A DNA stretch of 64,000 bases, taken from positions 310,001 through 374,000 of the forward strand of contig NZ_FOOT01000004.1 of NCBI RefSeq assembly GCF_900113285.1, written 5' to 3'. This document shows positions 1 through 64,000 of this stretch, piece by piece; the first letter of the stretch is position 1, and the number at the start of each line of letters is the position of its first letter. The stretch is from Pontibacter chinhatensis (GTDB taxonomy: Bacteria > Bacteroidota > Bacteroidia > Cytophagales > Hymenobacteraceae). The notes under the pieces were generated by a model that did not search any database, was not told the origin of the DNA, and saw only the letters and a list, made by a program, of their open reading frames with translations. The translations under genes were made by a program, and so were the position numbers.

Positions 1-329
1 TGCAGCGCTTCCCGGGCATGGCCGTTGCCGCGGTGCTCGGCGGTTACCACAATACCAATTCCCGCGCGCCGGTGCAGCGGGTCAAAATCGTATAGGTCTA
101 TAGCGCCGATGGCCTGCTGGCCGTGGTTGCAGATAACCAGGCGCAACTGCTTTACGGTGTAAATATCCTGGGCGGCATTTTCGAGGTAGGCCTCCAGCAC
201 AAACTTGGAGTATGGTGTAAGGGTGTTGCCCACGTGCCACACCGATGTATCATTTTCCAGCACGTACAGGAAATCCAGGTCGGTTGGCTCCAGGGCGCGG
301 AGGTAGGTATTATCTGCTTTCAGAAACAC
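1..329 (-). CDS. GNAT-family N-acetyltransferase (3' part cut by window edge)
   Basis: Reading the minus strand from a GTG at 329 gives 109 uninterrupted codons that run off the left edge, beginning MFLKADNTYLRALEPTD. The segment has the look of the RimL/SpeG branch of GNAT acetyltransferases: an early ALEPTDLDFLY stretch, a W-H-V-G-N-T and P-Y-S pair, then DFDPLHRRAGIGIV followed by the acetyl-CoA loop R-G-N-G-H-A. These enzymes transfer acetyl from acetyl-CoA to an amine such as a polyamine or a protein N-terminus; the substrate here cannot be told. No ATG lies in frame between the TAA upstream and residue 1, so GTG is the likely start. The gene follows dapF on the same strand, with a terminator-like hairpin between them. 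Family is fairly sure, function is not. Confidence 0.8.
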   Translation of the reverse strand, partial: MFLKADNTYLRALEPTDLDFLYVLENDTSVWHVGNTLTPYSKFVLEAYLENAAQDIYTVKQLRLVICNHGQQAIGAIDLYDFDPLHRRAGIGIVVTAEHRGNGHAREAL

Positions 330-362
330 GTCAATTATGCTTTATACATGCATCAAGGTATA

Positions 363-410
363 AAAAAGAAAGACTCCCGACAATTTATACTTGCCGGAAG
401 CCTTTCTTTA
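363..410. terminator. Bidirectional terminator hairpin between dapF and the acetyltransferase
   Basis: An A-rich arm (AAAGAAAGACTCCCGACA) pairs with TGCCGGAAGCCTTTCTTT, with some G-U wobbles, and leaves A and T runs on the two outsides. It can serve dapF on the minus strand. The loop holds TATACTT, one copy of the dispersed heptamer. Confidence 0.6.
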
Positions 411-444
411 TAGTTAGAACGACGGGTTAGTTCTTAATTATGAT

Positions 445-1221
445 TTATACATTAACTGAGCCGGTAAATACCTGCTTTGCCGGCCCGATCAGGTAAATAT
501 ACTTGAAGCTACCCTCACCGGTGCGCTCGAAGGCCACCTGCAGTTCGCCACCCAGCACTTTTACCTTTACCGGGCTCTGCATGCCCTCTAGGCCCGCCAC
601 CAGCGCAGCGGCTGTTACACCTGTTCCGCACGACAAGGTTTCGTCTTCCACGCCGCGCTCGTAGGTGCGCACAAATATCTCGTTCTCGCCAATCTTCTGC
701 ACAAAATTTACATTAGTGCCTACAGCTGCAAAACGGTCGTTGTAGCGAATGGCTCGGCCTTCTTCATACACATCCATCCCTTGCACGTCGTCTACAAAAC
801 GGATGTAGTGCGGAGAGCCGGTGTTGAGGTAGTAGTCGTTGCCAATTCGTTCCACTTGCTTCACGTCGTTCATCTTCAGTTGAATCAGGTCGCGCTCTAC
901 GCTGGCCTGGTGCTCGCCGTCGGCGGCCAGAAAGCAGGCCACGTCCTCAATCACGCCCAACTGGCGGGCAAAACGAACGGTGCAGCGCGCGCCGTTGCCG
1001 CACATGGAGCCCACACGACCGTCGGCGTTATAGTACACCATCTCGAAATCGTAGTCCGGATGGTCCTGCAAAAGTATAAGTCCGTCGGCACCCACGCCGG
1101 TGCGGCGGTCGCACAGGTGTTTTACCAACGCTTCGTTCTCGCCCGGGAAGGTCATTTTCCGGTTGTCGATCATCACGAAGTCATTACCAGTACCCTGGTA
1201 TTTATAAAAACTGATTGCCAT
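445..1221 (-). CDS. dapF: Diaminopimelate epimerase
   Basis: 258 residues, near the usual 260-280 of the family. DapF interconverts LL- and meso-diaminopimelate in the cytoplasm, the last step before peptidoglycan cross-link precursors and lysine. Visible signatures are the N-terminal YQGTGNDFVMIDNR, the first catalytic cysteine C74 in MCGNGARC, and the second, C198, in TLSCGTGVTAAA. The two cysteines form the acid/base thiol pair of this cofactor-independent racemase family. The start at MAISFYKYQ matches the family N-terminus. It is transcribed away from the methyltransferase gene that starts at 1329. No other lysine-pathway genes are adjacent. Confidence 0.97.
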   Translation of the reverse strand: MAISFYKYQGTGNDFVMIDNRKMTFPGENEALVKHLCDRRTGVGADGLILLQDHPDYDFEMVYYNADGRVGSMCGNGARCTVRFARQLGVIEDVACFLAADGEHQASVERDLIQLKMNDVKQVERIGNDYYLNTGSPHYIRFVDDVQGMDVYEEGRAIRYNDRFAAVGTNVNFVQKIGENEIFVRTYERGVEDETLSCGTGVTAAALVAGLEGMQSPVKVKVLGGELQVAFERTGEGSFKYIYLIGPAKQVFTGSVNV

Positions 1222-1328
1222 GTATCTGAAACAATAAAAACAGCAGGTTCGTGCACTTTTTATGGTGTGGCGGATAATGCGTAATTTTACCCCTTGCGGG
1301 CACCTCGCCTGAAATAAACGACAAAGAT

Positions 1329-2222
1329 ATGTATTCCTTTCTTACAACAGCAAACTGGCCTGATTATGAGCTGGTAGACAGCGGAAATTTCGAAAAACTG
1401 GAGCGGTTCGGCCAGTATTACGTGGCCAGGCCGGAGCCGCAGGCCATCTGGGACAAGCACCTGCCCGAGCAGGAATGGCAGCGCCTGGCGCAGGCCGTGT
1501 TTACCCGCGACAAAGGCAGCCAGGAAAAAGGCCAGTGGAAACTGAAAAAAGGAATGCCCGAGCAGTGGTTCATCAACTATACTTATAATGACCTAAAGCT
1601 GCGTTTCCGGCTGGGGCTGTCGTCGTTTAAGCACGTGGGTTTGTTTCCGGAGCAGGACGCGAACTGGAAGTTTATTTACGACACCACCCGCCAGTTAAAA
1701 ACGCCCCAGCCAAAGGTGCTGAACATGTTTGCCTACACCGGAGCTGCCACCCTGGCCGCCAAAGCCGCTGGCGCCGACGTGACGCACCTAGACTCGATAA
1801 AGCAGGTGAACTTCTGGGCCCGCGACAACATGGAAGCCAGCAACTTGGACAACGTGCGCTGGATTGTGGAAGACGCCATGAAGTATGCCCGTCGCGAAGT
1901 AAAGCGTGGCAATACCTACAACGGCATCATCCTGGACCCGCCCAGCTACGGCCGCGGCCCGAACGGCGAAAAATGGCAACTGGAAGACGAGCTGAACGAG
2001 ATGATAAAGCTTTGCCGCGAGATGCTGGACGGCACCGATTACTTCCTGCTAATAAACCTTTACTCGATGGGTTTCTCGGCCATGGTGCTCGACAACCTGA
2101 TGCGCGGCACGTTCGGCGATAGGGTACAGAACGAGGAACTCGGCGAATTATACTTGCTGGATGGCGGCAACAGGAAGCTGCCACTGGGGACGTTCTTCAG
2201 GTTTACTTCGGTGGGGAGGTAA
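1329..2222 (+). CDS. Class I SAM-dependent methyltransferase, RlmI/RlmK-like (COG1092)
   Basis: 297 residues. The protein has the Rossmann methyltransferase core of the 23S rRNA cytosine-5 methyltransferase group: motif I FAYTGAATLAA at 134-144, an acidic residue after strand 2 (THLDSIKQ), and motif IV DPPSYGRG at 203-210. The preceding KHVGLFPEQ stretch (101-109) is also typical. Compared with E. coli RlmI (about 396 residues) the N-terminal PUA RNA-binding domain is missing; short forms like this are common in Bacteroidota. It probably methylates rRNA, but the target base is not shown by the sequence. The gene stands alone, divergent from dapF across 107 bp. Confidence 0.85.
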   Translation: MYSFLTTANWPDYELVDSGNFEKLERFGQYYVARPEPQAIWDKHLPEQEWQRLAQAVFTRDKGSQEKGQWKLKKGMPEQWFINYTYNDLKLRFRLGLSSFKHVGLFPEQDANWKFIYDTTRQLKTPQPKVLNMFAYTGAATLAAKAAGADVTHLDSIKQVNFWARDNMEASNLDNVRWIVEDAMKYARREVKRGNTYNGIILDPPSYGRGPNGEKWQLEDELNEMIKLCREMLDGTDYFLLINLYSMGFSAMVLDNLMRGTFGDRVQNEELGELYLLDGGNRKLPLGTFFRFTSVGR

Positions 2223-2306
2223 ATAACTCAAAATTCAGCTAGAGCATGTATTCCTACCAGAAAGTCACTATATTCTGCAGCCATACTTTAACCTAACCTT
2301 CGTTCC

Positions 2307-2918
2307 ATGAAAAAAGATTTGCTAGTCCTGCTACTGGTAGGATCGTTCTACTCTTGTACTAACAAGCAAATAGCAAGCACAAGTAACCAATCTGAACAGT
2401 CTCAAAACAGAGAAACTGAAAAAAGCCTGATTAGTGTTGTTAATAGAGAAATAAGCGAGGCCAACATTAATGACCAAGCAATCTTAATTCTGAATGGTCT
2501 TGAGATTGATAGGGAGGAATTGAAGTTGCTGAACCAACTAAAACCCGAGGATTTTATAGACATAACTGCTGTAAATAAGAATGCTGCAACCAAGATTTAT
2601 GGTGAGAAAGGCAGTAATGGCGCAGTTATAATTACCCCATTTACAGATGAGTTACTAGGTATCAAATACTATTCTGGGCTTAATAATGAGCTAGTTGTGA
2701 ATACCATCAACGAATTGAATAGTCAGGGTCTGATAAACAAAAATCCAATTCTAGTAGTTAATGGTGTTCCTTTGCGTGGAGAAGATATAGGAAATACGAT
2801 CAATTCCCTTGCACAGGAGGATATTAGTAAGATAAGCTTACTCAAAAAGCAAACTGCATACAGCATTTATGGTATCAGAGCTATGAATGGAGTCATATTA
2901 ATTGATGCTAAAAAATAA
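2307..2918 (+). CDS. Lipoprotein with two TonB-receptor-plug-like repeats
   Basis: 203 residues. Residues 1-17 form a lipoprotein signal (MKKDLLVLLLVGSFYSC) with Cys17 as the likely lipidated residue. The rest contains two related units of about 70 residues. Each has an I-L-(I/V)-(L/V)-N-G opening, a middle of the type L-x-x-E/D-I-x-x-I, and an end I-Y-G-x-x-(G/A)-x-N-G-(A/V)-(V/I)-I. The endings are IYGEKGSNGAVIIT and IYGIRAMNGVILID. This is the hallmark of the plug domain of SusC/RagA-type TonB-dependent receptors, but there is no barrel. The gene is clearly AT-rich (about 37% GC by sampled lines) against neighbours near 55%, and carries no AAGTATA copy, which suggests recent acquisition. 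Its function is unknown; it may bind a TonB-system partner or a surface complex. Confidence 0.75.
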   Translation: MKKDLLVLLLVGSFYSCTNKQIASTSNQSEQSQNRETEKSLISVVNREISEANINDQAILILNGLEIDREELKLLNQLKPEDFIDITAVNKNAATKIYGEKGSNGAVIITPFTDELLGIKYYSGLNNELVVNTINELNSQGLINKNPILVVNGVPLRGEDIGNTINSLAQEDISKISLLKKQTAYSIYGIRAMNGVILIDAKK

Positions 2919-2951
2919 GTCAATCAGTATAGCTTTTTAATTGTCAATCAT

Positions 2952-3887
2952 ATGACCAACCGCCTCGCACTTATCGATATGGGCACCAACACCTTTCACC
3001 TGCTGGTAGTGGAGGTGGATGAACAGGCCCAACTAAGAGAGCTTTACAAAACCAAAGTACCGGTGCGTTTAGGGCAGGGCGGCATCAGCAACGGCAATAT
3101 TGCACCTGAAGCTTATGAGCGGGCTCTGAAAACCCTGCGTCAGTTCCGAAAGACAATTGATGAGTTCGGAGCGAAAACGGTGCGGGCCATGGCTACCAGC
3201 ATGGTGCGCAACGCTGCCAATGGTGACGATTTTATAAAGGACATCTACAAGCAAACTGACATACAGGTAGAGGTAATAGATGGAGCCCGCGAGGCTGAAC
3301 TGATATACTACGGCGTACGCTTAACCGGTGTGTTGGACGAGCAGCCGGCCCTACTCATGGACATTGGCGGCGGCAGCGTGGAGTTTATACTTTGCAACAA
3401 CCAGGAGATCTTCTGGAAACGCAGCTTCGAGATAGGAGCCCAGCGCCTGATGGACCAGTTCTTCACCGCCGACCCGATACCCGACGAAAGTATAGCCGCT
3501 GAAAAAAGCTATCTGAACGAGCGCCTGCAGCCCCTAACCGAGGCCGTGGCAAAGTATAAACCCACCGTCCTTGTAGGCTCCTCCGGCACCTTCGACACCC
3601 TCTGCGACATTGATGCCCTCCGCCACGGCGACACCTCGCGCCAGCAAAGCATACCACCCGCATCAGGTATAAGTATGGCTGATTACTATGCCATCCACGA
3701 AGAACTGCTCCGCAAGAACCACGACGAGCGCCTGGCGATACCCGGCATGTTGGAAATGCGCGTGGACATGATCGTGCTGGCAAGTATACTGGTAGATTTT
3801 GTGCTGCAAAAGTATAACCTCCAGGAAATCCGAACGTCATCTTACGCGCTGAAAGAAGGCGTGCTATATGAGATGCTGCAGAAGTAG
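2952..3887 (+). CDS. Ppx/GppA-family exopolyphosphatase/pppGpp phosphatase
   Basis: 311 residues, the length of the single-module Ppx/GppA core without the C-terminal HD domain. The ASKHA fold is visible in the first phosphate-binding loop (DMGTNTFHL, 9-17), the ATSMVRNAANG stretch near residue 81, the E-x-E-A-like REAEL segment, and the second loop DIGGGSVEF at 137-145. Members hydrolyse terminal phosphate from polyphosphate or convert pppGpp to ppGpp. Which substrate is used cannot be judged from sequence alone. The start at MTNRLALID places the first loop where the family has it. It lies 33 bp after the AT-rich lipoprotein gene, but the base composition differs sharply, so a shared history is unlikely. 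Confidence 0.88.
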   Translation: MTNRLALIDMGTNTFHLLVVEVDEQAQLRELYKTKVPVRLGQGGISNGNIAPEAYERALKTLRQFRKTIDEFGAKTVRAMATSMVRNAANGDDFIKDIYKQTDIQVEVIDGAREAELIYYGVRLTGVLDEQPALLMDIGGGSVEFILCNNQEIFWKRSFEIGAQRLMDQFFTADPIPDESIAAEKSYLNERLQPLTEAVAKYKPTVLVGSSGTFDTLCDIDALRHGDTSRQQSIPPASGISMADYYAIHEELLRKNHDERLAIPGMLEMRVDMIVLASILVDFVLQKYNLQEIRTSSYALKEGVLYEMLQK

Positions 3888-3892
3888 AAATT

Positions 3893-4186
3893 GTCTGAAT
3901 CAGGATTTGCAGGACTAGGGGATTAACAGGATTTCTGCAGAGCCGGGCCAAACCACCCCTGGCCCCTCCTTAGCTAAGGCGGGGAGCTTCCAGCAACAGA
4001 TTACACCCCTGTAGTCCCCTCAAGGGGACAGTTTTACTTGTTGCATAGCAAAGGTAGTAGTTATCGAACTGCTTCTCACTTGCTGGTGCGGGTTTGCAAC
4101 CCGTGCCTTGCTATGAAGTCGGATTTGTAATCCGACTGGGCCGGAGGCCCAACAATAGCCGGCCAAGAGTGTTGAGCTTGTGCCTA
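3893..4186. repeat. Intergenic patch of degenerate interspersed repeats and tandem hairpins
   Basis: The 348 bp between the Ppx gene and the next gene hold no credible coding frame. From left to right there is a TCAGGATTTGCAGGACTAGG/GGATTAACAGGATTT segment with repeating AGGATT units, a CCCCTCCTTAGCTAAGGCGGGG near-palindrome, a CCCCTcaAGGGG hairpin near 4016-4027, and three consecutive short hairpins. These are GGTGCGGGTT/AACCCGTGCC at 4085-4107 (two G-U pairs), AGTCGGATT/AATCCGACT at 4117-4137 (perfect), and GGGCC/GGCCC at 4138-4150. Such patches resemble REP/BIME-like repeats; no REP-associated transposase is present in the window. Relatedness to copies elsewhere is inferred from style, not tested. 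Confidence 0.55.
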
Positions 4187-4191
4187 GCTGC

Positions 4192-4229
4192 AAAAAACAG
4201 CTCCGGAAGTATAACCTCCGGAGCTGTTT
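4192..4229. terminator. Terminator hairpin downstream of the TPR-like gene
   Basis: A perfect 13-bp inverted repeat, AAACAGCTCCGGA at 4195-4207 and TCCGGAGCTGTTT at 4217-4229, flanked by an A run that gives a U run on the minus strand after the stem. It lies 6 bp beyond the stop of the minus-strand gene that ends at 4236. An AAGTATA copy spans the last stem base and the loop (4207-4213). Confidence 0.85.
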
Positions 4230-4235
4230 CATATT

Positions 4236-6614
4236 TTACCCTTTCGCCAGCCGCTTCCGCTCCTTCTCGTACGTTTTCCTCAGCTGCTTTAGCTCCGGGT
4301 TGTTCTGGCTATACTTTACAGACAGGATTTTAGCATCCTGCAACTGCTCCTGCCGCGTATCCTTTAGCGCCAGTTGCTGCCCCAGTTGTTGCTGTACTTT
4401 CCTCGTCTTGCCGGTGCGGTAGCCTTTTTCCAGCAACTGCGCCAGCAGCTGAATCGACGCCTGCTCCTCCCCTTCGTTCGCATAATACCCCACAACAGCA
4501 GCGGTAAATGCCTGCTTCGGGTGGTCCTTGGCAAAGTTGAAGAGCGAGATGTGGTCCAGACCGAATCTATTCACCTGTTGTGCCAGGTAGTACGTTCTGG
4601 CTTCCTCATACTTTAAGATAGCTGCGCTATAGTTGTTCCTGCTGATGAGGTGGCTGGCCTCTTCCAGCTTGCGCTGGTAAGCAGCCGCTACCGCAATGGC
4701 TGCCCTGCCATCCGTAGCCGTGAAGGTAGCAATGCCGCACTCCGGCATGCCCTCTGCCGATCTAATAGCCGCTTCATAAGCCTGGTCTGCTGCGATAAAC
4801 TTTTTCTCCCGCACCAGCGCCTGCGCATTCTGGAAGTGCTTATCGTACTCTGCCTGGGTGTTGATGCACTCCTGGGTAAAAATGCGCTCACGCAGCAGGT
4901 TATACTTGCTCCGCACCTCCGCGTCCTGCACCAGCGCATACCGCTCCTGCATGGCCGTAGCCTCGGCGGCGGTTTGGCGGGCGTTGCTCAGCCTGTTCTG
5001 CATCGCCAGTTCATAGCCTTCTCCCAGCATCGCCAACAGTACCGGCTTGGCCGTACGCTGCGACAGCTGCCGCAGCTCCTGCACCGGCCGGAAAGGATAC
5101 TGTTGCTCCAGCGTCAGCGCCTCCTCAAACTGGCCCAGGGCCGCGCGGTGGTTCTGCTGCGCCAGGTAGCGTTTGCCCTCATCGATATGGCCCAGGTAGT
5201 ACTGAAACTTCACCTGGCTCAGCAGGTCGCCGGCTTCGGTGGCATTGTGCAGCACGTAATCATACTCCCGCTGGAAACCCAATGCCTCCCGCGCTACCCG
5301 CTCCGCTTCCTGCAAATCGTTGCGCGACAAGAGGCGTTTGCCGTTTTCCACCATACTTCGGTATACACCGCCAGCGGCCCGGGCCTCTCCATCATTCAGT
5401 GCCTGCATGTTGCAGCGCAGCCCGCCAATGGTGCTGCACAGGTCGCGGGCTTCGGCGTAAGCCTCCAGCGCAAAGCTATACTCGCCGCGGGTAGTAAAGC
5501 GGTTGCCTTCGGTGATGTGGGCCGCGTAGATATCGTGGGCCAGTGCCAGTGCCATTTGCTCGGTCTGTGGGTCCACACGCATGCGGGTCAGCACATCACG
5601 GGTGCGGTTGGCAGCCTCCCGGATGTAGCCGTTGCGCAAATCGATGCGGGCCAGCTGCACATGCGCCGGGGCAAAGCTGGGGTTGGCCTCTGCTGATTTG
5701 GCGAAGTATGTCTGGGCCACCGAGGCATTGCCATTGTTCAGCAGGCTCACGCCACGGTTGTAGAAGTGCTCGTGGATGGTGGCCAGTGTATAGTTCACGG
5801 CTTTTCGGCGCTCCTGCAACACCTGCTGCAGCTGATCCATTTTATACTTCAGACGCTGCGGGTCCTGCTGCTTCAGGTTAAGCTTTTCGGTGTAGTTCTC
5901 CTTTTTCAGCGATTCATACTGCTTCTCCAACTCGTGCAGTTTGCGGTCGTGCAGGGGCAGGCGGTCCAGGTCGTCCGGAAGTACCTGGGCAACCTCTTTC
6001 AGCGCCTGTTGCACCTTGCTGTCGGCGGCAAAGTATGCGCGCACCAGGCTAAGCTGATCACGCAGCTGCTGTACATCCACGGCCGTATACTCCACCTGCT
6101 CCTCCACCACCTGCAGCTTGTAGTTCTGGTTGGCGGCGGTGTCTGGTAGCTGCTCCTGCAGCAGCGCCACACCGTTTGGTTTTAGCGTCACGGTACGGTC
6201 GTATACTTGCACCACCTCATTTCTGGCGTTCAGCAGCTGCACTTTGGCTTTATACTTTTCCGGAAGCAGGGCATCCGCCAGGTCGAAGCCTTTGTAGTCG
6301 GTGCTGCCGCTCACCTGCACGTTGGTTACCTGCACCTTCAGCTGCAGCTTGTCGCCGGCATCGCTAATCTGCGCCTGCTGCTCAAAGCGAAGCGTAAACT
6401 CCGGCGTGCGGGGCGGCCTGCCGCTGCGGGTGGTTACTTGGTTCTCCTTGAGTATGTTGATGATGCTGTTGAGCTGCGCCTGACTGCCGCCGGAGCCGGT
6501 GCCATACTTCAGTAGGTACGCTTCGGCCGTTTTTTCCTCGAACAGCAGCTTGGTTTGTGCCTCGGCAGAAAATGTTACAAAGGCAATAGCGAATAGTAGT
6601 AGCGTTTTTTTCAT
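4236..6614 (-). CDS. Large secreted TPR-like repeat protein
   Basis: 792 residues with a cleavable signal peptide (MKKTLLLFAIAFVTFSAEAQ, cut about after residue 20), so exported to the periplasm or beyond. After a beta-rich stretch of about 160 residues (a possible adhesion or sandwich domain) and a coiled-coil-like segment with LEKQYESLKKENY, the remainder is helical. It shows repeated tetratricopeptide-style units such as FYNRGVSLLNNGNASVAQTY, AAHITEGNRFTTRGEYSFAL, YYLGHIDEGKRYLAQQNHRA and ASHLISRNNYSAAILKYEEA. TPR arrays hold protein partners. No catalytic motif is visible and I do not recognise a named family. The gene stands alone with its own terminator; the 210-bp upstream gap contains two AAGTATA copies but no clear TAnnTTTG box. 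Confidence 0.8.
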   Translation of the reverse strand: MKKTLLLFAIAFVTFSAEAQTKLLFEEKTAEAYLLKYGTGSGGSQAQLNSIINILKENQVTTRSGRPPRTPEFTLRFEQQAQISDAGDKLQLKVQVTNVQVSGSTDYKGFDLADALLPEKYKAKVQLLNARNEVVQVYDRTVTLKPNGVALLQEQLPDTAANQNYKLQVVEEQVEYTAVDVQQLRDQLSLVRAYFAADSKVQQALKEVAQVLPDDLDRLPLHDRKLHELEKQYESLKKENYTEKLNLKQQDPQRLKYKMDQLQQVLQERRKAVNYTLATIHEHFYNRGVSLLNNGNASVAQTYFAKSAEANPSFAPAHVQLARIDLRNGYIREAANRTRDVLTRMRVDPQTEQMALALAHDIYAAHITEGNRFTTRGEYSFALEAYAEARDLCSTIGGLRCNMQALNDGEARAAGGVYRSMVENGKRLLSRNDLQEAERVAREALGFQREYDYVLHNATEAGDLLSQVKFQYYLGHIDEGKRYLAQQNHRAALGQFEEALTLEQQYPFRPVQELRQLSQRTAKPVLLAMLGEGYELAMQNRLSNARQTAAEATAMQERYALVQDAEVRSKYNLLRERIFTQECINTQAEYDKHFQNAQALVREKKFIAADQAYEAAIRSAEGMPECGIATFTATDGRAAIAVAAAYQRKLEEASHLISRNNYSAAILKYEEARTYYLAQQVNRFGLDHISLFNFAKDHPKQAFTAAVVGYYANEGEEQASIQLLAQLLEKGYRTGKTRKVQQQLGQQLALKDTRQEQLQDAKILSVKYSQNNPELKQLRKTYEKERKRLAKG

Positions 6615-6823
6615 AGTACAGGGGCTTTGCTTGCTGAGGCCAGGGCAAAGCTTGTTCCAGTTTTTCTTCTATCAACCCGTAAAGTATAAAAAAAATAAAA
6701 TATTAGTGGTGAAGGGGCTGTTATTTATAGTATCGGTAAGATGCGCAGGTGCATAAAAAGTATAGGGCAAGGCATTGGTTTGATAATTTCTTAATTTGCC
6801 GTCCTTTAACAGAAGACGTTTAG

Positions 6824-7891
6824 ATGTACTCATACAAACAACTTTTTGACTTTACGCAGGAGGTGTTCCTGCACATGGGCTGCCCGGCGGAGGATGCCGA
6901 GTTGGCTACCGAAGTACTGCTTGCTGCCGACCTGCGCGGTATTGATTCCCACGGCGTAGCCCGCCTGAGCGGGTATGTCAGGCTCTGGGAGGCCGGTCGT
7001 ATCAACGCCAAGCCTAACATCCGCATCGTGCATGAAACGCCCAGCACCGCCACAGTGGACGGAGACGCCGGCCTGGGGCTGGTAGTAGCGCCGCGCGCCA
7101 TGGAAATTGCTAAAAAGAAGGCTGAACAGGCAGGCACGGGATGGGTATCCGTGAAGAACTCGAACCACTTTGGTATTGCCGGCTACCACGCCATGATGGC
7201 CCTGGAAAAAGACATGATTGGTATCGCCATGACCAACGCCTCGCCGCTGGTGGCCCCTACCTTTTCAACAGACCGCATGCTGGGCACCAACCCTATCTCC
7301 GTGGCTGTGCCTGCCAACAGACAGCCTCCGTTTGTGGCCGACCTGGCTACGGCCGCTGCCGCCAACGGCAAGCTGGAGATACTGCAGCGAAAAGAGAAAA
7401 AGGCCCCGCTCGGTTGGATACAGACGAAAGACGGACAGGAGTCTACCAACCCGAATGAGCTGAAAGATGGCGGGGCGCTGCTGCCCCTTGGCTCCGACCG
7501 CGACCATGGAAGCCACAAAGGGTACGCCCTGGCAGCCGTGGTGGATATACTTTCAGCGGTGCTGTCGGGTGCTAACTATGGTCCATGGGTGCCGCCGTTC
7601 GTGGCCTTCCTGCCGGTGGCGGATAATTTGCCGGGCGAAGGCATCGGCCATTTTCTGGGTGCTCTGCGCGTAGATGCCTTCCGTCCTGCCGATGAGTTTA
7701 AGCAGCACATGGATAACTGGATTGAGACTTTCCGGAGCGCGCATGTGGTACCAGGCGAAGGTGCTGTGTTAATCCCCGGCGACCCGGAGCGTTTGATGGA
7801 AGAGATACGCATGATCCAGGGCATTCCGCTGCTGGAGCCTGTGGAGCGCGATCTGGAGACCCTGAGCCAGCGTTTCGGCATTAAACTGTAA
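6824..7891 (+). CDS. Malate/L-lactate dehydrogenase-family oxidoreductase (Ldh_2)
   Basis: 355 residues, the usual length. This NAD(P)-dependent family includes malate, L-lactate, ureidoglycolate and 2,3-diketo-L-gulonate dehydrogenases and is unrelated to classic Rossmann MDH/LDH. Signatures are the GIDSHGVARL segment at 39-48, the catalytic-histidine block VKNSNHFG at 110-117 (His115), the TNASPLVAP and LGTNPIS nucleotide-binding stretches, and the GSHKGYALA motif late in the protein. The substrate is undetermined; conversion of a 2-hydroxy acid to a 2-oxo acid is expected. A TTaaTTTG box 25-32 bp upstream, one mismatch from the phylum promoter element, may drive it. The small membrane protein gene starts 9 bp after the stop, suggesting co-transcription. 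Confidence 0.9.
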   Translation: MYSYKQLFDFTQEVFLHMGCPAEDAELATEVLLAADLRGIDSHGVARLSGYVRLWEAGRINAKPNIRIVHETPSTATVDGDAGLGLVVAPRAMEIAKKKAEQAGTGWVSVKNSNHFGIAGYHAMMALEKDMIGIAMTNASPLVAPTFSTDRMLGTNPISVAVPANRQPPFVADLATAAAANGKLEILQRKEKKAPLGWIQTKDGQESTNPNELKDGGALLPLGSDRDHGSHKGYALAAVVDILSAVLSGANYGPWVPPFVAFLPVADNLPGEGIGHFLGALRVDAFRPADEFKQHMDNWIETFRSAHVVPGEGAVLIPGDPERLMEEIRMIQGIPLLEPVERDLETLSQRFGIKL

Positions 7892-7900
7892 AAGCAAAGT

Positions 7901-8233
7901 ATGGCAGCGGCAAGGTTTTTCAGAAGTATAGGCTTAGTCTCGGGTAAGCGTAGCATGCTGATGCTGGTTGTCTCGTGGACGCTGAACCTGTTCTGGCTGG
8001 GGCTGAACTATTTTTGGCGGCTCGTCTCCGTGGAGGTGCTGCTGGCGATTCCGGTGCTCCTGCTACTCTACGCTCTGCTTGCTTTGGTAGCTTATGTCTA
8101 TTGGGGTGTGCGGCAGGTGCAGGAAGAGGAGGCGCCCTATGCCAACGTAATGGTTGGGGCAATTGTGGCCGTTACGCTGCTATACTTTAATTTTAACCTG
8201 CTGCAGTATGTGCTGCAGGCGCTGGAGCCGTAG
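7901..8233 (+). CDS. Small membrane protein of unknown function, three predicted helices
   Basis: 110 residues with three hydrophobic stretches at roughly 17-37, 43-67 and 82-102, so an inner-membrane protein. The loop between helices 2 and 3 is acidic (QEEEAP). No known domain is recognised. It begins 9 bp after the Ldh_2-type dehydrogenase and ends just before a strong terminator, so it is probably the second gene of that two-gene unit. Two AAGTATA-family copies lie inside it (7924, 8181). Confidence 0.7.
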   Translation: MAAARFFRSIGLVSGKRSMLMLVVSWTLNLFWLGLNYFWRLVSVEVLLAIPVLLLLYALLALVAYVYWGVRQVQEEEAPYANVMVGAIVAVTLLYFNFNLLQYVLQALEP

Positions 8234-8251
8234 TAGCAACTATAGAAGTAT

Positions 8252-8290
8252 AAAAAAGGCGCTGGCTAAAGTATAGCCAGCGCCTTTTTT
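8252..8290. terminator. Strong bidirectional terminator between convergent genes
   Basis: A perfect 17-bp inverted repeat (8252-8268 and 8274-8290) with core GGCGCTGGCTA/TAGCCAGCGCC, flanked by A6 and T6, ends the plus-strand dehydrogenase unit. It can also serve hscA, which ends at 8339 on the opposite strand. The five-base loop plus the next two bases reads AAGTATA (8269-8275), and another copy of the heptamer follows at 8290-8296. Confidence 0.92.
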
Positions 8291-8338
8291 ATACTTGCCT
8301 CAGCTGTAAGTTCATACTTGCCCAGGCAGATTATACTT

Positions 8339-10204
8339 CTACTCGATTTTTTTGCCTGCCATGGCCTGCTTGATGGAGATCTGCATCACGCGCTCGGCAA
8401 AGGGGCTTGTCTGCTCCTCCAGCCTGTCTACGGCAGCGTAAATGGCGTCTTTGTCACCACCGGCAGCCAGCACATCCTTCAGCTGCTGCACGTTCTCGCG
8501 CGTCAGGTTAATTTCCTCCTCCGTCAGGTGCTGGCCGTTCTTCTCCAGAAAGCGCTCTACCTGGTATAGCATCTGCTCAGCCGTGGTGCGGGCCTCGATC
8601 TGCATGCGCGTGGCCACGTCTTCTTTGGCATGCGTGATGGAGTCCATCAGCATCTGCTCCACCTGCTGGTCGGTCAGGCCATACTGTGGCTTCACCTCCA
8701 CCTCCTGCCGCACCCCGGAGCGCAGTTCAATGGCCTCTACTTTCAGGATGCCGTCGGCGTTAAGTATAAAGTTCACGTCCACCTTCGGGAAACCAGCCGG
8801 CATGGCCGGAATGCCTTTTAAGTCGAACTCGGCCAGCTTGCGGTTTTCCTTCACCACATCGCGCTCGCCCTGGTAAACCGATATCTTCATGTTTACCTGC
8901 CCGTCTACCGAGGTGGTATACTGGCGTCCGGCTTTGGTCGGAATTTTAGAGTTTCTGGGGATGATGGGGTCCATCAGGCCGCCCATAGTCTCAATGCCCA
9001 ACGTGAGCGGTGTTACGTCCAGCAGCAAAATGTCCTTGCGGTTACCGGCAAGTATATCAGCCTGTATGGCAGCTCCCAAGGCTACCACCTCATCCGGGTT
9101 AAGGGAGTTATTGGCTGGCTTGCCAAAGAACGTAGACACCGCCTCGTACACCAACGGCACGCGAGTAGAGCCGCCCACCATGATCACGGCATCAATCTGC
9201 TCCGGCTGTAGCTTGGCATCGGCCATGGCTTGCTTGCAGCTCTCCATCGTGCGCGCCACAATGGGGGCAATGAGCTCCTCAAATTTATGCCTGGTAATAC
9301 CGCATTCTATACTTTCTCCCACCTTGCTTACGTACAGCTGCTGCTGGCTCAGTGCCTTCTTCGCCTCCTCGGCCTTCAGGCGCAGCTCCTGCGACAGTTG
9401 CTTGTCCTGATGCACGGTGTCGGCTACCAGTTGGTTTTCCTGTATCCAGTAATTGATGATGGCGCGGTCGAAGTCGTCACCGCCCAGGTACGTGTCGCCG
9501 TGCGTGGAGAGTACCTCGAAGATGCCCTGGTGAATACTAAGTATGGAAATGTCGAAGGTGCCGCCGCCCAGGTCGTACACGGCCACTGTTTTCTCCTCAT
9601 TCGGGTCTATGCCAATGCCGTATGCCAGGGCCGCCGCCGTAGGCTCGTTTACGATGCGCAGCACCTCCAGCCCCGCCAGTTTTCCGGCATCACGTGTAGC
9701 CTGTCGCTGCGAGTCGTTAAAGTAGGCCGGAACGGTGATAACAGCCCGGTTTACCGGGGTTTTCAGGGAATGCTCCGCACGCTCGCGCAGCTCCTTCAGA
9801 ATTTCCGCCGACAGCTCTATCGGGGAGTAGAACTTATCCTTCGCCCGTATCTTCACCAACCCTTCAGAGTCGTCATCGATGATCTTGTACCCGTAGTAGT
9901 CCTTGTGCTCGCCCAGGTCCTTATACGACTTACCCAGCAGGCGCTTTACGGAGTAAAAAGTATTGGCCGGGTCTGTGGTCAGGTAATCCTTCGCCTCGGT
10001 GCCCACTATCGTCTCGCCCTGCTGCGTAAAGTGCACCACAGAGGGTACAATCGTTCCGCGGCCCTGGTCGTTAATCGCGATAGGCTTTTTATCTTCAGGA
10101 TGGATGTAGGCCACCAAACTGTTGGTCGTGCCTAAATCTATGCCTACAATCACCTCTTCCTGCTGAAGGGATCCGGTAGAAAGGTTTATTGCAACTTTTG
10201 CCAT
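8339..10204 (-). CDS. hscA: Hsp70-family chaperone, HscA type (Fe-S cluster assembly)
   Basis: 621 residues, the size of HscA. The actin-like ATPase domain shows GIDLGTTNS at 21-29, the DLGGGTFDIS phosphate-2 loop, and VGGSTRVPLV. The N-terminal extension before the ATPase motif (INLSTGSLQQEEV), the short C-terminal tail, and PSVVHFTQQGE resemble HscA rather than DnaK. HscA helps release Fe-S clusters from the IscU scaffold with its co-chaperone HscB; neither iscU nor hscB is in the window, so partner and role are inferred from family. A box TAACTTTG on the minus strand at 10256-10263 is a plausible promoter element. An opposite-strand ORF of 301 codons inside it is judged a shadow. Confidence 0.88.
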   Translation of the reverse strand: MAKVAINLSTGSLQQEEVIVGIDLGTTNSLVAYIHPEDKKPIAINDQGRGTIVPSVVHFTQQGETIVGTEAKDYLTTDPANTFYSVKRLLGKSYKDLGEHKDYYGYKIIDDDSEGLVKIRAKDKFYSPIELSAEILKELRERAEHSLKTPVNRAVITVPAYFNDSQRQATRDAGKLAGLEVLRIVNEPTAAALAYGIGIDPNEEKTVAVYDLGGGTFDISILSIHQGIFEVLSTHGDTYLGGDDFDRAIINYWIQENQLVADTVHQDKQLSQELRLKAEEAKKALSQQQLYVSKVGESIECGITRHKFEELIAPIVARTMESCKQAMADAKLQPEQIDAVIMVGGSTRVPLVYEAVSTFFGKPANNSLNPDEVVALGAAIQADILAGNRKDILLLDVTPLTLGIETMGGLMDPIIPRNSKIPTKAGRQYTTSVDGQVNMKISVYQGERDVVKENRKLAEFDLKGIPAMPAGFPKVDVNFILNADGILKVEAIELRSGVRQEVEVKPQYGLTDQQVEQMLMDSITHAKEDVATRMQIEARTTAEQMLYQVERFLEKNGQHLTEEEINLTRENVQQLKDVLAAGGDKDAIYAAVDRLEEQTSPFAERVMQISIKQAMAGKKIE

Positions 10205-10255
10205 AGTATCTGTATTTACGTGAGCCCGCCGCCAACCGGCAGCAGCGCTATACTA

Positions 10256-10263
10256 CAAAGTTA
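10256..10263 (-). promoter_or_regulatory. Candidate -7 element (TAACTTTG) for hscA
   Basis: Matches the Bacteroidota -7 consensus TAnnTTTG, 52 bp upstream of the hscA start. No TTTG is found at the expected -33 spacing, so support is weak. Confidence 0.35.
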
Positions 10264-10267
10264 CAAA

Positions 10268-11080
10268 TTATTTGGGCAGGGATTTGTTTCGGGAAGGGAG
10301 AGGTTGGTGGGGTTTATACTTTTGGATCTCTACGAGCACCCACTTTCCATCATACCTGAAATGATAGTGTGCTCGCCAATCATTTTCATTTACAACCAAT
10401 GTTCTTTTAGACGAGGCTATTTCTTCATTTTCCCAATCATTATAAACAAAGAACCCTGTGCCTCTACCCTTTAACAAGTAAGGAACAGTATGCTCGTAAT
10501 AATGGTTAACTGTGTCTGTTTCTAACTCTGATGTAAGGTAGAATTCGGGCAAGGGCAGGCGTATATGTTCTAACTGAAAGGCGGAATCTGACACAAAATG
10601 AAGTATGAAGCTTTCGAAATCAGCCTCCGATCTACTATTATTAACTTCTTTCTGTTCCAGCCTTTTTTCTAGTGCCGTAAAATACTGCCGCTGTTTTTTA
10701 TCTACTGTCTCTTGCTGCTTAACTGCAAAGTTATAGCCAAATGCGATAGCCATAACAGGAAGTACAACAAAGGTTAGTAGTTGCTTTAACCAAGAAATCT
10801 CTCTGAAATTATTGAAAATGAGTATAGCAAAGTATACTGCTAAAAGATGCAGCGGCGTAAGTATGTAGATGTACATTCCTGCTGCAAAAGCGCCTCCTCC
10901 CCTGCCTGCCTCTATATCGAATATTGGTTTGAAAAAGCAGAGTGTGTAAAAGATATAGACTGCAACGTTACCCAGTACAATAACTTTAGCGACTCTACTG
11001 CTGCTCACTTTCTGAAGTATAAGTCCCCAAAGGAACATCGCCACAACAGTGAACAAGAACAAGTCCAATGGCCAGTTCAT
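10268..11080 (-). CDS. Membrane protein of unknown function with soluble C-terminal domain
   Basis: 270 residues. Four hydrophobic segments at about 5-22, 32-50, 67-88 and 97-115 are followed by a charged linker rich in K, Q and E, then a soluble domain of about 130 residues. That domain begins with FESFILHFVSDSAFQLEHIR and contains PLPEFY and several Tyr/Trp-rich strands. The F-x-x-F-x-x-x-F-x-x-D-x-x-F-Q pattern recalls DUF4348-type domains of Bacteroidota, a weak visual match. The gene is AT-rich against its neighbours (about 32% GC in one sampled line). The end of the gene lies close to the putative hscA promoter. No function is proposed. Confidence 0.65.
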   Translation of the reverse strand: MNWPLDLFLFTVVAMFLWGLILQKVSSSRVAKVIVLGNVAVYIFYTLCFFKPIFDIEAGRGGGAFAAGMYIYILTPLHLLAVYFAILIFNNFREISWLKQLLTFVVLPVMAIAFGYNFAVKQQETVDKKQRQYFTALEKRLEQKEVNNSRSEADFESFILHFVSDSAFQLEHIRLPLPEFYLTSELETDTVNHYYEHTVPYLLKGRGTGFFVYNDWENEEIASSKRTLVVNENDWRAHYHFRYDGKWVLVEIQKYKPHQPLPSRNKSLPK

Positions 11081-11130
11081 AAGGATTAGTTATACTTTGG
11101 AGAAGCTCTACTACCTCTTAACTATACTTC

Positions 11131-11427
11131 CTACTTCTCCTTTGGTACAATGATGAACACCTCCTCGTTGGGGCGCTTCATCAGGTACTTCTCACGGGCG
11201 AATTTCTCCAGCAGGGCCGGATTACCCATCAGCTCGCGACGGTCTTTCTCCACTTCGGCCATCTTTTCCAGGTAATGCTCCTTGTCACGCTCCAGGTCGC
11301 TTAGCTCCCGCCGCATTTGGTACTGTGTCACAAAGTCGTTGGAGTCGAAGAACAGCATCCACACCAAAAACAGAAATGAGGTAATAAAATAGAAGTTTCT
11401 GAAGATTTTAGGGACGCGCTGTATCAT
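11131..11427 (-). CDS. FtsB/DivIC-like septum formation initiator protein
   Basis: 98 residues with the classic plan of FtsB/DivIC: a short cytoplasmic N-terminus, one transmembrane helix at about 12-27 (FYFITSFLFLVWMLFF), then a heptad-rich coiled coil (YQMRRELSDLERDKEHYLEK and following), and the C-terminal EKFAREKYLMKRPNEEVFII stretch that defines the family. Such proteins form the FtsQ-FtsL-FtsB bridge of the divisome. The gene follows eno after a hairpin; an eno-divIC neighbourhood is common in this phylum as far as I know. The exact paralogue name is not certain. Confidence 0.85.
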   Translation of the reverse strand: MIQRVPKIFRNFYFITSFLFLVWMLFFDSNDFVTQYQMRRELSDLERDKEHYLEKMAEVEKDRRELMGNPALLEKFAREKYLMKRPNEEVFIIVPKEK

Positions 11428-11457
11428 AGGTAAGAAGGTAGGGTATACTTACAAAAA

Positions 11458-11489
11458 TAAGGCTGTGAGTTATATAACCCACAGCCTTA
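11458..11489 (-). terminator. Hairpin after eno
   Basis: TAAGGCTGTG at 11458-11467 pairs with CACAGCCTTA at 11480-11489 around an inner GTTATATAAC palindrome. It lies 28 bp beyond the eno stop and upstream of the divIC-like gene. No long U run follows, so it may be a weak terminator or a processing hairpin. Confidence 0.65.
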
Positions 11490-11516
11490 CGAAATATATT
11501 TTCTCAAAGAGAGATT

Positions 11517-13932
<2,416 letters not shown>

Positions 13933-13948
13933 TGCAAGAGATTTATTA

Positions 13949-13956
13949 CAAACATA
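13949..13956 (-). promoter_or_regulatory. Candidate -7 element (TATGTTTG) for carA-eno
   Basis: Matches TAnnTTTG and lies 17 bp upstream of the chosen carA start, immediately after the rplQ terminator. No clear -33 TTTG is present. Confidence 0.45.
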
Positions 13957-13989
13957 AAAAAGGGACACGACTAACGTCATGTCCCTTTA
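13957..13989 (-). terminator. Terminator at the end of the ribosomal cluster (after rplQ)
   Basis: AAAGGGACA and TGTCCCTTT pair around a short loop, with A and T runs outside, 20 bp beyond the rplQ stop. It separates the alpha operon from carA-eno and overlaps the rejected upstream start of carA. Confidence 0.8.
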
Positions 13990-14010
13990 AAAATTATTTA
14001 CATAAAGCGC

Positions 14011-14544
14011 TTATTTAGCATCTTTTGTATCTTCAGTTGCATCGTTAGACTCAGCAGCAGGAGTTTCAGGTGCCTCAGCGGCCGGTGCGGCCTCAGCTGC
14101 AGTTCCTTCAGCCTTCTTCTTACCGCCACGACGACGAGTCTTCTTGGCGCCAGCTGCTGCAGTACCAGTTGTAGTCAGCATATCCTCGTTGTAGTCTACC
14201 AGCTCGATTACACACATTTCTGCGTTGTCACCAAGTCTGTAGCCAGTCTTCAGGATTCTAGTATAACCACCTGGTCTGTTTGCAATTTTAACAGATACCT
14301 CATCAAAAAGTTCCTTTACAGACTCTTTGTTCTGAAGGTAGGCGAAAACCGTTCTTCTAGAGTGCGTAGTGTCGTTCTTTGACTTAGTCAGCAGGGGCTC
14401 CACATACTTACGAAGCGCTTTAGCTTTTGCTACTGTAGTAGAAACGCGCTTGTGCAGGATAAGGGATGATGCCAGGTTTGACAACATTGCCTTACGGTGT
14501 GAAGCTGTTCTTCCTAAGTGGTTAATTTTTTTACCGTGTCTCAT
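14011..14544 (-). CDS. rplQ: 50S ribosomal protein L17
   Basis: 177 residues. The first 115 or so are the normal L17 ([20 protein letters not shown], later [20 protein letters not shown]). They are followed by a basic [11 protein letters not shown] patch and an alanine/glutamate/proline-rich tail of about 45 residues ending in DTKDAK. Such low-complexity tails are common on L17 of Bacteroidota and are probably disordered. L17 sits near the exit tunnel. It is the last gene of the alpha operon, downstream of rpoA by 74 bp, and is followed by a terminator. Confidence 0.97.
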
Positions 14545-14618
14545 TATTTTGAATTGTGCACGTGCATACCGTCGATCAACCTAAGCGGGATCGGGAATTA
14601 TGCCGTAGGATTAATTAA

Positions 14619-15608
14619 TTATTCTTCCTCTAATTTATACTTAGAAAGATCCATACCGAAAGTCAGACCTTTCTCCTGAACCAGGTTCTCCAGCTCTGTC
14701 AGAGACTTCTTACCAAAGTTTCTGAACTTCATCATATCCGCAATATCAAGCTGTACCAAATCACCAAGCGTTTTGATGTCTGCAGCTTTCAGGCAGTTGT
14801 AAGCACGGACTGAAAGGTCCATGTCCTGAAGTGGTGTCTTGAGAACTTTGCGCATGTGCAGCAGTTCTTCGTCTACCGCCTCCTCTTCTTCCGGCTTAGC
14901 CGTCTCAAACGTCATTGTGTTGTCTGAGAACAACATAAAGTGCTGGATTAGGATATTGGCGGCTCCCTTCAGAGCGTCTTCTGGATGTATAGAACCGTCT
15001 GTCTGTATGTCAAGAACTAGTTTCTCGTAGTCGGTCTTTTGCTCAACACGGGTGTTTTCAACACTATACTTAACGTTCTTGATAGGGGTGAAAATGGCAT
15101 CGATGAAGATTTGTCCGAACACCTGATCAACTGGCTTATTCTCTTCAGCCGGTACGTAGCCACGTCCCTTCTGAATTGTCACTTCAAGCTCAAAGTTCAC
15201 GCTTGGGTCCAGGTGGCAAATTACCAGCTCTGGATTAAGCACTTCGAAGCTAGAAGTAAACCTGTTTATATCTCCAGCCTTGAAAGTATCCTGACCACTG
15301 AAATTAACAGTGATTTTCTCATCTACCACTTCGCTCACTTTCTTTAAGCGAACCATTTTCAGGTTAAGGATAATATCAGATACGTCCTCAACCACTCCTT
15401 CAACAGACGAGAACTCATGCAGTACACCACCTATGCGAACGCTGGTTATAGCATATCCTTCCAAAGAAGAAAGAAGGATTCTTCGCAGAGCATTACCGAT
15501 GGTTACCCCGTAACCTTTTTCAAGCGGCTTGAATTCAAATAAACCATGAAAGTCGTCGGCTTTTTCCATTACAACTTTCTCTGGCATTTGAAATGCTAAT
15601 ATTGACAT
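14619..15608 (-). CDS. rpoA: RNA polymerase alpha subunit
   Basis: 329 residues. The N-terminal domain that dimerises and holds beta and beta-prime shows [20 protein letters not shown], and the motif [14 protein letters not shown] flexible acidic linker ([11 protein letters not shown]) leads to the C-terminal domain with two helix-hairpin-helix stretches ([17 protein letters not shown] and [12 protein letters not shown]) that contacts DNA and activators. It lies between rpsD (37 bp away) and rplQ, the standard alpha-operon order. Confidence 0.99.
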
Positions 15609-15645
15609 ACTTGCAGTGTTAAAGGTTATTAATTGATTATGCTGC

Positions 15646-16251
15646 TTACTTAGAGTAAAGCTCGACGATCAGCTGCTCCTGAATTTTCTCAGGAATCTGA
15701 TCTCTTTGCGGAGTGGCAATGAATTTACCTGCCAATCCGTTAGCATCCCACTCTAACCAACCGAACTGACGTGCATTACGAACAGTCAGGCTTGAAGTAA
15801 TAGCCTCAAGAGACTTAGACTTCTCACGTACAGACACAACATCACCAACCTTCAGGGTGTAAGAAGGGATATTCACAATCTCACCATTAACAAGGATGTG
15901 CTTGTGCAGAACCAGCTGACGGGCAGCTCTTCTGGTTGGGGCGATACCTAAGCGGTAAATTGTATTGTCTAATCTAGATTCAAGCAGCGCCAGGAGGTTT
16001 TCACCCGCAACGCCACCTTTTCTTTGTGCTTTATCAAACAGATTAGCAAACTGCTTTTCTAAAACACCATAGATATATTTCGCTTTTTGCTTCTCAGCAA
16101 GCTGAATTGCGTATTCAGACTGCTTCTTGCGGCGACCACGGCCATGCTGCCCTGGAGGGTAGCTTTTTTTCTTAAGTGCTTTACTTGGACCGAAGATCTC
16201 CTCGTTGAAACGTCTTGAGATTTTACTTTTAGGACCTGTATATCTTGCCAT
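15646..16251 (-). CDS. rpsD: 30S ribosomal protein S4
   Basis: 201 residues. [15 protein letters not shown] is the usual start for S4. The S4 RNA-binding domain is visible at about 93-155 ([20 protein letters not shown], then [16 protein letters not shown]). The N-terminal zinc-binding cysteines of some S4 proteins are absent, so this is the C-minus form. S4 nucleates 30S assembly and in other bacteria represses the alpha operon by binding its mRNA; whether that holds here is not shown. It is 24 bp downstream of rpsK. Confidence 0.98.
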
Positions 16252-16275
16252 TACTTAATTATCTCTGTTAAGGAA

Positions 16276-16668
16276 TTAAACTCTTCTGCGTTTTGGAGGA
16301 CGGCATCCGTTATGAGGCAACGGCGTAACATCTTTGATGATGGTTACTTCGATACCCGTGTTTTGAACTGTACGGATGGCAGACTCTCTACCTGCACCTG
16401 GGCCTTTCACAAAAACTTCTGCTTTGCGCATACCAAGGTCATAAGCAACCTTTGCGCAGTCAGCAGCTGCCATTTGTGCAGCATAAGGAGTGTTCTTCTT
16501 GGACCCCTTAAAGCCCATCTTACCTGCAGAAGCCCAAGAGATAACTTGTCCTGCGTTATTGGTTACTGATATAATAATATTGTTGAAAGAAGCTTTGATG
16601 TGTACTTGGCCAGTAGCTTCAACAACTACAACACGCTTTTTAGCTTTATCTTTTCTTTTCTGAGCCAT
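16276..16668 (-). CDS. rpsK: 30S ribosomal protein S11
   Basis: 130 residues, normal length. Family features are [18 protein letters not shown], the [14 protein letters not shown] stretch, the [11 protein letters not shown] loop, and the basic end [19 protein letters not shown]11 forms part of the 30S platform near the E site. It starts 10 bp after the rpsM stop. Confidence 0.98.
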
Positions 16669-16678
16669 GATCTAGTGA

Positions 16679-17056
16679 TTATTTAGATGCCTTCTTCTTG
16701 CCAGCAACTGTCTTACGCTTACCTTTTCTTGTACGGGAGTTGTTTTTCGTTCTCTGTCCGCGTACTGGCAGACCTTTACGATGTCTCAATCCACGGTAGC
16801 AACCAATGTCAAGAAGACGCTTAATGTGCAGTTGAACTTCGGATCTTAATACACCCTCCGTTTTAACTTCTGCAGCAATAACATTTCTAATTTCACCGGC
16901 CTCGTCCTCAGTCCAGTCTTTTACTTTTTTGTCAAGATCCACCCCGGCCTTTGTTAAGATTTGTTTGGAAAGGCTGCGACCGATACCGAAAATATAGGTC
17001 AGCGCGATCTCTCCTCTCTTGTTATCCGGAATATCTACTCCTGCTAATCTAGCCAT
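16679..17056 (-). CDS. rpsM: 30S ribosomal protein S13
   Basis: 125 residues. It opens with [20 protein letters not shown], has the helix-turn motif [11 protein letters not shown], and ends in a lysine/arginine-rich tail ([18 protein letters not shown]), as usual for S13. It contacts P-site tRNA and bridges to the 50S head. It lies between rpmJ (9 bp upstream) and rpsK. Confidence 0.98.
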
Positions 17057-17065
17057 AAAAATTAA

Positions 17066-17182
17066 TTAACCTTGTCTTTGTTTATATCTTGGATTTTTCT
17101 TGTTGATCACATAAAGCTTCCCCTTGCGGCGGATAACTTTACATTCAGCACTTCTCTTTTTTACTGATGCTTTGACTTTCAT
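17066..17182 (-). CDS. rpmJ: 50S ribosomal protein L36, zinc-less form
   Basis: A 38-residue protein, [20 protein letters not shown] followed by [18 protein letters not shown]. The C-terminal N-P-R-Y-K-Q-R-Q-G and spacing identify L36. Zinc-binding L36 proteins have Cys at 11, 14 and 27 and His at 32. Here only the Cys at 14 remains, so zinc binding is lost (C-minus type), which is usual in Bacteroidota. It starts 5 bp after the infA stop and is followed by rpsM. Confidence 0.96.
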
Positions 17183-17187
17183 TGGAT

Positions 17188-17406
17188 TTATTTATATCGG
17201 TAAACAATTCTGCCTTTAGTAAGATCGTAAGGAGACATTTCGAGCTTTACTTTGTCACCAGGTAAAATCTTAATATAGTTCATGCGCATCTTACCTGAAA
17301 TATGTGCGATAACCTGGTGTCCGTTTTCAAGTTCAACTCTGAACATTGCATTAGACAAGGCCTCTACAATAGTACCGTCTTGCTCTATGGATGACTGTTT
17401 TGCCAT
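17188..17406 (-). CDS. infA: Translation initiation factor IF-1
   Basis: 72 residues, exactly the usual length. It is a single S1/OB fold: [20 protein letters not shown], then [19 protein letters not shown] and ending [14 protein letters not shown]-1 blocks the A site during initiation. It starts directly after the map stop codon (no gap), indicating tight co-transcription. Confidence 0.98.
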
Positions 17407-18183
17407 TTATGATCTTTTGATAGCCTCTTCTATATAATCAAATGTTGTTAATATCTCAGCTTTGTCCTTGCGCACCACAATAGTATGCTCGAAATGCGCT
17501 GAGGGTTTATTGTCTTTTGTGCGAATGGTCCATCCATCATCCTCCTGCACAATATGCCTGCTACCCAGATTTACCATAGGTTCAACGGCTATAACCAAAC
17601 CATTCTGAAGTTTTACTCCTTGCCCTCTTCTACCATAGTTTGGCACCTCAGGTGCTTCATGCAGGTTTCGGCCAATACCATGTCCAACCAATTCACGAAC
17701 TACAGTAAAACCGTTTTTTTCAGCATATTCCTGAACCGCAAAGCTTACATCACCAAGCCGGTTACCTGCTACAGCCTTTTCAAGAGCTAAATACAAAGAC
17801 TCCTTTGTAACAGCTAAAAGCTTGTGCACTTCAGGCGAAACTTCACCTACAGCATGTGTGTATGCACAATCACTATGGAAACCATTCTTGTAAACTCCAC
17901 AGTCAACAGAAATTATGTCTCCTTCGTTCAGAGTATAGTTACTAGGCATACCGTGCACAACCACAGAGTTGACAGAGATGCACAAGCTATAAGGGAAACC
18001 ATTGTAATTCTTGAAAGAAGGTTTCCCCCCATTATCGCGAATAAACTCTTCAGCAACTTTGTCCAGCTGAAGAGTTGTAATACCGGGTTTTATAAGACGA
18101 GCAATTTCGCCATGTGCTTTGCTAAGAATCAAAGCACTCTGGCGAATTAGCTCAATATCTTCTTCAGTTTTGTATAAAATCAT
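17407..18183 (-). CDS. map: Type I methionine aminopeptidase
   Basis: 258 residues, the short type Ia form without an N-terminal extension. It removes the initiator methionine from new proteins using two metal ions. The ligand regions are visible: ISVDCGVYKNGFHSDCAYTH (two aspartates), ELVGHGIGRNLHEAP (histidine), and AVEPMVNLG plus FEHTIVV (glutamate and histidine regions). It lies 3 bp downstream of secY and abuts infA. The adk gene often found between secY and map is absent here. Confidence 0.97.
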   Translation of the reverse strand: MILYKTEEDIELIRQSALILSKAHGEIARLIKPGITTLQLDKVAEEFIRDNGGKPSFKNYNGFPYSLCISVNSVVVHGMPSNYTLNEGDIISVDCGVYKNGFHSDCAYTHAVGEVSPEVHKLLAVTKESLYLALEKAVAGNRLGDVSFAVQEYAEKNGFTVVRELVGHGIGRNLHEAPEVPNYGRRGQGVKLQNGLVIAVEPMVNLGSRHIVQEDDGWTIRTKDNKPSAHFEHTIVVRKDKAEILTTFDYIEEAIKRS

Positions 18184-18186
18184 GGA

Positions 18187-19503
18187 TTAAGAAACCATGG
18201 CAATATTCTCTGTTCTGCCTCTTAACTTACCTGATTTCATCATGCCATCGTAATGGCGCATCAGTAAGTAGCTTTCAACTTGCTTAAGAGTATCTAGTAC
18301 TACACCAACCATGATTAGCAAAGAGGTTCCTCCAAAAAACTGAGAGAACTCCCTAGTTACACCAAATAGCATGGCGATAGCAGGGAATATAGCCACAAGT
18401 GCAAGGTAAATTGCCCCTGGTAAAGTTATCTTAGTTAAGATAGCATCAATATACTCAGAGGTAGCGCGTCCTGGTTTTACACCAGGGATAAAACCACCAC
18501 TGCGCTTCAAATCGTCTGCTATCTGATTTGGGTTAACACTGATTGCAGTATAAAAGTATGTAAAAACAAGTATCAACAGACCAAATACGAGGTTATACTG
18601 CCAGGAAGTAAAGTCAGAAAATGTTGCACCAATGTAGTTCGCTGTCTCGCTGGTATCTGCCCAAATAGAGGCAAGCATGGATGGCAGGAACATCAAGGAC
18701 TGTGCAAAGATAATTGGCATAACACCTGCCGCGTTTACCTTCAGAGGTATAAACTGTCGCTGACCACTATAAAGGGAACTAGCACCTACCTGCTTGGCAT
18801 ACTGTACAGGGATCCTTCTCACTGCTTGCGTCAGCATAACAACCGACATCACCACCAAGAACAATACAACAAGCTCAAAGATGAATAGAAGAGCTCCGTC
18901 TAGTTGCTTGGAAGTGGCTTCGAAGAGAATGGCACCTGGAAAACGGCTGATAATACCAATCATAATCAGCATTGAAATACCGTTTCCAATACCTTTGTCT
19001 GTAATCTTTTCACCAAGCCACATACAGAATACGGTTCCTGATGTAAGCACAATCATGGAGGTAATCGTGAACAAAGTTTGATTGATCACAATAGCCTCAG
19101 CATTGATCGTCGCTACAAACCCAACAGCCTGAGCAAGCGTAATCACAATAGTCAGAACGCGAGTGATCTGGTTGATTTTCTTTCTACCAGACTCACCCTC
19201 CTTCTGCATCTTTTGGAAATATGGAACGGCAATGGTTAAAAGTTGCAGTACGATAGAAGCCGATATGTAAGGCATGATACCCAGTGCAAAGATGGACGCA
19301 TTGCTAAACGCACCACCTAAGAACGTATCCAGCAAACCGAAAATACCCTCAGTATTTGACTGCAGCTGACTAGGTTCAACGCCTGGTAAAACAACAAAAG
19401 AACCAAGTCTGAAAATTGCTATAAAGAAAAGAGTGTTGAAGATTCTAACCCTCAAGTCCTCAATAGCGAAAATGTTCTTTAACGTTGTTATAAACTTCTT
19501 CAT
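18187..19503 (-). CDS. secY: Protein translocase channel subunit SecY
   Basis: 438 residues with ten hydrophobic segments, as expected for the central pore of the Sec translocon in the inner membrane. Visible family stretches include ALGIMPYISASIVLQLLTIA, VAVPYFQKMQKEGESGRKKI-like basic loop, the KVNAAGVMPIIFAQSLMFLP segment, and NPNQIADDLKRSGGFIPGVK in a cytoplasmic loop that contacts SecA and the ribosome. It is 12 bp downstream of rplO. Its partner SecE is encoded at 43435-43626. Confidence 0.98.
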   Translation of the reverse strand: MKKFITTLKNIFAIEDLRVRIFNTLFFIAIFRLGSFVVLPGVEPSQLQSNTEGIFGLLDTFLGGAFSNASIFALGIMPYISASIVLQLLTIAVPYFQKMQKEGESGRKKINQITRVLTIVITLAQAVGFVATINAEAIVINQTLFTITSMIVLTSGTVFCMWLGEKITDKGIGNGISMLIMIGIISRFPGAILFEATSKQLDGALLFIFELVVLFLVVMSVVMLTQAVRRIPVQYAKQVGASSLYSGQRQFIPLKVNAAGVMPIIFAQSLMFLPSMLASIWADTSETANYIGATFSDFTSWQYNLVFGLLILVFTYFYTAISVNPNQIADDLKRSGGFIPGVKPGRATSEYIDAILTKITLPGAIYLALVAIFPAIAMLFGVTREFSQFFGGTSLLIMVGVVLDTLKQVESYLLMRHYDGMMKSGKLRGRTENIAMVS

Positions 19504-19515
19504 ACTTTCTACTGA

Positions 19516-19962
19516 TTAAAGAGCAACTGTTTTACCGCCTGCGTTTTCTATTGATGATGTAGCAGTTACAGAGAAAGCATGAGCGTGTACTTCTACAGCC
19601 TTGTTCAACTCACCTCTGCCCAAAACCTTTACTTTATCATTCTTCTGAACCAAACCATGTGTTCTGAAGAAATCAAAATTAATTACTGTTTCGTTTGTAG
19701 ACTCTGCCAGAGCCTGAATAACATCAAGGTTGATAGCTTTATACTCAACACGGTTGATGTTCTTAAAGCCATACTTAGGAACTCGTCTCTGAAGGGGCAT
19801 CTGGCCACCTTCGAAACCAGCCTTCTGCGAATAGCCAGAGCGTGATTTTGCTCCTTTGTGTCCACGGGTAGAAGTACCACCTCTACCTGAACCAGGACCT
19901 CTACCTATTCTTTTTCTGGCTTTAACAGAACCTTCTGCAGGTTTTAAAGAATGTAAGTACAT
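19516..19962 (-). CDS. rplO: 50S ribosomal protein L15
   Basis: 148 residues. The glycine/arginine-rich N-terminal arm is plain (KRIGRGPGSGRGGTSTRGHK, GAKSRSGYSQKAGFEGGQMP), followed by the globular domain with PLQRRVPKYGF. L15 is an early-binding 23S rRNA protein. It lies between rpmD (2 bp gap) and secY, the standard spc order. Confidence 0.98.
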   Translation of the reverse strand: MYLHSLKPAEGSVKARKRIGRGPGSGRGGTSTRGHKGAKSRSGYSQKAGFEGGQMPLQRRVPKYGFKNINRVEYKAINLDVIQALAESTNETVINFDFFRTHGLVQKNDKVKVLGRGELNKAVEVHAHAFSVTATSSIENAGGKTVAL

Positions 19963-19964
19963 GA

Positions 19965-20144
19965 TTATTGTTCTTTAACTTCTACCAAATTGTGGACTTT
20001 TCTTACCATACCAGCAATCTGAGGAGTATACTCAACAGATACTGATTTATTTATCTTACCCAGACCCAAAGCCTTGATTGTCAGCTTCTGGTTATTCGGT
20101 CTGTCGATAATGCTTTTAACCTGAGTTATAGTTACTTTAGCCAT
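19965..20144 (-). CDS. rpmD: 50S ribosomal protein L30
   Basis: 59 residues, MAKVTITQVKSIIDRPNNQK then LTIKALGLGKINKSVSVEYT and a tail PQIAGMVRKVHNLVEVKEQ. The I-x-Q-x-K-S-I-I-x-R-P-x-x-Q/H-x-x-T-x-x-A-L-G-L pattern is that of L30. It fits exactly between rpsE (5 bp) and rplO (2 bp). Confidence 0.97.
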   Translation of the reverse strand: MAKVTITQVKSIIDRPNNQKLTIKALGLGKINKSVSVEYTPQIAGMVRKVHNLVEVKEQ

Positions 20145-20149
20145 CTCGT

Positions 20150-20668
20150 TTATCCGTTGAATACTTTCTGTAAGTTAACTCCCCTTTGCTGAGCTACCGC
20201 CAAAGGATCTCTCATCTTAGAAAGCGCGTCAAAAGTAGCCTTAACAACGTTGTGTGGGTTAGAAGACCCTTTAGACTTGCAAAGAACGTCTTTAATGCCA
20301 GCACTCTCCAAAACGGCACGCATTGCACCACCGGCAATTACACCTGTACCTGCAGCCGCTGGTTTAACTAGTACAAAACCGCCGGAGAATTTACCTTCTT
20401 GAGCATGTGGCACAGTATTGTGATACAAAGGAACCTTCATCAGGTTTTTCTTAGCATCATCAATACCTTTAGCAATCGCGTCAGTAACTTCGTTAGCTTT
20501 GCCCAGGCCATAGCCCACAACGCCGTTTCCGTCACCTACTACCACGATAGCGGCGAAGCTAAATCTTCTACCACCTTTTACAACCTTGGCTACACGATTA
20601 ATGGCAACTACTCTCTCTTTAAGCTCAATTTCGCTTGCCTTTACGCTACGTATATTATTCTTCAACAT
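20150..20668 (-). CDS. rpsE: 30S ribosomal protein S5
   Basis: 172 residues. The double-stranded-RNA-binding-like N-terminal half shows [20 protein letters not shown], then [20 protein letters not shown]; the C-terminal half shows [20 protein letters not shown] and [16 protein letters not shown]5 acts in decoding fidelity and mRNA unwinding at the 30S entry. It is 5 bp downstream of rplR. Confidence 0.98.
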
Positions 20669-20673
20669 AATTT

Positions 20674-21021
20674 TTAGAATTTAAGGCCAGCTTCACGAGC
20701 GCCTTCTGCCAATGATTTTACTTTACCGTGATAAAGGTAACCGTTACGGTCGAATACCACCTGAGAAATACCTTTAGCAAGTGCTTGCTCAGCGATAGTA
20801 GCTCCTACTTTTCCTGCGGCTTCAACATTAGCTTTTGCATCATCAAATTTAACTGAAGAGGCAGCTGCCAGTGTCACACCAGTAGTATCATCAACTAATT
20901 GTGCATAGATAGCTTTGTTGCTACGAAACACAGTCAGTCTTGGCCTTTCAGCGGTACCAGAAATTTTATTTCTGATACCTCTCTTAATTCTTAGTCTTCT
21001 GCTTATCTTATTAGTAGACAT
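20674..21021 (-). CDS. rplR: 50S ribosomal protein L18
   Basis: 115 residues. It has the basic start ([20 protein letters not shown]), then [20 protein letters not shown] and the typical end [21 protein letters not shown]18 binds 5S rRNA with L5 and L25. It lies between rplF and rpsE with gaps under 10 bp. Confidence 0.98.
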
Positions 21022-21029
21022 GATGATGA

Positions 21030-21584
21030 TTATTTAGATGCTGTCTTACCAGCTTTTCTTCTAACAACTTCTCCAACAAAGCGGATACCTTTACCTTTGT
21101 AAGGCTCAACTTTACGCAGAGACCTAATCTTAGCAGCAACCTGACCAAGAAGTTGCTTGTCGTTTGACTCCAGCGTTACAATCGGGTTTTTACCTTTCTC
21201 CGTAACAGCGGTAGCAGTTACTTCCTCTGGCAAACTCAAAAATATGTTGTGAGAGTAACCTAAAGAAAGCTCTAAAACTTTACCTTGAACAGTAGCTTTA
21301 AAACCCACACCAACAAGCTCTAGCTGCTCCTTATAACCTTGGCTAACACCAACAACCATATTGTTGATGAGCGATCTGTAAAGACCGTGCATTGCTTTAT
21401 GACGCTTCTGCTCGGTTGGACGCTCAATAACAATAGTATTGTCGTCTTGCTTTACAAGGATGTCTTTATCAACAGCTGTAGAAAGCTCACCTTTAGGGCC
21501 TTTTACAGTAACAACATTATTATCACCGATGGTAACTTGTGTGTTGTTAGGCAGGGTGATTGGCAATTTTCCTATACGTGACAT
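21030..21584 (-). CDS. rplF: 50S ribosomal protein L6
   Basis: 184 residues. It begins [19 protein letters not shown] and contains the duplicated L6 fold, with [35 protein letters not shown] and the C-terminal [15 protein letters not shown] followed by [12 protein letters not shown]6 sits at the base of the L7/L12 stalk. It is 14 bp downstream of rpsH. Confidence 0.98.
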
Positions 21585-21598
21585 TGTCTATCCTCCTA

Positions 21599-21997
21599 TT
21601 AATATACATAACATAACACCTCGCCACCTACGTTCAGTGACTTAGCCTCTTTATCTGTCATTACACCCTTAGATGTAGACAAAATGGCTACTCCAAGTCC
21701 GTTCAATACTCTTGGCATTGTTTCAGTGCCAGTGTATTTGCGCAGCCCTGGCTTACTTACCCTTTCCAGTTTCACAATAGCAGACTGCTTAGTGTTAGGG
21801 TTATATTTCAGAGCTATCTTAATCGTTCCTTGCACGCCAGAGTCATCAAATTTATAACTTTGGATATACCCTTTGTCGTACAATACTTTAGTGATCTCTT
21901 GTTTAATCTTGCTAGATGGTATCTCAACTATTCTGTGGTTAGCCTTGATGGCGTTACGCACCCTAGTTAAATAATCTGCTATTGGATCTGTGTTCAT
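21599..21997 (-). CDS. rpsH: 30S ribosomal protein S8
   Basis: 132 residues. Features include DPIADYLTRVRNAIKANHRI, IPSSKIKQEI, and the C-terminal TSKGVMTDKEAKSLNVGGEV. S8 binds helix 21 of 16S rRNA, and in E. coli represses the spc operon. An unusually long gap of 91 bp separates it from the upstream rpsN; this gap carries a promoter-like box and a small inverted repeat. Confidence 0.98.
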   Translation of the reverse strand: MNTDPIADYLTRVRNAIKANHRIVEIPSSKIKQEITKVLYDKGYIQSYKFDDSGVQGTIKIALKYNPNTKQSAIVKLERVSKPGLRKYTGTETMPRVLNGLGVAILSTSKGVMTDKEAKSLNVGGEVLCYVY

Positions 21998-22039
21998 TAT
22001 GAATGAATATAATAATGAATGCTTTATCTAAGCGAGGGG

Positions 22040-22058
22040 CAAAGATAATAATATCTTT
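22040..22058 (-). promoter_or_regulatory. Candidate internal promoter element and hairpin between rpsN and rpsH
   Basis: On the minus strand TATCTTTG (22040-22047) fits TAnnTTTG and lies 43 bp upstream of rpsH. It overlaps a 7-bp inverted repeat AAAGATA/TATCTTT at 22041-22058. No -33 TTTG is seen at the right distance, so a promoter is only possible; a regulatory hairpin is the alternative. Confidence 0.35.
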
Positions 22059-22088
22059 TGAAAGATTCTTGCAGGGAATCCTAAAAAA

Positions 22089-22358
22089 TTACCAGCTCGC
22101 TTTTGTTACACCAGGAATTTTACCAGCTGACGCTAACTCTCTGAAAGTAACACGAGAAATACCAAACTTTCTCATATACCCTCTTGGTCTTCCGGTTAGC
22201 TTGCAACGGTTATGAAGTCTAACAGGAGAGGCGTTACGAGGCAGTTTATCAAGTGCCTCGTAATCACCCTTAGCCTTTAACTCGGCTCTTTTTGCAGCAT
22301 ATTTAGCTACAAGTTTTTCTCTTTTAAGCTCTCTCGCTTTTACTGATTCTCTTGCCAT
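22089..22358 (-). CDS. rpsN: 30S ribosomal protein S14 (zinc-independent form)
   Basis: 89 residues. The end [20 protein letters not shown], then [21 protein letters not shown], is diagnostic. Only one cysteine is present and no C-x-x-C pairs, so this is the long C-minus form rather than the 61-residue zinc form. It starts 2 bp after the rplE stop and is followed by the 91-bp gap before rpsH. Confidence 0.98.
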
Positions 22359-22360
22359 GG

Positions 22361-22915
22361 TTATTTCTTGATATTGGCGAATGGCATACCGAATGCTTTA
22401 AGCAGCTCGTAGCTCTCTTCGTCAGTTTTAGCCGTTGTAACAAAAGTGATATCCATACCTGAAATAGCTTTGATCTTGTCAATGCTTATTTCTGGGAAGA
22501 TGATCTGCTCCTTAACACCCATAGTGTAGTTTCCGCGGCCATCGAACCCTTTGTCACTAATCCCTCTAAAGTCACGTACACGTGGAAGTGCAATAGTTAC
22601 GAGGCGATCAAGGAACTCATACATTCTCTCACCACGCAGAGTAACGCGGGCACCAATTGGCATTCCCTCACGAAGCTTGAAGTTTGAAACAGACTTCTTC
22701 GCGATTGTTGGAACAGCCTTTTGACCAGATATGATAGAAAGCTCTTCTACCCCAATATCAACCAGCTTCTTATCGGCTACAGCAGCACCAATACCTTTAC
22801 TAATAGAGATCTTGGTGATCTTTGGCACCTGCATCACGTTCTTGTACTGGAACTTCTCTTTCAAGGCAGGCACTACCTCGTTATAATATTTCTCTTTTAA
22901 TCTTGCAGTTGCCAT
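22361..22915 (-). CDS. rplE: 50S ribosomal protein L5
   Basis: 184 residues. Visible stretches are [60 protein letters not shown] and [18 protein letters not shown]5 binds 5S rRNA and contacts the P-site tRNA elbow. It begins 1 bp after the rplX stop. Confidence 0.98.
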
Positions 22916-22916
22916 G

Positions 22917-23240
22917 TTAGATTACCTCTCCTGTCTTTTTAGAATAACGCTCTGTTTTACCTTCGCTGTTTTTTCTCCTAGCAGTCTTAGTAGTTTCACC
23001 AGTCTTAGGGTCAACTACCATCACGTTGCTGGCATGAATAGGAGCTTCTACTTTCTTGATACCGCCTTGAGGATTTTGGGCGCTAGGCTTCTGGTGTTTT
23101 GTCACCAGGTTAAGGCCCTCAATCGTCACTTTCTGCTTATCTGTATCAACAGCTATGATGCGGCCTGATTTACCGCGCTCGTCACCGGCTATAACTTTTA
23201 CTGTATCGCCAGTCTTTACATGAAGTTTTTTCTTATTCAT
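22917..23240 (-). CDS. rplX: 50S ribosomal protein L24
   Basis: 107 residues. The KOW motif is visible early ([40 protein letters not shown]), followed by [14 protein letters not shown] and [17 protein letters not shown]24 starts 50S assembly and lies at the tunnel exit. It is 18 bp downstream of rplN. Confidence 0.97.
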
Positions 23241-23258
23241 TTTAATCTGAATTTGTAG

Positions 23259-23627
23259 TTATAGAACTTCAGGAGCTAACGAAACAATTTTCATGAATTG
23301 CTTTTCACGAAGTTCACGGGCTACCGGTCCGAAGATACGCGTACCGCGTGGTTCGTTGTTGGCATTCAGAAGAACAGCTGCATTATCGTCGAAACGAATG
23401 TACGAGCCGTCTTTTCTTCTAATCTCTTTCTTAGTTCTTACAATAACTGCTTTTGTAACAGTTCCTTTTTTAACGTTGCCAGAAGAAAGGGCAGACTTCA
23501 CTGTAACAACAATTCTATCGCCAACAGAGGCATACTTCTTGCCAGTACCGCCTAACACACGGATGCAAAGTACTTCTTTTGCACCGCTGTTATCAGCCAC
23601 ATTTAGTCTAGATTCCTGCTGTATCAT
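23259..23627 (-). CDS. rplN: 50S ribosomal protein L14
   Basis: 122 residues, the invariant length. It reads [20 protein letters not shown], then [20 protein letters not shown], and [20 protein letters not shown], with the end [17 protein letters not shown]14 lies at the subunit interface. It starts 1 bp after the rpsQ stop. Confidence 0.99.
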
Positions 23628-23628
23628 C

Positions 23629-23883
23629 TTACTTAGCCCTTTCTATAATTTCTACTAAACGCCATTTTTTGTTCTTGCTGAGCGGACGGGTCTCCTGAAT
23701 ACGCACTGTATCACCGATATTGCATTCATTCTTTTCGTCGTGAGCCATGAACTTGGTAGACTTGCTAACAAACTTACCGTACATAGGGTGCTTCATTTTG
23801 CTTTCCACCAGTACAGTAATAGACTTGTCCATTTTATTGCTAACAACCTTGCCGCTTCTTTCTTTTCTTAGGTTTCTCTCCAT
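23629..23883 (-). CDS. rpsQ: 30S ribosomal protein S17
   Basis: 84 residues, an OB-fold protein. It shows [36 protein letters not shown], and [20 protein letters not shown] near the C-terminus, the S17 signature. It lies 15 bp after rpmC and abuts rplN. Confidence 0.98.
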
Positions 23884-23898
23884 GATCTTGAATCAATA

Positions 23899-24099
23899 TT
23901 AAGAGTTAGCTTCTATTTCACGACGACGAACCTCAGTGCTCAGTCTGGCAATTAGTCGCTTCGTCTCGCGGATCTTCATTGGGTTCTCCAGTGGAGATAT
24001 AGCATGTGCAAAACGCATGTTTTGCAAGTTAGCCTTCTCAGTGTTAAGCCTCTCTTGCAGTTCCTCTGCAGACAAAGCCGTTATCTCTGAATTTTTCAT
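23899..24099 (-). CDS. rpmC: 50S ribosomal protein L29
   Basis: 66 residues from MKNSEITALSAEELQERLNT, two antiparallel helices, with the N-P-M-K-I-R-E-T-K-R signature. An in-frame ATG four codons upstream (24111) would overlap the rplP stop; MKNSEI matches the usual family start and leaves a 1-bp gap to rplP. L29 sits at the tunnel exit and helps bind trigger factor and SRP. Confidence 0.96.
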   Translation of the reverse strand: MKNSEITALSAEELQERLNTEKANLQNMRFAHAISPLENPMKIRETKRLIARLSTEVRRREIEANS

Positions 24100-24100
24100 T

Positions 24101-24523
24101 TTATTTCTCAACGTAATCTCTACGTACTACAAACTTTGTTTTTACTGGTAGTTTCTGAGCTGCAAGTCTCAATGACTCTTTTGCTACTTCCAGAGGCACA
24201 CCATCTGATTCAAACATGATAGTGCCGGGCTTAACTACTGCTACCCAATATTCAGGAGAACCTTTACCCTTACCCATACGCACCTCAGCAGGCTTCTTCG
24301 TAACAGGCTTATCAGGGAAGATGCGGATCCAAACTTGGCCTTCACGTTTCATAGCTCTTGTCATAGCGATACGCGCAGCTTCAATTTGGCGTGAGGTGAT
24401 CCAAGTTGACTCAAGTGATTTGATGGCAAAAGAACCAAACGCAATAGAACTGCCTCTATGAGCAAGCCCTTTCACGCGGCCTTTATGCATTTTTCTATAT
24501 TTAGTCCTTCTAGGCTGTAACAT
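24101..24523 (-). CDS. rplP: 50S ribosomal protein L16
   Basis: 140 residues. It begins [20 protein letters not shown], and shows the family stretches [40 protein letters not shown], and [12 protein letters not shown]16 organises the A-site region of 23S rRNA. It is 29 bp downstream of rpsC. Confidence 0.98.
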
Positions 24524-24552
24524 TTTCTAAAACTTATAATGTTAACACTTAA

Positions 24553-25308
24553 TTATTGACGACGCTTGCGCTTAGGAGCACCTTCGCCCTTCTTGTTGCG
24601 ACGCTCACCGCCACCGCGTCTGTCACCAGAGGCTGCACCAGGTCCTTTAGTTTCAAGGCCAGCATTCGGAGTAAGGTCTTTCTTTCCGTAAACCTCACCT
24701 CTAAAAATCCAAACCTTAATACCTAGTTTGCCATACACTGTCTGTGCTTCTGAAAGTGCATAATCGATATCTGCACGCAAAGTATGAAGTGGAGTTCTTC
24801 CTTCTTTGTAGTGCTCAGTTCTAGCCATTTCAGCACCGCCTAAACGACCAGAAACCTGTACTTTTATACCTTCAGCACCTACACGTAGTGCAGAAGCAAT
24901 AGCTTGCTTCATGGCACGACGGAAAGAGATACGGGCCTGCAACTGCTGAGCGATAGACTCGCCTACTAGTTTTGCATCAAGCTCTGGACGCTTAATCTCA
25001 AAGATATTGATTTGGATATCTTTGTTCGTAAGCTTCTTAAGCTCCTCCTTAATTTTATCTACTTCCTGTCCGCCTTTACCAATTACAACACCTGGTCTTG
25101 CCGTGTTGATTGTAATGGTAATACGCTTAAGTGTTCTTTCAATTATAATTTTAGAAATACCGCCTTTAGGAATTCGGGCAAGTATATATTTTCTAATTTT
25201 CTCGTCCTCGATCAGCTTCTCAGCGAAATCTTTGCCGCCATACCAGTTAGAATCCCAACCTTTGATAACACCTAGTCGAAAACCTATCGGATTAACTTTC
25301 TGTCCCAT
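24553..25308 (-). CDS. rpsC: 30S ribosomal protein S3
   Basis: 251 residues, longer than the E. coli protein because of a basic glycine-rich tail ([20 protein letters not shown]). The start [13 protein letters not shown], the KH-domain stretch [20 protein letters not shown], and the C-terminal [20 protein letters not shown] identify S3. It lines the mRNA entry channel and, with S4 and S5, helps unwind mRNA. It is 5 bp downstream of rplV. Confidence 0.98.
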
Positions 25309-25313
25309 AATTC

Positions 25314-25706
25314 TTACTTGTTGGCTTTTTTAGATTTCTTAGACTGTTGCTCTAGCTGCTCCTCTGTCATGCTATCGATAACCAGTGTCACGTGATTAGA
25401 ACGCTTACGAATTCTGTAACCACGTCCTTGAGGAGCAGGACGAAGACGCTTCAGCATTTTACCTTCATCAACAAAGATAGTCTTGATGTAAAGGTTTGCT
25501 TCTTCGATGCGAGCATCCTCATTTTTCTGCTGCCAGTTTGCTAAGGCTGAAAGAACAAGCTTCTCAACTTTGGCTGCACCAGCATTGGATTCGAACTTCA
25601 GAATACCAAGGGCTCTTGATACACTCTTTCCGCGTACCAGGTCCGCTACCATTCTCATCTTGCGAGGAGAGGTAGGAACATTTCTAAGTTTTGCTACTGC
25701 TTCCAT
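25314..25706 (-). CDS. rplV: 50S ribosomal protein L22
   Basis: 130 residues. The family pattern is clear: [20 protein letters not shown], then [20 protein letters not shown] for the beta-hairpin region that lines the exit tunnel. A lysine-rich tail (KKSKKANK) ends the protein. It starts 2 bp after rpsS. Confidence 0.98.
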
Positions 25707-25708
25707 TA

Positions 25709-25987
25709 TTAACGCTTGCCTTTATCTTTCTTAGCAATGTGACCTCTAAAGTTTCTAGTTGGAGCGAATTCACCTAGTTTATGACCAACCATGTTCTCAG
25801 TTACATATACCGGGATGAACTTATTTCCATTATGAACTGCAAAAGTATGACCTACAAAATCAGGAGAAATCATAGATCGACGAGACCAGGTTTTGATAAC
25901 AGACTTTTTGCCTGCCTCGTTCATTACAGTTACTTTCTTCTCGAGCCTAAAGTCAATATAAGGCCCTTTTTTTAATGATCTAGCCAT
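25709..25987 (-). CDS. rpsS: 30S ribosomal protein S19
   Basis: 92 residues. [19 protein letters not shown] at the start, then [40 protein letters not shown] and the end [16 protein letters not shown] are standard for S19, which sits in the 30S head with S13. It lies 3 bp after rplB. Confidence 0.99.
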
Positions 25988-25990
25988 TTA

Positions 25991-26818
25991 CTATTTCTTC
26001 TTACCTCTATTAACTATAAGCTTTTCAGAATATTTATTCTTGTTTCTCGTCTTAAGGCCTTTAGCATACAAGCCTTTGCGTGAACGTGGGTGACCGCCGG
26101 AAGACTTACCTTCACCACCGCCCATTGGGTGATCTACAGGGTTCATAGCAACACCACGTACGCGAGGACGCTTACCTAACCATCTGTTACGGCCGGCTTT
26201 GCCAAGTCTCACGTTCATGTGCTCAGCGTTGGATACCGTACCTACAGTAGCTGCACAGTTAACAAGCACCATTCTCAGTTCACCAGAAGGAAGCTTGATA
26301 GTTGCATAACGTCCTTCACGGGCAACTAACTGTGCATAAGAACCTGCACTCCTTGCTAGTGTAGCACCAGCGCCTGGCTGCAGCTCAATATTGTGAATGA
26401 TAGTACCTAGAGGAATTTCAGATAAAGGCAGGCAGTTTCCTACTTCCGGAGCTATACCAGGGCCTGAGTTAACTACAGTACCAACCTGTAGACCTGCAGG
26501 AGCAATGATATAAGCTTTCTCACCGTCAGCATACTGAAGAAGGGCAATACGAGCTGTCCTGTTTGGATCATACTCAATTGTCTTCACTGTAGCAGGAACA
26601 CCATGCTTAGTACGCTTGAAGTCAACCAACCTGTACTTTCTCTTATGACCACCGCCTAAATAGCGCATAGTCATTTTTCCAGAATTGTTACGTCCACCAG
26701 ATTTTGTAAGGGGTGCCAACAAAGATTTCTCAGGAGTAGATGAAGTGATTTCATCAAAAGCCGGGGCTACTCTGAATCTTTGACCTGGTGTTATCGGTCT
26801 TAACTTTTTTAAAGCCAT
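25991..26818 (-). CDS. rplB: 50S ribosomal protein L2
   Basis: 275 residues. L2 is needed for subunit joining and lies near the peptidyl transferase centre. Seen are [20 protein letters not shown], the [20 protein letters not shown] stretch, and the conserved loop [20 protein letters not shown] near the C-terminus. It is 10 bp downstream of rplW. Confidence 0.99.
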
Positions 26819-26828
26819 TTTAACTTAA

Positions 26829-27116
26829 TTATATGCCGCTATAAAAGTCTATTACTTCGCCCTCTTTCAGGGTTACAACTGCTTTCTTGATGAGAGAAGT
26901 ACGGCCTGTTACAGCACCTGATTTGGTGTACTTTGTCTTCTTCTTTCCGATGGAGCGCATCGTAGACACTTTATCTACAGTCACACCATACATCTTCTCT
27001 ACTGCCTTCTTGATCTCAACTTTATTGGCATTTCTCTCTACCTCAAAAGCATATTTACCAACCTCGTTCAAGGCAGCGTACTTTTCAGTAATAATTGGTC
27101 TTTTCAGAACGTTCAT
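26829..27116 (-). CDS. rplW: 50S ribosomal protein L23
   Basis: 95 residues. It begins [20 protein letters not shown] and has VERNANKVEIKKAVEKMYGV and a glycine/lysine loop (RSIGKKKTKYTKSG). L23 is the docking site for trigger factor and SRP at the tunnel exit. Its start codon overlaps the rplD stop by one base (TAATG), a mark of translational coupling. Confidence 0.97.
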   Translation of the reverse strand: MNVLKRPIITEKYAALNEVGKYAFEVERNANKVEIKKAVEKMYGVTVDKVSTMRSIGKKKTKYTKSGAVTGRTSLIKKAVVTLKEGEVIDFYSGI

Positions 27117-27745
27117 TATTTCGCGCTTAGGAGGTTTTCTAATTCATTTACTGATTGCTCAACAAGAAGGAGTTTTTCTGTGTTCAGCAGGTCATAAGTG
27201 TTTACATCTTTCACAGTAGACACTTTTACCTTTGGCAGGTTTCTTCCTGACAGAACGATGTTCTTGTCCACTGCTGGAAGCACCACCAGTGTTTTACCTG
27301 TTGACTGTAAGTTGTTCAGTATACCTCTGAACTCCTTCGCCTTAGGCGCCTCCATTGTAAAGGATTCCACTAGCGCCACACGGTTGTCGCGGGCCAGCAG
27401 CGAAAGAGCAGAAAGACGAGCAACACGCTTAAGCTTCTTGTTCAGCTTAAAGCTGTAGTTTCTTGGCTTTGGTCCGAATACACGGCCTCCACCTACAAAC
27501 ACTGGAGACTTCAAGCTACCTGCGCGGGCACCACCTGTACCTTTCTGCTTCTTGATTTTTTTAGTAGAGCCTGCAACCTCGTTACGCTCCTTTGACTTGT
27601 GCGTACCTTGTCTTTGGTTGGCCAGGTACTGCTTCACGTCAAGATACATGGCATGCTCATTTGGCTCAAGACCAAATATAGCATCAGAAAGAGTTACCTT
27701 TCTGCCTGTATCCTCACCTTTGATATTTAATACAGAGAGCTCCAT
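27116..27745 (-). CDS. rplD: 50S ribosomal protein L4
   Basis: 209 residues from [20 protein letters not shown]. The loop [20 protein letters not shown], which reaches into the exit tunnel, and [18 protein letters not shown] are diagnostic. An ATG four codons upstream (27757) would overlap the rplC stop, so the second Met is preferred. In E. coli L4 represses the S10 operon; nothing in the sequence tests this here. The stop overlaps the rplW start by one base. Confidence 0.97.
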
Positions 27746-27746
27746 T

Positions 27747-28364
27747 TTATTTCTCAATTAACACATAAGAATTTCTGGCACCAGGAACAGAGCCACTAAC
27801 AACAATAAGGTTTTTCTCAGCCAGAACACGCAGTACAGTCAGGTTCTGAACCTTTACTCTTTTACCGCCCATTCTACCGGCCATTCGCATACCTTTGAAT
27901 ACTCTTGAAGGCCAAGAGCAGGCACCGATTGAACCAGGGTGTCTCGCCCTGTTGTGCTGACCGTGCGTCTGTCCTCCCACACCGGCAAAGTTGTGACGCT
28001 TCACTACGCCCTGGAAACCTTTACCCTTTGATGTGCCAACTACATCCACGAACTCACCTTCATCGAAAAGCGATGCATCTACAACATCACCCAAGTTGAA
28101 GGAAGCACCTTCCACATCAAACTCAGCTACTTTCTTCTTTGGAGCTGTGTTAGCTTTCTGATAATGTCCAGCTTCCGCTTTCGTCACTCTCTTCAGCTTT
28201 TTGTCGCCGTAGCCAAGCTGCACTGCAGCATAACCATCGTTCTCAACCGTCTTCACCTGAGTAACTACACACGGTCCTGCTTGAATAAGCGTCACTGGTG
28301 TGTATTTACCATCTGCTGTGAAGAGGCTTGTCATTCCGATTTTTTTACCGATAATTCCAGGCAT
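27747..28364 (-). CDS. rplC: 50S ribosomal protein L3
   Basis: 205 residues. The start [20 protein letters not shown], the [19 protein letters not shown] region and the [20 protein letters not shown] loop near the peptidyl transferase centre define L3. It is the first gene of the S10-spc-alpha cluster here, since rpsJ lies upstream beyond a terminator and a promoter. Confidence 0.98.
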
Positions 28365-28425
28365 TCAACTTTTTTTTAGAGATGGATACAATAATTCATT
28401 CTCCCCTATTTTTGCTAAGGGAGTG

Positions 28426-28458
28426 CAAAGTTAATAATTTTTTAAGCTTCTTTTCAAA
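28426..28458 (-). promoter_or_regulatory. Promoter of the rplC (S10-spc-alpha) operon
   Basis: On the minus strand TTTG (28455-28458), a 21-nt spacer and TAACTTTG (28426-28433) match the Bacteroidota -33/-7 pair TTTG...TAnnTTTG. It lies about 60 bp upstream of rplC and just after the str-operon terminator, which supports an independent start for the large ribosomal cluster. Confidence 0.8.
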
Positions 28459-28491
28459 CTTTCTCTAAAATATTTATTCTCAAGCAGGTAT

Positions 28492-28527
28492 AAAAAAAGA
28501 GGAGAACCGAGATTCTCCTCTTTTTAT
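28492..28527 (-). terminator. Terminator after rpsJ (end of str operon)
   Basis: AAAAAGAGGAGAA (28494-28506) and TTCTCCTCTTTTT (28513-28525) form a perfect 13-bp stem with loop CCGAGA. The A run on the plus strand gives a U run after the stem on the minus strand. It sits 16 bp beyond the rpsJ stop. Confidence 0.9.
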
Positions 28528-28542
28528 GTCAGTCTGTTGTTA

Positions 28543-28848
28543 TCAAACTTTGATTTCAACATCAACACCACTTGGAAGCTCAAGCTTCATCAGCGCATCT
28601 ACAGTTTTAGAGCTAGTGGAGTAGATATCTACCAGTCTCTTGTAAGTGCAAAGCTGAAACTGCTCACGCGATTTCTTGTTCACGTGTGGTGAGCGAAGTA
28701 CTGTAAATTTATCCTTCTCAGTTGGAAGCGGAATTGGACCGCTTACGATGGCACCTGTAGCTTTTACAGCCTTTACAATTTTCTCAGAAGACTTATCTAC
28801 CAAGTTGTGATCGTAAGACTTCAGTTTTATTCTTATTTTCTGATTCAT
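28543..28848 (-). CDS. rpsJ: 30S ribosomal protein S10 (NusE)
   Basis: 101 residues. It begins [20 protein letters not shown] and contains [20 protein letters not shown] and [19 protein letters not shown], the standard S10 features. S10 also pairs with NusB in antitermination and binds NusG to couple transcription to translation. It starts 11 bp after the fusA stop and is the last gene of the str operon. Confidence 0.98.
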
Positions 28849-28859
28849 TTCTATACTAA

Positions 28860-30962
28860 TTATTTAGCTGCTGTTCCTTTTACTTTAGCAACGATAGCGT
28901 CCGCCAGGTTCTGAGGTACTTGCTCATAATGTGAGAAAGTAAGAGAGGCTGTAGCTCTACCTGAAGTGATTGTACGCAGGTCTGTTACATATCCAAACAG
29001 TTCGGATAATGGAACATCCGCTTTCACTACAGTTGCAGTGCCTTTTGTATCCATACCTTTCATGATACCTCTTCTTCTGTTCAAGTCACCTGTTACCGGA
29101 CCTGTATATTCGTCAGGCGTAACAACGTCAACTGCCATGATTGGCTCAAGAAGTTTAGGAGCACACTGCTTGCCAGCTTCCTTGAATCCTTGACGGGCAG
29201 CTAATTCAAATGATAATGAATCGGAGTCAACATCGTGGAATGAACCGTGGAACAGACGCACCTTCATGGAGTCGATAGGGAAGCCTGCCAGGATACCGTT
29301 CTTCATAGCTTCTTCGAAACCTTTCTGAACAGCTGGAATGAATTCTTTTGGAATCACACCACCTACGATAGCATTCACGAACTCAAGGCCCTGCTTGCCA
29401 TCCTCACGTGGTCCCATTTCGAATACGATGTCAGCGAACTTACCACGACCACCAGACTGCTTCTTAAATACCTCACGGTGCTCAACACTTTTCGTGATAG
29501 TCTCTTTGTAAGCAACCTGTGGAGCACCCTGGTTCAGCTCAACCTTGAATTCGCGCTTCATGCGGTCGATGATGATCTCCAGGTGAAGCTCACCCATACC
29601 ACGAAGAATAGTCTGACCTGTTTCTTCGTCTGTATTAACCTGCAGCGTTGGGTCCTCCTCGATCAGTTTGGCAATTGCCATACCCATCTTATCAGCGTCA
29701 GCCTGTGATTTTGGCTCAATCGCATAGCCAATTACTGGCTCAGGGAACTCCATAGACTCAAGAACGATTTTTGCACTCTGGTCGCACAATGTGTCACCAG
29801 TCTTGATGTCTTTAAAGCCTACTACTGCTCCGATGTCACCAGCTTCCAGTCTCTCAATCTGGTTTTGCTTGTTGGCGTGCATCTGGAAAATACGGGAGAT
29901 ACGCTCCTTGTTGTTAGAACGCGTATTGAAAACGTATGAACCAGACTCAAGTACACCTGAGTAAGCTCTTACGAAGCACAGACGTCCTACATAAGGGTCT
30001 GTTGCAATCTTAAAGGCCAGACCCGCAAAAGGCTCATCTACACTTGGCTTGCGAGAAATTTCCTGATCTGTATCTGGGTTGATACCTTTGATGTTATCTC
30101 TATCCAAAGGTGAAGGAATCAATGCCATTACGTAGTCAAGCATTGTCTGCACACCTTTGTTTTTGAAGGAAGAACCGCAAAGCATTGGCACGATAGCCAT
30201 GTCAATAGTAGCAGCGCGAAGAGCAGCCAGAATTTCATCTTCAGTGATGGAATTCGGATCCTCAAAGTACTTCTCCATCAGCGTTTCATCGTACTCTGCT
30301 ACGGCTTCCAGAAGTTTCTCTCTGTATTCAGCAGCTTCCTCAACCATGTCATCTGGAATCGGAACTTCAGTAAAGGTCATGCCTTTATCGCTTTCATTCC
30401 AGATAATACCACGGTTATTTACCAGATCCACAACACCTCTGAAGTTATCCTCAGAACCAATTGGCAGCTGAAGCGCTACGGCATTGCTTCCCAGCATTTC
30501 TTTCACCTGCTTGCACACCCCTAAAAAGTCTGCACCGGAGCGGTCCATTTTGTTAACGAAACCGATACGTGCTACTTTATAGTTGTCAGCAAGGCGCCAG
30601 TTTGTTTCTGACTGAGGCTCCACACCATCCACTGCAGAGAAAAGAAACACAAGGCCATCCAGCACACGTAGAGAGCGGTTTACCTCTACGGTAAAGTCCA
30701 CGTGACCTGGGGTGTCGATGATGTTGATGTGGTAGTTATTTCCTCTGTATGGCCAGTTTACTGTAACAGCAGCTGAAGTAATGGTGATACCACGCTCCTG
30801 CTCCTGCTCCATCCAGTCGGTTGTAGCGGAACCTTCGTGAGTCTCCCCTAACTTATGAGACTTACCTGTATAGTAAAGTATACGCTCTGTCGTCGTTGTT
30901 TTACCAGCGTCGATGTGCGCGGCAATACCAATGTTTCTTGTGTATTTTAGATCTCTTGCCAT
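28860..30962 (-). CDS. fusA: Elongation factor G
   Basis: 700 residues, the full-length translocase EF-G. The G domain shows [20 protein letters not shown] (G1), switch [14 protein letters not shown], and [10 protein letters not shown] (G4). Later domains show [18 protein letters not shown] and the C-terminal [20 protein letters not shown] typical of EF-G rather than of the tetracycline-resistance paralogues. It moves tRNAs and mRNA after peptide transfer, using GTP. It starts 3 bp after rpsG in the str operon. Confidence 0.98.
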
Positions 30963-30965
30963 TGA

Positions 30966-31433
30966 TTAGAATCTAAAGTGTGAGAATGCTTTGTTTGCTT
31001 CCGCCATTCTGTGCGTATCGTCTTTCTTCTTAACGGCAGCACCTTCACCCTTAGCAGCTGCGATGATCTCGCCTGCTAATCTGTCCTTCATTGTTTTCTC
31101 ACCTCTTTTACGAGCGTATGATATCATCCATTTGATACCAAGAGATACTCTGCGGTCCGGACGAACCTCAGTCGGCACTTGGAAAGTAGCACCCCCTACC
31201 CTACGGCTCTTCACCTCAACACTTGGCATGATGTTATTCAATGCTTTCTTCCAGGTTTCGAGACCGTTTTCTTTAGTTCTTTGCTCTACTAGGTCTACAG
31301 CGTCATAGAAGATGCCATAAGCAACACTTTTCTTTCCGTCTACCATCAGGTAGTTCACGAAACGTGTTACTAATGTTTCTTTGTATTTAGGATCGGGAAG
31401 GAGAATTCTACTTTTCGGCTTTGCTTTTCTCAT
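30966..31433 (-). CDS. rpsG: 30S ribosomal protein S7
   Basis: 155 residues. The start [20 protein letters not shown], the [20 protein letters not shown] stretch and the end [17 protein letters not shown] identify S7, which organises the 3' domain of 16S rRNA. It is 19 bp after rpsL in the usual str order. Confidence 0.98.
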
Positions 31434-31452
31434 TGTATTATAACTCTAGGGA

Positions 31453-31866
31453 TTATTTCTTTTTACCTTTACCCGCAGCTGCAGCAGCTTGTCCTGGCTT
31501 AGGTCTCTTGGCACCATACTTAGAGCGTGACTGCAGACGTCCGTTTACGCCAGCTGTGTCGAGTGCTCCACGTACAATGTGATAACGAACACCTGGAAGG
31601 TCTTTTACTCTACCACCTCTGATCAGCACGATAGAGTGCTCCTGCAGGTTGTGGCCTTCTCCCGGGATGTAGGCGTTAACTTCTTTACCGTTTGTCAGTC
31701 TTACCCTGGCAACCTTACGCATGGCAGAGTTAGGCTTCTTTGGCGTAGTAGTATATACTCTAGTACATACTCCACGACGCTGTGGGCATGAATCTAAGGC
31801 TGGAGACTTTGACTTGTACGTCAACTTTTCTCTGCCCTTTCTTACTAATTGCTGTATAGTAGGCAT
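31453..31866 (-). CDS. rpsL: 30S ribosomal protein S12
   Basis: 137 residues. [20 protein letters not shown], the decoding-site loop [19 protein letters not shown], and [20 protein letters not shown] are diagnostic, with an alanine/lysine-rich tail. The lysines linked to streptomycin resistance are unaltered here: Lys in TPKKPNS and the GRVKDLPGV loop are wild type in appearance. It is the first gene of the str operon and has a strong promoter match 46-77 bp upstream. Confidence 0.98.
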
Positions 31867-31911
31867 TTACTAGCTGTTATTTATAGATTTTCCAATTTAA
31901 ATTTTGGTCTG

Positions 31912-31943
31912 CAAAGGTATAAAAATCACTTTGCAATATCAAA
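31912..31943 (-). promoter_or_regulatory. Promoter of the str operon (rpsL-rpsG-fusA-rpsJ)
   Basis: Minus-strand TTTG (31940-31943), a 20-nt spacer and TACCTTTG (31912-31919) match the Bacteroidota consensus. The position, 46 bp upstream of rpsL, is right for a leader of about 40 nt. Confidence 0.8.
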
Positions 31944-31969
31944 ATTTTAATTCATTAATTCTCTGCATC

Positions 31970-32287
31970 TTAGGCCTCCCCCACTGTTCCTCCAAAGTTC
32001 ATCGGGAAAGAAGGGGCTTCCTGTGATTGCTTTATTTCGCCAAAGCTCGCTTCAAATTTTTTTATATTATCCCCCAAAGCAGCCAATAATCTTTTGGCAT
32101 GCTCTGGGGTAATAATAACTCTTGATTTGACTTTTGCTTTTGGCAGGCCAGGCATCAACCTTATAAAATCTATCACAAACTCGCTGCTGGAATGGGCTAT
32201 CATAGCAAGATTGGCATACTCGCCTTCAGCTACCTCTTCCGTTAGCTCAATGTTTATTTGATTCTGTTTTTGCAACTGCTCTGCCAT
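31970..32287 (-). CDS. DUF3467-family protein next to rpoC
   Basis: 105 residues, soluble, no signal peptide. The pattern ELTEEVAEGEYANLAMIAHS, then SEFVIDFIRLMPGLPKAKVK and SRVIITPEHAKRLLAALGDN is the DUF3467 family, small proteins of unknown function found widely in bacteria. It starts 7 bp after the rpoC stop, so it is probably co-transcribed with rpoBC. The conserved place beside RNA polymerase genes hints at a role tied to transcription or protein quality, but no function is shown. Confidence 0.85.
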   Translation of the reverse strand: MAEQLQKQNQINIELTEEVAEGEYANLAMIAHSSSEFVIDFIRLMPGLPKAKVKSRVIITPEHAKRLLAALGDNIKKFEASFGEIKQSQEAPSFPMNFGGTVGEA

Positions 32288-32294
32288 GGCTTAA

Positions 32295-35200
32295 CTACCT
32301 GTTTTGAAGTTCCTGCTGCTTTGCCTTAGTTGTTGTCTTTTTAGACTCCACCAACGCCTCATATTCTTCCTTGCTTCCAACTATCAGGTTCTGATACTCT
32401 CTCAGACCTGTACCTGCCGGAATCAGGTGTCCTACAATCACGTTTTCTTTCAGGCCAAGCAATTCATCCGCCTTACCTCTGATAGCGGCTTCGCTCAGTA
32501 CTTTAGTAGTTTCCTGGAACGAGGCAGCTGAAATAAAGCTTTGTGTACCCAACGATGCCTGTGTGATACCCTGCAGTGTTGGACGAGATACAGCTGGCTG
32601 TGCGTCACGTACAGTCACTAACTTCAGGTCACGGCGCTTCAGGCTTGAGTTTTCATCACGCAGTCTGCGTGGCGTTATAATCTGCCCTGGCTTCAGGTTC
32701 GTTGAGTCACCCGCATCCTCCACTACTTTCATGTCAATGATGTTATCATTTTCTTCCATGAAAGTAACTTTGTCTACTGTCTGGTGCTCCAGGAAGCTCG
32801 TATCACCTGGGTCAACTACCACTACTTTCTGCATCATCTGCCTCACGACTACCTCAATGTGTTTGTCGTTAATTTTTACACCTTGCAGACGATATACCTC
32901 CTGAATTTCATTCACCAGGTATTCTTGTACAGCACCAGGTCCCTGAATATTCAGGATATCTGTAGGCGTAATAGCACCATCTGATAATGGCATACCTGCA
33001 CGAACAAAGTCATTGTCCTGTACCAGGATGTGCTTCGACAGCGGCACCATGTACTTCTTCTTCACACCGTCCTTAGACTCAATGAAGATTTCACGGTTAC
33101 CACGCTTAACGCTTCCGTAGGTTACCACACCATCAATCTCAGACACTACAGCCGGGTTAGATGGGTTGCGGGCCTCGAAGAGTTCCGTAACTCGTGGAAG
33201 ACCACCGGTAATGTCCCTTGTTTTACCAATTGCACGAGGAATTTTAGCCAGAATCTGACCAGCTTTAATTTTCTCGCCGTTCTCAACTGTTAAGTGAGCA
33301 CCTACTGGGATGTTGTAGCCTTTTGAATCTCCGCTCTTAGGAGTAACAACAACAGCCGGGTTCTGTGTCTTATCTTTGGTATCGATAATCACCTTCTCAC
33401 GGTATCCTGTCTGCTCATCTGACTCCTCACGATAGGTGATACCTTCAATGATTGACTCGTAAGATATCTCACCGTCAAATTCAGAAAGTATAACCGCGTT
33501 GTATGGATCCCAGTTACACAACGTAGTGCCTTTCTCTACAATCTGTCCTTCATTTACATGCAGGAATGAACCGTAAGGCACGTGGTTGCTGATGAGGAGT
33601 TTTCCTGTGTTCGGATCAACTACCTTCACCTCACCGGAACGGCCCATTACTACTTTCACAGGCTCGCCCTCGTTATTTACCGTATCAAGTGATCTTACAT
33701 CTTCAAACTCAACTCTACCACCGAACTTGGCAAGTATAGTCGCGTCTACAGCAATGTTAGAGGCTGTACCACCTACGTGGAATGTACGGAGTGTCAGCTG
33801 TGTACCAGGCTCACCGATAGATTGCGCCGCAATTACACCAACAGCCTCACCCTTCTGCACCATGAATCCTGTTGCCAGGTTTCGGCCGTAGCACTTGGCA
33901 CAGATACCACGCTTCGACTCACATGTCAGCACAGAGCGTATCTCAACGGATTCAATCGCAGTATTCTCTATTGAGCGTGCGATGTCCTCTGTAATCTCTG
34001 TTCCGGATTCTACTAACAGCTCGTTTGAGATAGGATCATACACATCGTGTACAGCTACCCTACCCAGGATACGTTCTGAGAGTGACTCTACAATATCTTC
34101 GTTGTCTTTCAGTGCACTTACTTCCAGACCTCGTAGTGTACCGCAGTCTTCCTCGTTCACGATTACGTCCTGTGATACGTCTACCAGACGACGTGTTAGA
34201 TAACCCGCGTCGGCAGTTTTAAGGGCCGTATCCGCAAGACCTTTACGTGCACCGTGGGTAGAGATGAAGTACTCGATTACATCCAGACCTTCCTTAAAGT
34301 TTGAAAGGATTGGGTTTTCGATAATTTCACCAACTGAACCCTGCAGTGATTTCTGAGGCTTCGCCATCAGACCACGCATACCACCCAGCTGACGGATCTG
34401 CTCTCTCGAGCCACGAGCACCGGAGTGCATCATCATGTAGATGGAGTTGAAGCCCTGATCGTCATTCTCCAGACGGCGCATCAACGTTTCGGTAATTTGG
34501 TTGTTGATACGGGTCCAGATATCGATCACCTGGTTGTAACGCTCGTTGTCTGTAATCAGACCCATCGAGTAGTTCATCCATACAGCATCTACATCTTTCT
34601 TGGCCTGCTCAATAAGTTGCTCTTTCTCAACTGGAATGTTGATATCACCCAGACCCATTGACAGACCGCCTTTATAGGCAGACTGGAAACCCAGGGTTTT
34701 GATATCATCAAGGAACTGGGCGGTGCGGGCCATACCTGTTTCCTTGAACACTCTTGAGATTACTTGCTGAAGTTTCTTCTTGGTCAGCAGCTCATCCAGG
34801 TATCCAACTTCTTCAGGAACGAATTGGTTAAATAATACGCGACCGGCAACTGTTTCGATCAGTTTTGTCTCCAGCTCGTCTTTATCGTTCTTAACAGTAG
34901 CCCTTACCTTGATATAAGCATGTTTTGAAACCCTGCCTTCGTTGATTGCAATGATAACTTCTTCCGCAGAGTAGAAGCTCATACCTTCCCCGGCAATTTT
35001 TTCAGTCTCTGTGCTACGCTTACCTTTTGTTACATAGTATAGGCCAAGCACCATGTCCTGAGAAGGTACCGCGATTGGAGCACCGTTTGCAGGGTTCAGG
35101 ATGTTGTGCGAAGCAAGCATCAGCATAGAGGCTTCCAGCACGGCAGCAGGTCCTAGTGGTACGTGCACCGCCATCTGGTCACCGTCAAAGTCGGCGTTGA

Positions 35201-36611
35201 ATGCCGTACACACCAATGGATGTAGCTGAATGGCTTTACCTTCTATCAGTTTTGGCTGGAATGCCTGGATACCTAATCTGTGGAGCGTAGGGGCACGGTT
35301 CAGGAGCACTGGATGGCCTTTCAGCACGTTCTCCAGGATATCCCAAACAACAGGGTCCTTACGGTCTACTATTTTCTTAGCTGATTTTACAGTCTTTACT
35401 ATACCTCTTTCTATCAGTTTGCGGATGATGAACGGCTTGAAGAGCTCAGCAGCCATGTTCTTAGGCAAACCGCACTCATGCAGCTTCAGTTCTGGACCAA
35501 CCACAATTACCGAACGGCCGGAGTAGTCCACACGCTTACCAAGCAGGTTCTGGCGGAAACGTCCTTGCTTTCCTTTCAGCATGTCGGAAAGCGATTTCAG
35601 CGCACGGTTACCTTCTGCACGAACAGCGTTCACTTTACGTGAGTTGTCGAACAGAGAGTCTACCGCTTCCTGCAGCATACGCTTCTCGTTACGAAGGATA
35701 ACTTCAGGAGCTTTGATCTCAATCAGTCGCTTCAGACGGTTGTTACGGATAATAACACGACGGTATAGGTCATTCAAATCCGACGTCGCAAAACGTCCGC
35801 CATCCAAAGGAACAAGAGGGCGAAGTTCTGGCGGAATAACAGGCACCATACGGATGATCATCCATTCTGGTCTGTTTTCAATTCTGGTAACAGCGTCACG
35901 GAAGGCCTCTACTACGCGCAGACGCTTCAGGGCCTCAGCCTTACGCTGCTGTGAGGTTTCATGCGCGGCAGCATGACGCAGTTCATAAGAAAGGTCATCC
36001 AGGTTGATACGCTCCAGCAACATCTGCAGGGCTTCAGCACCCATTTTCGCGATAAACTTGTTTGGATCGTTATTGTCCAGAATTTGGTTCTCGCGTGGCA
36101 GTTTATCCACCATGTCCAAGTACTCATCCTCTGTCAGGAAGTCAAGTGTGTTCACACCGTCTTCTGCAAGTATACCTGGCTGGATAACTACATATCTTTC
36201 ATAATAGATAATCTGGTCAAGCTTCTTGGTTGGAAGCCCTAACAGGTAACCTATTTTGTTTGGAAGAGACTTAAAGTACCAGATATGGGCTACCGGAACA
36301 ACCAGCTCGATGTGCCCCATGCGCTCGCGGCGCACTTTTTTCTCAGTCACCTCTACGCCGCAACGGTCGCAGATAATGCCTTTATATCTAATTCTTTTAT
36401 ACTTTCCGCAGTGGCATTCCCAATCCTTCACCGGGCCGAATATTCTCTCGCAGAACAGGCCGCCCATTTCAGGCTTATAGGTTCTATAGTTAATTGTCTC
36501 AGGCTTTGTTACCTCTCCATTAGAACGCTCCAGGATTGACTCTGGTGAAGCCAAGCTGATCGTAACTTTAGAGAAGTCCTGAGTTAGCTTTTTGTTTTTC
36601 GCAAATGCCAT
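32295..36611 (-). CDS. rpoC: RNA polymerase beta-prime subunit
   Basis: 1438 residues from [20 protein letters not shown]; an ATG 8 codons upstream (36635) is rejected because this second Met fits the family start. Visible features in order are the N-terminal zinc ribbon (ECHCGKYKR and CDRCGVEV), the bridge and active-site [16 protein letters not shown] that binds catalytic Mg, the trigger-loop region [20 protein letters not shown], and the second zinc site [13 protein letters not shown]. The usual Bacteroidota insertions give a length above the E. coli 1407. It lies 103 bp after rpoB, with a strong hairpin between. Confidence 0.98.
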
Positions 36612-36667
36612 ATTATTAGAATAATGTCGATACAATGAATATGCCTTACAGCTTAATCAGTATAAGT

Positions 36668-36705
36668 ATGCATAGCGCCTTCGATTTTGCCGAGGCGCTA
36701 TGCAT
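36668..36705 (-). other. Stable hairpin between rpoB and rpoC
   Basis: ATGCATAGCGCCT (36668-36680) and AGGCGCTATGCAT (36693-36705) are perfectly complementary over 13 bp with a 12-nt loop. AAGTAT and ATACTT flank it on either side and can extend the pairing. There is no run of U after the stem in the rpoC direction, so it is more likely an RNA processing or stability element than a terminator. It begins 10 bp beyond the rpoB stop. Confidence 0.75.
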
Positions 36706-36714
36706 TTATACTTT

Positions 36715-39700
36715 CTATTCCAGTGTAATCTCTAGGGCCAAGCCTCTTAACTCGTGAATTAATACGTTGAATGATTCCGGTATATTCGGCTTTGGCAACA
36801 CATCGCCCTTCACGATTGCCTCGTAGGCTTTCGCTCGGCCGATCACATCGTCTGACTTCACTGTAAGAATCTCCTGCAGTACGTTAGAAGCTCCGAAGGC
36901 CTCCAGTGCCCACACCTCCATCTCACCAAAACGCTGGCCACCGAACTGGGCTTTACCACCCAGTGGCTGTTGTGTAATCAGCGAGTATGGTCCGATAGAA
37001 CGGGCGTGCATCTTATCGTCTACCAAGTGACCCAGTTTCAGCATGTAGATAACACCTACTGTTACTGGCTGGTCGAATCTGTCGCCAGTCAAGCCATCAT
37101 ATAAGTAGGTACGTCCGAAGCGTGGCAAGCCAGCCTCAGCCAATTCTGCTGAAACCTGCTCTTCTGTAGCACCGTCGAAGATTGGAGTCGCATACTTGCG
37201 GCCCAATTTCAAGCCTGCCCAGCCTAATACAGTCTCATAGATCTGGCCAATGTTCATTCGCGATGGTACACCTAGTGGGTTCAGCACGATATCCATAGGT
37301 GTTCCGTCTTCCAGGAATGGCATATCCTCATCGCGTACGATACGAGCAACGATACCTTTGTTACCGTGACGGCCAGCCATCTTATCACCAACCTTCAGCT
37401 TACGCTTCTTGGCGATGTATACTTTGGCAAGCTGAACAATACCTGCTGGCAATTCGTCCCCAACCTCCAGCGTGAAACGCTCGCGCTTAAAGTGAGCGGA
37501 AACTATATTGCGACGCTTGTTATAGTTTTTAACAAGCTCTACCAGCATGTTGTTGGCGTTTTCGTCCGTCGTCCAGTTCTCCAGAATCAGATCTTTGAAC
37601 ATGTTCACCTCTTCCGGAACAGCGTAGTTGCTCTCGTCCTTATAGAGGTTTTTCTCCGGGAACAATGCTTCTGTAATGTTCTTACGGGAGAACTTCACTC
37701 CTTTCGAGAGAATCTCGTCACCGAACTTGTGACGTATGCCCTGAGAAGTTTTGCCCTCTAGCAGAGCAACCAGCTTATCTACCATCACATTTTTAATGGC
37801 AGTAAGCTCTCTGGCATACTTCACCTTAAGTTCTTCAACCTCTTTCTTGGACTTCGCACGCAGGTTCTTATCCTTCTTAGGACGAGAGAACAGCTTGGTT
37901 TCAATAACTACACCATTCAGTGAGGGCGGTGCTTTAAGCGAAGCGTCCTTCACATCTCCGGCTTTATCCCCAAAGATGGCACGCAGAAGTTTCTCCTCCG
38001 GTGTTGGGTCGGTTTCTCCTTTCGGTGTGATTTTACCGATCAAGATATCTCCTTCTTTTACCTCAGCACCAATTCTGATGATACCATTCTCATCCAGGTT
38101 GCGAACCGCCTCCTCACTTACGTTAGGAATTTCTGATGTCAACTCTTCTTCGCCACGCTTCGTCTCACGAACCTCCAGCTCGAACTCCTCTATGTGAATC
38201 GAAGTAAAGATATCGTCACGAACAACACGCTCAGAGATAACAATCGCGTCCTCGAAGTTATACCCTTGCCAAGGCATGAACGCTACTTGCATGTTGCGTC
38301 CGATGGCAAGCTCTCCATTATTGGTAGCATAGCCTTCGCACAGCGGCTGGCCTTTCGTCACACGCTCCCCTGTCTTAACAATAGGAGTCAGGTTGATACA
38401 TGTATCCTGGTTTGTTCTTCTGAACTTAACCAGCTTGTAGGTAACATACTCTGCATCGAAGGAAACAAGTTTCTCTTCATCTGTCAGATCATATTTTACC
38501 ACTATTTTATTCGCATCAACAAAGTCAATCACACCATCGCCTTCTGCTACTACAAGCGCTCTAGAGTCAATGGCAGCTCTGCCTTCCAGACCGGTACCTA
38601 CAATCGGAGCTTCCGGCTTCAGCAGAGGAACAGCCTGACGTTGCATGTTCGACCCCATCAGGGCACGGTTAGCATCGTCATGCTCCAGGAATGGAATCAG
38701 AGAGGCTGCAACTGATACAATCTGGTTAGGCGCGATGTCCATGTAAGTGTATCTGGTTGGCTCCTCCACAGGGAAGTCACCTTCAAATCGGCCTTTCACT
38801 CTGTCATTTACGAAGTTACCATCGTCATCGATCAGTGCATTGGCCTGTGCAATGTAATGCGTATCTTCTTCTTCAGCCGTCAGGTACTCAACAGTACCAT
38901 CTACCTGCACTTTACCTTCAATCACCTTACGGTAAGGTGTCTCGATGAAGCCCATGTGGTTAACGCGGGCATGCACGCAAAGCGATGATATCAGACCGAT
39001 GTTCGGGCCTTCCGGTGTTTCGATGGTACACAGACGGCCATAGTGCGTGTAGTGAACGTCACGCACTTCGAAGCCGGCACGCTCTCTGGAAAGACCACCT
39101 GGTCCGAGAGCAGAAACGCGACGCTTGTGCGTTACTTCTGCCAGCGGGTTCGTCTGGTCCATGAACTGAGAAAGCTGGTTGGTACCGAAGAACGAGTTGA
39201 TTACAGACGATAAGGTACGAGCGTTGATCAGATCAACTGGCTTGAAGTCCTCATTGTCGCGCACGTTCATACGCTCTTTGATGGTACGGGCCATACGAGC
39301 CAGACCAACTCCAAACTGCGCATATAACTGCTCTCCCACTGTTCTTACACGGCGGTTGCTTAGGTGGTCAATATCATCCACTACAGCCTTAGAGTTAATC
39401 AGACCAATCAGGTACTTCACGATCAGTACGATATCCTCATTTGTCAGAACCTTGGCATCCCAGTTTGTATCCAGGCCAAGTTTCTTATTAATTCTGTAGC
39501 GCCCTACCTCACCCAGATCGTAACGCTTGTCTGAGAAGAACAGCTTCTGAATAATGTCACGTGCCGTTTCCTCGTCCGGAGCTTCTGTGTTACGAAGCTG
39601 GCGATAGATTTGCTCAACCGCTTCTTTCTCAGAGTTAGAGTTATCCTTCTGCAGCGTGTTATAGATAATGGCGTAGTCTGCGATGTTGACGTTCTCGCGG

Positions 39701-40587
39701 TGCAGGATAATTGACTGCACGCCTGAGTCAAGTATAACATCTATATCATCCGGAGTGATTTCTGAGTCACGCTCCAGAAGCACTTCGTTACGATCGATTG
39801 AAACTACCTCGCCTGTATCTTCATCTACAAAGTCCTCTGTCCAGGTTCTGAGAACACGGGCAGCCAGCCTGCGGCCAATGGAATTTTTCAGCGTATTCTT
39901 ATCTGCTGGCACCTCTTCTGATAAGCCAAACAAGTCAAGAATATCCTTATCTGTACCATAGCCAATTGCGCGAAGCAAGGTAGTTACCGGGAATTTCTTC
40001 TTACGGTCGATGTATGCATACATGACGTTGTTAACGTCTGTAGCAAACTCAACCCAAGATCCTTTGAAAGGAATAATTCTGGCAGAATAAAGTTTTGTAC
40101 CGTTGGTGTGCTTGCTTTGCGCAAAGAACACGCCCGGAGAACGGTGCAACTGAGATACGATGACACGCTCAGCTCCATTGATCACAAAGGAGCCCTTTTC
40201 TGTCATGTATGGGATGTTGCCCAAGAATACCTCCTGCTCTATTGTTTCAAAATCTTCGTTATCTTCATCATTACAGATCAAGCGAAGTTTTGCTTTAAGC
40301 GGAACAGAGTAAGTTAGTCCTCTGTCGATGCATTCATCTACAGAATATTTTGGAGGGTCTATATGATAGTCGATAAACTCCAGTACGAAGTTTTCGCGTG
40401 AATCTGAGATAGGAAAGTTCTCGGCAAACACCTTAAACAGACCTTCTTGCGCCCTATTTTCAGCCGGAGTTTCCAGCTGAAAGAAATCCTGGAATGATTT
40501 CACCTGCACATCTAGGAAGTCAGGGTAGTCAATCACGGGCCTGATAGAGGCAAAATTGATTCTCTCTGTCGTCTTATTCTTAGCCAA
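36715..40587 (-). CDS. rpoB: RNA polymerase beta subunit
   Basis: 1290 residues, within the Bacteroidota range. Seen are [20 protein letters not shown], the rifampicin-pocket region [20 protein letters not shown] followed by [20 protein letters not shown] with no resistance change obvious by eye, and the C-terminal [18 protein letters not shown]. It starts 160 bp after rplL, beyond two hairpins that could attenuate read-through. Start choice [19 protein letters not shown] is typical for the phylum. Confidence 0.98.
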
Positions 40588-40656
40588 AGCTTTGGAATTT
40601 TACGTTTATAATCAGTTTCAAGCACACAGAGTCCAAAACAGCTGTGGGCAAAAAAA

Positions 40657-40717
40657 AGATTCAATTACCTTGAATCTGTATACAAACAGGAAAAGACCTG
40701 ACGAATTTGCCAGGTCT
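40657..40717 (-). terminator. Two hairpins between rplL and rpoB (attenuator-like)
   Basis: First in the direction of transcription, AGACCTG/CAGGTCT (40711-40717 and 40694-40700) is followed by a short U stretch. Then a perfect 8-bp stem AGATTCAA/TTGAATCT (40657-40664 and 40670-40677) is followed by U8 on the minus strand, a proper intrinsic terminator shape. Since rpoB lies 70 bp downstream with no strong promoter match between, these may let only part of the polymerases through, as known for the rplL-rpoB gap in E. coli. Confidence 0.75.
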
Positions 40718-40747
40718 ACCTGTTCTTGGTATGTTGATAAAGCGAGA

Positions 40748-41128
40748 TTATTTTACCTCCACTTCAGCACCAGCTTCTTCTAGAGACTTCTTCAGTGAAT
40801 CTGCTTCGTCTTTCGCTACACCTTCTTTCAGTGTTTTCGGAGCACCGTCAACCAGCTCTTTTGCCTCTTTCAGGCCAAGACCAGTAAGCTCTTTTACAAG
40901 CTTAACTACTGCTAGTTTCTGAGCACCAGCTGACTTAAGGATTACGTCAAAAGAAGTTTTCTCTTCTGCAGCAGCTCCTCCTTCAGCAGCACCACCACCA
41001 GCAACCATCACTGGAGCAGCAGCAGCAGGCTCAATGCCATACTCATCCTTAAGAATAGTAGCTAGTTCGTTAACTTCTTTAACAGTCAAGTTTACTAACT
41101 GCTCAGCGAATGCTTTCAAATCTGCCAT
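40748..41128 (-). CDS. rplL: 50S ribosomal protein L7/L12
   Basis: 126 residues. The N-terminal dimerisation part ([20 protein letters not shown]), an alanine/glycine hinge ([19 protein letters not shown]), and the C-terminal factor-binding domain ([40 protein letters not shown]) are all visible. L12 forms the flexible stalk that recruits EF-G and EF-Tu. It is 42 bp downstream of rplJ. Confidence 0.99.
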
Positions 41129-41170
41129 TTTTATAGAAATTAAAAGTTACTTATTGATTACGTTTTTAAA

Positions 41171-41695
41171 TTATTCTTTTTCTGATAATGTTTTCAAGAT
41201 ACCCGCTAGCTTACCGCCGCTGCTCTGAAGGGCAGAAACCACATTCTTAGCAGGCGACTGAAGAAGGCCGATAATTTCGCCAATAAGCTCATCCTTAGAC
41301 TTAATCTCGGATAGCGTCTTAAGCTGCTCTTCGCCAATGAAAATACCACTGTCGATAAAAGCACCTTTCAGCAGAGGGAGCGTATTGCCTTTCTTTCTGA
41401 AGTCTTGGATCAGTTTTGCTGGTGCATTGCCTGACTCTTGCGAGAACAGGATACCGGAAGCGCCCTTTAAAACATCCTCAAGCGCAGAAGTATCAGCTTC
41501 TAAAGTATCTAGCGCTTTCTTGATAAGTGTATTTTTGTACACTTTATATTCGATACCACGATCGAATGCCATTCTTCTGAACGCGTTGATGCCAGCTACA
41601 CTCATGGTAGATGCATCAGTAATATAGAAGTAGTTGGTGTTTGCTAACTTCTCGCTCAGGTCTTTAACAATTATCTCTTTTTCTTCCCTGGTCAT
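41171..41695 (-). CDS. rplJ: 50S ribosomal protein L10
   Basis: 174 residues from MTREEKEIIVKDLSEKLANT. An ATG nine codons upstream (41722) would overlap rplA by 23 bp, so the second Met, 4 bp after the rplA stop, is chosen. Family stretches include YFYITDASTMSVAGINAFRR, YKVYKNTLIKKAL and GILFSQESGNAPAKLI. L10 anchors L12 dimers to the ribosome, and in E. coli represses its own operon. Confidence 0.95.
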   Translation of the reverse strand: MTREEKEIIVKDLSEKLANTNYFYITDASTMSVAGINAFRRMAFDRGIEYKVYKNTLIKKALDTLEADTSALEDVLKGASGILFSQESGNAPAKLIQDFRKKGNTLPLLKGAFIDSGIFIGEEQLKTLSEIKSKDELIGEIIGLLQSPAKNVVSALQSSGGKLAGILKTLSEKE

Positions 41696-41699
41696 TTTC

Positions 41700-42392
41700 T
41701 TAGATAGTTGCGTTCTTGTCAACGATTACCCCCGGGCTCATTGTGCTGGACAATGTGATGCTCTTGATGTAAGTGCCTTTAGCTGAGGATGGCTTCAGAC
41801 GGTTCAGTGTCTGTATAACCTCATTTGCGTTTGCAGCAAGCTGCTCTGCAGTGAAGGAAACTTTACCAACGCTGGTGTGAATGATACCGGTTTTGTCAAC
41901 TTTAAAGTCGATTTTACCCGCTTTTACCTCTCTTACAGCTTTTGCTACGTCCTGTGTAACGGTGCCCGACTTAGGGTTTGGCATCAGGTTACGAGGACCC
42001 AAGATTCTACCCAAACGACCTACTTTGGCCATAACTGCAGGCATAGTGATAATCACATCTACATCTGTCCAGCCCTTTTCGATTTTTTGGATATAGTCAT
42101 CAAGACCTACGTAGTCAGCACCTGCATCCTTAGCTTCCTGCTCTTTATCAGGGGTAACCAACGCAAGCACCTTTACTTCTTTACCAGTTCCGTGAGGCAG
42201 TGTAACGATACCACGCACCATTTGGTCGGCTTTACGCGGGTCCACGCCTAAACGTACATCAATATCCACAGAGGCATCAAACTTTGTAAAGGTGATTTCC
42301 TTTACAACTGCGGCTGCATCTGTTAGAGAATACTCTTTCGTTAGATCGGCTTTGGCTAAAGCCGCTTTTCTATTTTTTGAAATTTTCGCCAT
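41700..42392 (-). CDS. rplA: 50S ribosomal protein L1
   Basis: 230 residues. The pattern [20 protein letters not shown], then [40 protein letters not shown] and TIHTSVGK-like [11 protein letters not shown] is that of L1, which binds the mobile stalk near the E site and commonly represses the L11 operon. It lies 13 bp after rplK. Confidence 0.98.
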
Positions 42393-42405
42393 TTTCCTTC
42401 AAATG

Positions 42406-42849
42406 TTATTCGCTCCACGGAGCTGTGCCAGAAACTGTAATACCCATGCTTCTTGCTGTACCTGCTACCATTTTCATGGCTGACTCCAGTTTGAAAGCAT
42501 TCAGGTCAGGCATCTTCGTCTCGGCGATCTCTCTTACCTGATCCCATGTTACCGAACCCACCTTGTTACGGTTAGGCTCTTTGGATCCGCCTTTAACTTT
42601 AGCAGCATCCATCAGCATCACTGGAGCAGGAGGAGTCTTAACAACGAAGTCAAAAGACTTGTCTGCATACATTGTAATCAAAACTGGTAACACTTGGCCA
42701 GCCTTATCCTGTGTTCTAGCATTAAACTGCTTACAGAACTCCATGATGTTAAGACCTTTTGAACCAAGTGCAGGTCCAACCGGTGGCGATGGATTCGCTG
42801 CACCTCCCTTTATCTGAAGTTTCAGATAACCTTTAATTTCCTTTGCCAT
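42406..42849 (-). CDS. rplK: 50S ribosomal protein L11
   Basis: 147 residues. [20 protein letters not shown], then [20 protein letters not shown], and the C-terminal rRNA-binding part ending [15 protein letters not shown] are diagnostic. L11 forms the GTPase-associated centre with 23S rRNA and is needed for RelA activation. It is 13 bp after nusG. Confidence 0.98.
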
Positions 42850-42862
42850 TAATATGTATTTA

Positions 42863-43423
42863 CTAGGATTCTTTTTCTACTTGCATGTAGTTCAGCTCAA
42901 CCGGTGTATTTCTTCCAAAGATTTTCACCATCACGTTGAGTTTCTTACGCTCTTCAAACACCTCTTCTACAGTGCCCGAGAAACCGCTGAACGGACCATC
43001 CATTACTTTCACAATCTCTCCTACCACAAATGGAGTATCCAGCACTTCCGCCTGCTCTTCTGCCTCATCCACAGTACCTAGTATTCTATTTACCTCGGAT
43101 TGGCGAAGTGGAACTGGCTTCTTGCTTGGAGAGCCTTTCTCATCTGTTCCCAGGAAACCGATTACACCAGGAGTGCTGATGATAATGTGCTCGGCCTCAC
43201 CATGGGAAAGATCCGCATGAACAAGAACATAACCTGGGAAAAAGCTACGCTCTCTGATTCTCTTCTTTCCGCCACGCATTTCGTACACTTTCTCTGCAGG
43301 GATTAGCACCTGAGGCACATAATCCTGAAGACCGTGGCGCATTATCTCGTTTTCAAGGTAAGACTTCGCTTTCTTCTCCTGCCCACTAACGGCGCGCACT
43401 ACATACCACTTTAAATCAGCCAT
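42863..43423 (-). CDS. nusG: Transcription termination/antitermination factor NusG
   Basis: 186 residues. The NGN domain ([40 protein letters not shown]) and the C-terminal KOW motif ([19 protein letters not shown]) are both present. NusG binds RNA polymerase and links it to Rho or to S10 of the leading ribosome. It lies 11 bp downstream of secE in the conserved secE-nusG-rplK order. Confidence 0.98.
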
Positions 43424-43434
43424 GCATCTCTAAT

Positions 43435-43626
43435 TTAAAACTGGTTGTAAAACCACGACAATACAGTGTCGAACCCAAAGTCCATAACACCTACTATCAA
43501 GGCAAAAATCAAAGAACCGATCAACACCAACACTGAGCTATTTTGCAACTCCGCGTATGAAGGCCAGGAGACCTTGTTCTTCATCTCTTCTACAGTGTCG
43601 TTGATATAGGTTCTTATATTGCTCAT
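43435..43626 (-). CDS. secE: Preprotein translocase subunit SecE
   Basis: 63 residues, the minimal form. A short amphipathic helix (YINDTVEEMKNKVSWPSYAE) precedes one transmembrane helix at about 32-52 (VLVLIGSLIFALIVGVMDFG). SecE clamps SecY in the membrane. It follows tRNA-Trp by 28 bp and precedes nusG. Confidence 0.96.
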   Translation of the reverse strand: MSNIRTYINDTVEEMKNKVSWPSYAELQNSSVLVLIGSLIFALIVGVMDFGFDTVLSWFYNQF

Positions 43627-43654
43627 GGCTTTGATTACCAGATAGTGAAAATTG

Positions 43655-43727
43655 CACGGGTGGAGAGACTCGAACTCCCAGCCAACGGTTTTGGAGACCG
43701 CTACTCTACCAATTGAGCTACACCCGT
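43655..43727 (-). tRNA. tRNA-Trp (anticodon CCA)
   Basis: 73 nt. The acceptor arms ACGGGTG and CACCCGT pair fully. The D arm contains TAGCTCAATTGGTAGAG, the anticodon loop CTCCAAA gives CCA, and the T arm is GGGAGTTCGAGTCTCTC with the TTCGAGT loop. Discriminator is G. CCA is not encoded. It lies between tuf and secE and is probably the first gene of the secE-nusG unit. Confidence 0.97.
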
Positions 43728-43760
43728 AAAAAAATGCACGCCAATTTTTTTATTGGAGTG

Positions 43761-43791
43761 CAAATTTATTCATAAGTTTTATGAAAACAAA
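43761..43791 (-). promoter_or_regulatory. Promoter for tRNA-Trp-secE-nusG unit
   Basis: Minus-strand TTTG (43788-43791), a 19-nt spacer and TAAATTTG (43761-43768) match the Bacteroidota consensus, 34 bp upstream of tRNA-Trp. The -33 element overlaps the tuf terminator stem. Confidence 0.8.
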
Positions 43792-43824
43792 CCCGATCCT
43801 AAAAAAACTTTTAAGACCGGGTTT
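43789..43824 (-). terminator. Terminator after tuf
   Basis: AAACCCG (43789-43795) and CGGGTTT (43818-43824) pair, with further partial pairing inside and an A/T-rich loop, 12 bp beyond the tuf stop. Confidence 0.7.
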
Positions 43825-43835
43825 GCAACATAATA

Positions 43836-45023
43836 TTAGTCAAGGATTTCAGTTACCTGACCGGCACCTACTGTTCTACCACCCTCACGGATAGCGAAAC
43901 GAAGGCCTTTCTCCATTGCAACAGCGTTGATAAGGTTAACCTCGATAGTGATGTTATCACCTGGCATAACCATTTCTACACCTTCTGGCAGCATAATCTC
44001 GCCAGTTACGTCTGTGGTTCTGAAGTAGAACTGTGGACGGTATTTGTTGAAGAATGGAGTATGACGGCCACCTTCTTCTTTAGAAAGTACGTAAACCTCA
44101 GCTTTGAATTTAGTGTGAGGCTTAACTGAACCTGGCTTACAGATAACCATACCACGACGGATATCAGTTTTCTCGATACCACGCAGCAGCAGACCTACGT
44201 TGTCACCAGCTTCACCTCTGTCAAGGATTTTGCGGAACATCTCCACACCAGTAACTGTAGACTTCAGGTTCTCAGCACCCATACCCAGGATCTCAACTGG
44301 ATCACCAGAGTTGATTACGCCACGCTCGATACGGCCAGTAGCAACAGTACCACGACCTGTGATAGAGAACACGTCCTCAACCGGCATCAGGAATGGAAGG
44401 TCTACCAGACGCTCTGGAAGTGGAATCCAGTTGTCAACAGCGTCCATCAGTTTCTCGATAGTAGCAACCCACTTCGGATCACCGTTCAGGCCACCAAGAG
44501 CTGAACCTTGGATAACTGGAATATTGTCACCGTCGAAGTCGTAGAAAGAAAGCAGCTCGCGGATTTCCATTTCAACCAGCTCAAGAAGCTCTGGATCATC
44601 CACCATGTCTACTTTGTTCATGAACACTACCAGCTGAGGTACACCTACCTGACGAGCAAGAAGGATGTGCTCACGAGTTTGTGGCATAGGACCATCTGTA
44701 GCAGCCACCACAAGGATAGCACCGTCCATCTGAGCAGCACCAGTAACCATGTTCTTCACATAGTCAGCGTGACCAGGGCAGTCAACGTGCGCGTAGTGAC
44801 GATTCTCAGTAGCATACTCTACGTGAGATGTATTGATAGTAATACCTCTTTCTTTTTCTTCAGGAGCGTTGTCAATTGAAGAGAAGTCACGCATCTGAGC
44901 AAGACCTTTGTTTGCCAGCACTGTAGAAATAGCTGCCGTCAAAGTAGTTTTGCCGTGGTCAACGTGACCGATAGTACCGATATTTACGTGCGGTTTGGAA
45001 CGGTCAAATGTTTCTTTAGCCAT
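43836..45023 (-). CDS. tuf: Elongation factor Tu
   Basis: 395 residues. All five G motifs are visible: GHVDHGKT at 19-26, T in GITIN (switch I), [20 protein letters not shown], and the GSAL region. EF-Tu brings aminoacyl-tRNA to the ribosome. The gene follows three tRNA genes in the same direction (Tyr, Gly, Thr) and is followed by a terminator, so it is probably read from the tRNA promoter at 45602-45632. This is the only tuf copy in the window. Confidence 0.99.
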
Positions 45024-45096
45024 TGTATGATATTAAATTAAGGTTAAAACGTTTAAGTATCTGTCGCGCTTTTAATATTACACGTAACGGACTCTG

Positions 45097-45168
45097 AGCC
45101 AACGATGGGAATTGAACCCACGACCCCTTCCTTACCAAGGAAGTACTCTACCCCTGAGCTACGTCGGC
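45097..45168 (-). tRNA. tRNA-Thr (anticodon GGT)
   Basis: 72 nt. Acceptor arms GCCGACG/CGTTGGC pair, with a G-U. The D arm is TAGCTCAGGGGTAGAG; anticodon stem CTTCC/GGAAG with loop TTGGTAA gives GGT; the T arm is CGTGGGTTCAATTCCCATCG. Discriminator is U. It is 73 bp upstream of tuf. Confidence 0.97.
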
Positions 45169-45279
45169 TTATACTAGAGCTCATCAGAAAACAACATCCC
45201 TATTTACACTAAAAAGGAAGCTCATCTGCATGAATTTCCTCCTCCAGTCCTTGGTAATAAATATTTCCTGACAATAAAG

Positions 45280-45352
45280 AGCGGGAGACGAGGTTCGAAC
45301 TCGCGGCCTATAGCTTGGAAGGCTATCGCTCTACCAACTGAGCTACTCCCGC
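45280..45352 (-). tRNA. tRNA-Gly (anticodon TCC)
   Basis: 73 nt. Acceptor GCGGGAG/CTCCCGC pairs perfectly; D arm TAGCTCAGTTGGTAGAG; anticodon stem ATAGC/GCTAT with loop CTTCCAA gives TCC; T arm GCGAGTTCGAACCTCGT. Discriminator is U. Confidence 0.97.
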
Positions 45353-45436
45353 TTTTTTGATTTAGAATGACAAACAACCGAACGACTGAATACATATTCA
45401 CTTATCCAAACCTTCAGCTATTTACTCATTATCTTG

Positions 45437-45520
45437 TGGGGAGAGCAGGATTCGAACCTGCGAAGTCATTACAACAACGGAGTTACAGTCCGTCCCATTT
45501 GGCCGCTCTGGAATCTCCCC
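45437..45520 (-). tRNA. tRNA-Tyr (anticodon GTA)
   Basis: 84 nt, a class II tRNA with a long variable arm (TTGTTGTAATGACTTC region). Acceptor GGGGAGA/TCTCCCC; anticodon stem ACGGA/TCCGT with loop CTGTAAC gives GTA; T loop TTCGAATC. Discriminator is A. It is the first gene of the tRNA-tuf unit. Confidence 0.96.
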
Positions 45521-45601
45521 GAAACTAATTTCTACATTAAATCAGCAGAACTACCCTTAGATTTTCGCCGCTTTCGCCGCGCTGCTTGTTCTAAGGAGAT
45601 G

Positions 45602-45632
45602 CAAAATTAAGCCCTTTTTGTTTCAAGTCAAA
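45602..45632 (-). promoter_or_regulatory. Promoter of the tRNA-Tyr-Gly-Thr-tuf unit
   Basis: Minus-strand TTTG (45629-45632), a 19-nt spacer and TAATTTTG (45602-45609) match TTTG...TAnnTTTG. It lies about 80 bp upstream of tRNA-Tyr. Confidence 0.78.
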
Positions 45633-45669
45633 TATTCGGACAAAAAAATGCGAAAAAATTTCTTCACCC

Positions 45670-48213
45670 CTACATGCCATACATTTGCAGCAGGCGCTCG
45701 TCTTTCTCGTTTGCCTTTATCTGCTGCATCAGGGTTTCTACCTCAGGCTTATCCGACATCACCATAAGTGTTTGATAAGCAGCTGCTCGCACATAATACA
45801 AGCGGTGGCTCTTGGCAAGCTCGCCCAAAAATGTGATCACCTCTGGGGTATTCGTCTCAGGATTGCTGGCCAGGTAAGCGCCAAAGCTCTGCAGCAAATA
45901 GTATAGCTGATTGTTGCTGGCCTTATGCAGCTTTTCCATAAACCAGTCATACTTCTCAGGTCCGGCCTGCACTGCATACACAGTTGCCAATGCTAAAGCT
46001 ACCTCTTCGCTGTCCTCCTTCTCGAACTGCGTCATTTTCTGGCTGGCATCGCCAGCGCCTGTGCCGGCATAGGCCAGCAACGCAGCAGCAGCCACCTGGT
46101 ACGAGCTGTCATTCATCGCCTGGTTATACAGGCTCTGGTACCTGGGTCCACCCCATCCTGCCAATGCAAGCAAGGCCTCGGCACGCACTGCGCTCTTCTT
46201 ATCCTTTACCGCCATTTGCCTGATTAGTGGCTCCAGCGTCGAAACCTGGCCTTCTTTCAGGCGGCTAAGTATACCCAATGCCGTACTCCGCACCGACCAG
46301 TGTGCATCCTGCAAGGCTTCTTTATACATGCCTTGCACCTGCGCCCGGGCCGCCTGGTCTTGCAACTCTTGTAGCGCCTCCAGCTTCGACGCCAACTGCC
46401 CTGCGTGGCGGAACTGGAACAGCAGTTCGTCCTCGGTTTTCTCATGCTCTACTGTGGCCAGCAACTGCTGCTCTGCATCAAACAAGACCAGTTGCGGTTG
46501 TGTAGGCGCCTCAAACGAAAAAACCTGCTGGGCTTTGTCGATGACAACCGGGTGTACCTGCTTTTTACCGTCGGACCAGATAGCCACCTGCACCGGCAGG
46601 CGGTAGACGGGCATGTAGGTACTGTCCTGCACCTGCTGCACCTGTAGCTGTAACTGTCCTTTGCTGTAGCGCTGGGTTACAATCAGCTCCGGGTGGCCCG
46701 GCTTCATAAACCATTGGTCAAAGAACCACATCAAGTCCTGGCCGGTCACATCCTCAAAGGCCATACGCAGCTCGGCCACCTCCACGTCGCTATACTTGTT
46801 GCGCGTTAAGTATAAGTTGAGCGATGCCCACCAGGCCTCATCGCCCACAAGCTTGCGCAGCATGTGCAGCACCCTTCCTCCTTTGGCGTAGGAATGGCTG
46901 TCGAACATGTCTTCCCGGTCGTTGTAGTAATAGCGGATCAGCGGCTCCCGCTTCGTCTCTGCCTCATCCAGGTATTGCTCCAACTCCCCCAAGTGCAGGT
47001 AGGCTGCCTCGTCCGGGCCATACTTATACTCTGCCCACAAGTACTCAGAATAATTGGCAAAGGCCTCGTTCAGGGGCAGGTTGGCCCATGACTCTGTGGT
47101 GACCAGGTTGCCAAACCACTGGTGGAATAACTCGTGGGCAATGATACCGTCCCAGCTTTTATCCAGCAGTTCGCGTTCGTTCAGCTGCAGGTCCTCCATA
47201 AACGTGGAGGCCGAGGTGTTCTCCATTGCCCCGGAAACGAAGTCGCGCACCACTACCTGAGAATACTTCGCCCAAGGGTAATCTACTCCGAGCTTGGTGG
47301 TGAAGAACTCCAGCATCTCAGGCGTATTGCCGAAAATCTTCTTAGCGGTTTTCTCATAGGCTGGCTCCACATAGTAGTTCACCTCCAGTTCGCGCCAGCT
47401 GTCTTCTACCACGACATACTCGCCAATGGCCAGCATGGCCAGGTAGGGCGCGTGCGGCTCTTCCTGTTTCCAGTAGTCGGTTTTGGTACCATCGGCATTC
47501 TGGCGGGAGTATATGAATGTGCCATTGGAGAGCGTGGTGAACTCCGGGTCGATGGTGATGTAGATATCCTGCGTCATGCGCTCGTTCGGCGCGTCGATGG
47601 TGGGGAACCAGACGGAGTTTGCCTCTGTCTCGCCCTGCGTCCAGATTTGCCGGGGCTTGTTAGGCTCGGTGCCAAGCGGGTTGATAAAGTATAAACCCTT
47701 GTCGTCGGTGATGGCGTCGGAGCCGCTGGAGGCATACTCGTTTGGCTTGGCCGTGTAGTCAATTTCTAGTTTATACTTCTCGTCGCGGGTATACTCCTTG
47801 CCCAGGTCCACGGTAAGCTTCAGCCCATCGTACGTATGCTTCAGTTCCTTGCCATCATAGCCTTCCATCAGGTGCACACTGTGGATATCCATGCCTTTGG
47901 CGTCGAGCACCAGTTGGCGCTGAGGATAGAAGTATGGTTTCAGCGTGAGTTCGGCCAAGCCGTGCAGGTATTGTTTCTCCCAGTTAAAGCTGATGCGGAG
48001 GGTAGTGTGCAGCAGGTCGTGCTCGCGGGTGCGGGAAGGGTTAAAGCTGTGTTTCTTAGGCGCCCATACCGGCTCAGTACCTGCCGAGGGCGAGGCTTTG
48101 GCTGCAGCAGCGGCTTGAGGCTTTGTATCCAGTACAGGTTTGTTGATGTTGCAACCTCCGGCAAAGGCCATGGCAGCAGCAAGTCCAACTATACTCAGAA
48201 ACCTATGGTTCAT
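45670..48213 (-). CDS. M1-family metallo-aminopeptidase lipoprotein with HEAT-like C-terminus
   Basis: 847 residues. A lipoprotein signal ends in AFAGGC with Cys21 as the lipidated residue, so it is anchored in the envelope. The M1 gluzincin core shows the exopeptidase motif GAMEN (328-332), the zinc site HELFH (360-364), and the third ligand Glu383 in LNEAFANY. This is the full catalytic set for removing N-terminal residues from peptides. The last 250 residues are helical with HEAT-like repeats (SVRSTALGILSRLKEGQ, SAVRAEALLALAGWG). No partner genes flank it; the upstream neighbour is divergent. Peptide scavenging at the cell surface is a reasonable inference. Confidence 0.93.
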   Translation of the reverse strand: MNHRFLSIVGLAAAMAFAGGCNINKPVLDTKPQAAAAAKASPSAGTEPVWAPKKHSFNPSRTREHDLLHTTLRISFNWEKQYLHGLAELTLKPYFYPQRQLVLDAKGMDIHSVHLMEGYDGKELKHTYDGLKLTVDLGKEYTRDEKYKLEIDYTAKPNEYASSGSDAITDDKGLYFINPLGTEPNKPRQIWTQGETEANSVWFPTIDAPNERMTQDIYITIDPEFTTLSNGTFIYSRQNADGTKTDYWKQEEPHAPYLAMLAIGEYVVVEDSWRELEVNYYVEPAYEKTAKKIFGNTPEMLEFFTTKLGVDYPWAKYSQVVVRDFVSGAMENTSASTFMEDLQLNERELLDKSWDGIIAHELFHQWFGNLVTTESWANLPLNEAFANYSEYLWAEYKYGPDEAAYLHLGELEQYLDEAETKREPLIRYYYNDREDMFDSHSYAKGGRVLHMLRKLVGDEAWWASLNLYLTRNKYSDVEVAELRMAFEDVTGQDLMWFFDQWFMKPGHPELIVTQRYSKGQLQLQVQQVQDSTYMPVYRLPVQVAIWSDGKKQVHPVVIDKAQQVFSFEAPTQPQLVLFDAEQQLLATVEHEKTEDELLFQFRHAGQLASKLEALQELQDQAARAQVQGMYKEALQDAHWSVRSTALGILSRLKEGQVSTLEPLIRQMAVKDKKSAVRAEALLALAGWGGPRYQSLYNQAMNDSSYQVAAAALLAYAGTGAGDASQKMTQFEKEDSEEVALALATVYAVQAGPEKYDWFMEKLHKASNNQLYYLLQSFGAYLASNPETNTPEVITFLGELAKSHRLYYVRAAAYQTLMVMSDKPEVETLMQQIKANEKDERLLQMYGM

Positions 48214-48300
48214 GGGCTGAAAGTTTTAAAATTTAAGGTCAAGTTCTAAAATACTCTGAGAAAACACTAACTTTAAGGTCGAAAACCACACGAAAAGAAG

Positions 48301-48801
48301 ATGCTCCAGGTAAAAACCGGTAACGGCAAAACATGGCAGGTTGATATCCAGAAAGATACTATTCTTCTCAATAACTCACCTTTTGATTGGGATATTTCCC
48401 CCATCGGCCCCCATACGTTTCATATCATTAAAGGCGCGCGTTCCTTTACCGCGGAGGTGGTTTCGGCCAATTACCAGGACAAGACCTTCACGTTTAAGAT
48501 AAACGGGGCCGTGCAGACGGTGAGCGTAAAAGACCGCTTTGACCTGCTGCTGGACCAGCTGGGCATGAGCAACGCCAACTCCCACAAAGTGAACGACGTA
48601 AAAGCGCCCATGCCAGGTCTTATACTTGAGGTGAAGGTGCAGCCGGGCCAGGAGGTGAAGAAAGGCGACCCAATCATGATCCTGGAGGCGATGAAGATGG
48701 AAAACATTCTGAAGTCGCCGGGGGACGGAGTAGTGAAGGAAGTGAAAGTGCAGGTGAGGCAGAATGTGGAGAAAAACCAAGTCCTGATCCTGTTTCAGTA
48801 A
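48301..48801 (+). CDS. Biotin/lipoyl carrier protein (carboxylase BCCP-like subunit)
   Basis: 166 residues. The C-terminal half (about 98-166) is a biotinyl domain: PMPGLILEVKVQPGQEVKKG, then the biotinylation site EAMKMEN with Lys132, and VKVQVRQNVEKNQVLILF. The N-terminal half is a small beta domain common to carriers of acyl-CoA carboxylases of this phylum. Biotin on Lys132 would carry CO2 between a biotin carboxylase and a carboxyltransferase, neither of which is in the window. It could serve propionyl- or methylcrotonyl-CoA carboxylase; the partner is not known. The start at 48301 is the only good ATG. Confidence 0.88.
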   Translation: MLQVKTGNGKTWQVDIQKDTILLNNSPFDWDISPIGPHTFHIIKGARSFTAEVVSANYQDKTFTFKINGAVQTVSVKDRFDLLLDQLGMSNANSHKVNDVKAPMPGLILEVKVQPGQEVKKGDPIMILEAMKMENILKSPGDGVVKEVKVQVRQNVEKNQVLILFQ

Positions 48802-48885
48802 AGAAATTTATGTTAGCACAAGCGGCTGCCCCGGTGGCCGCTTTGTTGTGTATAACGAATCCATAACCTATACAGATAGTTTACC

Positions 48886-49662
48886 GTGAAGTATAAACGA
48901 ATTTTGCTGAAGCTGAGTGGCGAGGCGCTGATGGGCGAACAGCAGTATGGCATCGACTCCAACAGGCTGCTGCAGTATGCCAAAGAGATTAGAGAAGTGA
49001 CCGACCTGGGTGTAGAGGTGGCCGTGGTGATTGGCGGGGGCAACATCTTCCGGGGCGTGCAAGCCGAGCAAGTAGGCCTGGACCGCGTGCAGGGCGACTA
49101 CATGGGTATGCTGGCAACTGTTATCAACAGCATGGCCCTGCAAAGTGCCCTGGAGAAGCTGGGGGTTTACACCCGCCTGCTCTCTGGCATCAACATCCAG
49201 CAAGTATGCGAGCCTTACATCCGCCGCCGCGCCGTACGTCACCTCGAGAAGGGCCGCGTAGTGATTTTTGGCGCCGGCACCGGCAACCCATACTTCACCA
49301 CCGACTCTGCCGCATCCCTCAGGGCCATTGAGATAGAGGCAGACGTTGTATTGAAGGGTACCCGTGTGGATGGCATCTACTCTGCCGACCCAGAGAAAGA
49401 CCCGAATGCCGTGTTCTACAGAAACATTTCGTTTAAAGATGTTTTTGAGAAGGGCCTGAACGTAATGGACATGACCGCCTTCACGCTTTGCAAAGAAAAC
49501 GGACTGCCGATTATTGTGTTTGACATGAACACGCCCGGCAACCTGAAGCGCCTGATACAGGGCGAGGAAGTGGGCACCCTGGTAAGTATGGAGGACCTTG
49601 GCGAGACACTGAAGCAGACGGTAGACCAGATACAGCCCGCCCAAAAAACAGATAAAATTTAA
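48886..49662 (+). CDS. pyrH: UMP kinase
   Basis: 258 residues from a GTG start (V read as Met): [19 protein letters not shown]. It phosphorylates UMP to UDP in pyrimidine synthesis and belongs to the amino-acid-kinase fold, not to the adenylate kinase fold. Signatures are KLSGEAL at 9-15, [13 protein letters not shown], and the [20 protein letters not shown] stretch, with [15 protein letters not shown] for the phosphate site. An AAGTATA copy overlaps codons 2-4. frr begins 49 bp downstream, the usual pyrH-frr pairing. Confidence 0.97.
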
Positions 49663-49711
49663 TTTTATTATTTTTGTCCTAAATTTTTTAGAACTCAATA
49701 AGTAAACCGAT

Positions 49712-50275
49712 ATGACGGAAGAAATTCAGTTTTACCTAAGCGAGGCAGAAGAGTCTATGCAGAAGGCAGTGCAGCACACTGGCCAGCAGCTATCCAAGAT
49801 CAGAGCCGGCAAGGCATCTCCTGCCATGGTGGAGCACCTGCGTGTGGACTACTACGGCACCCCTACCCCTATTTCCCAGGTGGCAAACATTTCGGCAACA
49901 GATGCCCGTACACTGCTCATCAAGCCCTGGGAGAAAAACATGCTGGGCGAGATCAACAAAGCCATCAAGAACAGCGACCTGGGCCTGAACCCGCAGCAGG
50001 AAGCAGACGCCGTGCGCCTGAACATCCCGGCCCTGACGGAGGAGCGCCGCCGCGAACTGGTAAAGCAGGTGAAAAACGAAACGGAGTCCGGCAAAGTAGC
50101 CATCCGCAACATCCGTAAAGATGTGAACGACTCGCTGAGAAAGCTGCAGAAAGAAGGCACCGCCGAAGACGCTGTGCGTGACGCTGAAGGCCGCGTGCAG
50201 AAGCTGACAGATGCCTACATCGTAAAAATCGACGAGCTGCTCTCTAAGAAAGAGGCCGAGATTATGACGGTTTAA
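49712..50275 (+). CDS. frr: Ribosome recycling factor
   Basis: 187 residues, the normal size. The two-domain protein splits post-termination ribosomes with EF-G. Visible are SKIRAGKASPAMVEHLRVDY, YGTPTPISQVANI, ATDARTLLIKPWEKNMLGEI, and AIRNIRKDVNDSLRKLQKEG near the C-terminus. It is followed by a strong terminator at 50316-50356. Confidence 0.98.
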   Translation: MTEEIQFYLSEAEESMQKAVQHTGQQLSKIRAGKASPAMVEHLRVDYYGTPTPISQVANISATDARTLLIKPWEKNMLGEINKAIKNSDLGLNPQQEADAVRLNIPALTEERRRELVKQVKNETESGKVAIRNIRKDVNDSLRKLQKEGTAEDAVRDAEGRVQKLTDAYIVKIDELLSKKEAEIMTV

Positions 50276-50280
50276 TTGTG

Positions 50281-50405
50281 CGAATCACGTAACACGTATC
50301 AAGTATCACGACTACAAAAAAGAGGCCCCGCGATAGTTTCGCGGGGCCTCTTTTTTTATAGCTCAGCTTTAGATCCTGATGTAGTTCTTCGTGCTACGTG
50401 ATTCG
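50281..50405. repeat. Inverted repeat arms around the frr terminator
   Basis: CGAATCACGTA at 50281-50291 and TACGTGATTCG at 50395-50405 are perfect 11-bp complements on either side of the frr/nadD terminator. Between them are partly repeated words (CACGTAACACGTATC, AAGTATCACG). They may be a relic of an interspersed repeat; no gene is involved. Confidence 0.55.
50316..50356. terminator. Bidirectional terminator between frr and nadD
   Basis: An 18-bp perfect inverted repeat with core GAGGCCCCGCGA/TCGCGGGGCCTC, loop TAGTT, and A6/T7 flanks. It serves frr on the plus strand and nadD on the minus strand. Confidence 0.93.
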
Positions 50406-50411
50406 TAATTG

Positions 50412-50984
50412 CTACTGATACAACTTGTGCACCTGGATGTACTCTGCCACCACGTCGGGCACCATGTACTTTATACTTTTCTCCTCCCGGATGCACTGCC
50501 GGATAAAGGTAGCGGAAATATCCAGTATAGGCGCCTTGATAAAGGTTAAGCCGGGCATTTCAGGCAAGTCGGTGGTGACGGAGCCGGTGCGCGGGTACAC
50601 GTATACTTTGTGATAGGCCAGGATGCTTTCGTAGTTCTTCCATTTCGGGAAGAGCGGCAGGTTGTCCTCCCCCATAATCAGCACAAACTCATAGCTGGGG
50701 TATTTTTCCTGCAGGTACGTCAGCGTGTCAATTGTATAGCTGGGCTTGGGCATGCTGAACTCGATGTTCGACACCCCCAGGTTTGGGTTATCCGCAATGG
50801 CCAGACTTACCATGTGCAGCCGGTCGAACTCGTGCAGCAGCGTGTTGCTGGGCTTAAACGGGTTCTGCGGCGACACCACCAGCCACACCGTGTCCAGGTC
50901 GGTGTTGGTGGCCATAAAGTTGGCAAGTATAAGGTGCCCGATGTGGATGGGATTAAAGGACCCAAACAGCAGCCCTACCTTCAT
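50412..50984 (-). CDS. nadD: Nicotinate-nucleotide adenylyltransferase
   Basis: 190 residues. It joins ATP and nicotinate mononucleotide to form deamido-NAD. The nucleotidyltransferase alpha/beta phosphodiesterase motif GSFNPIHIGH at 8-17, the QNPFKP substrate loop, GEDNLPLFPKWKN, and the C-terminal I-S-A-T-x-I-R (ISATFIRQCI) are all present. Its ATG overlaps the gmk stop by four bases (ATGA), a sign of translational coupling. Confidence 0.96.
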   Translation of the reverse strand: MKVGLLFGSFNPIHIGHLILANFMATNTDLDTVWLVVSPQNPFKPSNTLLHEFDRLHMVSLAIADNPNLGVSNIEFSMPKPSYTIDTLTYLQEKYPSYEFVLIMGEDNLPLFPKWKNYESILAYHKVYVYPRTGSVTTDLPEMPGLTFIKAPILDISATFIRQCIREEKSIKYMVPDVVAEYIQVHKLYQ

Positions 50985-51565
50985 ACTATCGCAGGCTCAG
51001 ACTTCAGGAAATCATTCACTAGTTTTTCGGCTTCGGCGCAGGCTTTCGGCAGGTCGTCGTTCACGATTACCTTATCGAACTTGTCCTCAAAGCTAAGCTC
51101 GAACTTGGCCTTAAACACGCGGCTGCTGATGCTCGAAGCCGAGTCGGTGTTGCGGGCAGTCAGGCGCTTGGCCAGCTCGTCAATGGAAGGCGGCTTTACG
51201 AACACCGCCAGTGCTCTCTCTTTGTAAAATTGCTTTATACTTAATCCTCCTTTAACATCTACGTCCAGTATTACATGCTTGCCGCTCTTCCAGATGCGCT
51301 CAATCTCAGACTTAAGCGTACCGTAAAAAGCGCCCTCATATACTTCCTCCCACTCCACAAACTCGTCGTTCTCGATTTTTTTCTTGAAATCCTCGGGGGT
51401 GATGAAGTAGTAGTCTTTGCCGTTTTCCTCGGAGCGGCCGCGCTTGTCGCGGGTGCAGGCCGAAATAGAGAAGCTCAGGTTAGGGTTTACGCCGAGCAGA
51501 TGCTTTACAATAGTGGTTTTGCCGGCGCCGGACGGCGCCGAGAAGATAATAATCTTGCCTTGCAT
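50981..51565 (-). CDS. gmk: Guanylate kinase
   Basis: 194 residues. The P-loop APSGAGKTT at 10-18, the GMP-binding YYFITPEDFKKKIENDEFVE, and the VDVKGGLSIKQFY Walker-B-like region are typical. It phosphorylates GMP to GDP. It follows the anti-sigma gene by 6 bp and overlaps nadD, so it is the third gene of a sigma/anti-sigma/gmk/nadD operon. Confidence 0.97.
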   Translation of the reverse strand: MQGKIIIFSAPSGAGKTTIVKHLLGVNPNLSFSISACTRDKRGRSEENGKDYYFITPEDFKKKIENDEFVEWEEVYEGAFYGTLKSEIERIWKSGKHVILDVDVKGGLSIKQFYKERALAVFVKPPSIDELAKRLTARNTDSASSISSRVFKAKFELSFEDKFDKVIVNDDLPKACAEAEKLVNDFLKSEPAIV

Positions 51566-51571
51566 TAGGGG

Positions 51572-51853
51572 TTATAACGTTTCTTGGATTCTCGCTTTTA
51601 TTGACTGCACCAGGCTATGTGGTACAATCACGCGCTTCAGGTGGCCAGATACCAGCCCTTTCAAGAGCTTTTGCTTCTGATGGTTCTCAAAGCAGCTGAC
51701 GCACTCCTCGATGTGCTTGTTAAAGTATTGTTGCTCGTCTGTGGAGGCCTCCCCGTCTATCATCAGGTCCAACATGTCGGATACCCGCAAACATTCTTCC
51801 TCCCTGGTTGCGTCAGGCGTTTTCGGATACGCTTCTGTAAATTTAGATTCCAT
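51572..51853 (-). CDS. Small zinc-type anti-sigma factor, partner of the upstream ECF sigma
   Basis: 93 residues, soluble. The stretch MLDLMIDGEASTDEQQYFNK then HIEECVSC gives an H-x3-C-x2-C site like the zinc anti-sigma (zf-HC2/ZAS) fold; Cys21 in EECLRV may be a fourth ligand. No transmembrane helix follows, so this is a cytoplasmic form that would sense redox or similar cues. It lies 25 bp downstream of an ECF sigma gene on the same strand, the expected pairing. Identification rests on motif and neighbour. Confidence 0.78.
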   Translation of the reverse strand: MESKFTEAYPKTPDATREEECLRVSDMLDLMIDGEASTDEQQYFNKHIEECVSCFENHQKQKLLKGLVSGHLKRVIVPHSLVQSIKARIQETL

Positions 51854-51878
51854 CTTTGCTCAAACTCTTTAAGTGTCT

Positions 51879-52472
51879 TTAACTGTTATATCCCATGCTT
51901 TTCGCATATTTTTCCAACTTCTCTTTCAAAGAGTTCCGGGCCCGGTGCAGCCTGGAGCGTACAGTGCCTATCGGGATGTCCAGTATCTTGGCCATCTCCT
52001 CGTAGGTAAAGCCTTCCAGGTCGCAAAGTATGATAACGGTTCTGAAGTCTACGGGAAGTGCGTTCAGGGCGCTGGCTACTTCATCCCCAATCAAGTCCTG
52101 CACACTTTCGGTGCGCATGTCGGTGGTGGTGGCCACCCCGCTCTCGCCTTCTACGTCGTCGGTGTTGTAATACCCCTCTACCTCGCTGTAATCTACCTTG
52201 GCGGGTTGCTTGCTCTTTTTCCGGAACTCGTTAATGAAAGAGTTCTTCAGGATTCGGAACAGCCATGCTTTTGCATTAGTTCCTTGCTCGAAATAGTCGA
52301 AAAAGCGATAAGCCTTCAGATATGTCTCCTGCACCAAATCGTTGGCGTCGTCTTCGTCTAAGGTGAGCCTGTAGGCAAAATTGTACAGGGGATCGAGCAC
52401 GGGCAACAGCTCGGCCTCGAACCGTGCGTCCTTTTCCTCCTTACTCAGTTGTTTACCTGTTTGATCGCTCAT
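51879..52472 (-). CDS. ECF RNA polymerase sigma factor
   Basis: 197 residues. Region 2 is visible (DPLYNFAYRLTLDEDDANDL then VQETYLKAYRFFDYFEQGTN and AKAWLFRILKNSFINEFRKK) and region 4 (LPVDFRTVIILCDLEGFTYE, EMAKILDIPIGTVRSRLHRA). An acidic spacer of about 50 residues lies between. It recruits RNA polymerase to stress or envelope promoters. The anti-sigma gene is next, followed by gmk and nadD. A box TATATTTG on the minus strand at 52523-52530 may be its promoter. Confidence 0.9.
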   Translation of the reverse strand: MSDQTGKQLSKEEKDARFEAELLPVLDPLYNFAYRLTLDEDDANDLVQETYLKAYRFFDYFEQGTNAKAWLFRILKNSFINEFRKKSKQPAKVDYSEVEGYYNTDDVEGESGVATTTDMRTESVQDLIGDEVASALNALPVDFRTVIILCDLEGFTYEEMAKILDIPIGTVRSRLHRARNSLKEKLEKYAKSMGYNS

Positions 52473-52522
52473 CTACTTAAGTGGATTTTGTACCTTGTGA
52501 AGCCCTCCATCGCGCGTAAACG

Positions 52523-52530
52523 CAAATATA
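52523..52530 (-). promoter_or_regulatory. Candidate -7 element (TATATTTG) for the sigma operon
   Basis: Matches TAnnTTTG 51 bp upstream of the sigma start. No clear -33 TTTG. The 299-bp gap to the divergent glycosyltransferase otherwise shows no gene. Confidence 0.4.
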
Positions 52531-52725
52531 GGAATTTTAATTACATACCCTGCTTGCCGCCTTAGGGTTGCACCGGAGCGGGGCACAGGAACGGCACCTT
52601 TGCCCTATTGCACCAATGCAGGCAGAAAAAAGCCGGTATCGTTAGTGCTTTTACGTGTATACGTTTTATAAGATAGGGTTTGGGTACTATTTCCGTATAA
52701 CTTCGCCGGGCTGCCTACTTTATAC

Positions 52726-52733
52726 TACTTTTG
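52726..52733 (+). promoter_or_regulatory. Candidate -7 element (TACTTTTG) for the GT4 glycosyltransferase
   Basis: Matches TAnnTTTG 39 bp upstream of the start. A -33 TTTG is not found at 19-21 nt, so support is modest. Confidence 0.4.
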
Positions 52734-52771
52734 TAGCCACAAACCCGCTACACAATAAATAAGCAAAGCAC

Positions 52772-53866
52772 ATGCGCGTACTACACCTTGTATCAGAGAA
52801 AACATGGAGAGGCGGCGAGCAGCAGGTGGCCTACCTGATAGCGGAACTGCAGCAACTGGGGGTAAGCAATTATGTGGCCTGCCGCAAAGGTTCTGCCTTC
52901 CATGAATATTGCCTGCGGCAACGCATCCCGCACGCGGCCCTGCCCTTTGCCAACGAGTTCGATGTGGTGACCGCGCTTCGTGTAAAAGCTTACTCCCGAC
53001 AGCACAAACTGGAGCTGATGCATGTGCACAGCGGCCACGCCCACGCCATCAGCGTGCTGTCGCATGCGCTGGGCAATACCCTGCCCATTATACTTAGCAG
53101 GCGCGTTGATTTTCCGGTTAAGAACAACCTGCTCTCCCGCCTGAAGTACAATTACAAGGGTATCCAGCGCGTGGTGTGCGTGTCTGACAAGATCAAGGAG
53201 GTGGTGTCGCAGAGCCTGGATCGGCCGGAGCTTTGCATCACCGTGTACAGCGGCATAGACCTGAGCCGCTTTGCCGGTAGCGCCAAAACAGGCAAGCTGC
53301 ACCGCGAGTTTAACCTACCGCCGGAAGCTCCGCTCATTGGCAACATATCGGCCATTGCCCCGCACAAGGACTATTATACTTTCATCGACACGGCCGAACT
53401 AGTGCTGCTGCAGCACCCTGAGGCCCGGTTCTTTATCATCGGCGATGGCCCGCTGCGCCAGGACATCGAATCCTACGCCCGCCACAAAAACCTGCAGGAC
53501 CGGGTTATCTTCACCGGTTTCCGGAAAGACATACCTGAGAGTATGCCTGAACTGGATGTGATGCTGGTTACTTCTGAAACCGAAGGGCTGGGCACTACCA
53601 TTCTGGACGCCTTTGCCTGCCGGGTGCCGGTAGTGGCCACTAGGGCCGGCGGCATTCCGGAAATTGTGCGGGATGGGGTTACAGGCCTGCTGGCGCCGGT
53701 AAAGGCCCCTGCCGAGCTGGCCCAAAAAGTACACGAGGTCCTCACCAACGAGCAGAAGCGGCAGCAGCTCATCGAAGGCGCCTCTAGGCTGCTGCAGGAG
53801 TTCTCCAAGCAAAACACGGCACGGCGCACGCTGGCCATTTACCAGGAAGTGCTCGGCAAAGTATAA
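52772..53866 (+). CDS. Family 4 glycosyltransferase
   Basis: 364 residues, GT-B fold. The N-terminal half shows the glycine loop TWRGGEQQVAYLI and the C-terminal half IGNISAIAPHKDYYTFID, IIGDGPLRQDIESYA, and the GT4 signature ETEGLGTTILDAFACRVPVV with AGGIPEIV. These enzymes transfer sugars from nucleotide donors, retaining the anomeric configuration, for surface polysaccharide or lipid. Sugar and acceptor are unknown. It converges with a family 2 glycosyltransferase; together they may act in the same envelope glycan, which is an inference. Confidence 0.9.
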   Translation: MRVLHLVSEKTWRGGEQQVAYLIAELQQLGVSNYVACRKGSAFHEYCLRQRIPHAALPFANEFDVVTALRVKAYSRQHKLELMHVHSGHAHAISVLSHALGNTLPIILSRRVDFPVKNNLLSRLKYNYKGIQRVVCVSDKIKEVVSQSLDRPELCITVYSGIDLSRFAGSAKTGKLHREFNLPPEAPLIGNISAIAPHKDYYTFIDTAELVLLQHPEARFFIIGDGPLRQDIESYARHKNLQDRVIFTGFRKDIPESMPELDVMLVTSETEGLGTTILDAFACRVPVVATRAGGIPEIVRDGVTGLLAPVKAPAELAQKVHEVLTNEQKRQQLIEGASRLLQEFSKQNTARRTLAIYQEVLGKV

Positions 53867-53888
53867 AGTATAAAACCGGGTTATACTT
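53866..53888. terminator. Hairpin between convergent glycosyltransferases, made of two heptamer copies
   Basis: AAGTATAA (53866-53873) pairs with TTATACTT (53881-53888) around AACCGGG. A third copy ends the upstream coding region (53859-53865). No U run after the stem, so strength as terminator is doubtful. Confidence 0.5.
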
Positions 53889-54654
53889 CCCTCCGCTTCT
53901 GCTGCCTGTTGTGCATGTATAGCTTCAGGTATTTATAGTATACCGACTCGGCCGACGACACCGAGATGATGAACCCTTCCGGGCCATCGAGGAAGCCGCG
54001 CTTGAGAATATAAGCCCTGAAAAAGCGGAAAAGAGGCTTGAGAATGACCATGGGCAGCGACACCGTTTTCCCGTCGCGGATCAGCGCCTTGGACGAGGCA
54101 TCGGTAAACTTGTTGATCTGCCCCAGGTGCTGCGTGACGGTATAGTAGGAATAGTGCAGCAGGTCGCCGCGCAGGTGCTGCAGGGTAGCCCCCTGGCTCA
54201 GGATAATTTTGTCATGCGGGTTCTCGCCGCCCCATACGGCCTTGCTGCGGTCGAACAGGCGGACTTTGGTATCGGGGTACCAGCCGGAGTGGTGGATCCA
54301 CTTGCCGCAGTAGTTGGTGAGCCGGTTCATACTATAGGCGTCGGACTGCCAGTTGTTTTTTGCCGCCAGCACCGCCTGCTCCAACTCCGGCGAAAGGGCC
54401 TCATCCGCGTCCAGCGACAGCACATGCTGAAAAGTAGCCTGGGTTAAGGCGTAATTCTTCTGCTCGATGTGCCCTTCAAACGGATGCTCCATAAACCTGG
54501 CCCCGTAGCTCAGGCAAATCTCCCTGGTGCGGTCGGTGGAGTAAGAGTCCACCACCACTAGCTCATCTGCCACCTGCTTTACAGACTCCAGGCAACGGGC
54601 GATATTGCGCTCCTCGTTATAAGTGATGACAACAACAGAAAGTTTGACTGGCAT
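53881..54654 (-). CDS. Family 2 glycosyltransferase, LPS-core WaaE/KdtX-like
   Basis: 257 residues, GT-A fold. MPVKLSVVVITYNEERNIA at the start, the VVDSYSTDRTREICLSYGA stretch, and DADEALSPEL with the metal-binding D-x-D are GT2 hallmarks. Later QKNYAL and HDKIIL suit the WaaE/KdtX-like branch that adds a sugar to the LPS inner core. The C-terminus is basic (RQQKRREV). The stop codon lies within the shared hairpin. The exact sugar is not known. Confidence 0.88.
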   Translation of the reverse strand: MPVKLSVVVITYNEERNIARCLESVKQVADELVVVDSYSTDRTREICLSYGARFMEHPFEGHIEQKNYALTQATFQHVLSLDADEALSPELEQAVLAAKNNWQSDAYSMNRLTNYCGKWIHHSGWYPDTKVRLFDRSKAVWGGENPHDKIILSQGATLQHLRGDLLHYSYYTVTQHLGQINKFTDASSKALIRDGKTVSLPMVILKPLFRFFRAYILKRGFLDGPEGFIISVSSAESVYYKYLKLYMHNRQQKRREV

Positions 54655-54938
54655 AAGGCGACTTCAAAAAAATCGGTAATCTATACGTTTATGCTTTAGC
54701 CGGTTTGGCTACGGCAAATTTAACCCTCAAAGGTATTCTAAAATCCTGAGTTACGCCTCTTACACACTCAAACTATACCTTTTACAGGCAAACTTCCCCC
54801 TATCACCAATAAAATGTAACCCTTAAACCCATACTTTTCAGCCATTCCTGCGTAAGCAAATTTATACTATAACCCCCTTGCACTTGCACTTTGCAAAGAC
54901 ACAACTAGCACCGGGGCCTGTAAGTATGGAGACTGACC

Positions 54939-57911
54939 ATGTACCTGAGACGTTTACTCTTTTTTCTGAGCCTGTTCGTGGCTTCTGCCGCCACCGCACA
55001 ACAGTACAACATACGCAGCTGGACGCTGGAGCAGGGGCTGCCGCAGTCGCAGGTGATGGCCATACAGCAGGACAACAAGGGCTTTCTGTGGCTGGCTACG
55101 CGTGCCGGCCTCAGCCGCTTTAACGGCATCAACTTTCATACCTACACCAAAGACCATGGCCTGAGCAGCCACAACATCTCCACCCTGTTTATTGACAGCC
55201 GCCAGCGCCTCTGGATAGGCACCACCGATGCCGGGCTGCAGCTCTTCGACGGCACCGGCTTTGAGCGGTATGGGCCCGGCTACGGCCTGCGGGCGCAAGC
55301 CATTAACTGCATCTCCGAAGACAGGAAGGGCAACATCTGGCTGGCTACCAACGAGGGCATCTTTTACATCACCAGCACCCGGGTGGAAAAGTATAAAGCG
55401 CTGCCCGATGCTTTTTATACGGCTATTGCCCATACTGCCTCCGGCAATCTGTGGGCAGGAACGCAGCAGAACGGCGTCTACAAAGTATCTGCCGATAACC
55501 TGGTGTCGCATTACACTCCCGAAAGCAGCGCCCTGCCGCATCAGCATGTCACCACCATTACCACCGACAACGATGGCCATGTATGGATAGGCACGGCGCG
55601 AGGCCTGGCAAGAGCCAGCGACACCCTCAGCCCGGTGGAATTGCCCGGCAACCTGGACAGCAGCTATGTTACCTGCTTTACCCACGACAGCTACAACAAC
55701 CTCTGGATAGGGCTGCAGCGCGACGGACTGCTAAAGTATGACGGGCAGAGCTTTTCCTACATCACGCGCCGCAGCGGCCTTCGCACGAGCCGTATCACCT
55801 CGCTGGCCACCGACGCCGAGGGCAACGTCTGGATCGGCACCAACGGCTACGGCGTGCAGCAGTACCGGGCTCCGTGGTTTGTGCACTTCTTCGACTTTGG
55901 CCACCTCACCGAACCCCGCATCACGGCCGTGGGGCAAGACCAGTCGGGCACGCTCTGGTTTGGGACAGATGAGGGCGAACTGGCGCGGATGCTGCCGCGG
56001 GGTCCGGAGTGGCAGACACCTACCCCATGGCCGCGCGGGGCGTCTATCTACCACTTTTTGCCAGCGGGCGAGGAGATGTGGGTAAGCACCAGCAATGGCA
56101 TCTGGCGGCTGGGCAAGGGCAGCTCGAAAAGGTACGCTGTGGCCCAAGGACTGCCCTCCCCGGATGTATACCAGGGCGCAGTGGGCCCGGATGGCAAGTT
56201 ATACTTTGCAACGGCCGGCGGCGTGGTCATGCTCTCGCAGGACTCGCTCAAACGCATTCCATTTGCCGGAGGCACCATCAAAGCGAGCACCATCTTCCGC
56301 GACAGCCAAAACAGACTATGGGTTGGCGCCGACCAGGGAGCCTTCCTGGTAGAGCAGGGGCAGCTGGTAAAGCCGCAGGAGCTCGCGCAACACCAGCTAT
56401 CCGAAATCCGCTCTATAACAGAGGACAAAAACGGAAATTTATACTTTGCCGCCTTCAACACGGGGCTTCTGGTGCTGCAGGGCAGCCAGGCCAAACTCTA
56501 TACTTCTGCAGAAGGGTTACCCAACGAGGCCATAAAAACACTGTATACAGACGATCAGGATAACCTGTGGATAGCCACCAACCGCGAGTTGCTAAAGGTC
56601 GATCTCCCCTTGCTGCACAAGCAAGGCCGCTTTAGCTACCGTACCTACACCAGCCCAAGCGGCTTCAGGGGTCAGGAAGTATGCGACAATGCCATATTGC
56701 AGACAGCAGACGGACACATATGGTTTGGCACCAACAAAGGCCTTACGCACTACCTGCCCCACCTGGACCGCCAGCGGCCGGCTTATCCCAAGCTGGTGCT
56801 GACAGAGGTCCTGCTGCACTCTACCCCCACTGACTGGGATGCGTTGGGCTATAAAGTAGACAGCCTGACCGGACTTCCCCGGAACCCGCGCCTGCCGTAT
56901 ACCCTCAACCACCTCTCTTTTAATTTTCACGGCATTTCGCTTTCAGACCCCGAGCAGGTAGAGTATAAGTATAGGCTCCGGGGCTTCGACGACACGTGGT
57001 CGCACGGCACGGAACGCTCTTACACCACCTTTGCCAACCTGCTGCCCGGTAAGTATACGTTTGAGTTGCTGGCCCGAAACACCGACGGCAACTGGACGCC
57101 CGAACCGCTCACCTATAGCTTCACCATCACCCCTCCCTTCTGGCGGCGCGAGTGGTTTATCGGGGTGCTGCTGCTGGTGCTGGCCGGGGCGGTGCTGAGT
57201 GTGGTGCGCCTGCGTGAGCGGAGCCTGGTAAAAATGAATTCACTGCTGGAGATGAAGGTGGACCACCGCACCCGCCTCTTGGAGCGCCAGAACCGGGAGA
57301 AGGAGATCCTGCTGCAGGAAATCCACCACCGCGTTAAAAACAACCTGCAGATCGTTATCAGCATGCTTAACCTGCAGGCCCGCCACGTGCAAGACCCCAC
57401 CGCGCAGGAAGTGATGCAGGCACTGCGAAGCCGCGTGAGGTCCATGTCGCTGCTGCACGAGCGCCTCTACCGCCACGACGACCTGGAACAAATCAGCCTG
57501 GAGGAATACTTTTTGGAGATTTGCGAAAGCCTTTATGCCTCTTATGGCGTAAGTATGGATAGAGTTGAGCTTGAATTGGATATTCCTTACACAAAAGTAG
57601 ACTTAGACGCGGCAATTACGTTAGGCCTTATTGTAAACGAGCTTGTATCCAACACCTTAAAATACGCTTTCCCGAACAATGCGCATGGGGTGCTACGCAT
57701 TGAGTTAAAGAAGCACGACGACGTGCAATATACCCTGACTATCAGCGACAATGGGCGCGGCTTGCCGAAGGATTTCTTTGAGAAGCAGCAGAGTGGGCAG
57801 TCATTCGGGCTCAAGCTGGTGCAGTCGCTGAGCCGCAAACTGGAAGGCAATATTAGCTTTTACAACACTCATGGCACAAAATCAATATTTTATTTTGTTT
57901 TGCCATCATAA
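54939..57911 (+). CDS. Two-component propeller sensor histidine kinase (HisKA_2 type)
   Basis: 990 residues. A signal peptide (about 1-20) puts the sensor part in the periplasm. Then about 13 propeller repeats with W-(I/L/V/F)-(G/A)-T cores (WLAT, WIGT, WVST, WFGT) form two beta-propellers. A Y_Y_Y domain at roughly 655-725 (YKYRLRGFDDTWSHG) precedes a transmembrane helix at 739-758. Inside the cell is a HisKA_2 dimerisation domain with EIHHRVKNNLQIV (phospho-acceptor His796 region) and an ATPase domain with N-box NELVSNTLKYAF (Asn900), DNGRGLP and SFGLKLV. It probably passes phosphate to the LytTR regulator next door. GC falls from about 65% to about 40% within the ATPase part. Ligand unknown. 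Confidence 0.92.
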   Translation: MYLRRLLFFLSLFVASAATAQQYNIRSWTLEQGLPQSQVMAIQQDNKGFLWLATRAGLSRFNGINFHTYTKDHGLSSHNISTLFIDSRQRLWIGTTDAGLQLFDGTGFERYGPGYGLRAQAINCISEDRKGNIWLATNEGIFYITSTRVEKYKALPDAFYTAIAHTASGNLWAGTQQNGVYKVSADNLVSHYTPESSALPHQHVTTITTDNDGHVWIGTARGLARASDTLSPVELPGNLDSSYVTCFTHDSYNNLWIGLQRDGLLKYDGQSFSYITRRSGLRTSRITSLATDAEGNVWIGTNGYGVQQYRAPWFVHFFDFGHLTEPRITAVGQDQSGTLWFGTDEGELARMLPRGPEWQTPTPWPRGASIYHFLPAGEEMWVSTSNGIWRLGKGSSKRYAVAQGLPSPDVYQGAVGPDGKLYFATAGGVVMLSQDSLKRIPFAGGTIKASTIFRDSQNRLWVGADQGAFLVEQGQLVKPQELAQHQLSEIRSITEDKNGNLYFAAFNTGLLVLQGSQAKLYTSAEGLPNEAIKTLYTDDQDNLWIATNRELLKVDLPLLHKQGRFSYRTYTSPSGFRGQEVCDNAILQTADGHIWFGTNKGLTHYLPHLDRQRPAYPKLVLTEVLLHSTPTDWDALGYKVDSLTGLPRNPRLPYTLNHLSFNFHGISLSDPEQVEYKYRLRGFDDTWSHGTERSYTTFANLLPGKYTFELLARNTDGNWTPEPLTYSFTITPPFWRREWFIGVLLLVLAGAVLSVVRLRERSLVKMNSLLEMKVDHRTRLLERQNREKEILLQEIHHRVKNNLQIVISMLNLQARHVQDPTAQEVMQALRSRVRSMSLLHERLYRHDDLEQISLEEYFLEICESLYASYGVSMDRVELELDIPYTKVDLDAAITLGLIVNELVSNTLKYAFPNNAHGVLRIELKKHDDVQYTLTISDNGRGLPKDFFEKQQSGQSFGLKLVQSLSRKLEGNISFYNTHGTKSIFYFVLPS

Positions 57912-57940
57912 TATTATTTTTTACGTATGCACCTAATGCT

Positions 57941-58687
57941 ATGACAAAACCTAAAATCCTCATTTCGGAAGACGAGGTCATCATCGCAGAAGATCTAGCG
58001 GCAAGCCTGGAAGAATTAGGTTACGAAACGTGTGCGATAGACTCAGGGGAGGACACGATCGACATGATTCGGGAAACACAACCCGACCTGGTGCTGCTGG
58101 ATATCAATCTGAAAGGCGATGCTGACGGAGTTAACATTGGTGCCCGCATCCGGGAGGAGTTCGGCATCCCGTTCATTTACCTTACGGCCTACGCTGACCC
58201 GGCCACGATTGACCGCGCCAAAAAAACGGAGCCGGATGGTTTTCTGGTCAAGCCTTTTGATGAAAAGAGCCTGCGCTCGGCCATCGAGATAGCCCTGTAC
58301 AAGCACGACAGCAACCACAAAGACAACAGGCATAATAACGGCGCCAGCCTTAACCCAAAGGATAAGGAGGTGAACGCCGACTATATTTTTGTGAAGGTAA
58401 AGCACCGCATCATAAAGGTGCACTACAGCGATATTTTGTGGGTGGAGGCCTATGACAACTACTCCTTTATCGTGACTGCCGACCAGAAATACCTGGTAAG
58501 CTCCACCCTGAAGGACATGGAGAACAAGCTGCCGTCGCAGAACTTTGTGCGCGTGCACCGCTCCTACATCGCCAACCTGGACAAGATAGAGGCCCTGGAG
58601 GAAAACTCGGTGGTGTTCTCGAAAGGCGAGATTCCGATTGGCAAGTCTTACAAAAAGGCCCTGATGTCGCGGTTCAACATTATCTGA
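57941..58687 (+). CDS. LytTR-family response regulator
   Basis: 248 residues. The receiver domain has the acidic pair at E10/D11, the phospho-acceptor Asp54 in LVLLDINLK, and Lys in LVKPFD. The C-terminal LytTR DNA-binding domain shows HRIIKVHYSDILWVEAYDNY, FVRVHRSYIANLDKIEALEE and IPIGKSYKKAL. LytTR proteins bind DNA as activators of envelope or polysaccharide genes. It begins 29 bp after the histidine kinase and is followed by a terminator, so the two form one unit. Confidence 0.94.
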   Translation: MTKPKILISEDEVIIAEDLAASLEELGYETCAIDSGEDTIDMIRETQPDLVLLDINLKGDADGVNIGARIREEFGIPFIYLTAYADPATIDRAKKTEPDGFLVKPFDEKSLRSAIEIALYKHDSNHKDNRHNNGASLNPKDKEVNADYIFVKVKHRIIKVHYSDILWVEAYDNYSFIVTADQKYLVSSTLKDMENKLPSQNFVRVHRSYIANLDKIEALEENSVVFSKGEIPIGKSYKKALMSRFNII

Positions 58688-58740
58688 CGTATAGCCATCG
58701 TTCACCGAAGCATACTAACTTAACGCTTCTGAAAAAACAA

Positions 58741-58768
58741 GAGGCCAGCGCTTTGCAGCGCTGGCCTC
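58741..58768. terminator. Bidirectional terminator between the LytTR gene and ahcY
   Basis: A perfect 11-bp stem GAGGCCAGCGC/GCGCTGGCCTC with loop TTTGCA, preceded by AAAAAACAA. A heptamer copy TATACTT follows at 58771. Confidence 0.85.
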
Positions 58769-58791
58769 ATTATACTTACAGCCGTACAGGC

Positions 58792-60099
58792 TTAGTATCT
58801 GTAGTACTCCGGCTTAAACGGACCTTCCACTGTCACGCCAATGTAGGCAGCCTGGTCAGGAGACAGCTCATCCAGCTCCACACCAATTTTACCTAAGTGC
58901 AGGCGAGCCACTTTCTCGTCCAGGTGCTTCGGCAAAGTATAAACCTTGTTCTCGTAAGCATCGGCGTTCGTCCAAAGCTCAATCTGGGCCAGGGTCTGGT
59001 TAGAGAAGGAGTTAGACATCACAAACGATGGGTGTCCGGTAGCGCAGCCTAGGTTCACCAGGCGGCCTTCTGCCAGCACGATAATGTCTTTTCCATCGAT
59101 GTTGTACAGGTCTACCTGCGGCTTGATTTCGTCTTTAGTGTTGCCATAGCTGCTGTTCAGCCATGCCATGTCAATCTCGTTGTCGAAGTGGCCGATGTTA
59201 CAAACGATGGCCTTATCTTTCATAGAGCGGAAGTGCTGCTCGGTGATGATGTCTTTGTTACCAGTAGCAGTAACTATGATATCGGCCTCTTTTACGGCAT
59301 CAGCCATTCTTTTCACGGCAAAGCCATCCATGGCAGCCTGCAGCGCACAAATCGGGTCAATTTCAGTAACGATAACACGGGCACCGGCACCACGCAGAGA
59401 GGCAGCAGAACCTTTGCCCACGTCGCCATAACCAGCCACAACAGCCACCTTACCGGCCATCATCACGTCGGTGGCACGGCGAATCGCATCTACCAAAGAC
59501 TCTTTACAGCCATACTTATTATCGAACTTAGACTTGGTAACGGAGTCGTTCACGTTGATAGCAGGCATTGGAAGTGTACCGTTCTTCACACGCTCGTAGA
59601 GGCGGTGCACACCAGTAGTTGTCTCTTCAGACAGCCCTTTGATACCGGAAGCCAGTTCCGGGTACTTGTCCAGCACCATGTTGGTCAGGTCGCCACCGTC
59701 GTCGAGGATCATGTTGAGCGGCTTGCGGTCTTCGCCGAAGAAAAGCGTCTGCTCGATGCACCAGTCAAACTCCTCAGCCGTCATGCCTTTCCAGGCATAA
59801 ACCGAGATACCGGCAGCGGCAATGGCAGCAGCGGCGTGGTCCTGGGTAGAGAAAATGTTGCAGGAAGACCAGGTCACTTCAGCACCCAGCTCCACCAGCG
59901 TTTCAATAAGAACTGCCGTCTGGATGGTCATGTGCAAACAACCGGCAATGCGGGCACCAGCCAGGGGCTTGCTAGGGCCATACTCCTCACGGATAGCCAT
60001 TAGGCCCGGCATCTCTGCCTCAGCCAGTTTAATTTCTTTGCGGCCCCACTCAGCCAGCGCTATATCTTTAACTTTATACTTCAGATACGTCTCAACCAT
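58792..60099 (-). CDS. ahcY: Adenosylhomocysteinase
   Basis: 435 residues from [20 protein letters not shown]. It splits S-adenosylhomocysteine to adenosine and homocysteine, relieving product inhibition of methyltransferases. Seen are the NAD-binding GYGDVGKG (223-230), the [15 protein letters not shown] substrate stretch, and the C-terminal FKPEYYRY. An ORF start 19 codons upstream (60156) is rejected because a good promoter (60126-60156) lies inside that extension. It has its own terminator and appears to be a single-gene unit. Confidence 0.97.
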
Positions 60100-60125
60100 T
60101 TTTTCTTCTTTTTTCTGATAAAACA

Positions 60126-60156
60126 CAAAATTACGCAATTTGTTGCATTCCATCAA
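60126..60156 (-). promoter_or_regulatory. Promoter of ahcY
   Basis: Minus-strand TTG (60154-60156), a 20-nt spacer and TAATTTTG (60126-60133), matching TTG...TAnnTTTG, 27 bp upstream of the chosen start. Confidence 0.7.
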
Positions 60157-60197
60157 GATTAGCTGGTCTACTGCGACTAATAAGCAGTGAACACAAA

Positions 60198-60230
60198 AAA
60201 ACAGCGCCCACCAAAGTATGGCGGGCGCTG
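60198..60230 (-). terminator. Terminator after the DUF4397 gene
   Basis: CAGCGCCC (60202-60209) pairs with GGGCGCTG (60223-60230), with inner CC/GG pairing and a loop containing AAAGTAT. A run of seven T follows on the minus strand. It lies 19 bp after the stop codon at 60249. Confidence 0.85.
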
Positions 60231-60248
60231 CAGCTACGGGTAAAGGAG

Positions 60249-60944
60249 TTATTCTTCGTTCACGATAACCTGTGCCCCGAGTGTGTTGGTGTTACCCTCT
60301 GGTGGGCTCAGGAAGCCGCGGGCAAACACAGTGTAGATATCGCCGCTTCTCAGCTCCACGTTCGGGATGGTGAGCACTGCCGTAGTGCTACCGGCCGGAC
60401 GAACCTCTAAAGTATAAGTACCCGCACTTACTGGCGTAAAAGGAGTGGCTGATTTAAAGGCTCTGTTGCTGAACAGCACCGGGCCGCCCTGCACGGCAAT
60501 GTCAACGGCAGGCGCATCAGGAGAAAGGTGCACAAAACGCACATGCGACATACCGCTGGCCGGGTCGGTCAAGTCGTCTTCCAGTACCAGCGCTTCGATA
60601 TTATCCAGTGTGTTGATGGCAAACACAGTATAATCTTTGTCGCGCTGCAGGTTAAGGTCCGCATTGATGACGGTGGTAGTGGTGCCCGCCGCATTTACCT
60701 TTATGTTCTGCGTGCCTGCCGGCAACTCCAGGTAACCTGTGTTGTTAGGGAAGGTAAGGGGAGAATTGTTCACTTTCACATCATTAACCAGCAAGTCTAC
60801 ACCTGGGGCATCCGGCGAAGCATGCACGACCATCACCTCCGCCTCCTCTACCAGGTCTACTCCGTCGTCATCGTCATCGCATCCTGCCAGGAACAAAGCA
60901 GGCACTGCTGCCACCATCGCCATTTTTTTCATCCAATACTTCAT
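60249..60944 (-). CDS. DUF4397-domain surface lipoprotein
   Basis: 231 residues. The lipoprotein signal ends in LFLAGC (Cys22) and is followed at once by DDDDDG, an acidic cluster like the lipoprotein export signal that sends Bacteroidota lipoproteins to the cell surface. Two DUF4397 repeats follow, each with the V-(H/R)-x-S-P-D-A-P-x-V-D motif ([12 protein letters not shown] and [14 protein letters not shown]) and Y-T-V-F-A strands. DUF4397 is found in surface proteins of many bacteria; no activity is known. It is a single gene with its own terminator. Confidence 0.9.
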
Positions 60945-61075
60945 AGCTCATTCAGAAATTAAAGTTTAATAAATAATTCTTTCATACTTCCTTTAACTGC
61001 CGTTGCGATTATTTTGTTTAACAAATATGTAAAAACGTTAAACAAATTAGTATACCGCCTCTTTTTTTTAATCAA

Positions 61076-61083
61076 TATCTTTG
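61076..61083 (+). promoter_or_regulatory. Candidate -7 element (TATCTTTG) for the THUMP-like methyltransferase
   Basis: Matches TAnnTTTG 23 bp upstream of the start; no convincing -33 TTTG. Confidence 0.45.
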
Positions 61084-61105
61084 CAGCAGCCCATACAAAA
61101 CCACC

Positions 61106-62293
61106 ATGCGTACATTTACACCCGAGGAACAGGACTTTATACTTCGGCACCAGCAGCACGACGTAGCCCAGCTGATGCTGCAAGCCGGCCGCTACCCGCA
61201 GTTGCCGGTGCAGGAGCTGGTGCAGCAGATAAAGGCCCGCCAGAAAGCTGCCCAAAAGCTGCCTACCTGGGTGCAGCACCCGCAGGCGGTGTTCCCGGTG
61301 GCGCTGTCGGTGGAGCAGAGTTCTTCGGAGGAAACGGCGGCATATAAGGCCAGCCTGGTGAGTGGTAAATTACTGGTTGACCTGACCGGCGGCTTTGGAG
61401 TGGATAGTTTATACTTTGCCCGCAGCTTTGCGCAGGTGGTGCACGTGGAACAGAATCCGGAGCTGCAGGAGGTGGCCAAGTATAACTTCGGTTTGCTGGG
61501 CGCTACGAACATCCAAAGTATAAATGCCACGGCTGAGGACTTTCTGCAAACGATGGAAGGCAAGGCAGATGTTTTATACTTAGACCCCGCCCGCCGCGGC
61601 CATCACGAGCAGAAGCTGCACCTGCTGCAGGACTGCGAACCGGACGTGCTGCACCTGCTGCCGCTGCTCTTCCAGAAGGCCGACGCTATACTTTTGAAAA
61701 CCTCGCCCATGCTCGACATTGAGCAGGCTCTGCAGGAACTGGCCCAGGTGGTGCAGGTGTGGGTGGTGGCGCTGCAGAACGAAGTGAAGGAGGTTTTATA
61801 CTTGCTCCAGCCCGAAGCCCCCGCCCCTGCCGATGTGCCCCGCACGGCCGTGAACCTGCTGCCCAACGCCGCGCCGCAGTTGCTTACTTTCACCCGTGCT
61901 CAGGAGGAGGCTGCCAATCCCATTTATGCCGACCCGCTGGCATATGTGTATGAGCCGAACGCTGCCATCCTGAAGGCAGGGGTTTACCGTTTTCTGGGCC
62001 AGCACCTGCAGCTAAGCAAGCTGCACCCCAACAGCCACCTCTATACTTCGGCGCAGCTGCTGCCCCACTTCCCGGGCCGCAGCTTCAGGTGCCTTGACGT
62101 GAGCCGCTACAACAAAAAGGAACTGCTCAAACACTTGCCGGAGAAGAAAGCCAACATTACGGTGCGCAACTTCCCGGAGTCGGTGGCGGATATCCGCAGG
62201 AAGACTGGCATTAAAGAAGGCGGCCATACGTACCTTTTCTTCACCACCGACATGCACCAAAAGCCGGTCGTGCTCATCTGCGAGAAAGTATAA
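61106..62293 (+). CDS. SAM-dependent methyltransferase with THUMP-like domain
   Basis: 395 residues. An N-terminal helical segment (1-80) precedes a Rossmann methyltransferase with motif I DLTGGFGVDS at 92-101, HVEQNPELQ (acidic residue after strand 2), and LDPARR at 159-164. The C-terminal part (about 300-395) resembles the PG_1098-type ferredoxin-like and THUMP-like domains known from Porphyromonas, with ISRKAGI-like IRRKTGIKEGGHTYLFFT. The target is probably RNA, not proven. The gene holds nine copies of AAGTATA/TATACTT in 1.2 kb, in both orientations and several frames, the densest in the window. Confidence 0.87.
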   Translation: MRTFTPEEQDFILRHQQHDVAQLMLQAGRYPQLPVQELVQQIKARQKAAQKLPTWVQHPQAVFPVALSVEQSSSEETAAYKASLVSGKLLVDLTGGFGVDSLYFARSFAQVVHVEQNPELQEVAKYNFGLLGATNIQSINATAEDFLQTMEGKADVLYLDPARRGHHEQKLHLLQDCEPDVLHLLPLLFQKADAILLKTSPMLDIEQALQELAQVVQVWVVALQNEVKEVLYLLQPEAPAPADVPRTAVNLLPNAAPQLLTFTRAQEEAANPIYADPLAYVYEPNAAILKAGVYRFLGQHLQLSKLHPNSHLYTSAQLLPHFPGRSFRCLDVSRYNKKELLKHLPEKKANITVRNFPESVADIRRKTGIKEGGHTYLFFTTDMHQKPVVLICEKV

Positions 62294-62603
62294 CCCACGC
62301 AGCAAGCCAACACAAAGTATAAAAGTATAGCTGCGCTGCTTCAGCCCGTGCTTTTATACTTTGTCCCGTTTCCCGCACGCACCGCATGACCGGAAACTCT
62401 CATAGCAGACGGTGCCCTGGCGCCCACCAGAATTAACTCTCATAACGCCAGCGACATCCCCAACAGCCGCCCTTAAACTGACTCCAATAACAAAAGACGC
62501 ACTCAGGAGTTGTAACATAACATACACAGCAAACTGCCGTACACCTCTAGAACGGCTATGGCTGTAAGGTTTTTATGTTTCACCAATAATCTTCTGAAAA
62601 CGA
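62294..62603. other. 310-bp intergenic region with a heptamer-built inverted repeat
   Basis: No credible gene. CAAAGTATAAAAG (62313-62325) and CTTTTATACTTTG (62351-62363) form a perfect 13-bp inverted repeat around a 25-nt loop; together with the copies at 62286 and 62323 it holds four heptamers in 80 bp. It may act as a terminator for the methyltransferase gene despite lacking a GC-rich core. The rest (62364-62603) shows nothing recognised. Confidence 0.6.
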
Positions 62604-62873
62604 ATGAAAGACCAGAAAAAGAGAAGCTGGGAGTTCCACGGCTTTGCAAGCAACCCTGAAAAGTCATTTGAGGCAGGCAAAAAAGGCAACCGCCTGGCCA
62701 TCGAAAACTCCATTAGGAACAGCAACAACAGCCCGAACAACCCAATGGCCGAAGACCGCACCGCCTCTAAAACCAGCAACCAGAACAAGCCTGCGCAGGG
62801 CAAGGGCTGGCAAAGTGTTAAAGCAGGCTCCAAAGAGGCTGGCCGCAAAAACGAGCCCACAGCCGAGGAATAG
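62604..62873 (+). CDS. Small hydrophilic, probably disordered protein
   Basis: 89 residues, very rich in N, K, S, E and G, with no cysteine and no hydrophobic segment (MKDQKKRSWEFHGFASNPEK, later NSNNSPNNPMAEDR). This composition is that of an intrinsically disordered protein such as small stress or desiccation proteins. No known family is recognised. A second tiny hydrophilic gene starts 17 bp downstream, suggesting one transcript, with a strong terminator after it. Confidence 0.6.
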   Translation: MKDQKKRSWEFHGFASNPEKSFEAGKKGNRLAIENSIRNSNNSPNNPMAEDRTASKTSNQNKPAQGKGWQSVKAGSKEAGRKNEPTAEE

Positions 62874-62890
62874 CCCGAATCACTTAACCT

Positions 62891-63070
62891 ATGAAAACCA
62901 TGAAGAATCAGGATAAAAACAAGCAGAGTGATCTAACTGACAAAAACAAAAGCGGCAAGAAAGACATCGGCAACAGCCTGGAACGCGATGTAACCAATAG
63001 CAAGCAAACCGGCAGAACGCCCCAAGCCCGCACTGACAACGAACAGGATAGCGAAAGCAACAAGCGCTAA
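62891..63070 (+). CDS. Tiny hydrophilic protein, second of a pair
   Basis: 59 residues: MKTMKNQDKNKQSDLTDKNK then SGKKDIGNSLERDVTNSKQT and a tail GRTPQARTDNEQDSESNKR. It is even more charged and polar than its neighbour and without hydrophobic core, so probably disordered. It shares the K/N/Q/S/D composition with the upstream gene but no long identity. Either the first ATG or the one at codon 4 may be used. It ends 20 bp before a perfect terminator. Confidence 0.55.
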   Translation: MKTMKNQDKNKQSDLTDKNKSGKKDIGNSLERDVTNSKQTGRTPQARTDNEQDSESNKR

Positions 63071-63090
63071 CTGCGTAGTTTGATATTTAG

Positions 63091-63129
63091 GCAAAACAGC
63101 CACAGCACTTTATGCTGTGGCTGTTTTGC
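63091..63129. terminator. Strong terminator after the small hydrophilic pair
   Basis: A perfect 17-bp inverted repeat, left arm 63091-63107 (GCAAAACAGCCACAGCA) and right arm 63113-63129, with loop CTTTA. The T run inside the right arm fits an intrinsic terminator. Confidence 0.9.
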
Positions 63130-63179
63130 GTTACGCTTCTCTGTAAATCTTCGTACTTTACCCGTATACTTCTGTAACT

Positions 63180-64000
63180 ATGAAAAAGACGTTCCCGACG
63201 CTCCTGCTCCTGTGGCTGTGCTCGCTTTCGGCCCTTGCCCAGGCACCCTCCGAGAAGGTGGTGGGCTTTCTGCTGCACGCCCCCGGCCTGCCCGACACAG
63301 CGCAGGTATACATTACCGGCAATGCCCCTGAGCTGGGCAACTGGAGCCCTGGCAAAATACAGATGGAGCGTACGGGCCCCGATACCTGGCAGAAAGAGAT
63401 AGTGCTGCTGGAGCCGATGCTGTTGGAGTATAAGTATACCTTGGGAAGCTGGGAACAGGAAGCCGCCGACAGTACCGGAAACCCGCTCCGCAATTTCACT
63501 GTGAAGGTGGAAAGCAGCCTGCAGGTAAAAAACAAGGTAACCAACTGGCGCAGCGGCGACAGCAAGGAGCTGGTGAAAGGCGGTGTTACCGGCGAACTGG
63601 TGTACCACGAAAAGGTGGGCAAGAGCACCCTCATCCCGCCACGCGACCTGGTGGTGTGGCTCCCTCCCAATTATGAAAAGGACAAGAAAAAGCATTACCC
63701 GGTACTTTACCTGCACGACGGCCAGAACCTCTTCGACCCCAATACCAGCTCCTTCGGTGTGGATTGGCGCGTGGATGAAACTGCCGACAGCCTCATCCGC
63801 CAGAAGGCCATAGAGCCGATTATTATTGTGGGAATCAACAACACTCCAGACCGTATGCAGGAATACACCCCCGGTGAGAAAGGATCCGCTTACGTGGATT
63901 ATGTGGTAAACACGGTAAAGCCTTTTATCGACAGCACTTACCGTACCAGGCCGGGCGCAAAGTATACGGCCACCGGCGGCTCCTCGGCAGGCGGCACCAT
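63180..64000 (+). CDS. Secreted esterase, alpha/beta hydrolase with N-terminal starch-binding-like domain (3' part cut by window edge)
   Basis: 273 codons run to the right edge. A signal peptide (MKKTFPTLLLLWLCSLSALA, cut before QAPSEK) exports it. Residues about 25-120 look like a CBM20-type beta-sandwich: VYITGNAPELGNWSPGK and YKYTLGSWEQE. Then the esterase D-like hydrolase starts: RDLVVWLPPNYEK, HYPVLYLHDGQNLFDP (oxyanion region), and the nucleophile elbow GGSSAGG with Ser269. Such enzymes (COG2382/COG2819 type) split acyl or feruloyl esters or siderophore esters; the substrate here is not known. The catalytic Asp and His lie beyond the edge. Confidence 0.85.
   Translation, partial: MKKTFPTLLLLWLCSLSALAQAPSEKVVGFLLHAPGLPDTAQVYITGNAPELGNWSPGKIQMERTGPDTWQKEIVLLEPMLLEYKYTLGSWEQEAADSTGNPLRNFTVKVESSLQVKNKVTNWRSGDSKELVKGGVTGELVYHEKVGKSTLIPPRDLVVWLPPNYEKDKKKHYPVLYLHDGQNLFDPNTSSFGVDWRVDETADSLIRQKAIEPIIIVGINNTPDRMQEYTPGEKGSAYVDYVVNTVKPFIDSTYRTRPGAKYTATGGSSAGGT

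Follow-up and report, generated by a model that had tools for sequence, protein, structure and literature searches.

AAGTATR, a sharply defined heptamer iterated across Pontibacter genomes in three dialects, as a candidate self tag for DNA exchange

The window, i.e., the whole 64-kb stretch of Pontibacter chinhatensis DNA that was analysed, includes a ribosomal-protein region in which secY, EF-G, rpoC and rpoB were identified by Pfam, and is interspersed with the heptamer AAGTATA and its complement TATACTT (Table 1). A preliminary description of this DNA had reported about 91 copies against about 8 for a random 7-mer. We counted 92, whereas Markov models of order 1, 2, 3 and 4 trained on the window itself predict 6.6, 11.1, 18.1 and 38.6. 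The excess is even larger genome-wide: the 5.07-Mb Pontibacter genome contains 11,627 copies (5623 and 6004), or one per 436 bp, which is 32 times the number found for the word read backwards (169 + 191 = 360). Over 464 kb of its sequence we counted 1057 copies, versus 38, 68, 178 and 494 expected from Markov orders 1 to 4. Under a maximal-order Markov model of the window alone the 7-mer is not among the top eight, because its 5- and 6-mer parts, which head their own lists, largely consist of the motif.

Table 1. Positions of the word and of associated features in the 64-kb window.
Feature	Position	Strand	Remark
AAGTATA copies	386..63966	41 +, 51 -	Count; first copy at 386, last at 63,960-63,966
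Copy-poor block, 9 copies in 30 kb	15600..45600		Ribosomal-protein region, secY, EF-G, rpoC, rpoB, four tRNA genes
One copy, loop region of a terminator-like hairpin	4207..4213	+	Fold z -7.7
Three copies in one strong terminator-like hairpin	8246..8296	8246 +, 8269 +, 8290 -	Fold z -9.4
Tandem pair with inverted copy	53859..53888	53859 +, 53866 +, 53882 -	Fold z 0.02, no better than shuffles
Three copies, inverted pair and hairpin	62315..62361	62315 +, 62323 +, 62355 -	Fold z -6.4

Neither a count close to the Markov expectation nor an origin in shorter words such as GTATA or TATAC, the two ways in which the preliminary description saw its claim failing, was observed. Once AAGTATR itself is set aside, the sub-word frequencies of the genome fall to roughly those of five motif-free congeners (AAGTA 1.86 versus 1.82 per kb, AGTAT 1.53 versus 1.24, GTATA 1.61 versus 1.44, AGTATA 0.46 versus 0.40), and this masking rules out shorter words as the source of the excess. 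With a model built from the motif-free congeners AAGTATA is 21-fold enriched, and AAGTATG (8.4-fold) is the only strongly enriched word among the 21 with one mismatch. Recognition of the word is sharp, with the consensus AAGTATR. In the window, the core is weakly extended to A-AAGTATA-A(A), and T is avoided on its 3' side; the window logo also had a G at -10/-9, which was absent from the larger set.

Within the window the copies are unevenly distributed, with 41 in the first 15.6 kb (2.63/kb), 9 between 15.6 and 45.6 kb (0.30/kb) and 42 from there to 64 kb (2.28/kb). They are also scarce in a stretch of metal-efflux and transposase genes, which is likely acquired DNA. Copies are clustered, and even spacing was not found. 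Their density reaches 10.7/kb in convergent and 4.2/kb in divergent intergenic regions, compared to 1.4/kb in coding DNA (crude ORF calls made for this analysis, 73-80% coding). Inverted pairs within 60 bp are head-to-head in 82 cases and tail-to-tail in 41, an excess that, together with the crowding between convergent genes, corresponds to the inverted pairs near gene ends known from DNA uptake sequences (DUS). Of the neighbouring pairs among 1105 sites, 20 form the palindrome AAGTATACTT, and three of the four folded window clusters are terminator-like hairpins. Such hairpins would suit a terminator motif, yet chance, codon bias or a terminator motif alone has practically no standing as an explanation of the whole: 587 of 1205 copies are coding and occupy all six frames, the masking test leaves the excess intact, and motif-poor congeners and other genera lack it. 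The use of six frames likewise confirms the earlier statement that neither codon bias nor a protein motif is the cause. In genomes with the AACTATA form of the word described below, one antisense frame, which would carry a TAG stop, is nearly empty (9 of 416).

The near-balanced orientation in the window (41 AAGTATA, 51 TATACTT) had been taken as an argument against a strand-biased signal of the Chi or KOPS type, and locally mixed orientation elsewhere agrees with this. On 200 kb of contig C3, 278 copies are forward and 240 reverse, with flips between 20-kb blocks (chi2 51.7, 9 df), and on contig C15 the orientations number 194 and 253. Thus, no consistent strand polarity was found, orientation flipping within 200 kb of a genome whose origin and terminus are unmapped. 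A recombination or repair signal of the Chi type, or another chromosome-maintenance site, would fit a word spread over the genome, and the Chi sites of some bacteria are non-palindromic 7-mers. However, polarity is missing, and a housekeeping site would not be expected to switch dialect genome-wide or to be lost from some species; we regard this explanation as very unlikely.

A comparison with related genera, suggested earlier as a check, comprised 204 genomes of the family, 50 from Pontibacter and 154 from five other genera. At a boundary of 0.7 copies per kb, which was set by us, 39 of the 50 Pontibacter genomes count as rich in the word or in one of its variants, while none of the 154 others rises above about 2.5 times the AAGTATA control. 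Three dialects were distinguished: AAGTATA in 20 genomes, AGGTATA in 12 and AACTATA, alone or mixed with AAGTATA, in seven; G027, G033 and G210 carry two dialects at once. All three have the first A and TATA in common. The AGG and AAC dialects each form a single clade (support 100/100) in a tree built without outgroup from PhoH, ComEC, HscB and an SAM-adenosyltransferase-like protein at one locus. This tree and the codon alignment leave out o17, a spurious ORF antisense to phoH; including it gave the same dialect clades with another deep order. On this one-locus, unrooted basis the dialects follow phylogeny around a common core, as DUS dialects do. In a scan that covered 73 loci of at least 8 kb, out of 80 named ones from the phylum, Pontibacter sp. 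FD36, of the AGG dialect, was the clear leader among the 30 strongest loci. Weaker words were seen in a few other loci among these 30 of 73.

Copies are conserved above neighbouring words: between G000 and G013, 54 of 59 coding copies are identical, compared to 79 of 119 one-mismatch words. Moreover, the AAG and AAC words replace one another at the same positions. At 149 AAGTATA sites of G033, 18 read AACTATA in G031 and 33 read any of the 20 other one-mismatch words, whereas the corresponding numbers for the same-dialect pair G031/G211 are 3 and 48 of 268 (in both comparisons remainders were obtained by subtraction and sites close to alignment-block ends skipped). Between AGG and AAG genomes no clear signal of in-place conversion was found, and AAGTATA, which is not the dialect word of the AAC pair G031/G211, is fairly well kept there (30 of 49). 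Conservation above background, intergenic crowding and clustering would also be expected if selection preserved the word as a site bound by a nucleoid or architectural protein. We give this possibility little chance, since nearly half of the copies are coding in all six frames, thousands of sites were rewritten between species without evident function, and motif-poor species exist.

In the 11 motif-poor Pontibacter genomes, no fourth strong dialect was detected in 40-93 kb per lineage. G007 has a weak AAGTATA signal (50 seen versus 12.9 expected); in G215 GGGTATG/GGTATGG is weakly indicated, and G028 shows the unrelated TTCAGACA. These 11 genomes are on average 5.71 Mb (4.9-6.5) in size versus 4.59 Mb for the 39 rich ones (Spearman -0.74; sizes rounded), with two well-supported independent contrasts (four on all branches), too few for a sign test.

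Genes for natural transformation, as required for a DUS system, are present throughout the genus. Matches to comEC, dprA and a comEA-like gene were obtained in all 50 genomes, including the 11 motif-poor ones, which retain all three. comEC is one clean piece in 47 genomes and damaged in G022, G009 and G018; dprA is decayed in exactly two of these, G022 and G009, and the comEA-like reading frame is open in all of the 50 except G022, where it is decayed. Nevertheless, G009 has the most AGGTATA copies of its clade (9303), and G022, with 5476, exceeds G020 of the same clade, with 4114; therefore, competence loss has had no visible effect on the word yet. The search for type IV pili covered one component, the pilus/T2SS assembly ATPase (PF00437). 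In none of the 50 genomes did it yield a full-length ATPase of the pilus type: the best match covers 60 of 370 profile positions (25.9 bits), and three genomes lie just over the cut-off. By this PF00437 search, a type IV pilus with a ComP-type minor pilin as receptor was thus not detected.

The main rival to an uptake tag is a drive by modification and repair as proposed for HIP1, in which a methyltransferase would mark the word, mark-guided mismatch repair would create and keep copies, and dialects would follow the enzyme. HIP1 and the alternate HIPs of cyanobacteria are described as GC-rich palindromes that have matching, cognate methyltransferases, lie partly in genes, are replaced by alternates in some species and reach a similar or lower density (PMC4390886). 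The density of the Pontibacter word, which equals or exceeds that of HIP1, its sharp recognition and its strongly maintained sites would suit such a drive. However, AAGTATR is AT-rich and asymmetric rather than palindromic, and among the three methyltransferase families searched, none tracks rich versus poor genomes. N6_N4_Mtase matches in 31 of 50 genomes and is absent from 13 of the 39 rich ones, including G000; N6_Mtase (50 of 50) and Eco57I (46 of 50) exceed the cut-off widely, with strong matches patchy and only weak ones in the rich G207. We consider this drive unlikely; should the word be a modification or repair signal after all, HIP1 would have an asymmetric counterpart, of which we know no other case.

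On balance, the sequence comparisons speak for AAGTATR probably being a self tag specific to the genus, with a role in natural transformation like that of a DUS. DNA carrying the word would be preferred, imported fragments would replace the resident allele, and mutations creating the word would thereby spread, so that it accumulates at any position where the protein or RNA product can bear it. Within Pontibacter, the reader protein would have changed its specificity on at least two occasions, from G to C at the third base and from A to G at the second. DNA uptake would be the selecting step, recombination of imported DNA the drive, and a non-pilus receptor would read the word.

Counting for an uptake tag are the sharp and extreme excess, the tree-following dialects with a shared core and in-place replacement, the crowding at 3' ends, the inverted pairs, the scarcity in conserved genes and in the likely acquired stretch, and the presence of comEC and dprA with their linked decay. 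Counting against it are the lack of a full-length PF00437 match, competence genes in motif-poor genomes, the clustering of copies, the absence of clear AGG/AAG conversion, the retained AAGTATA in G031/G211, and motif numbers that do not drop in G009 and G022 despite competence decay. Hence the likeness to uptake sequences drawn in the preliminary description stands for excess, dialects, replacement, placement and comEC/dprA, but not for the pilus ATPase or the link between motif and competence genes. That description did not commit itself to the likeness and listed a protein-binding site and a selfish motif as other options.

DUS are 10-12 bases long and are read by the pilin ComP together with type IV pili. 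The uptake signal sequences of Pasteurellaceae are likewise iterated short words linked to the uptake of self DNA, which are reported to be evenly spaced and differ from the Pontibacter word in sequence, phylum and machinery. Compared to DUS, the Pontibacter word has a 7-base core, is denser and clustered, goes without a full-length pilus ATPase and is a candidate tag from sequence. According to the account in PMC3630211, the DUS dialects of Neisseriaceae are congruent with phylogeny and share the core CTG, as ours share the first A and TATA, and occupy permissive coding and intergenic sites with inverted pairs at terminators. Closer in phylum, Riemerella columbina is reported to prefer its own DNA, which competes better than foreign DNA in natural transformation, and this counts for an uptake tag; the account identifies no tag and lists frequent words that are A/T-rich (PMC7965970).

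It is tempting to speculate, with rather less confidence, that Pontibacter independently evolved self-tagging for DNA exchange in three dialects with a receptor other than a type IV pilin, that genetic isolation between species driven by tags is possible without type IV pili, and that tag-less lineages tend to larger genomes. Two proteobacterial families are known to have uptake tags. Here, in a phylum with measured self-preferring uptake in which no tag had been found, a dense candidate tag occurs along with genomes of two dialects, and some drive has put in place and rewritten the word at thousands of sites, of which about half lie within genes. If this is true, the origin, shift and loss of uptake tags would become testable.

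The excess of AAGTATA and its reverse complement TATACTT, put at about 91 copies in the preliminary description, was confirmed. The window contains 41 AAGTATA and 51 TATACTT, in agreement with the near-balanced orientation that had been claimed, with an expectation of 6.6 to 38.6 copies under Markov models of orders 1 to 4 trained on the window. Genome-wide, 11,627 copies were counted in 5.07 Mb (1 per 436 bp), compared to 360 copies of the word read backwards. In 464 kb, AAGTATA was observed 1057 times versus 38, 68, 178 and 494 expected (orders 1, 2, 3 and 4, respectively), and AAGTATAAA 404 times versus 5.7 expected (order 2). Shorter words such as GTATA do not explain the excess: after masking of AAGTATR (A or G at base 7), AAGTA, AGTAT, GTATA and AGTATA fall to approximately their rates in five motif-free congeners. 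Against an order-3 model built from five motif-free congeners, AAGTATA is enriched 21-fold and AAGTATG (8.4-fold) is the sole standout among the 21 one-mismatch words; the first-base variants reach 1.7- to 3.1-fold and the others 0.7- to 1.9-fold.

No comparable excess was seen in related genera. The genus is supported by the window's S-adenosylhomocysteine hydrolase, whose best match with a name is from Pontibacter sp. FD36 (93%). In a family survey of 204 genomes (50 Pontibacter, including that of the window, and 154 from five other genera), AAGTATA did not exceed about 2.5 times the reversed word in any of the 154, and in an order-level sample of 22 genomes it reached about 0.4 to 1.8 times. 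Within Pontibacter, the genus for which AGGTATA and AACTATA were counted as well, 39/50 genomes count as rich, with 0.82-3.06 copies per kb of one of the three words, and 11/50 as motif-poor (0.14-0.59 per kb). Genome size averages 5.71 Mb in the motif-poor and 4.59 Mb in the rich group, a difference for which independent contrasts are too few to decide. Among open-licence papers, none was retrieved on uptake sequences in Bacteroidetes/Bacteroidota; the motif was unreported among the open-licence matches listed for Pontibacter natural transformation and for Bacteroidetes competence, type IV pili and comEC, and by title in the matches listed for the word itself.

This genus-wide system of three dialects is an extension of the observation confirmed in the window. 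Of the rich genomes, 20 have AAGTATA as their leading word, 12 have AGGTATA and four AACTATA alone, while three (G027, G033 and G210) carry AAGTATA and AACTATA both in thousands; AAGTATA-led G217 has 10,614 AAGTATA and 3531 AACTATA. In each dialect, T directly follows the core 3' at merely 3-5% of sites. In a tree without outgroup, built on PhoH, ComEC, HscB and a SAM-adenosyltransferase-like protein, a single clade unites all 12 AGGTATA genomes and a second one the seven AACTATA or mixed genomes (support 100/100 each), and the AAGTATA dialect is scattered across the remainder. AAGTATA is probably the ancestral dialect on this unrooted topology, and the three mixed genomes look like dialect transitions. 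Separately, G215 (L147, L194) shows mild enrichment of GGGTATG (25 observed/6.0 expected) and GGTATGG (28/8.0), perhaps a remnant of another dialect. Motif-poor G028 (L035, L193) has 19 TTCAGACA in 40 kb vs 1.1 expected, possibly an interspersed or tandem repeat, and 21 kb of Hymenobacter (L076, L079) contain the palindrome-like AGGGCCCC (19 vs 1.8) and ACCTAGG (20 vs 2.6).

Aligned over about 68 kb, G033 and G031 indicate in-place switching between dialects. The 149 AAGTATA sites of G033 read AAGTATA at 33 and AACTATA at 18 in G031, the 20 remaining one-mismatch words accounting for 33 in total (by subtraction) and the other sites being gapped or further altered. Conversely, the 189 AACTATA sites of G031 are the same at 63, AAGTATA at 18 and one of the other 20 words at 31 in G033. 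In the same-dialect control (G031/G211), AAGTATA was found at 3/268 sites and the other 20 words at 48. Thus, one transversion (G/C) is favoured about tenfold, only between differing dialects. In coding alignments around comEC, AACTATA sites correspond to AAGTATA in 66/877 cells of AAGTATA genomes, more than to any other word, although cells are not independent; between the AGGTATA and AAGTATA dialects, these alignments gave no clear in-place effect, AGGTACA, AGGTATA and CGGTATA exceeding AAGTATA. Sites are also maintained. Between the window's genome and G013, copies were identical at 54/59 coding sites (one-mismatch words 79/119, non-motif 7-mers 25,491/37,487) and 42/52 intergenic sites (27/42 and 3277/6058, respectively). 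Between G031 and G211, AACTATA was kept at 109/145 vs 139/293 coding and 74/131 vs 51/125 intergenic sites. In this pair non-dialect AAGTATA was also fairly well retained (21/36 coding, 9/13 intergenic), so the conservation may partly reflect inheritance or secondary recognition.

As had been described, copies lie in coding and non-coding DNA: using our own ORF calls, densities in the window's genome are 1.4 (coding), 5.7 (intergenic), 10.7 (convergent) and 4.2 (divergent) per kb. Convergent also exceeds divergent density in the pools of all three dialects; motif-poor pools have no such surplus. Pairs within 60 bp are head-to-head in 82 cases vs 41 tail-to-tail, and 20 of the 82 are the overlapping palindrome AAGTATACTT. 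The proposed terminator placement fits three of four folded window clusters, which form strong hairpins, and not for the fourth. Within the window, density drops to 0.30 copies per kb in the block with secY, EF-G, rpoC and rpoB, from 2.3-2.6 on its flanks. On contig C15, as far as sampled, the largest motif-free stretches cover a transposase and a metal-efflux cluster of RND and P-type-ATPase genes, as would be expected of newly acquired DNA.

Location of the motif-poor stretch and of the decayed transformation genes
Feature	Genome	Position	Loci
Motif-poor metal-efflux/transposase stretch	G000 (genome of the window)	C15, about 135-157 kb	L052, L053
Decayed comEC/dprA and comEA-like gene	G022		L192, L254, L255
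Decayed comEC/dprA	G009		L187, L256

A Chi- or KOPS-type signal would be strand-polar, however no polarity was seen in two 200-kb stretches, in line with the argument already made against it. Gaps of at most 60 bp number 330/1101 (141 expected), so copies are clustered, and with clusters collapsed 60-120 bp gaps are still excessive (169 vs 85); even spacing was absent in both analyses. Some DNA uptake sequences are evenly spaced, whereas the Pontibacter word is clustered instead. A methylation drive like that of HIP1, the highly iterated palindrome of cyanobacteria, is the main alternative that might create or keep the word. In a search of three methyltransferase families, N6_Mtase exceeds the cut-off in 50/50 genomes and Eco57I in 46/50, but strong matches are patchy, and N6_N4_Mtase occurs in 31/50 and is absent from 13/39 rich genomes, including that of the window. 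The suggested likeness to DNA uptake sequences survives in part. By analogy, the three-dialect word works most like one; we do not class it as such, because its role in DNA uptake is putative and the one pilus component searched for, the pilus/T2SS assembly ATPase PF00437, gave only short matches in 50/50 genomes, three just over cut-off.

All 50 Pontibacter genomes have a comEC match, a single clean piece in 47; it is damaged in G022 and G009 (frame breaks, stops) and in G018 (one frame break). dprA, matched in 50/50, is decayed in precisely G022 and G009. The comEA-like protein (304-346 aa, 310 aa in the window's genome) combines helix-hairpin-helix repeats with a hydrophobic N-terminal segment; its gene is open in 49/50 (by manual count) and decayed in G022, in which no damage is seen in PhoH, HscB or the SAM-adenosyltransferase-like gene near comEC. 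Since comEC and dprA decayed jointly in two lineages, their loss fits a single pathway, natural transformation, kept by the others. Despite this decay, G009 holds 9303 copies and G022 5476; therefore, either the pathway loss is recent or the link between motif and pathway is wrong. All 11 motif-poor genomes retain comEC, dprA and the comEA-like gene, thus in these lineages specificity, rather than competence, would have been lost or never present.
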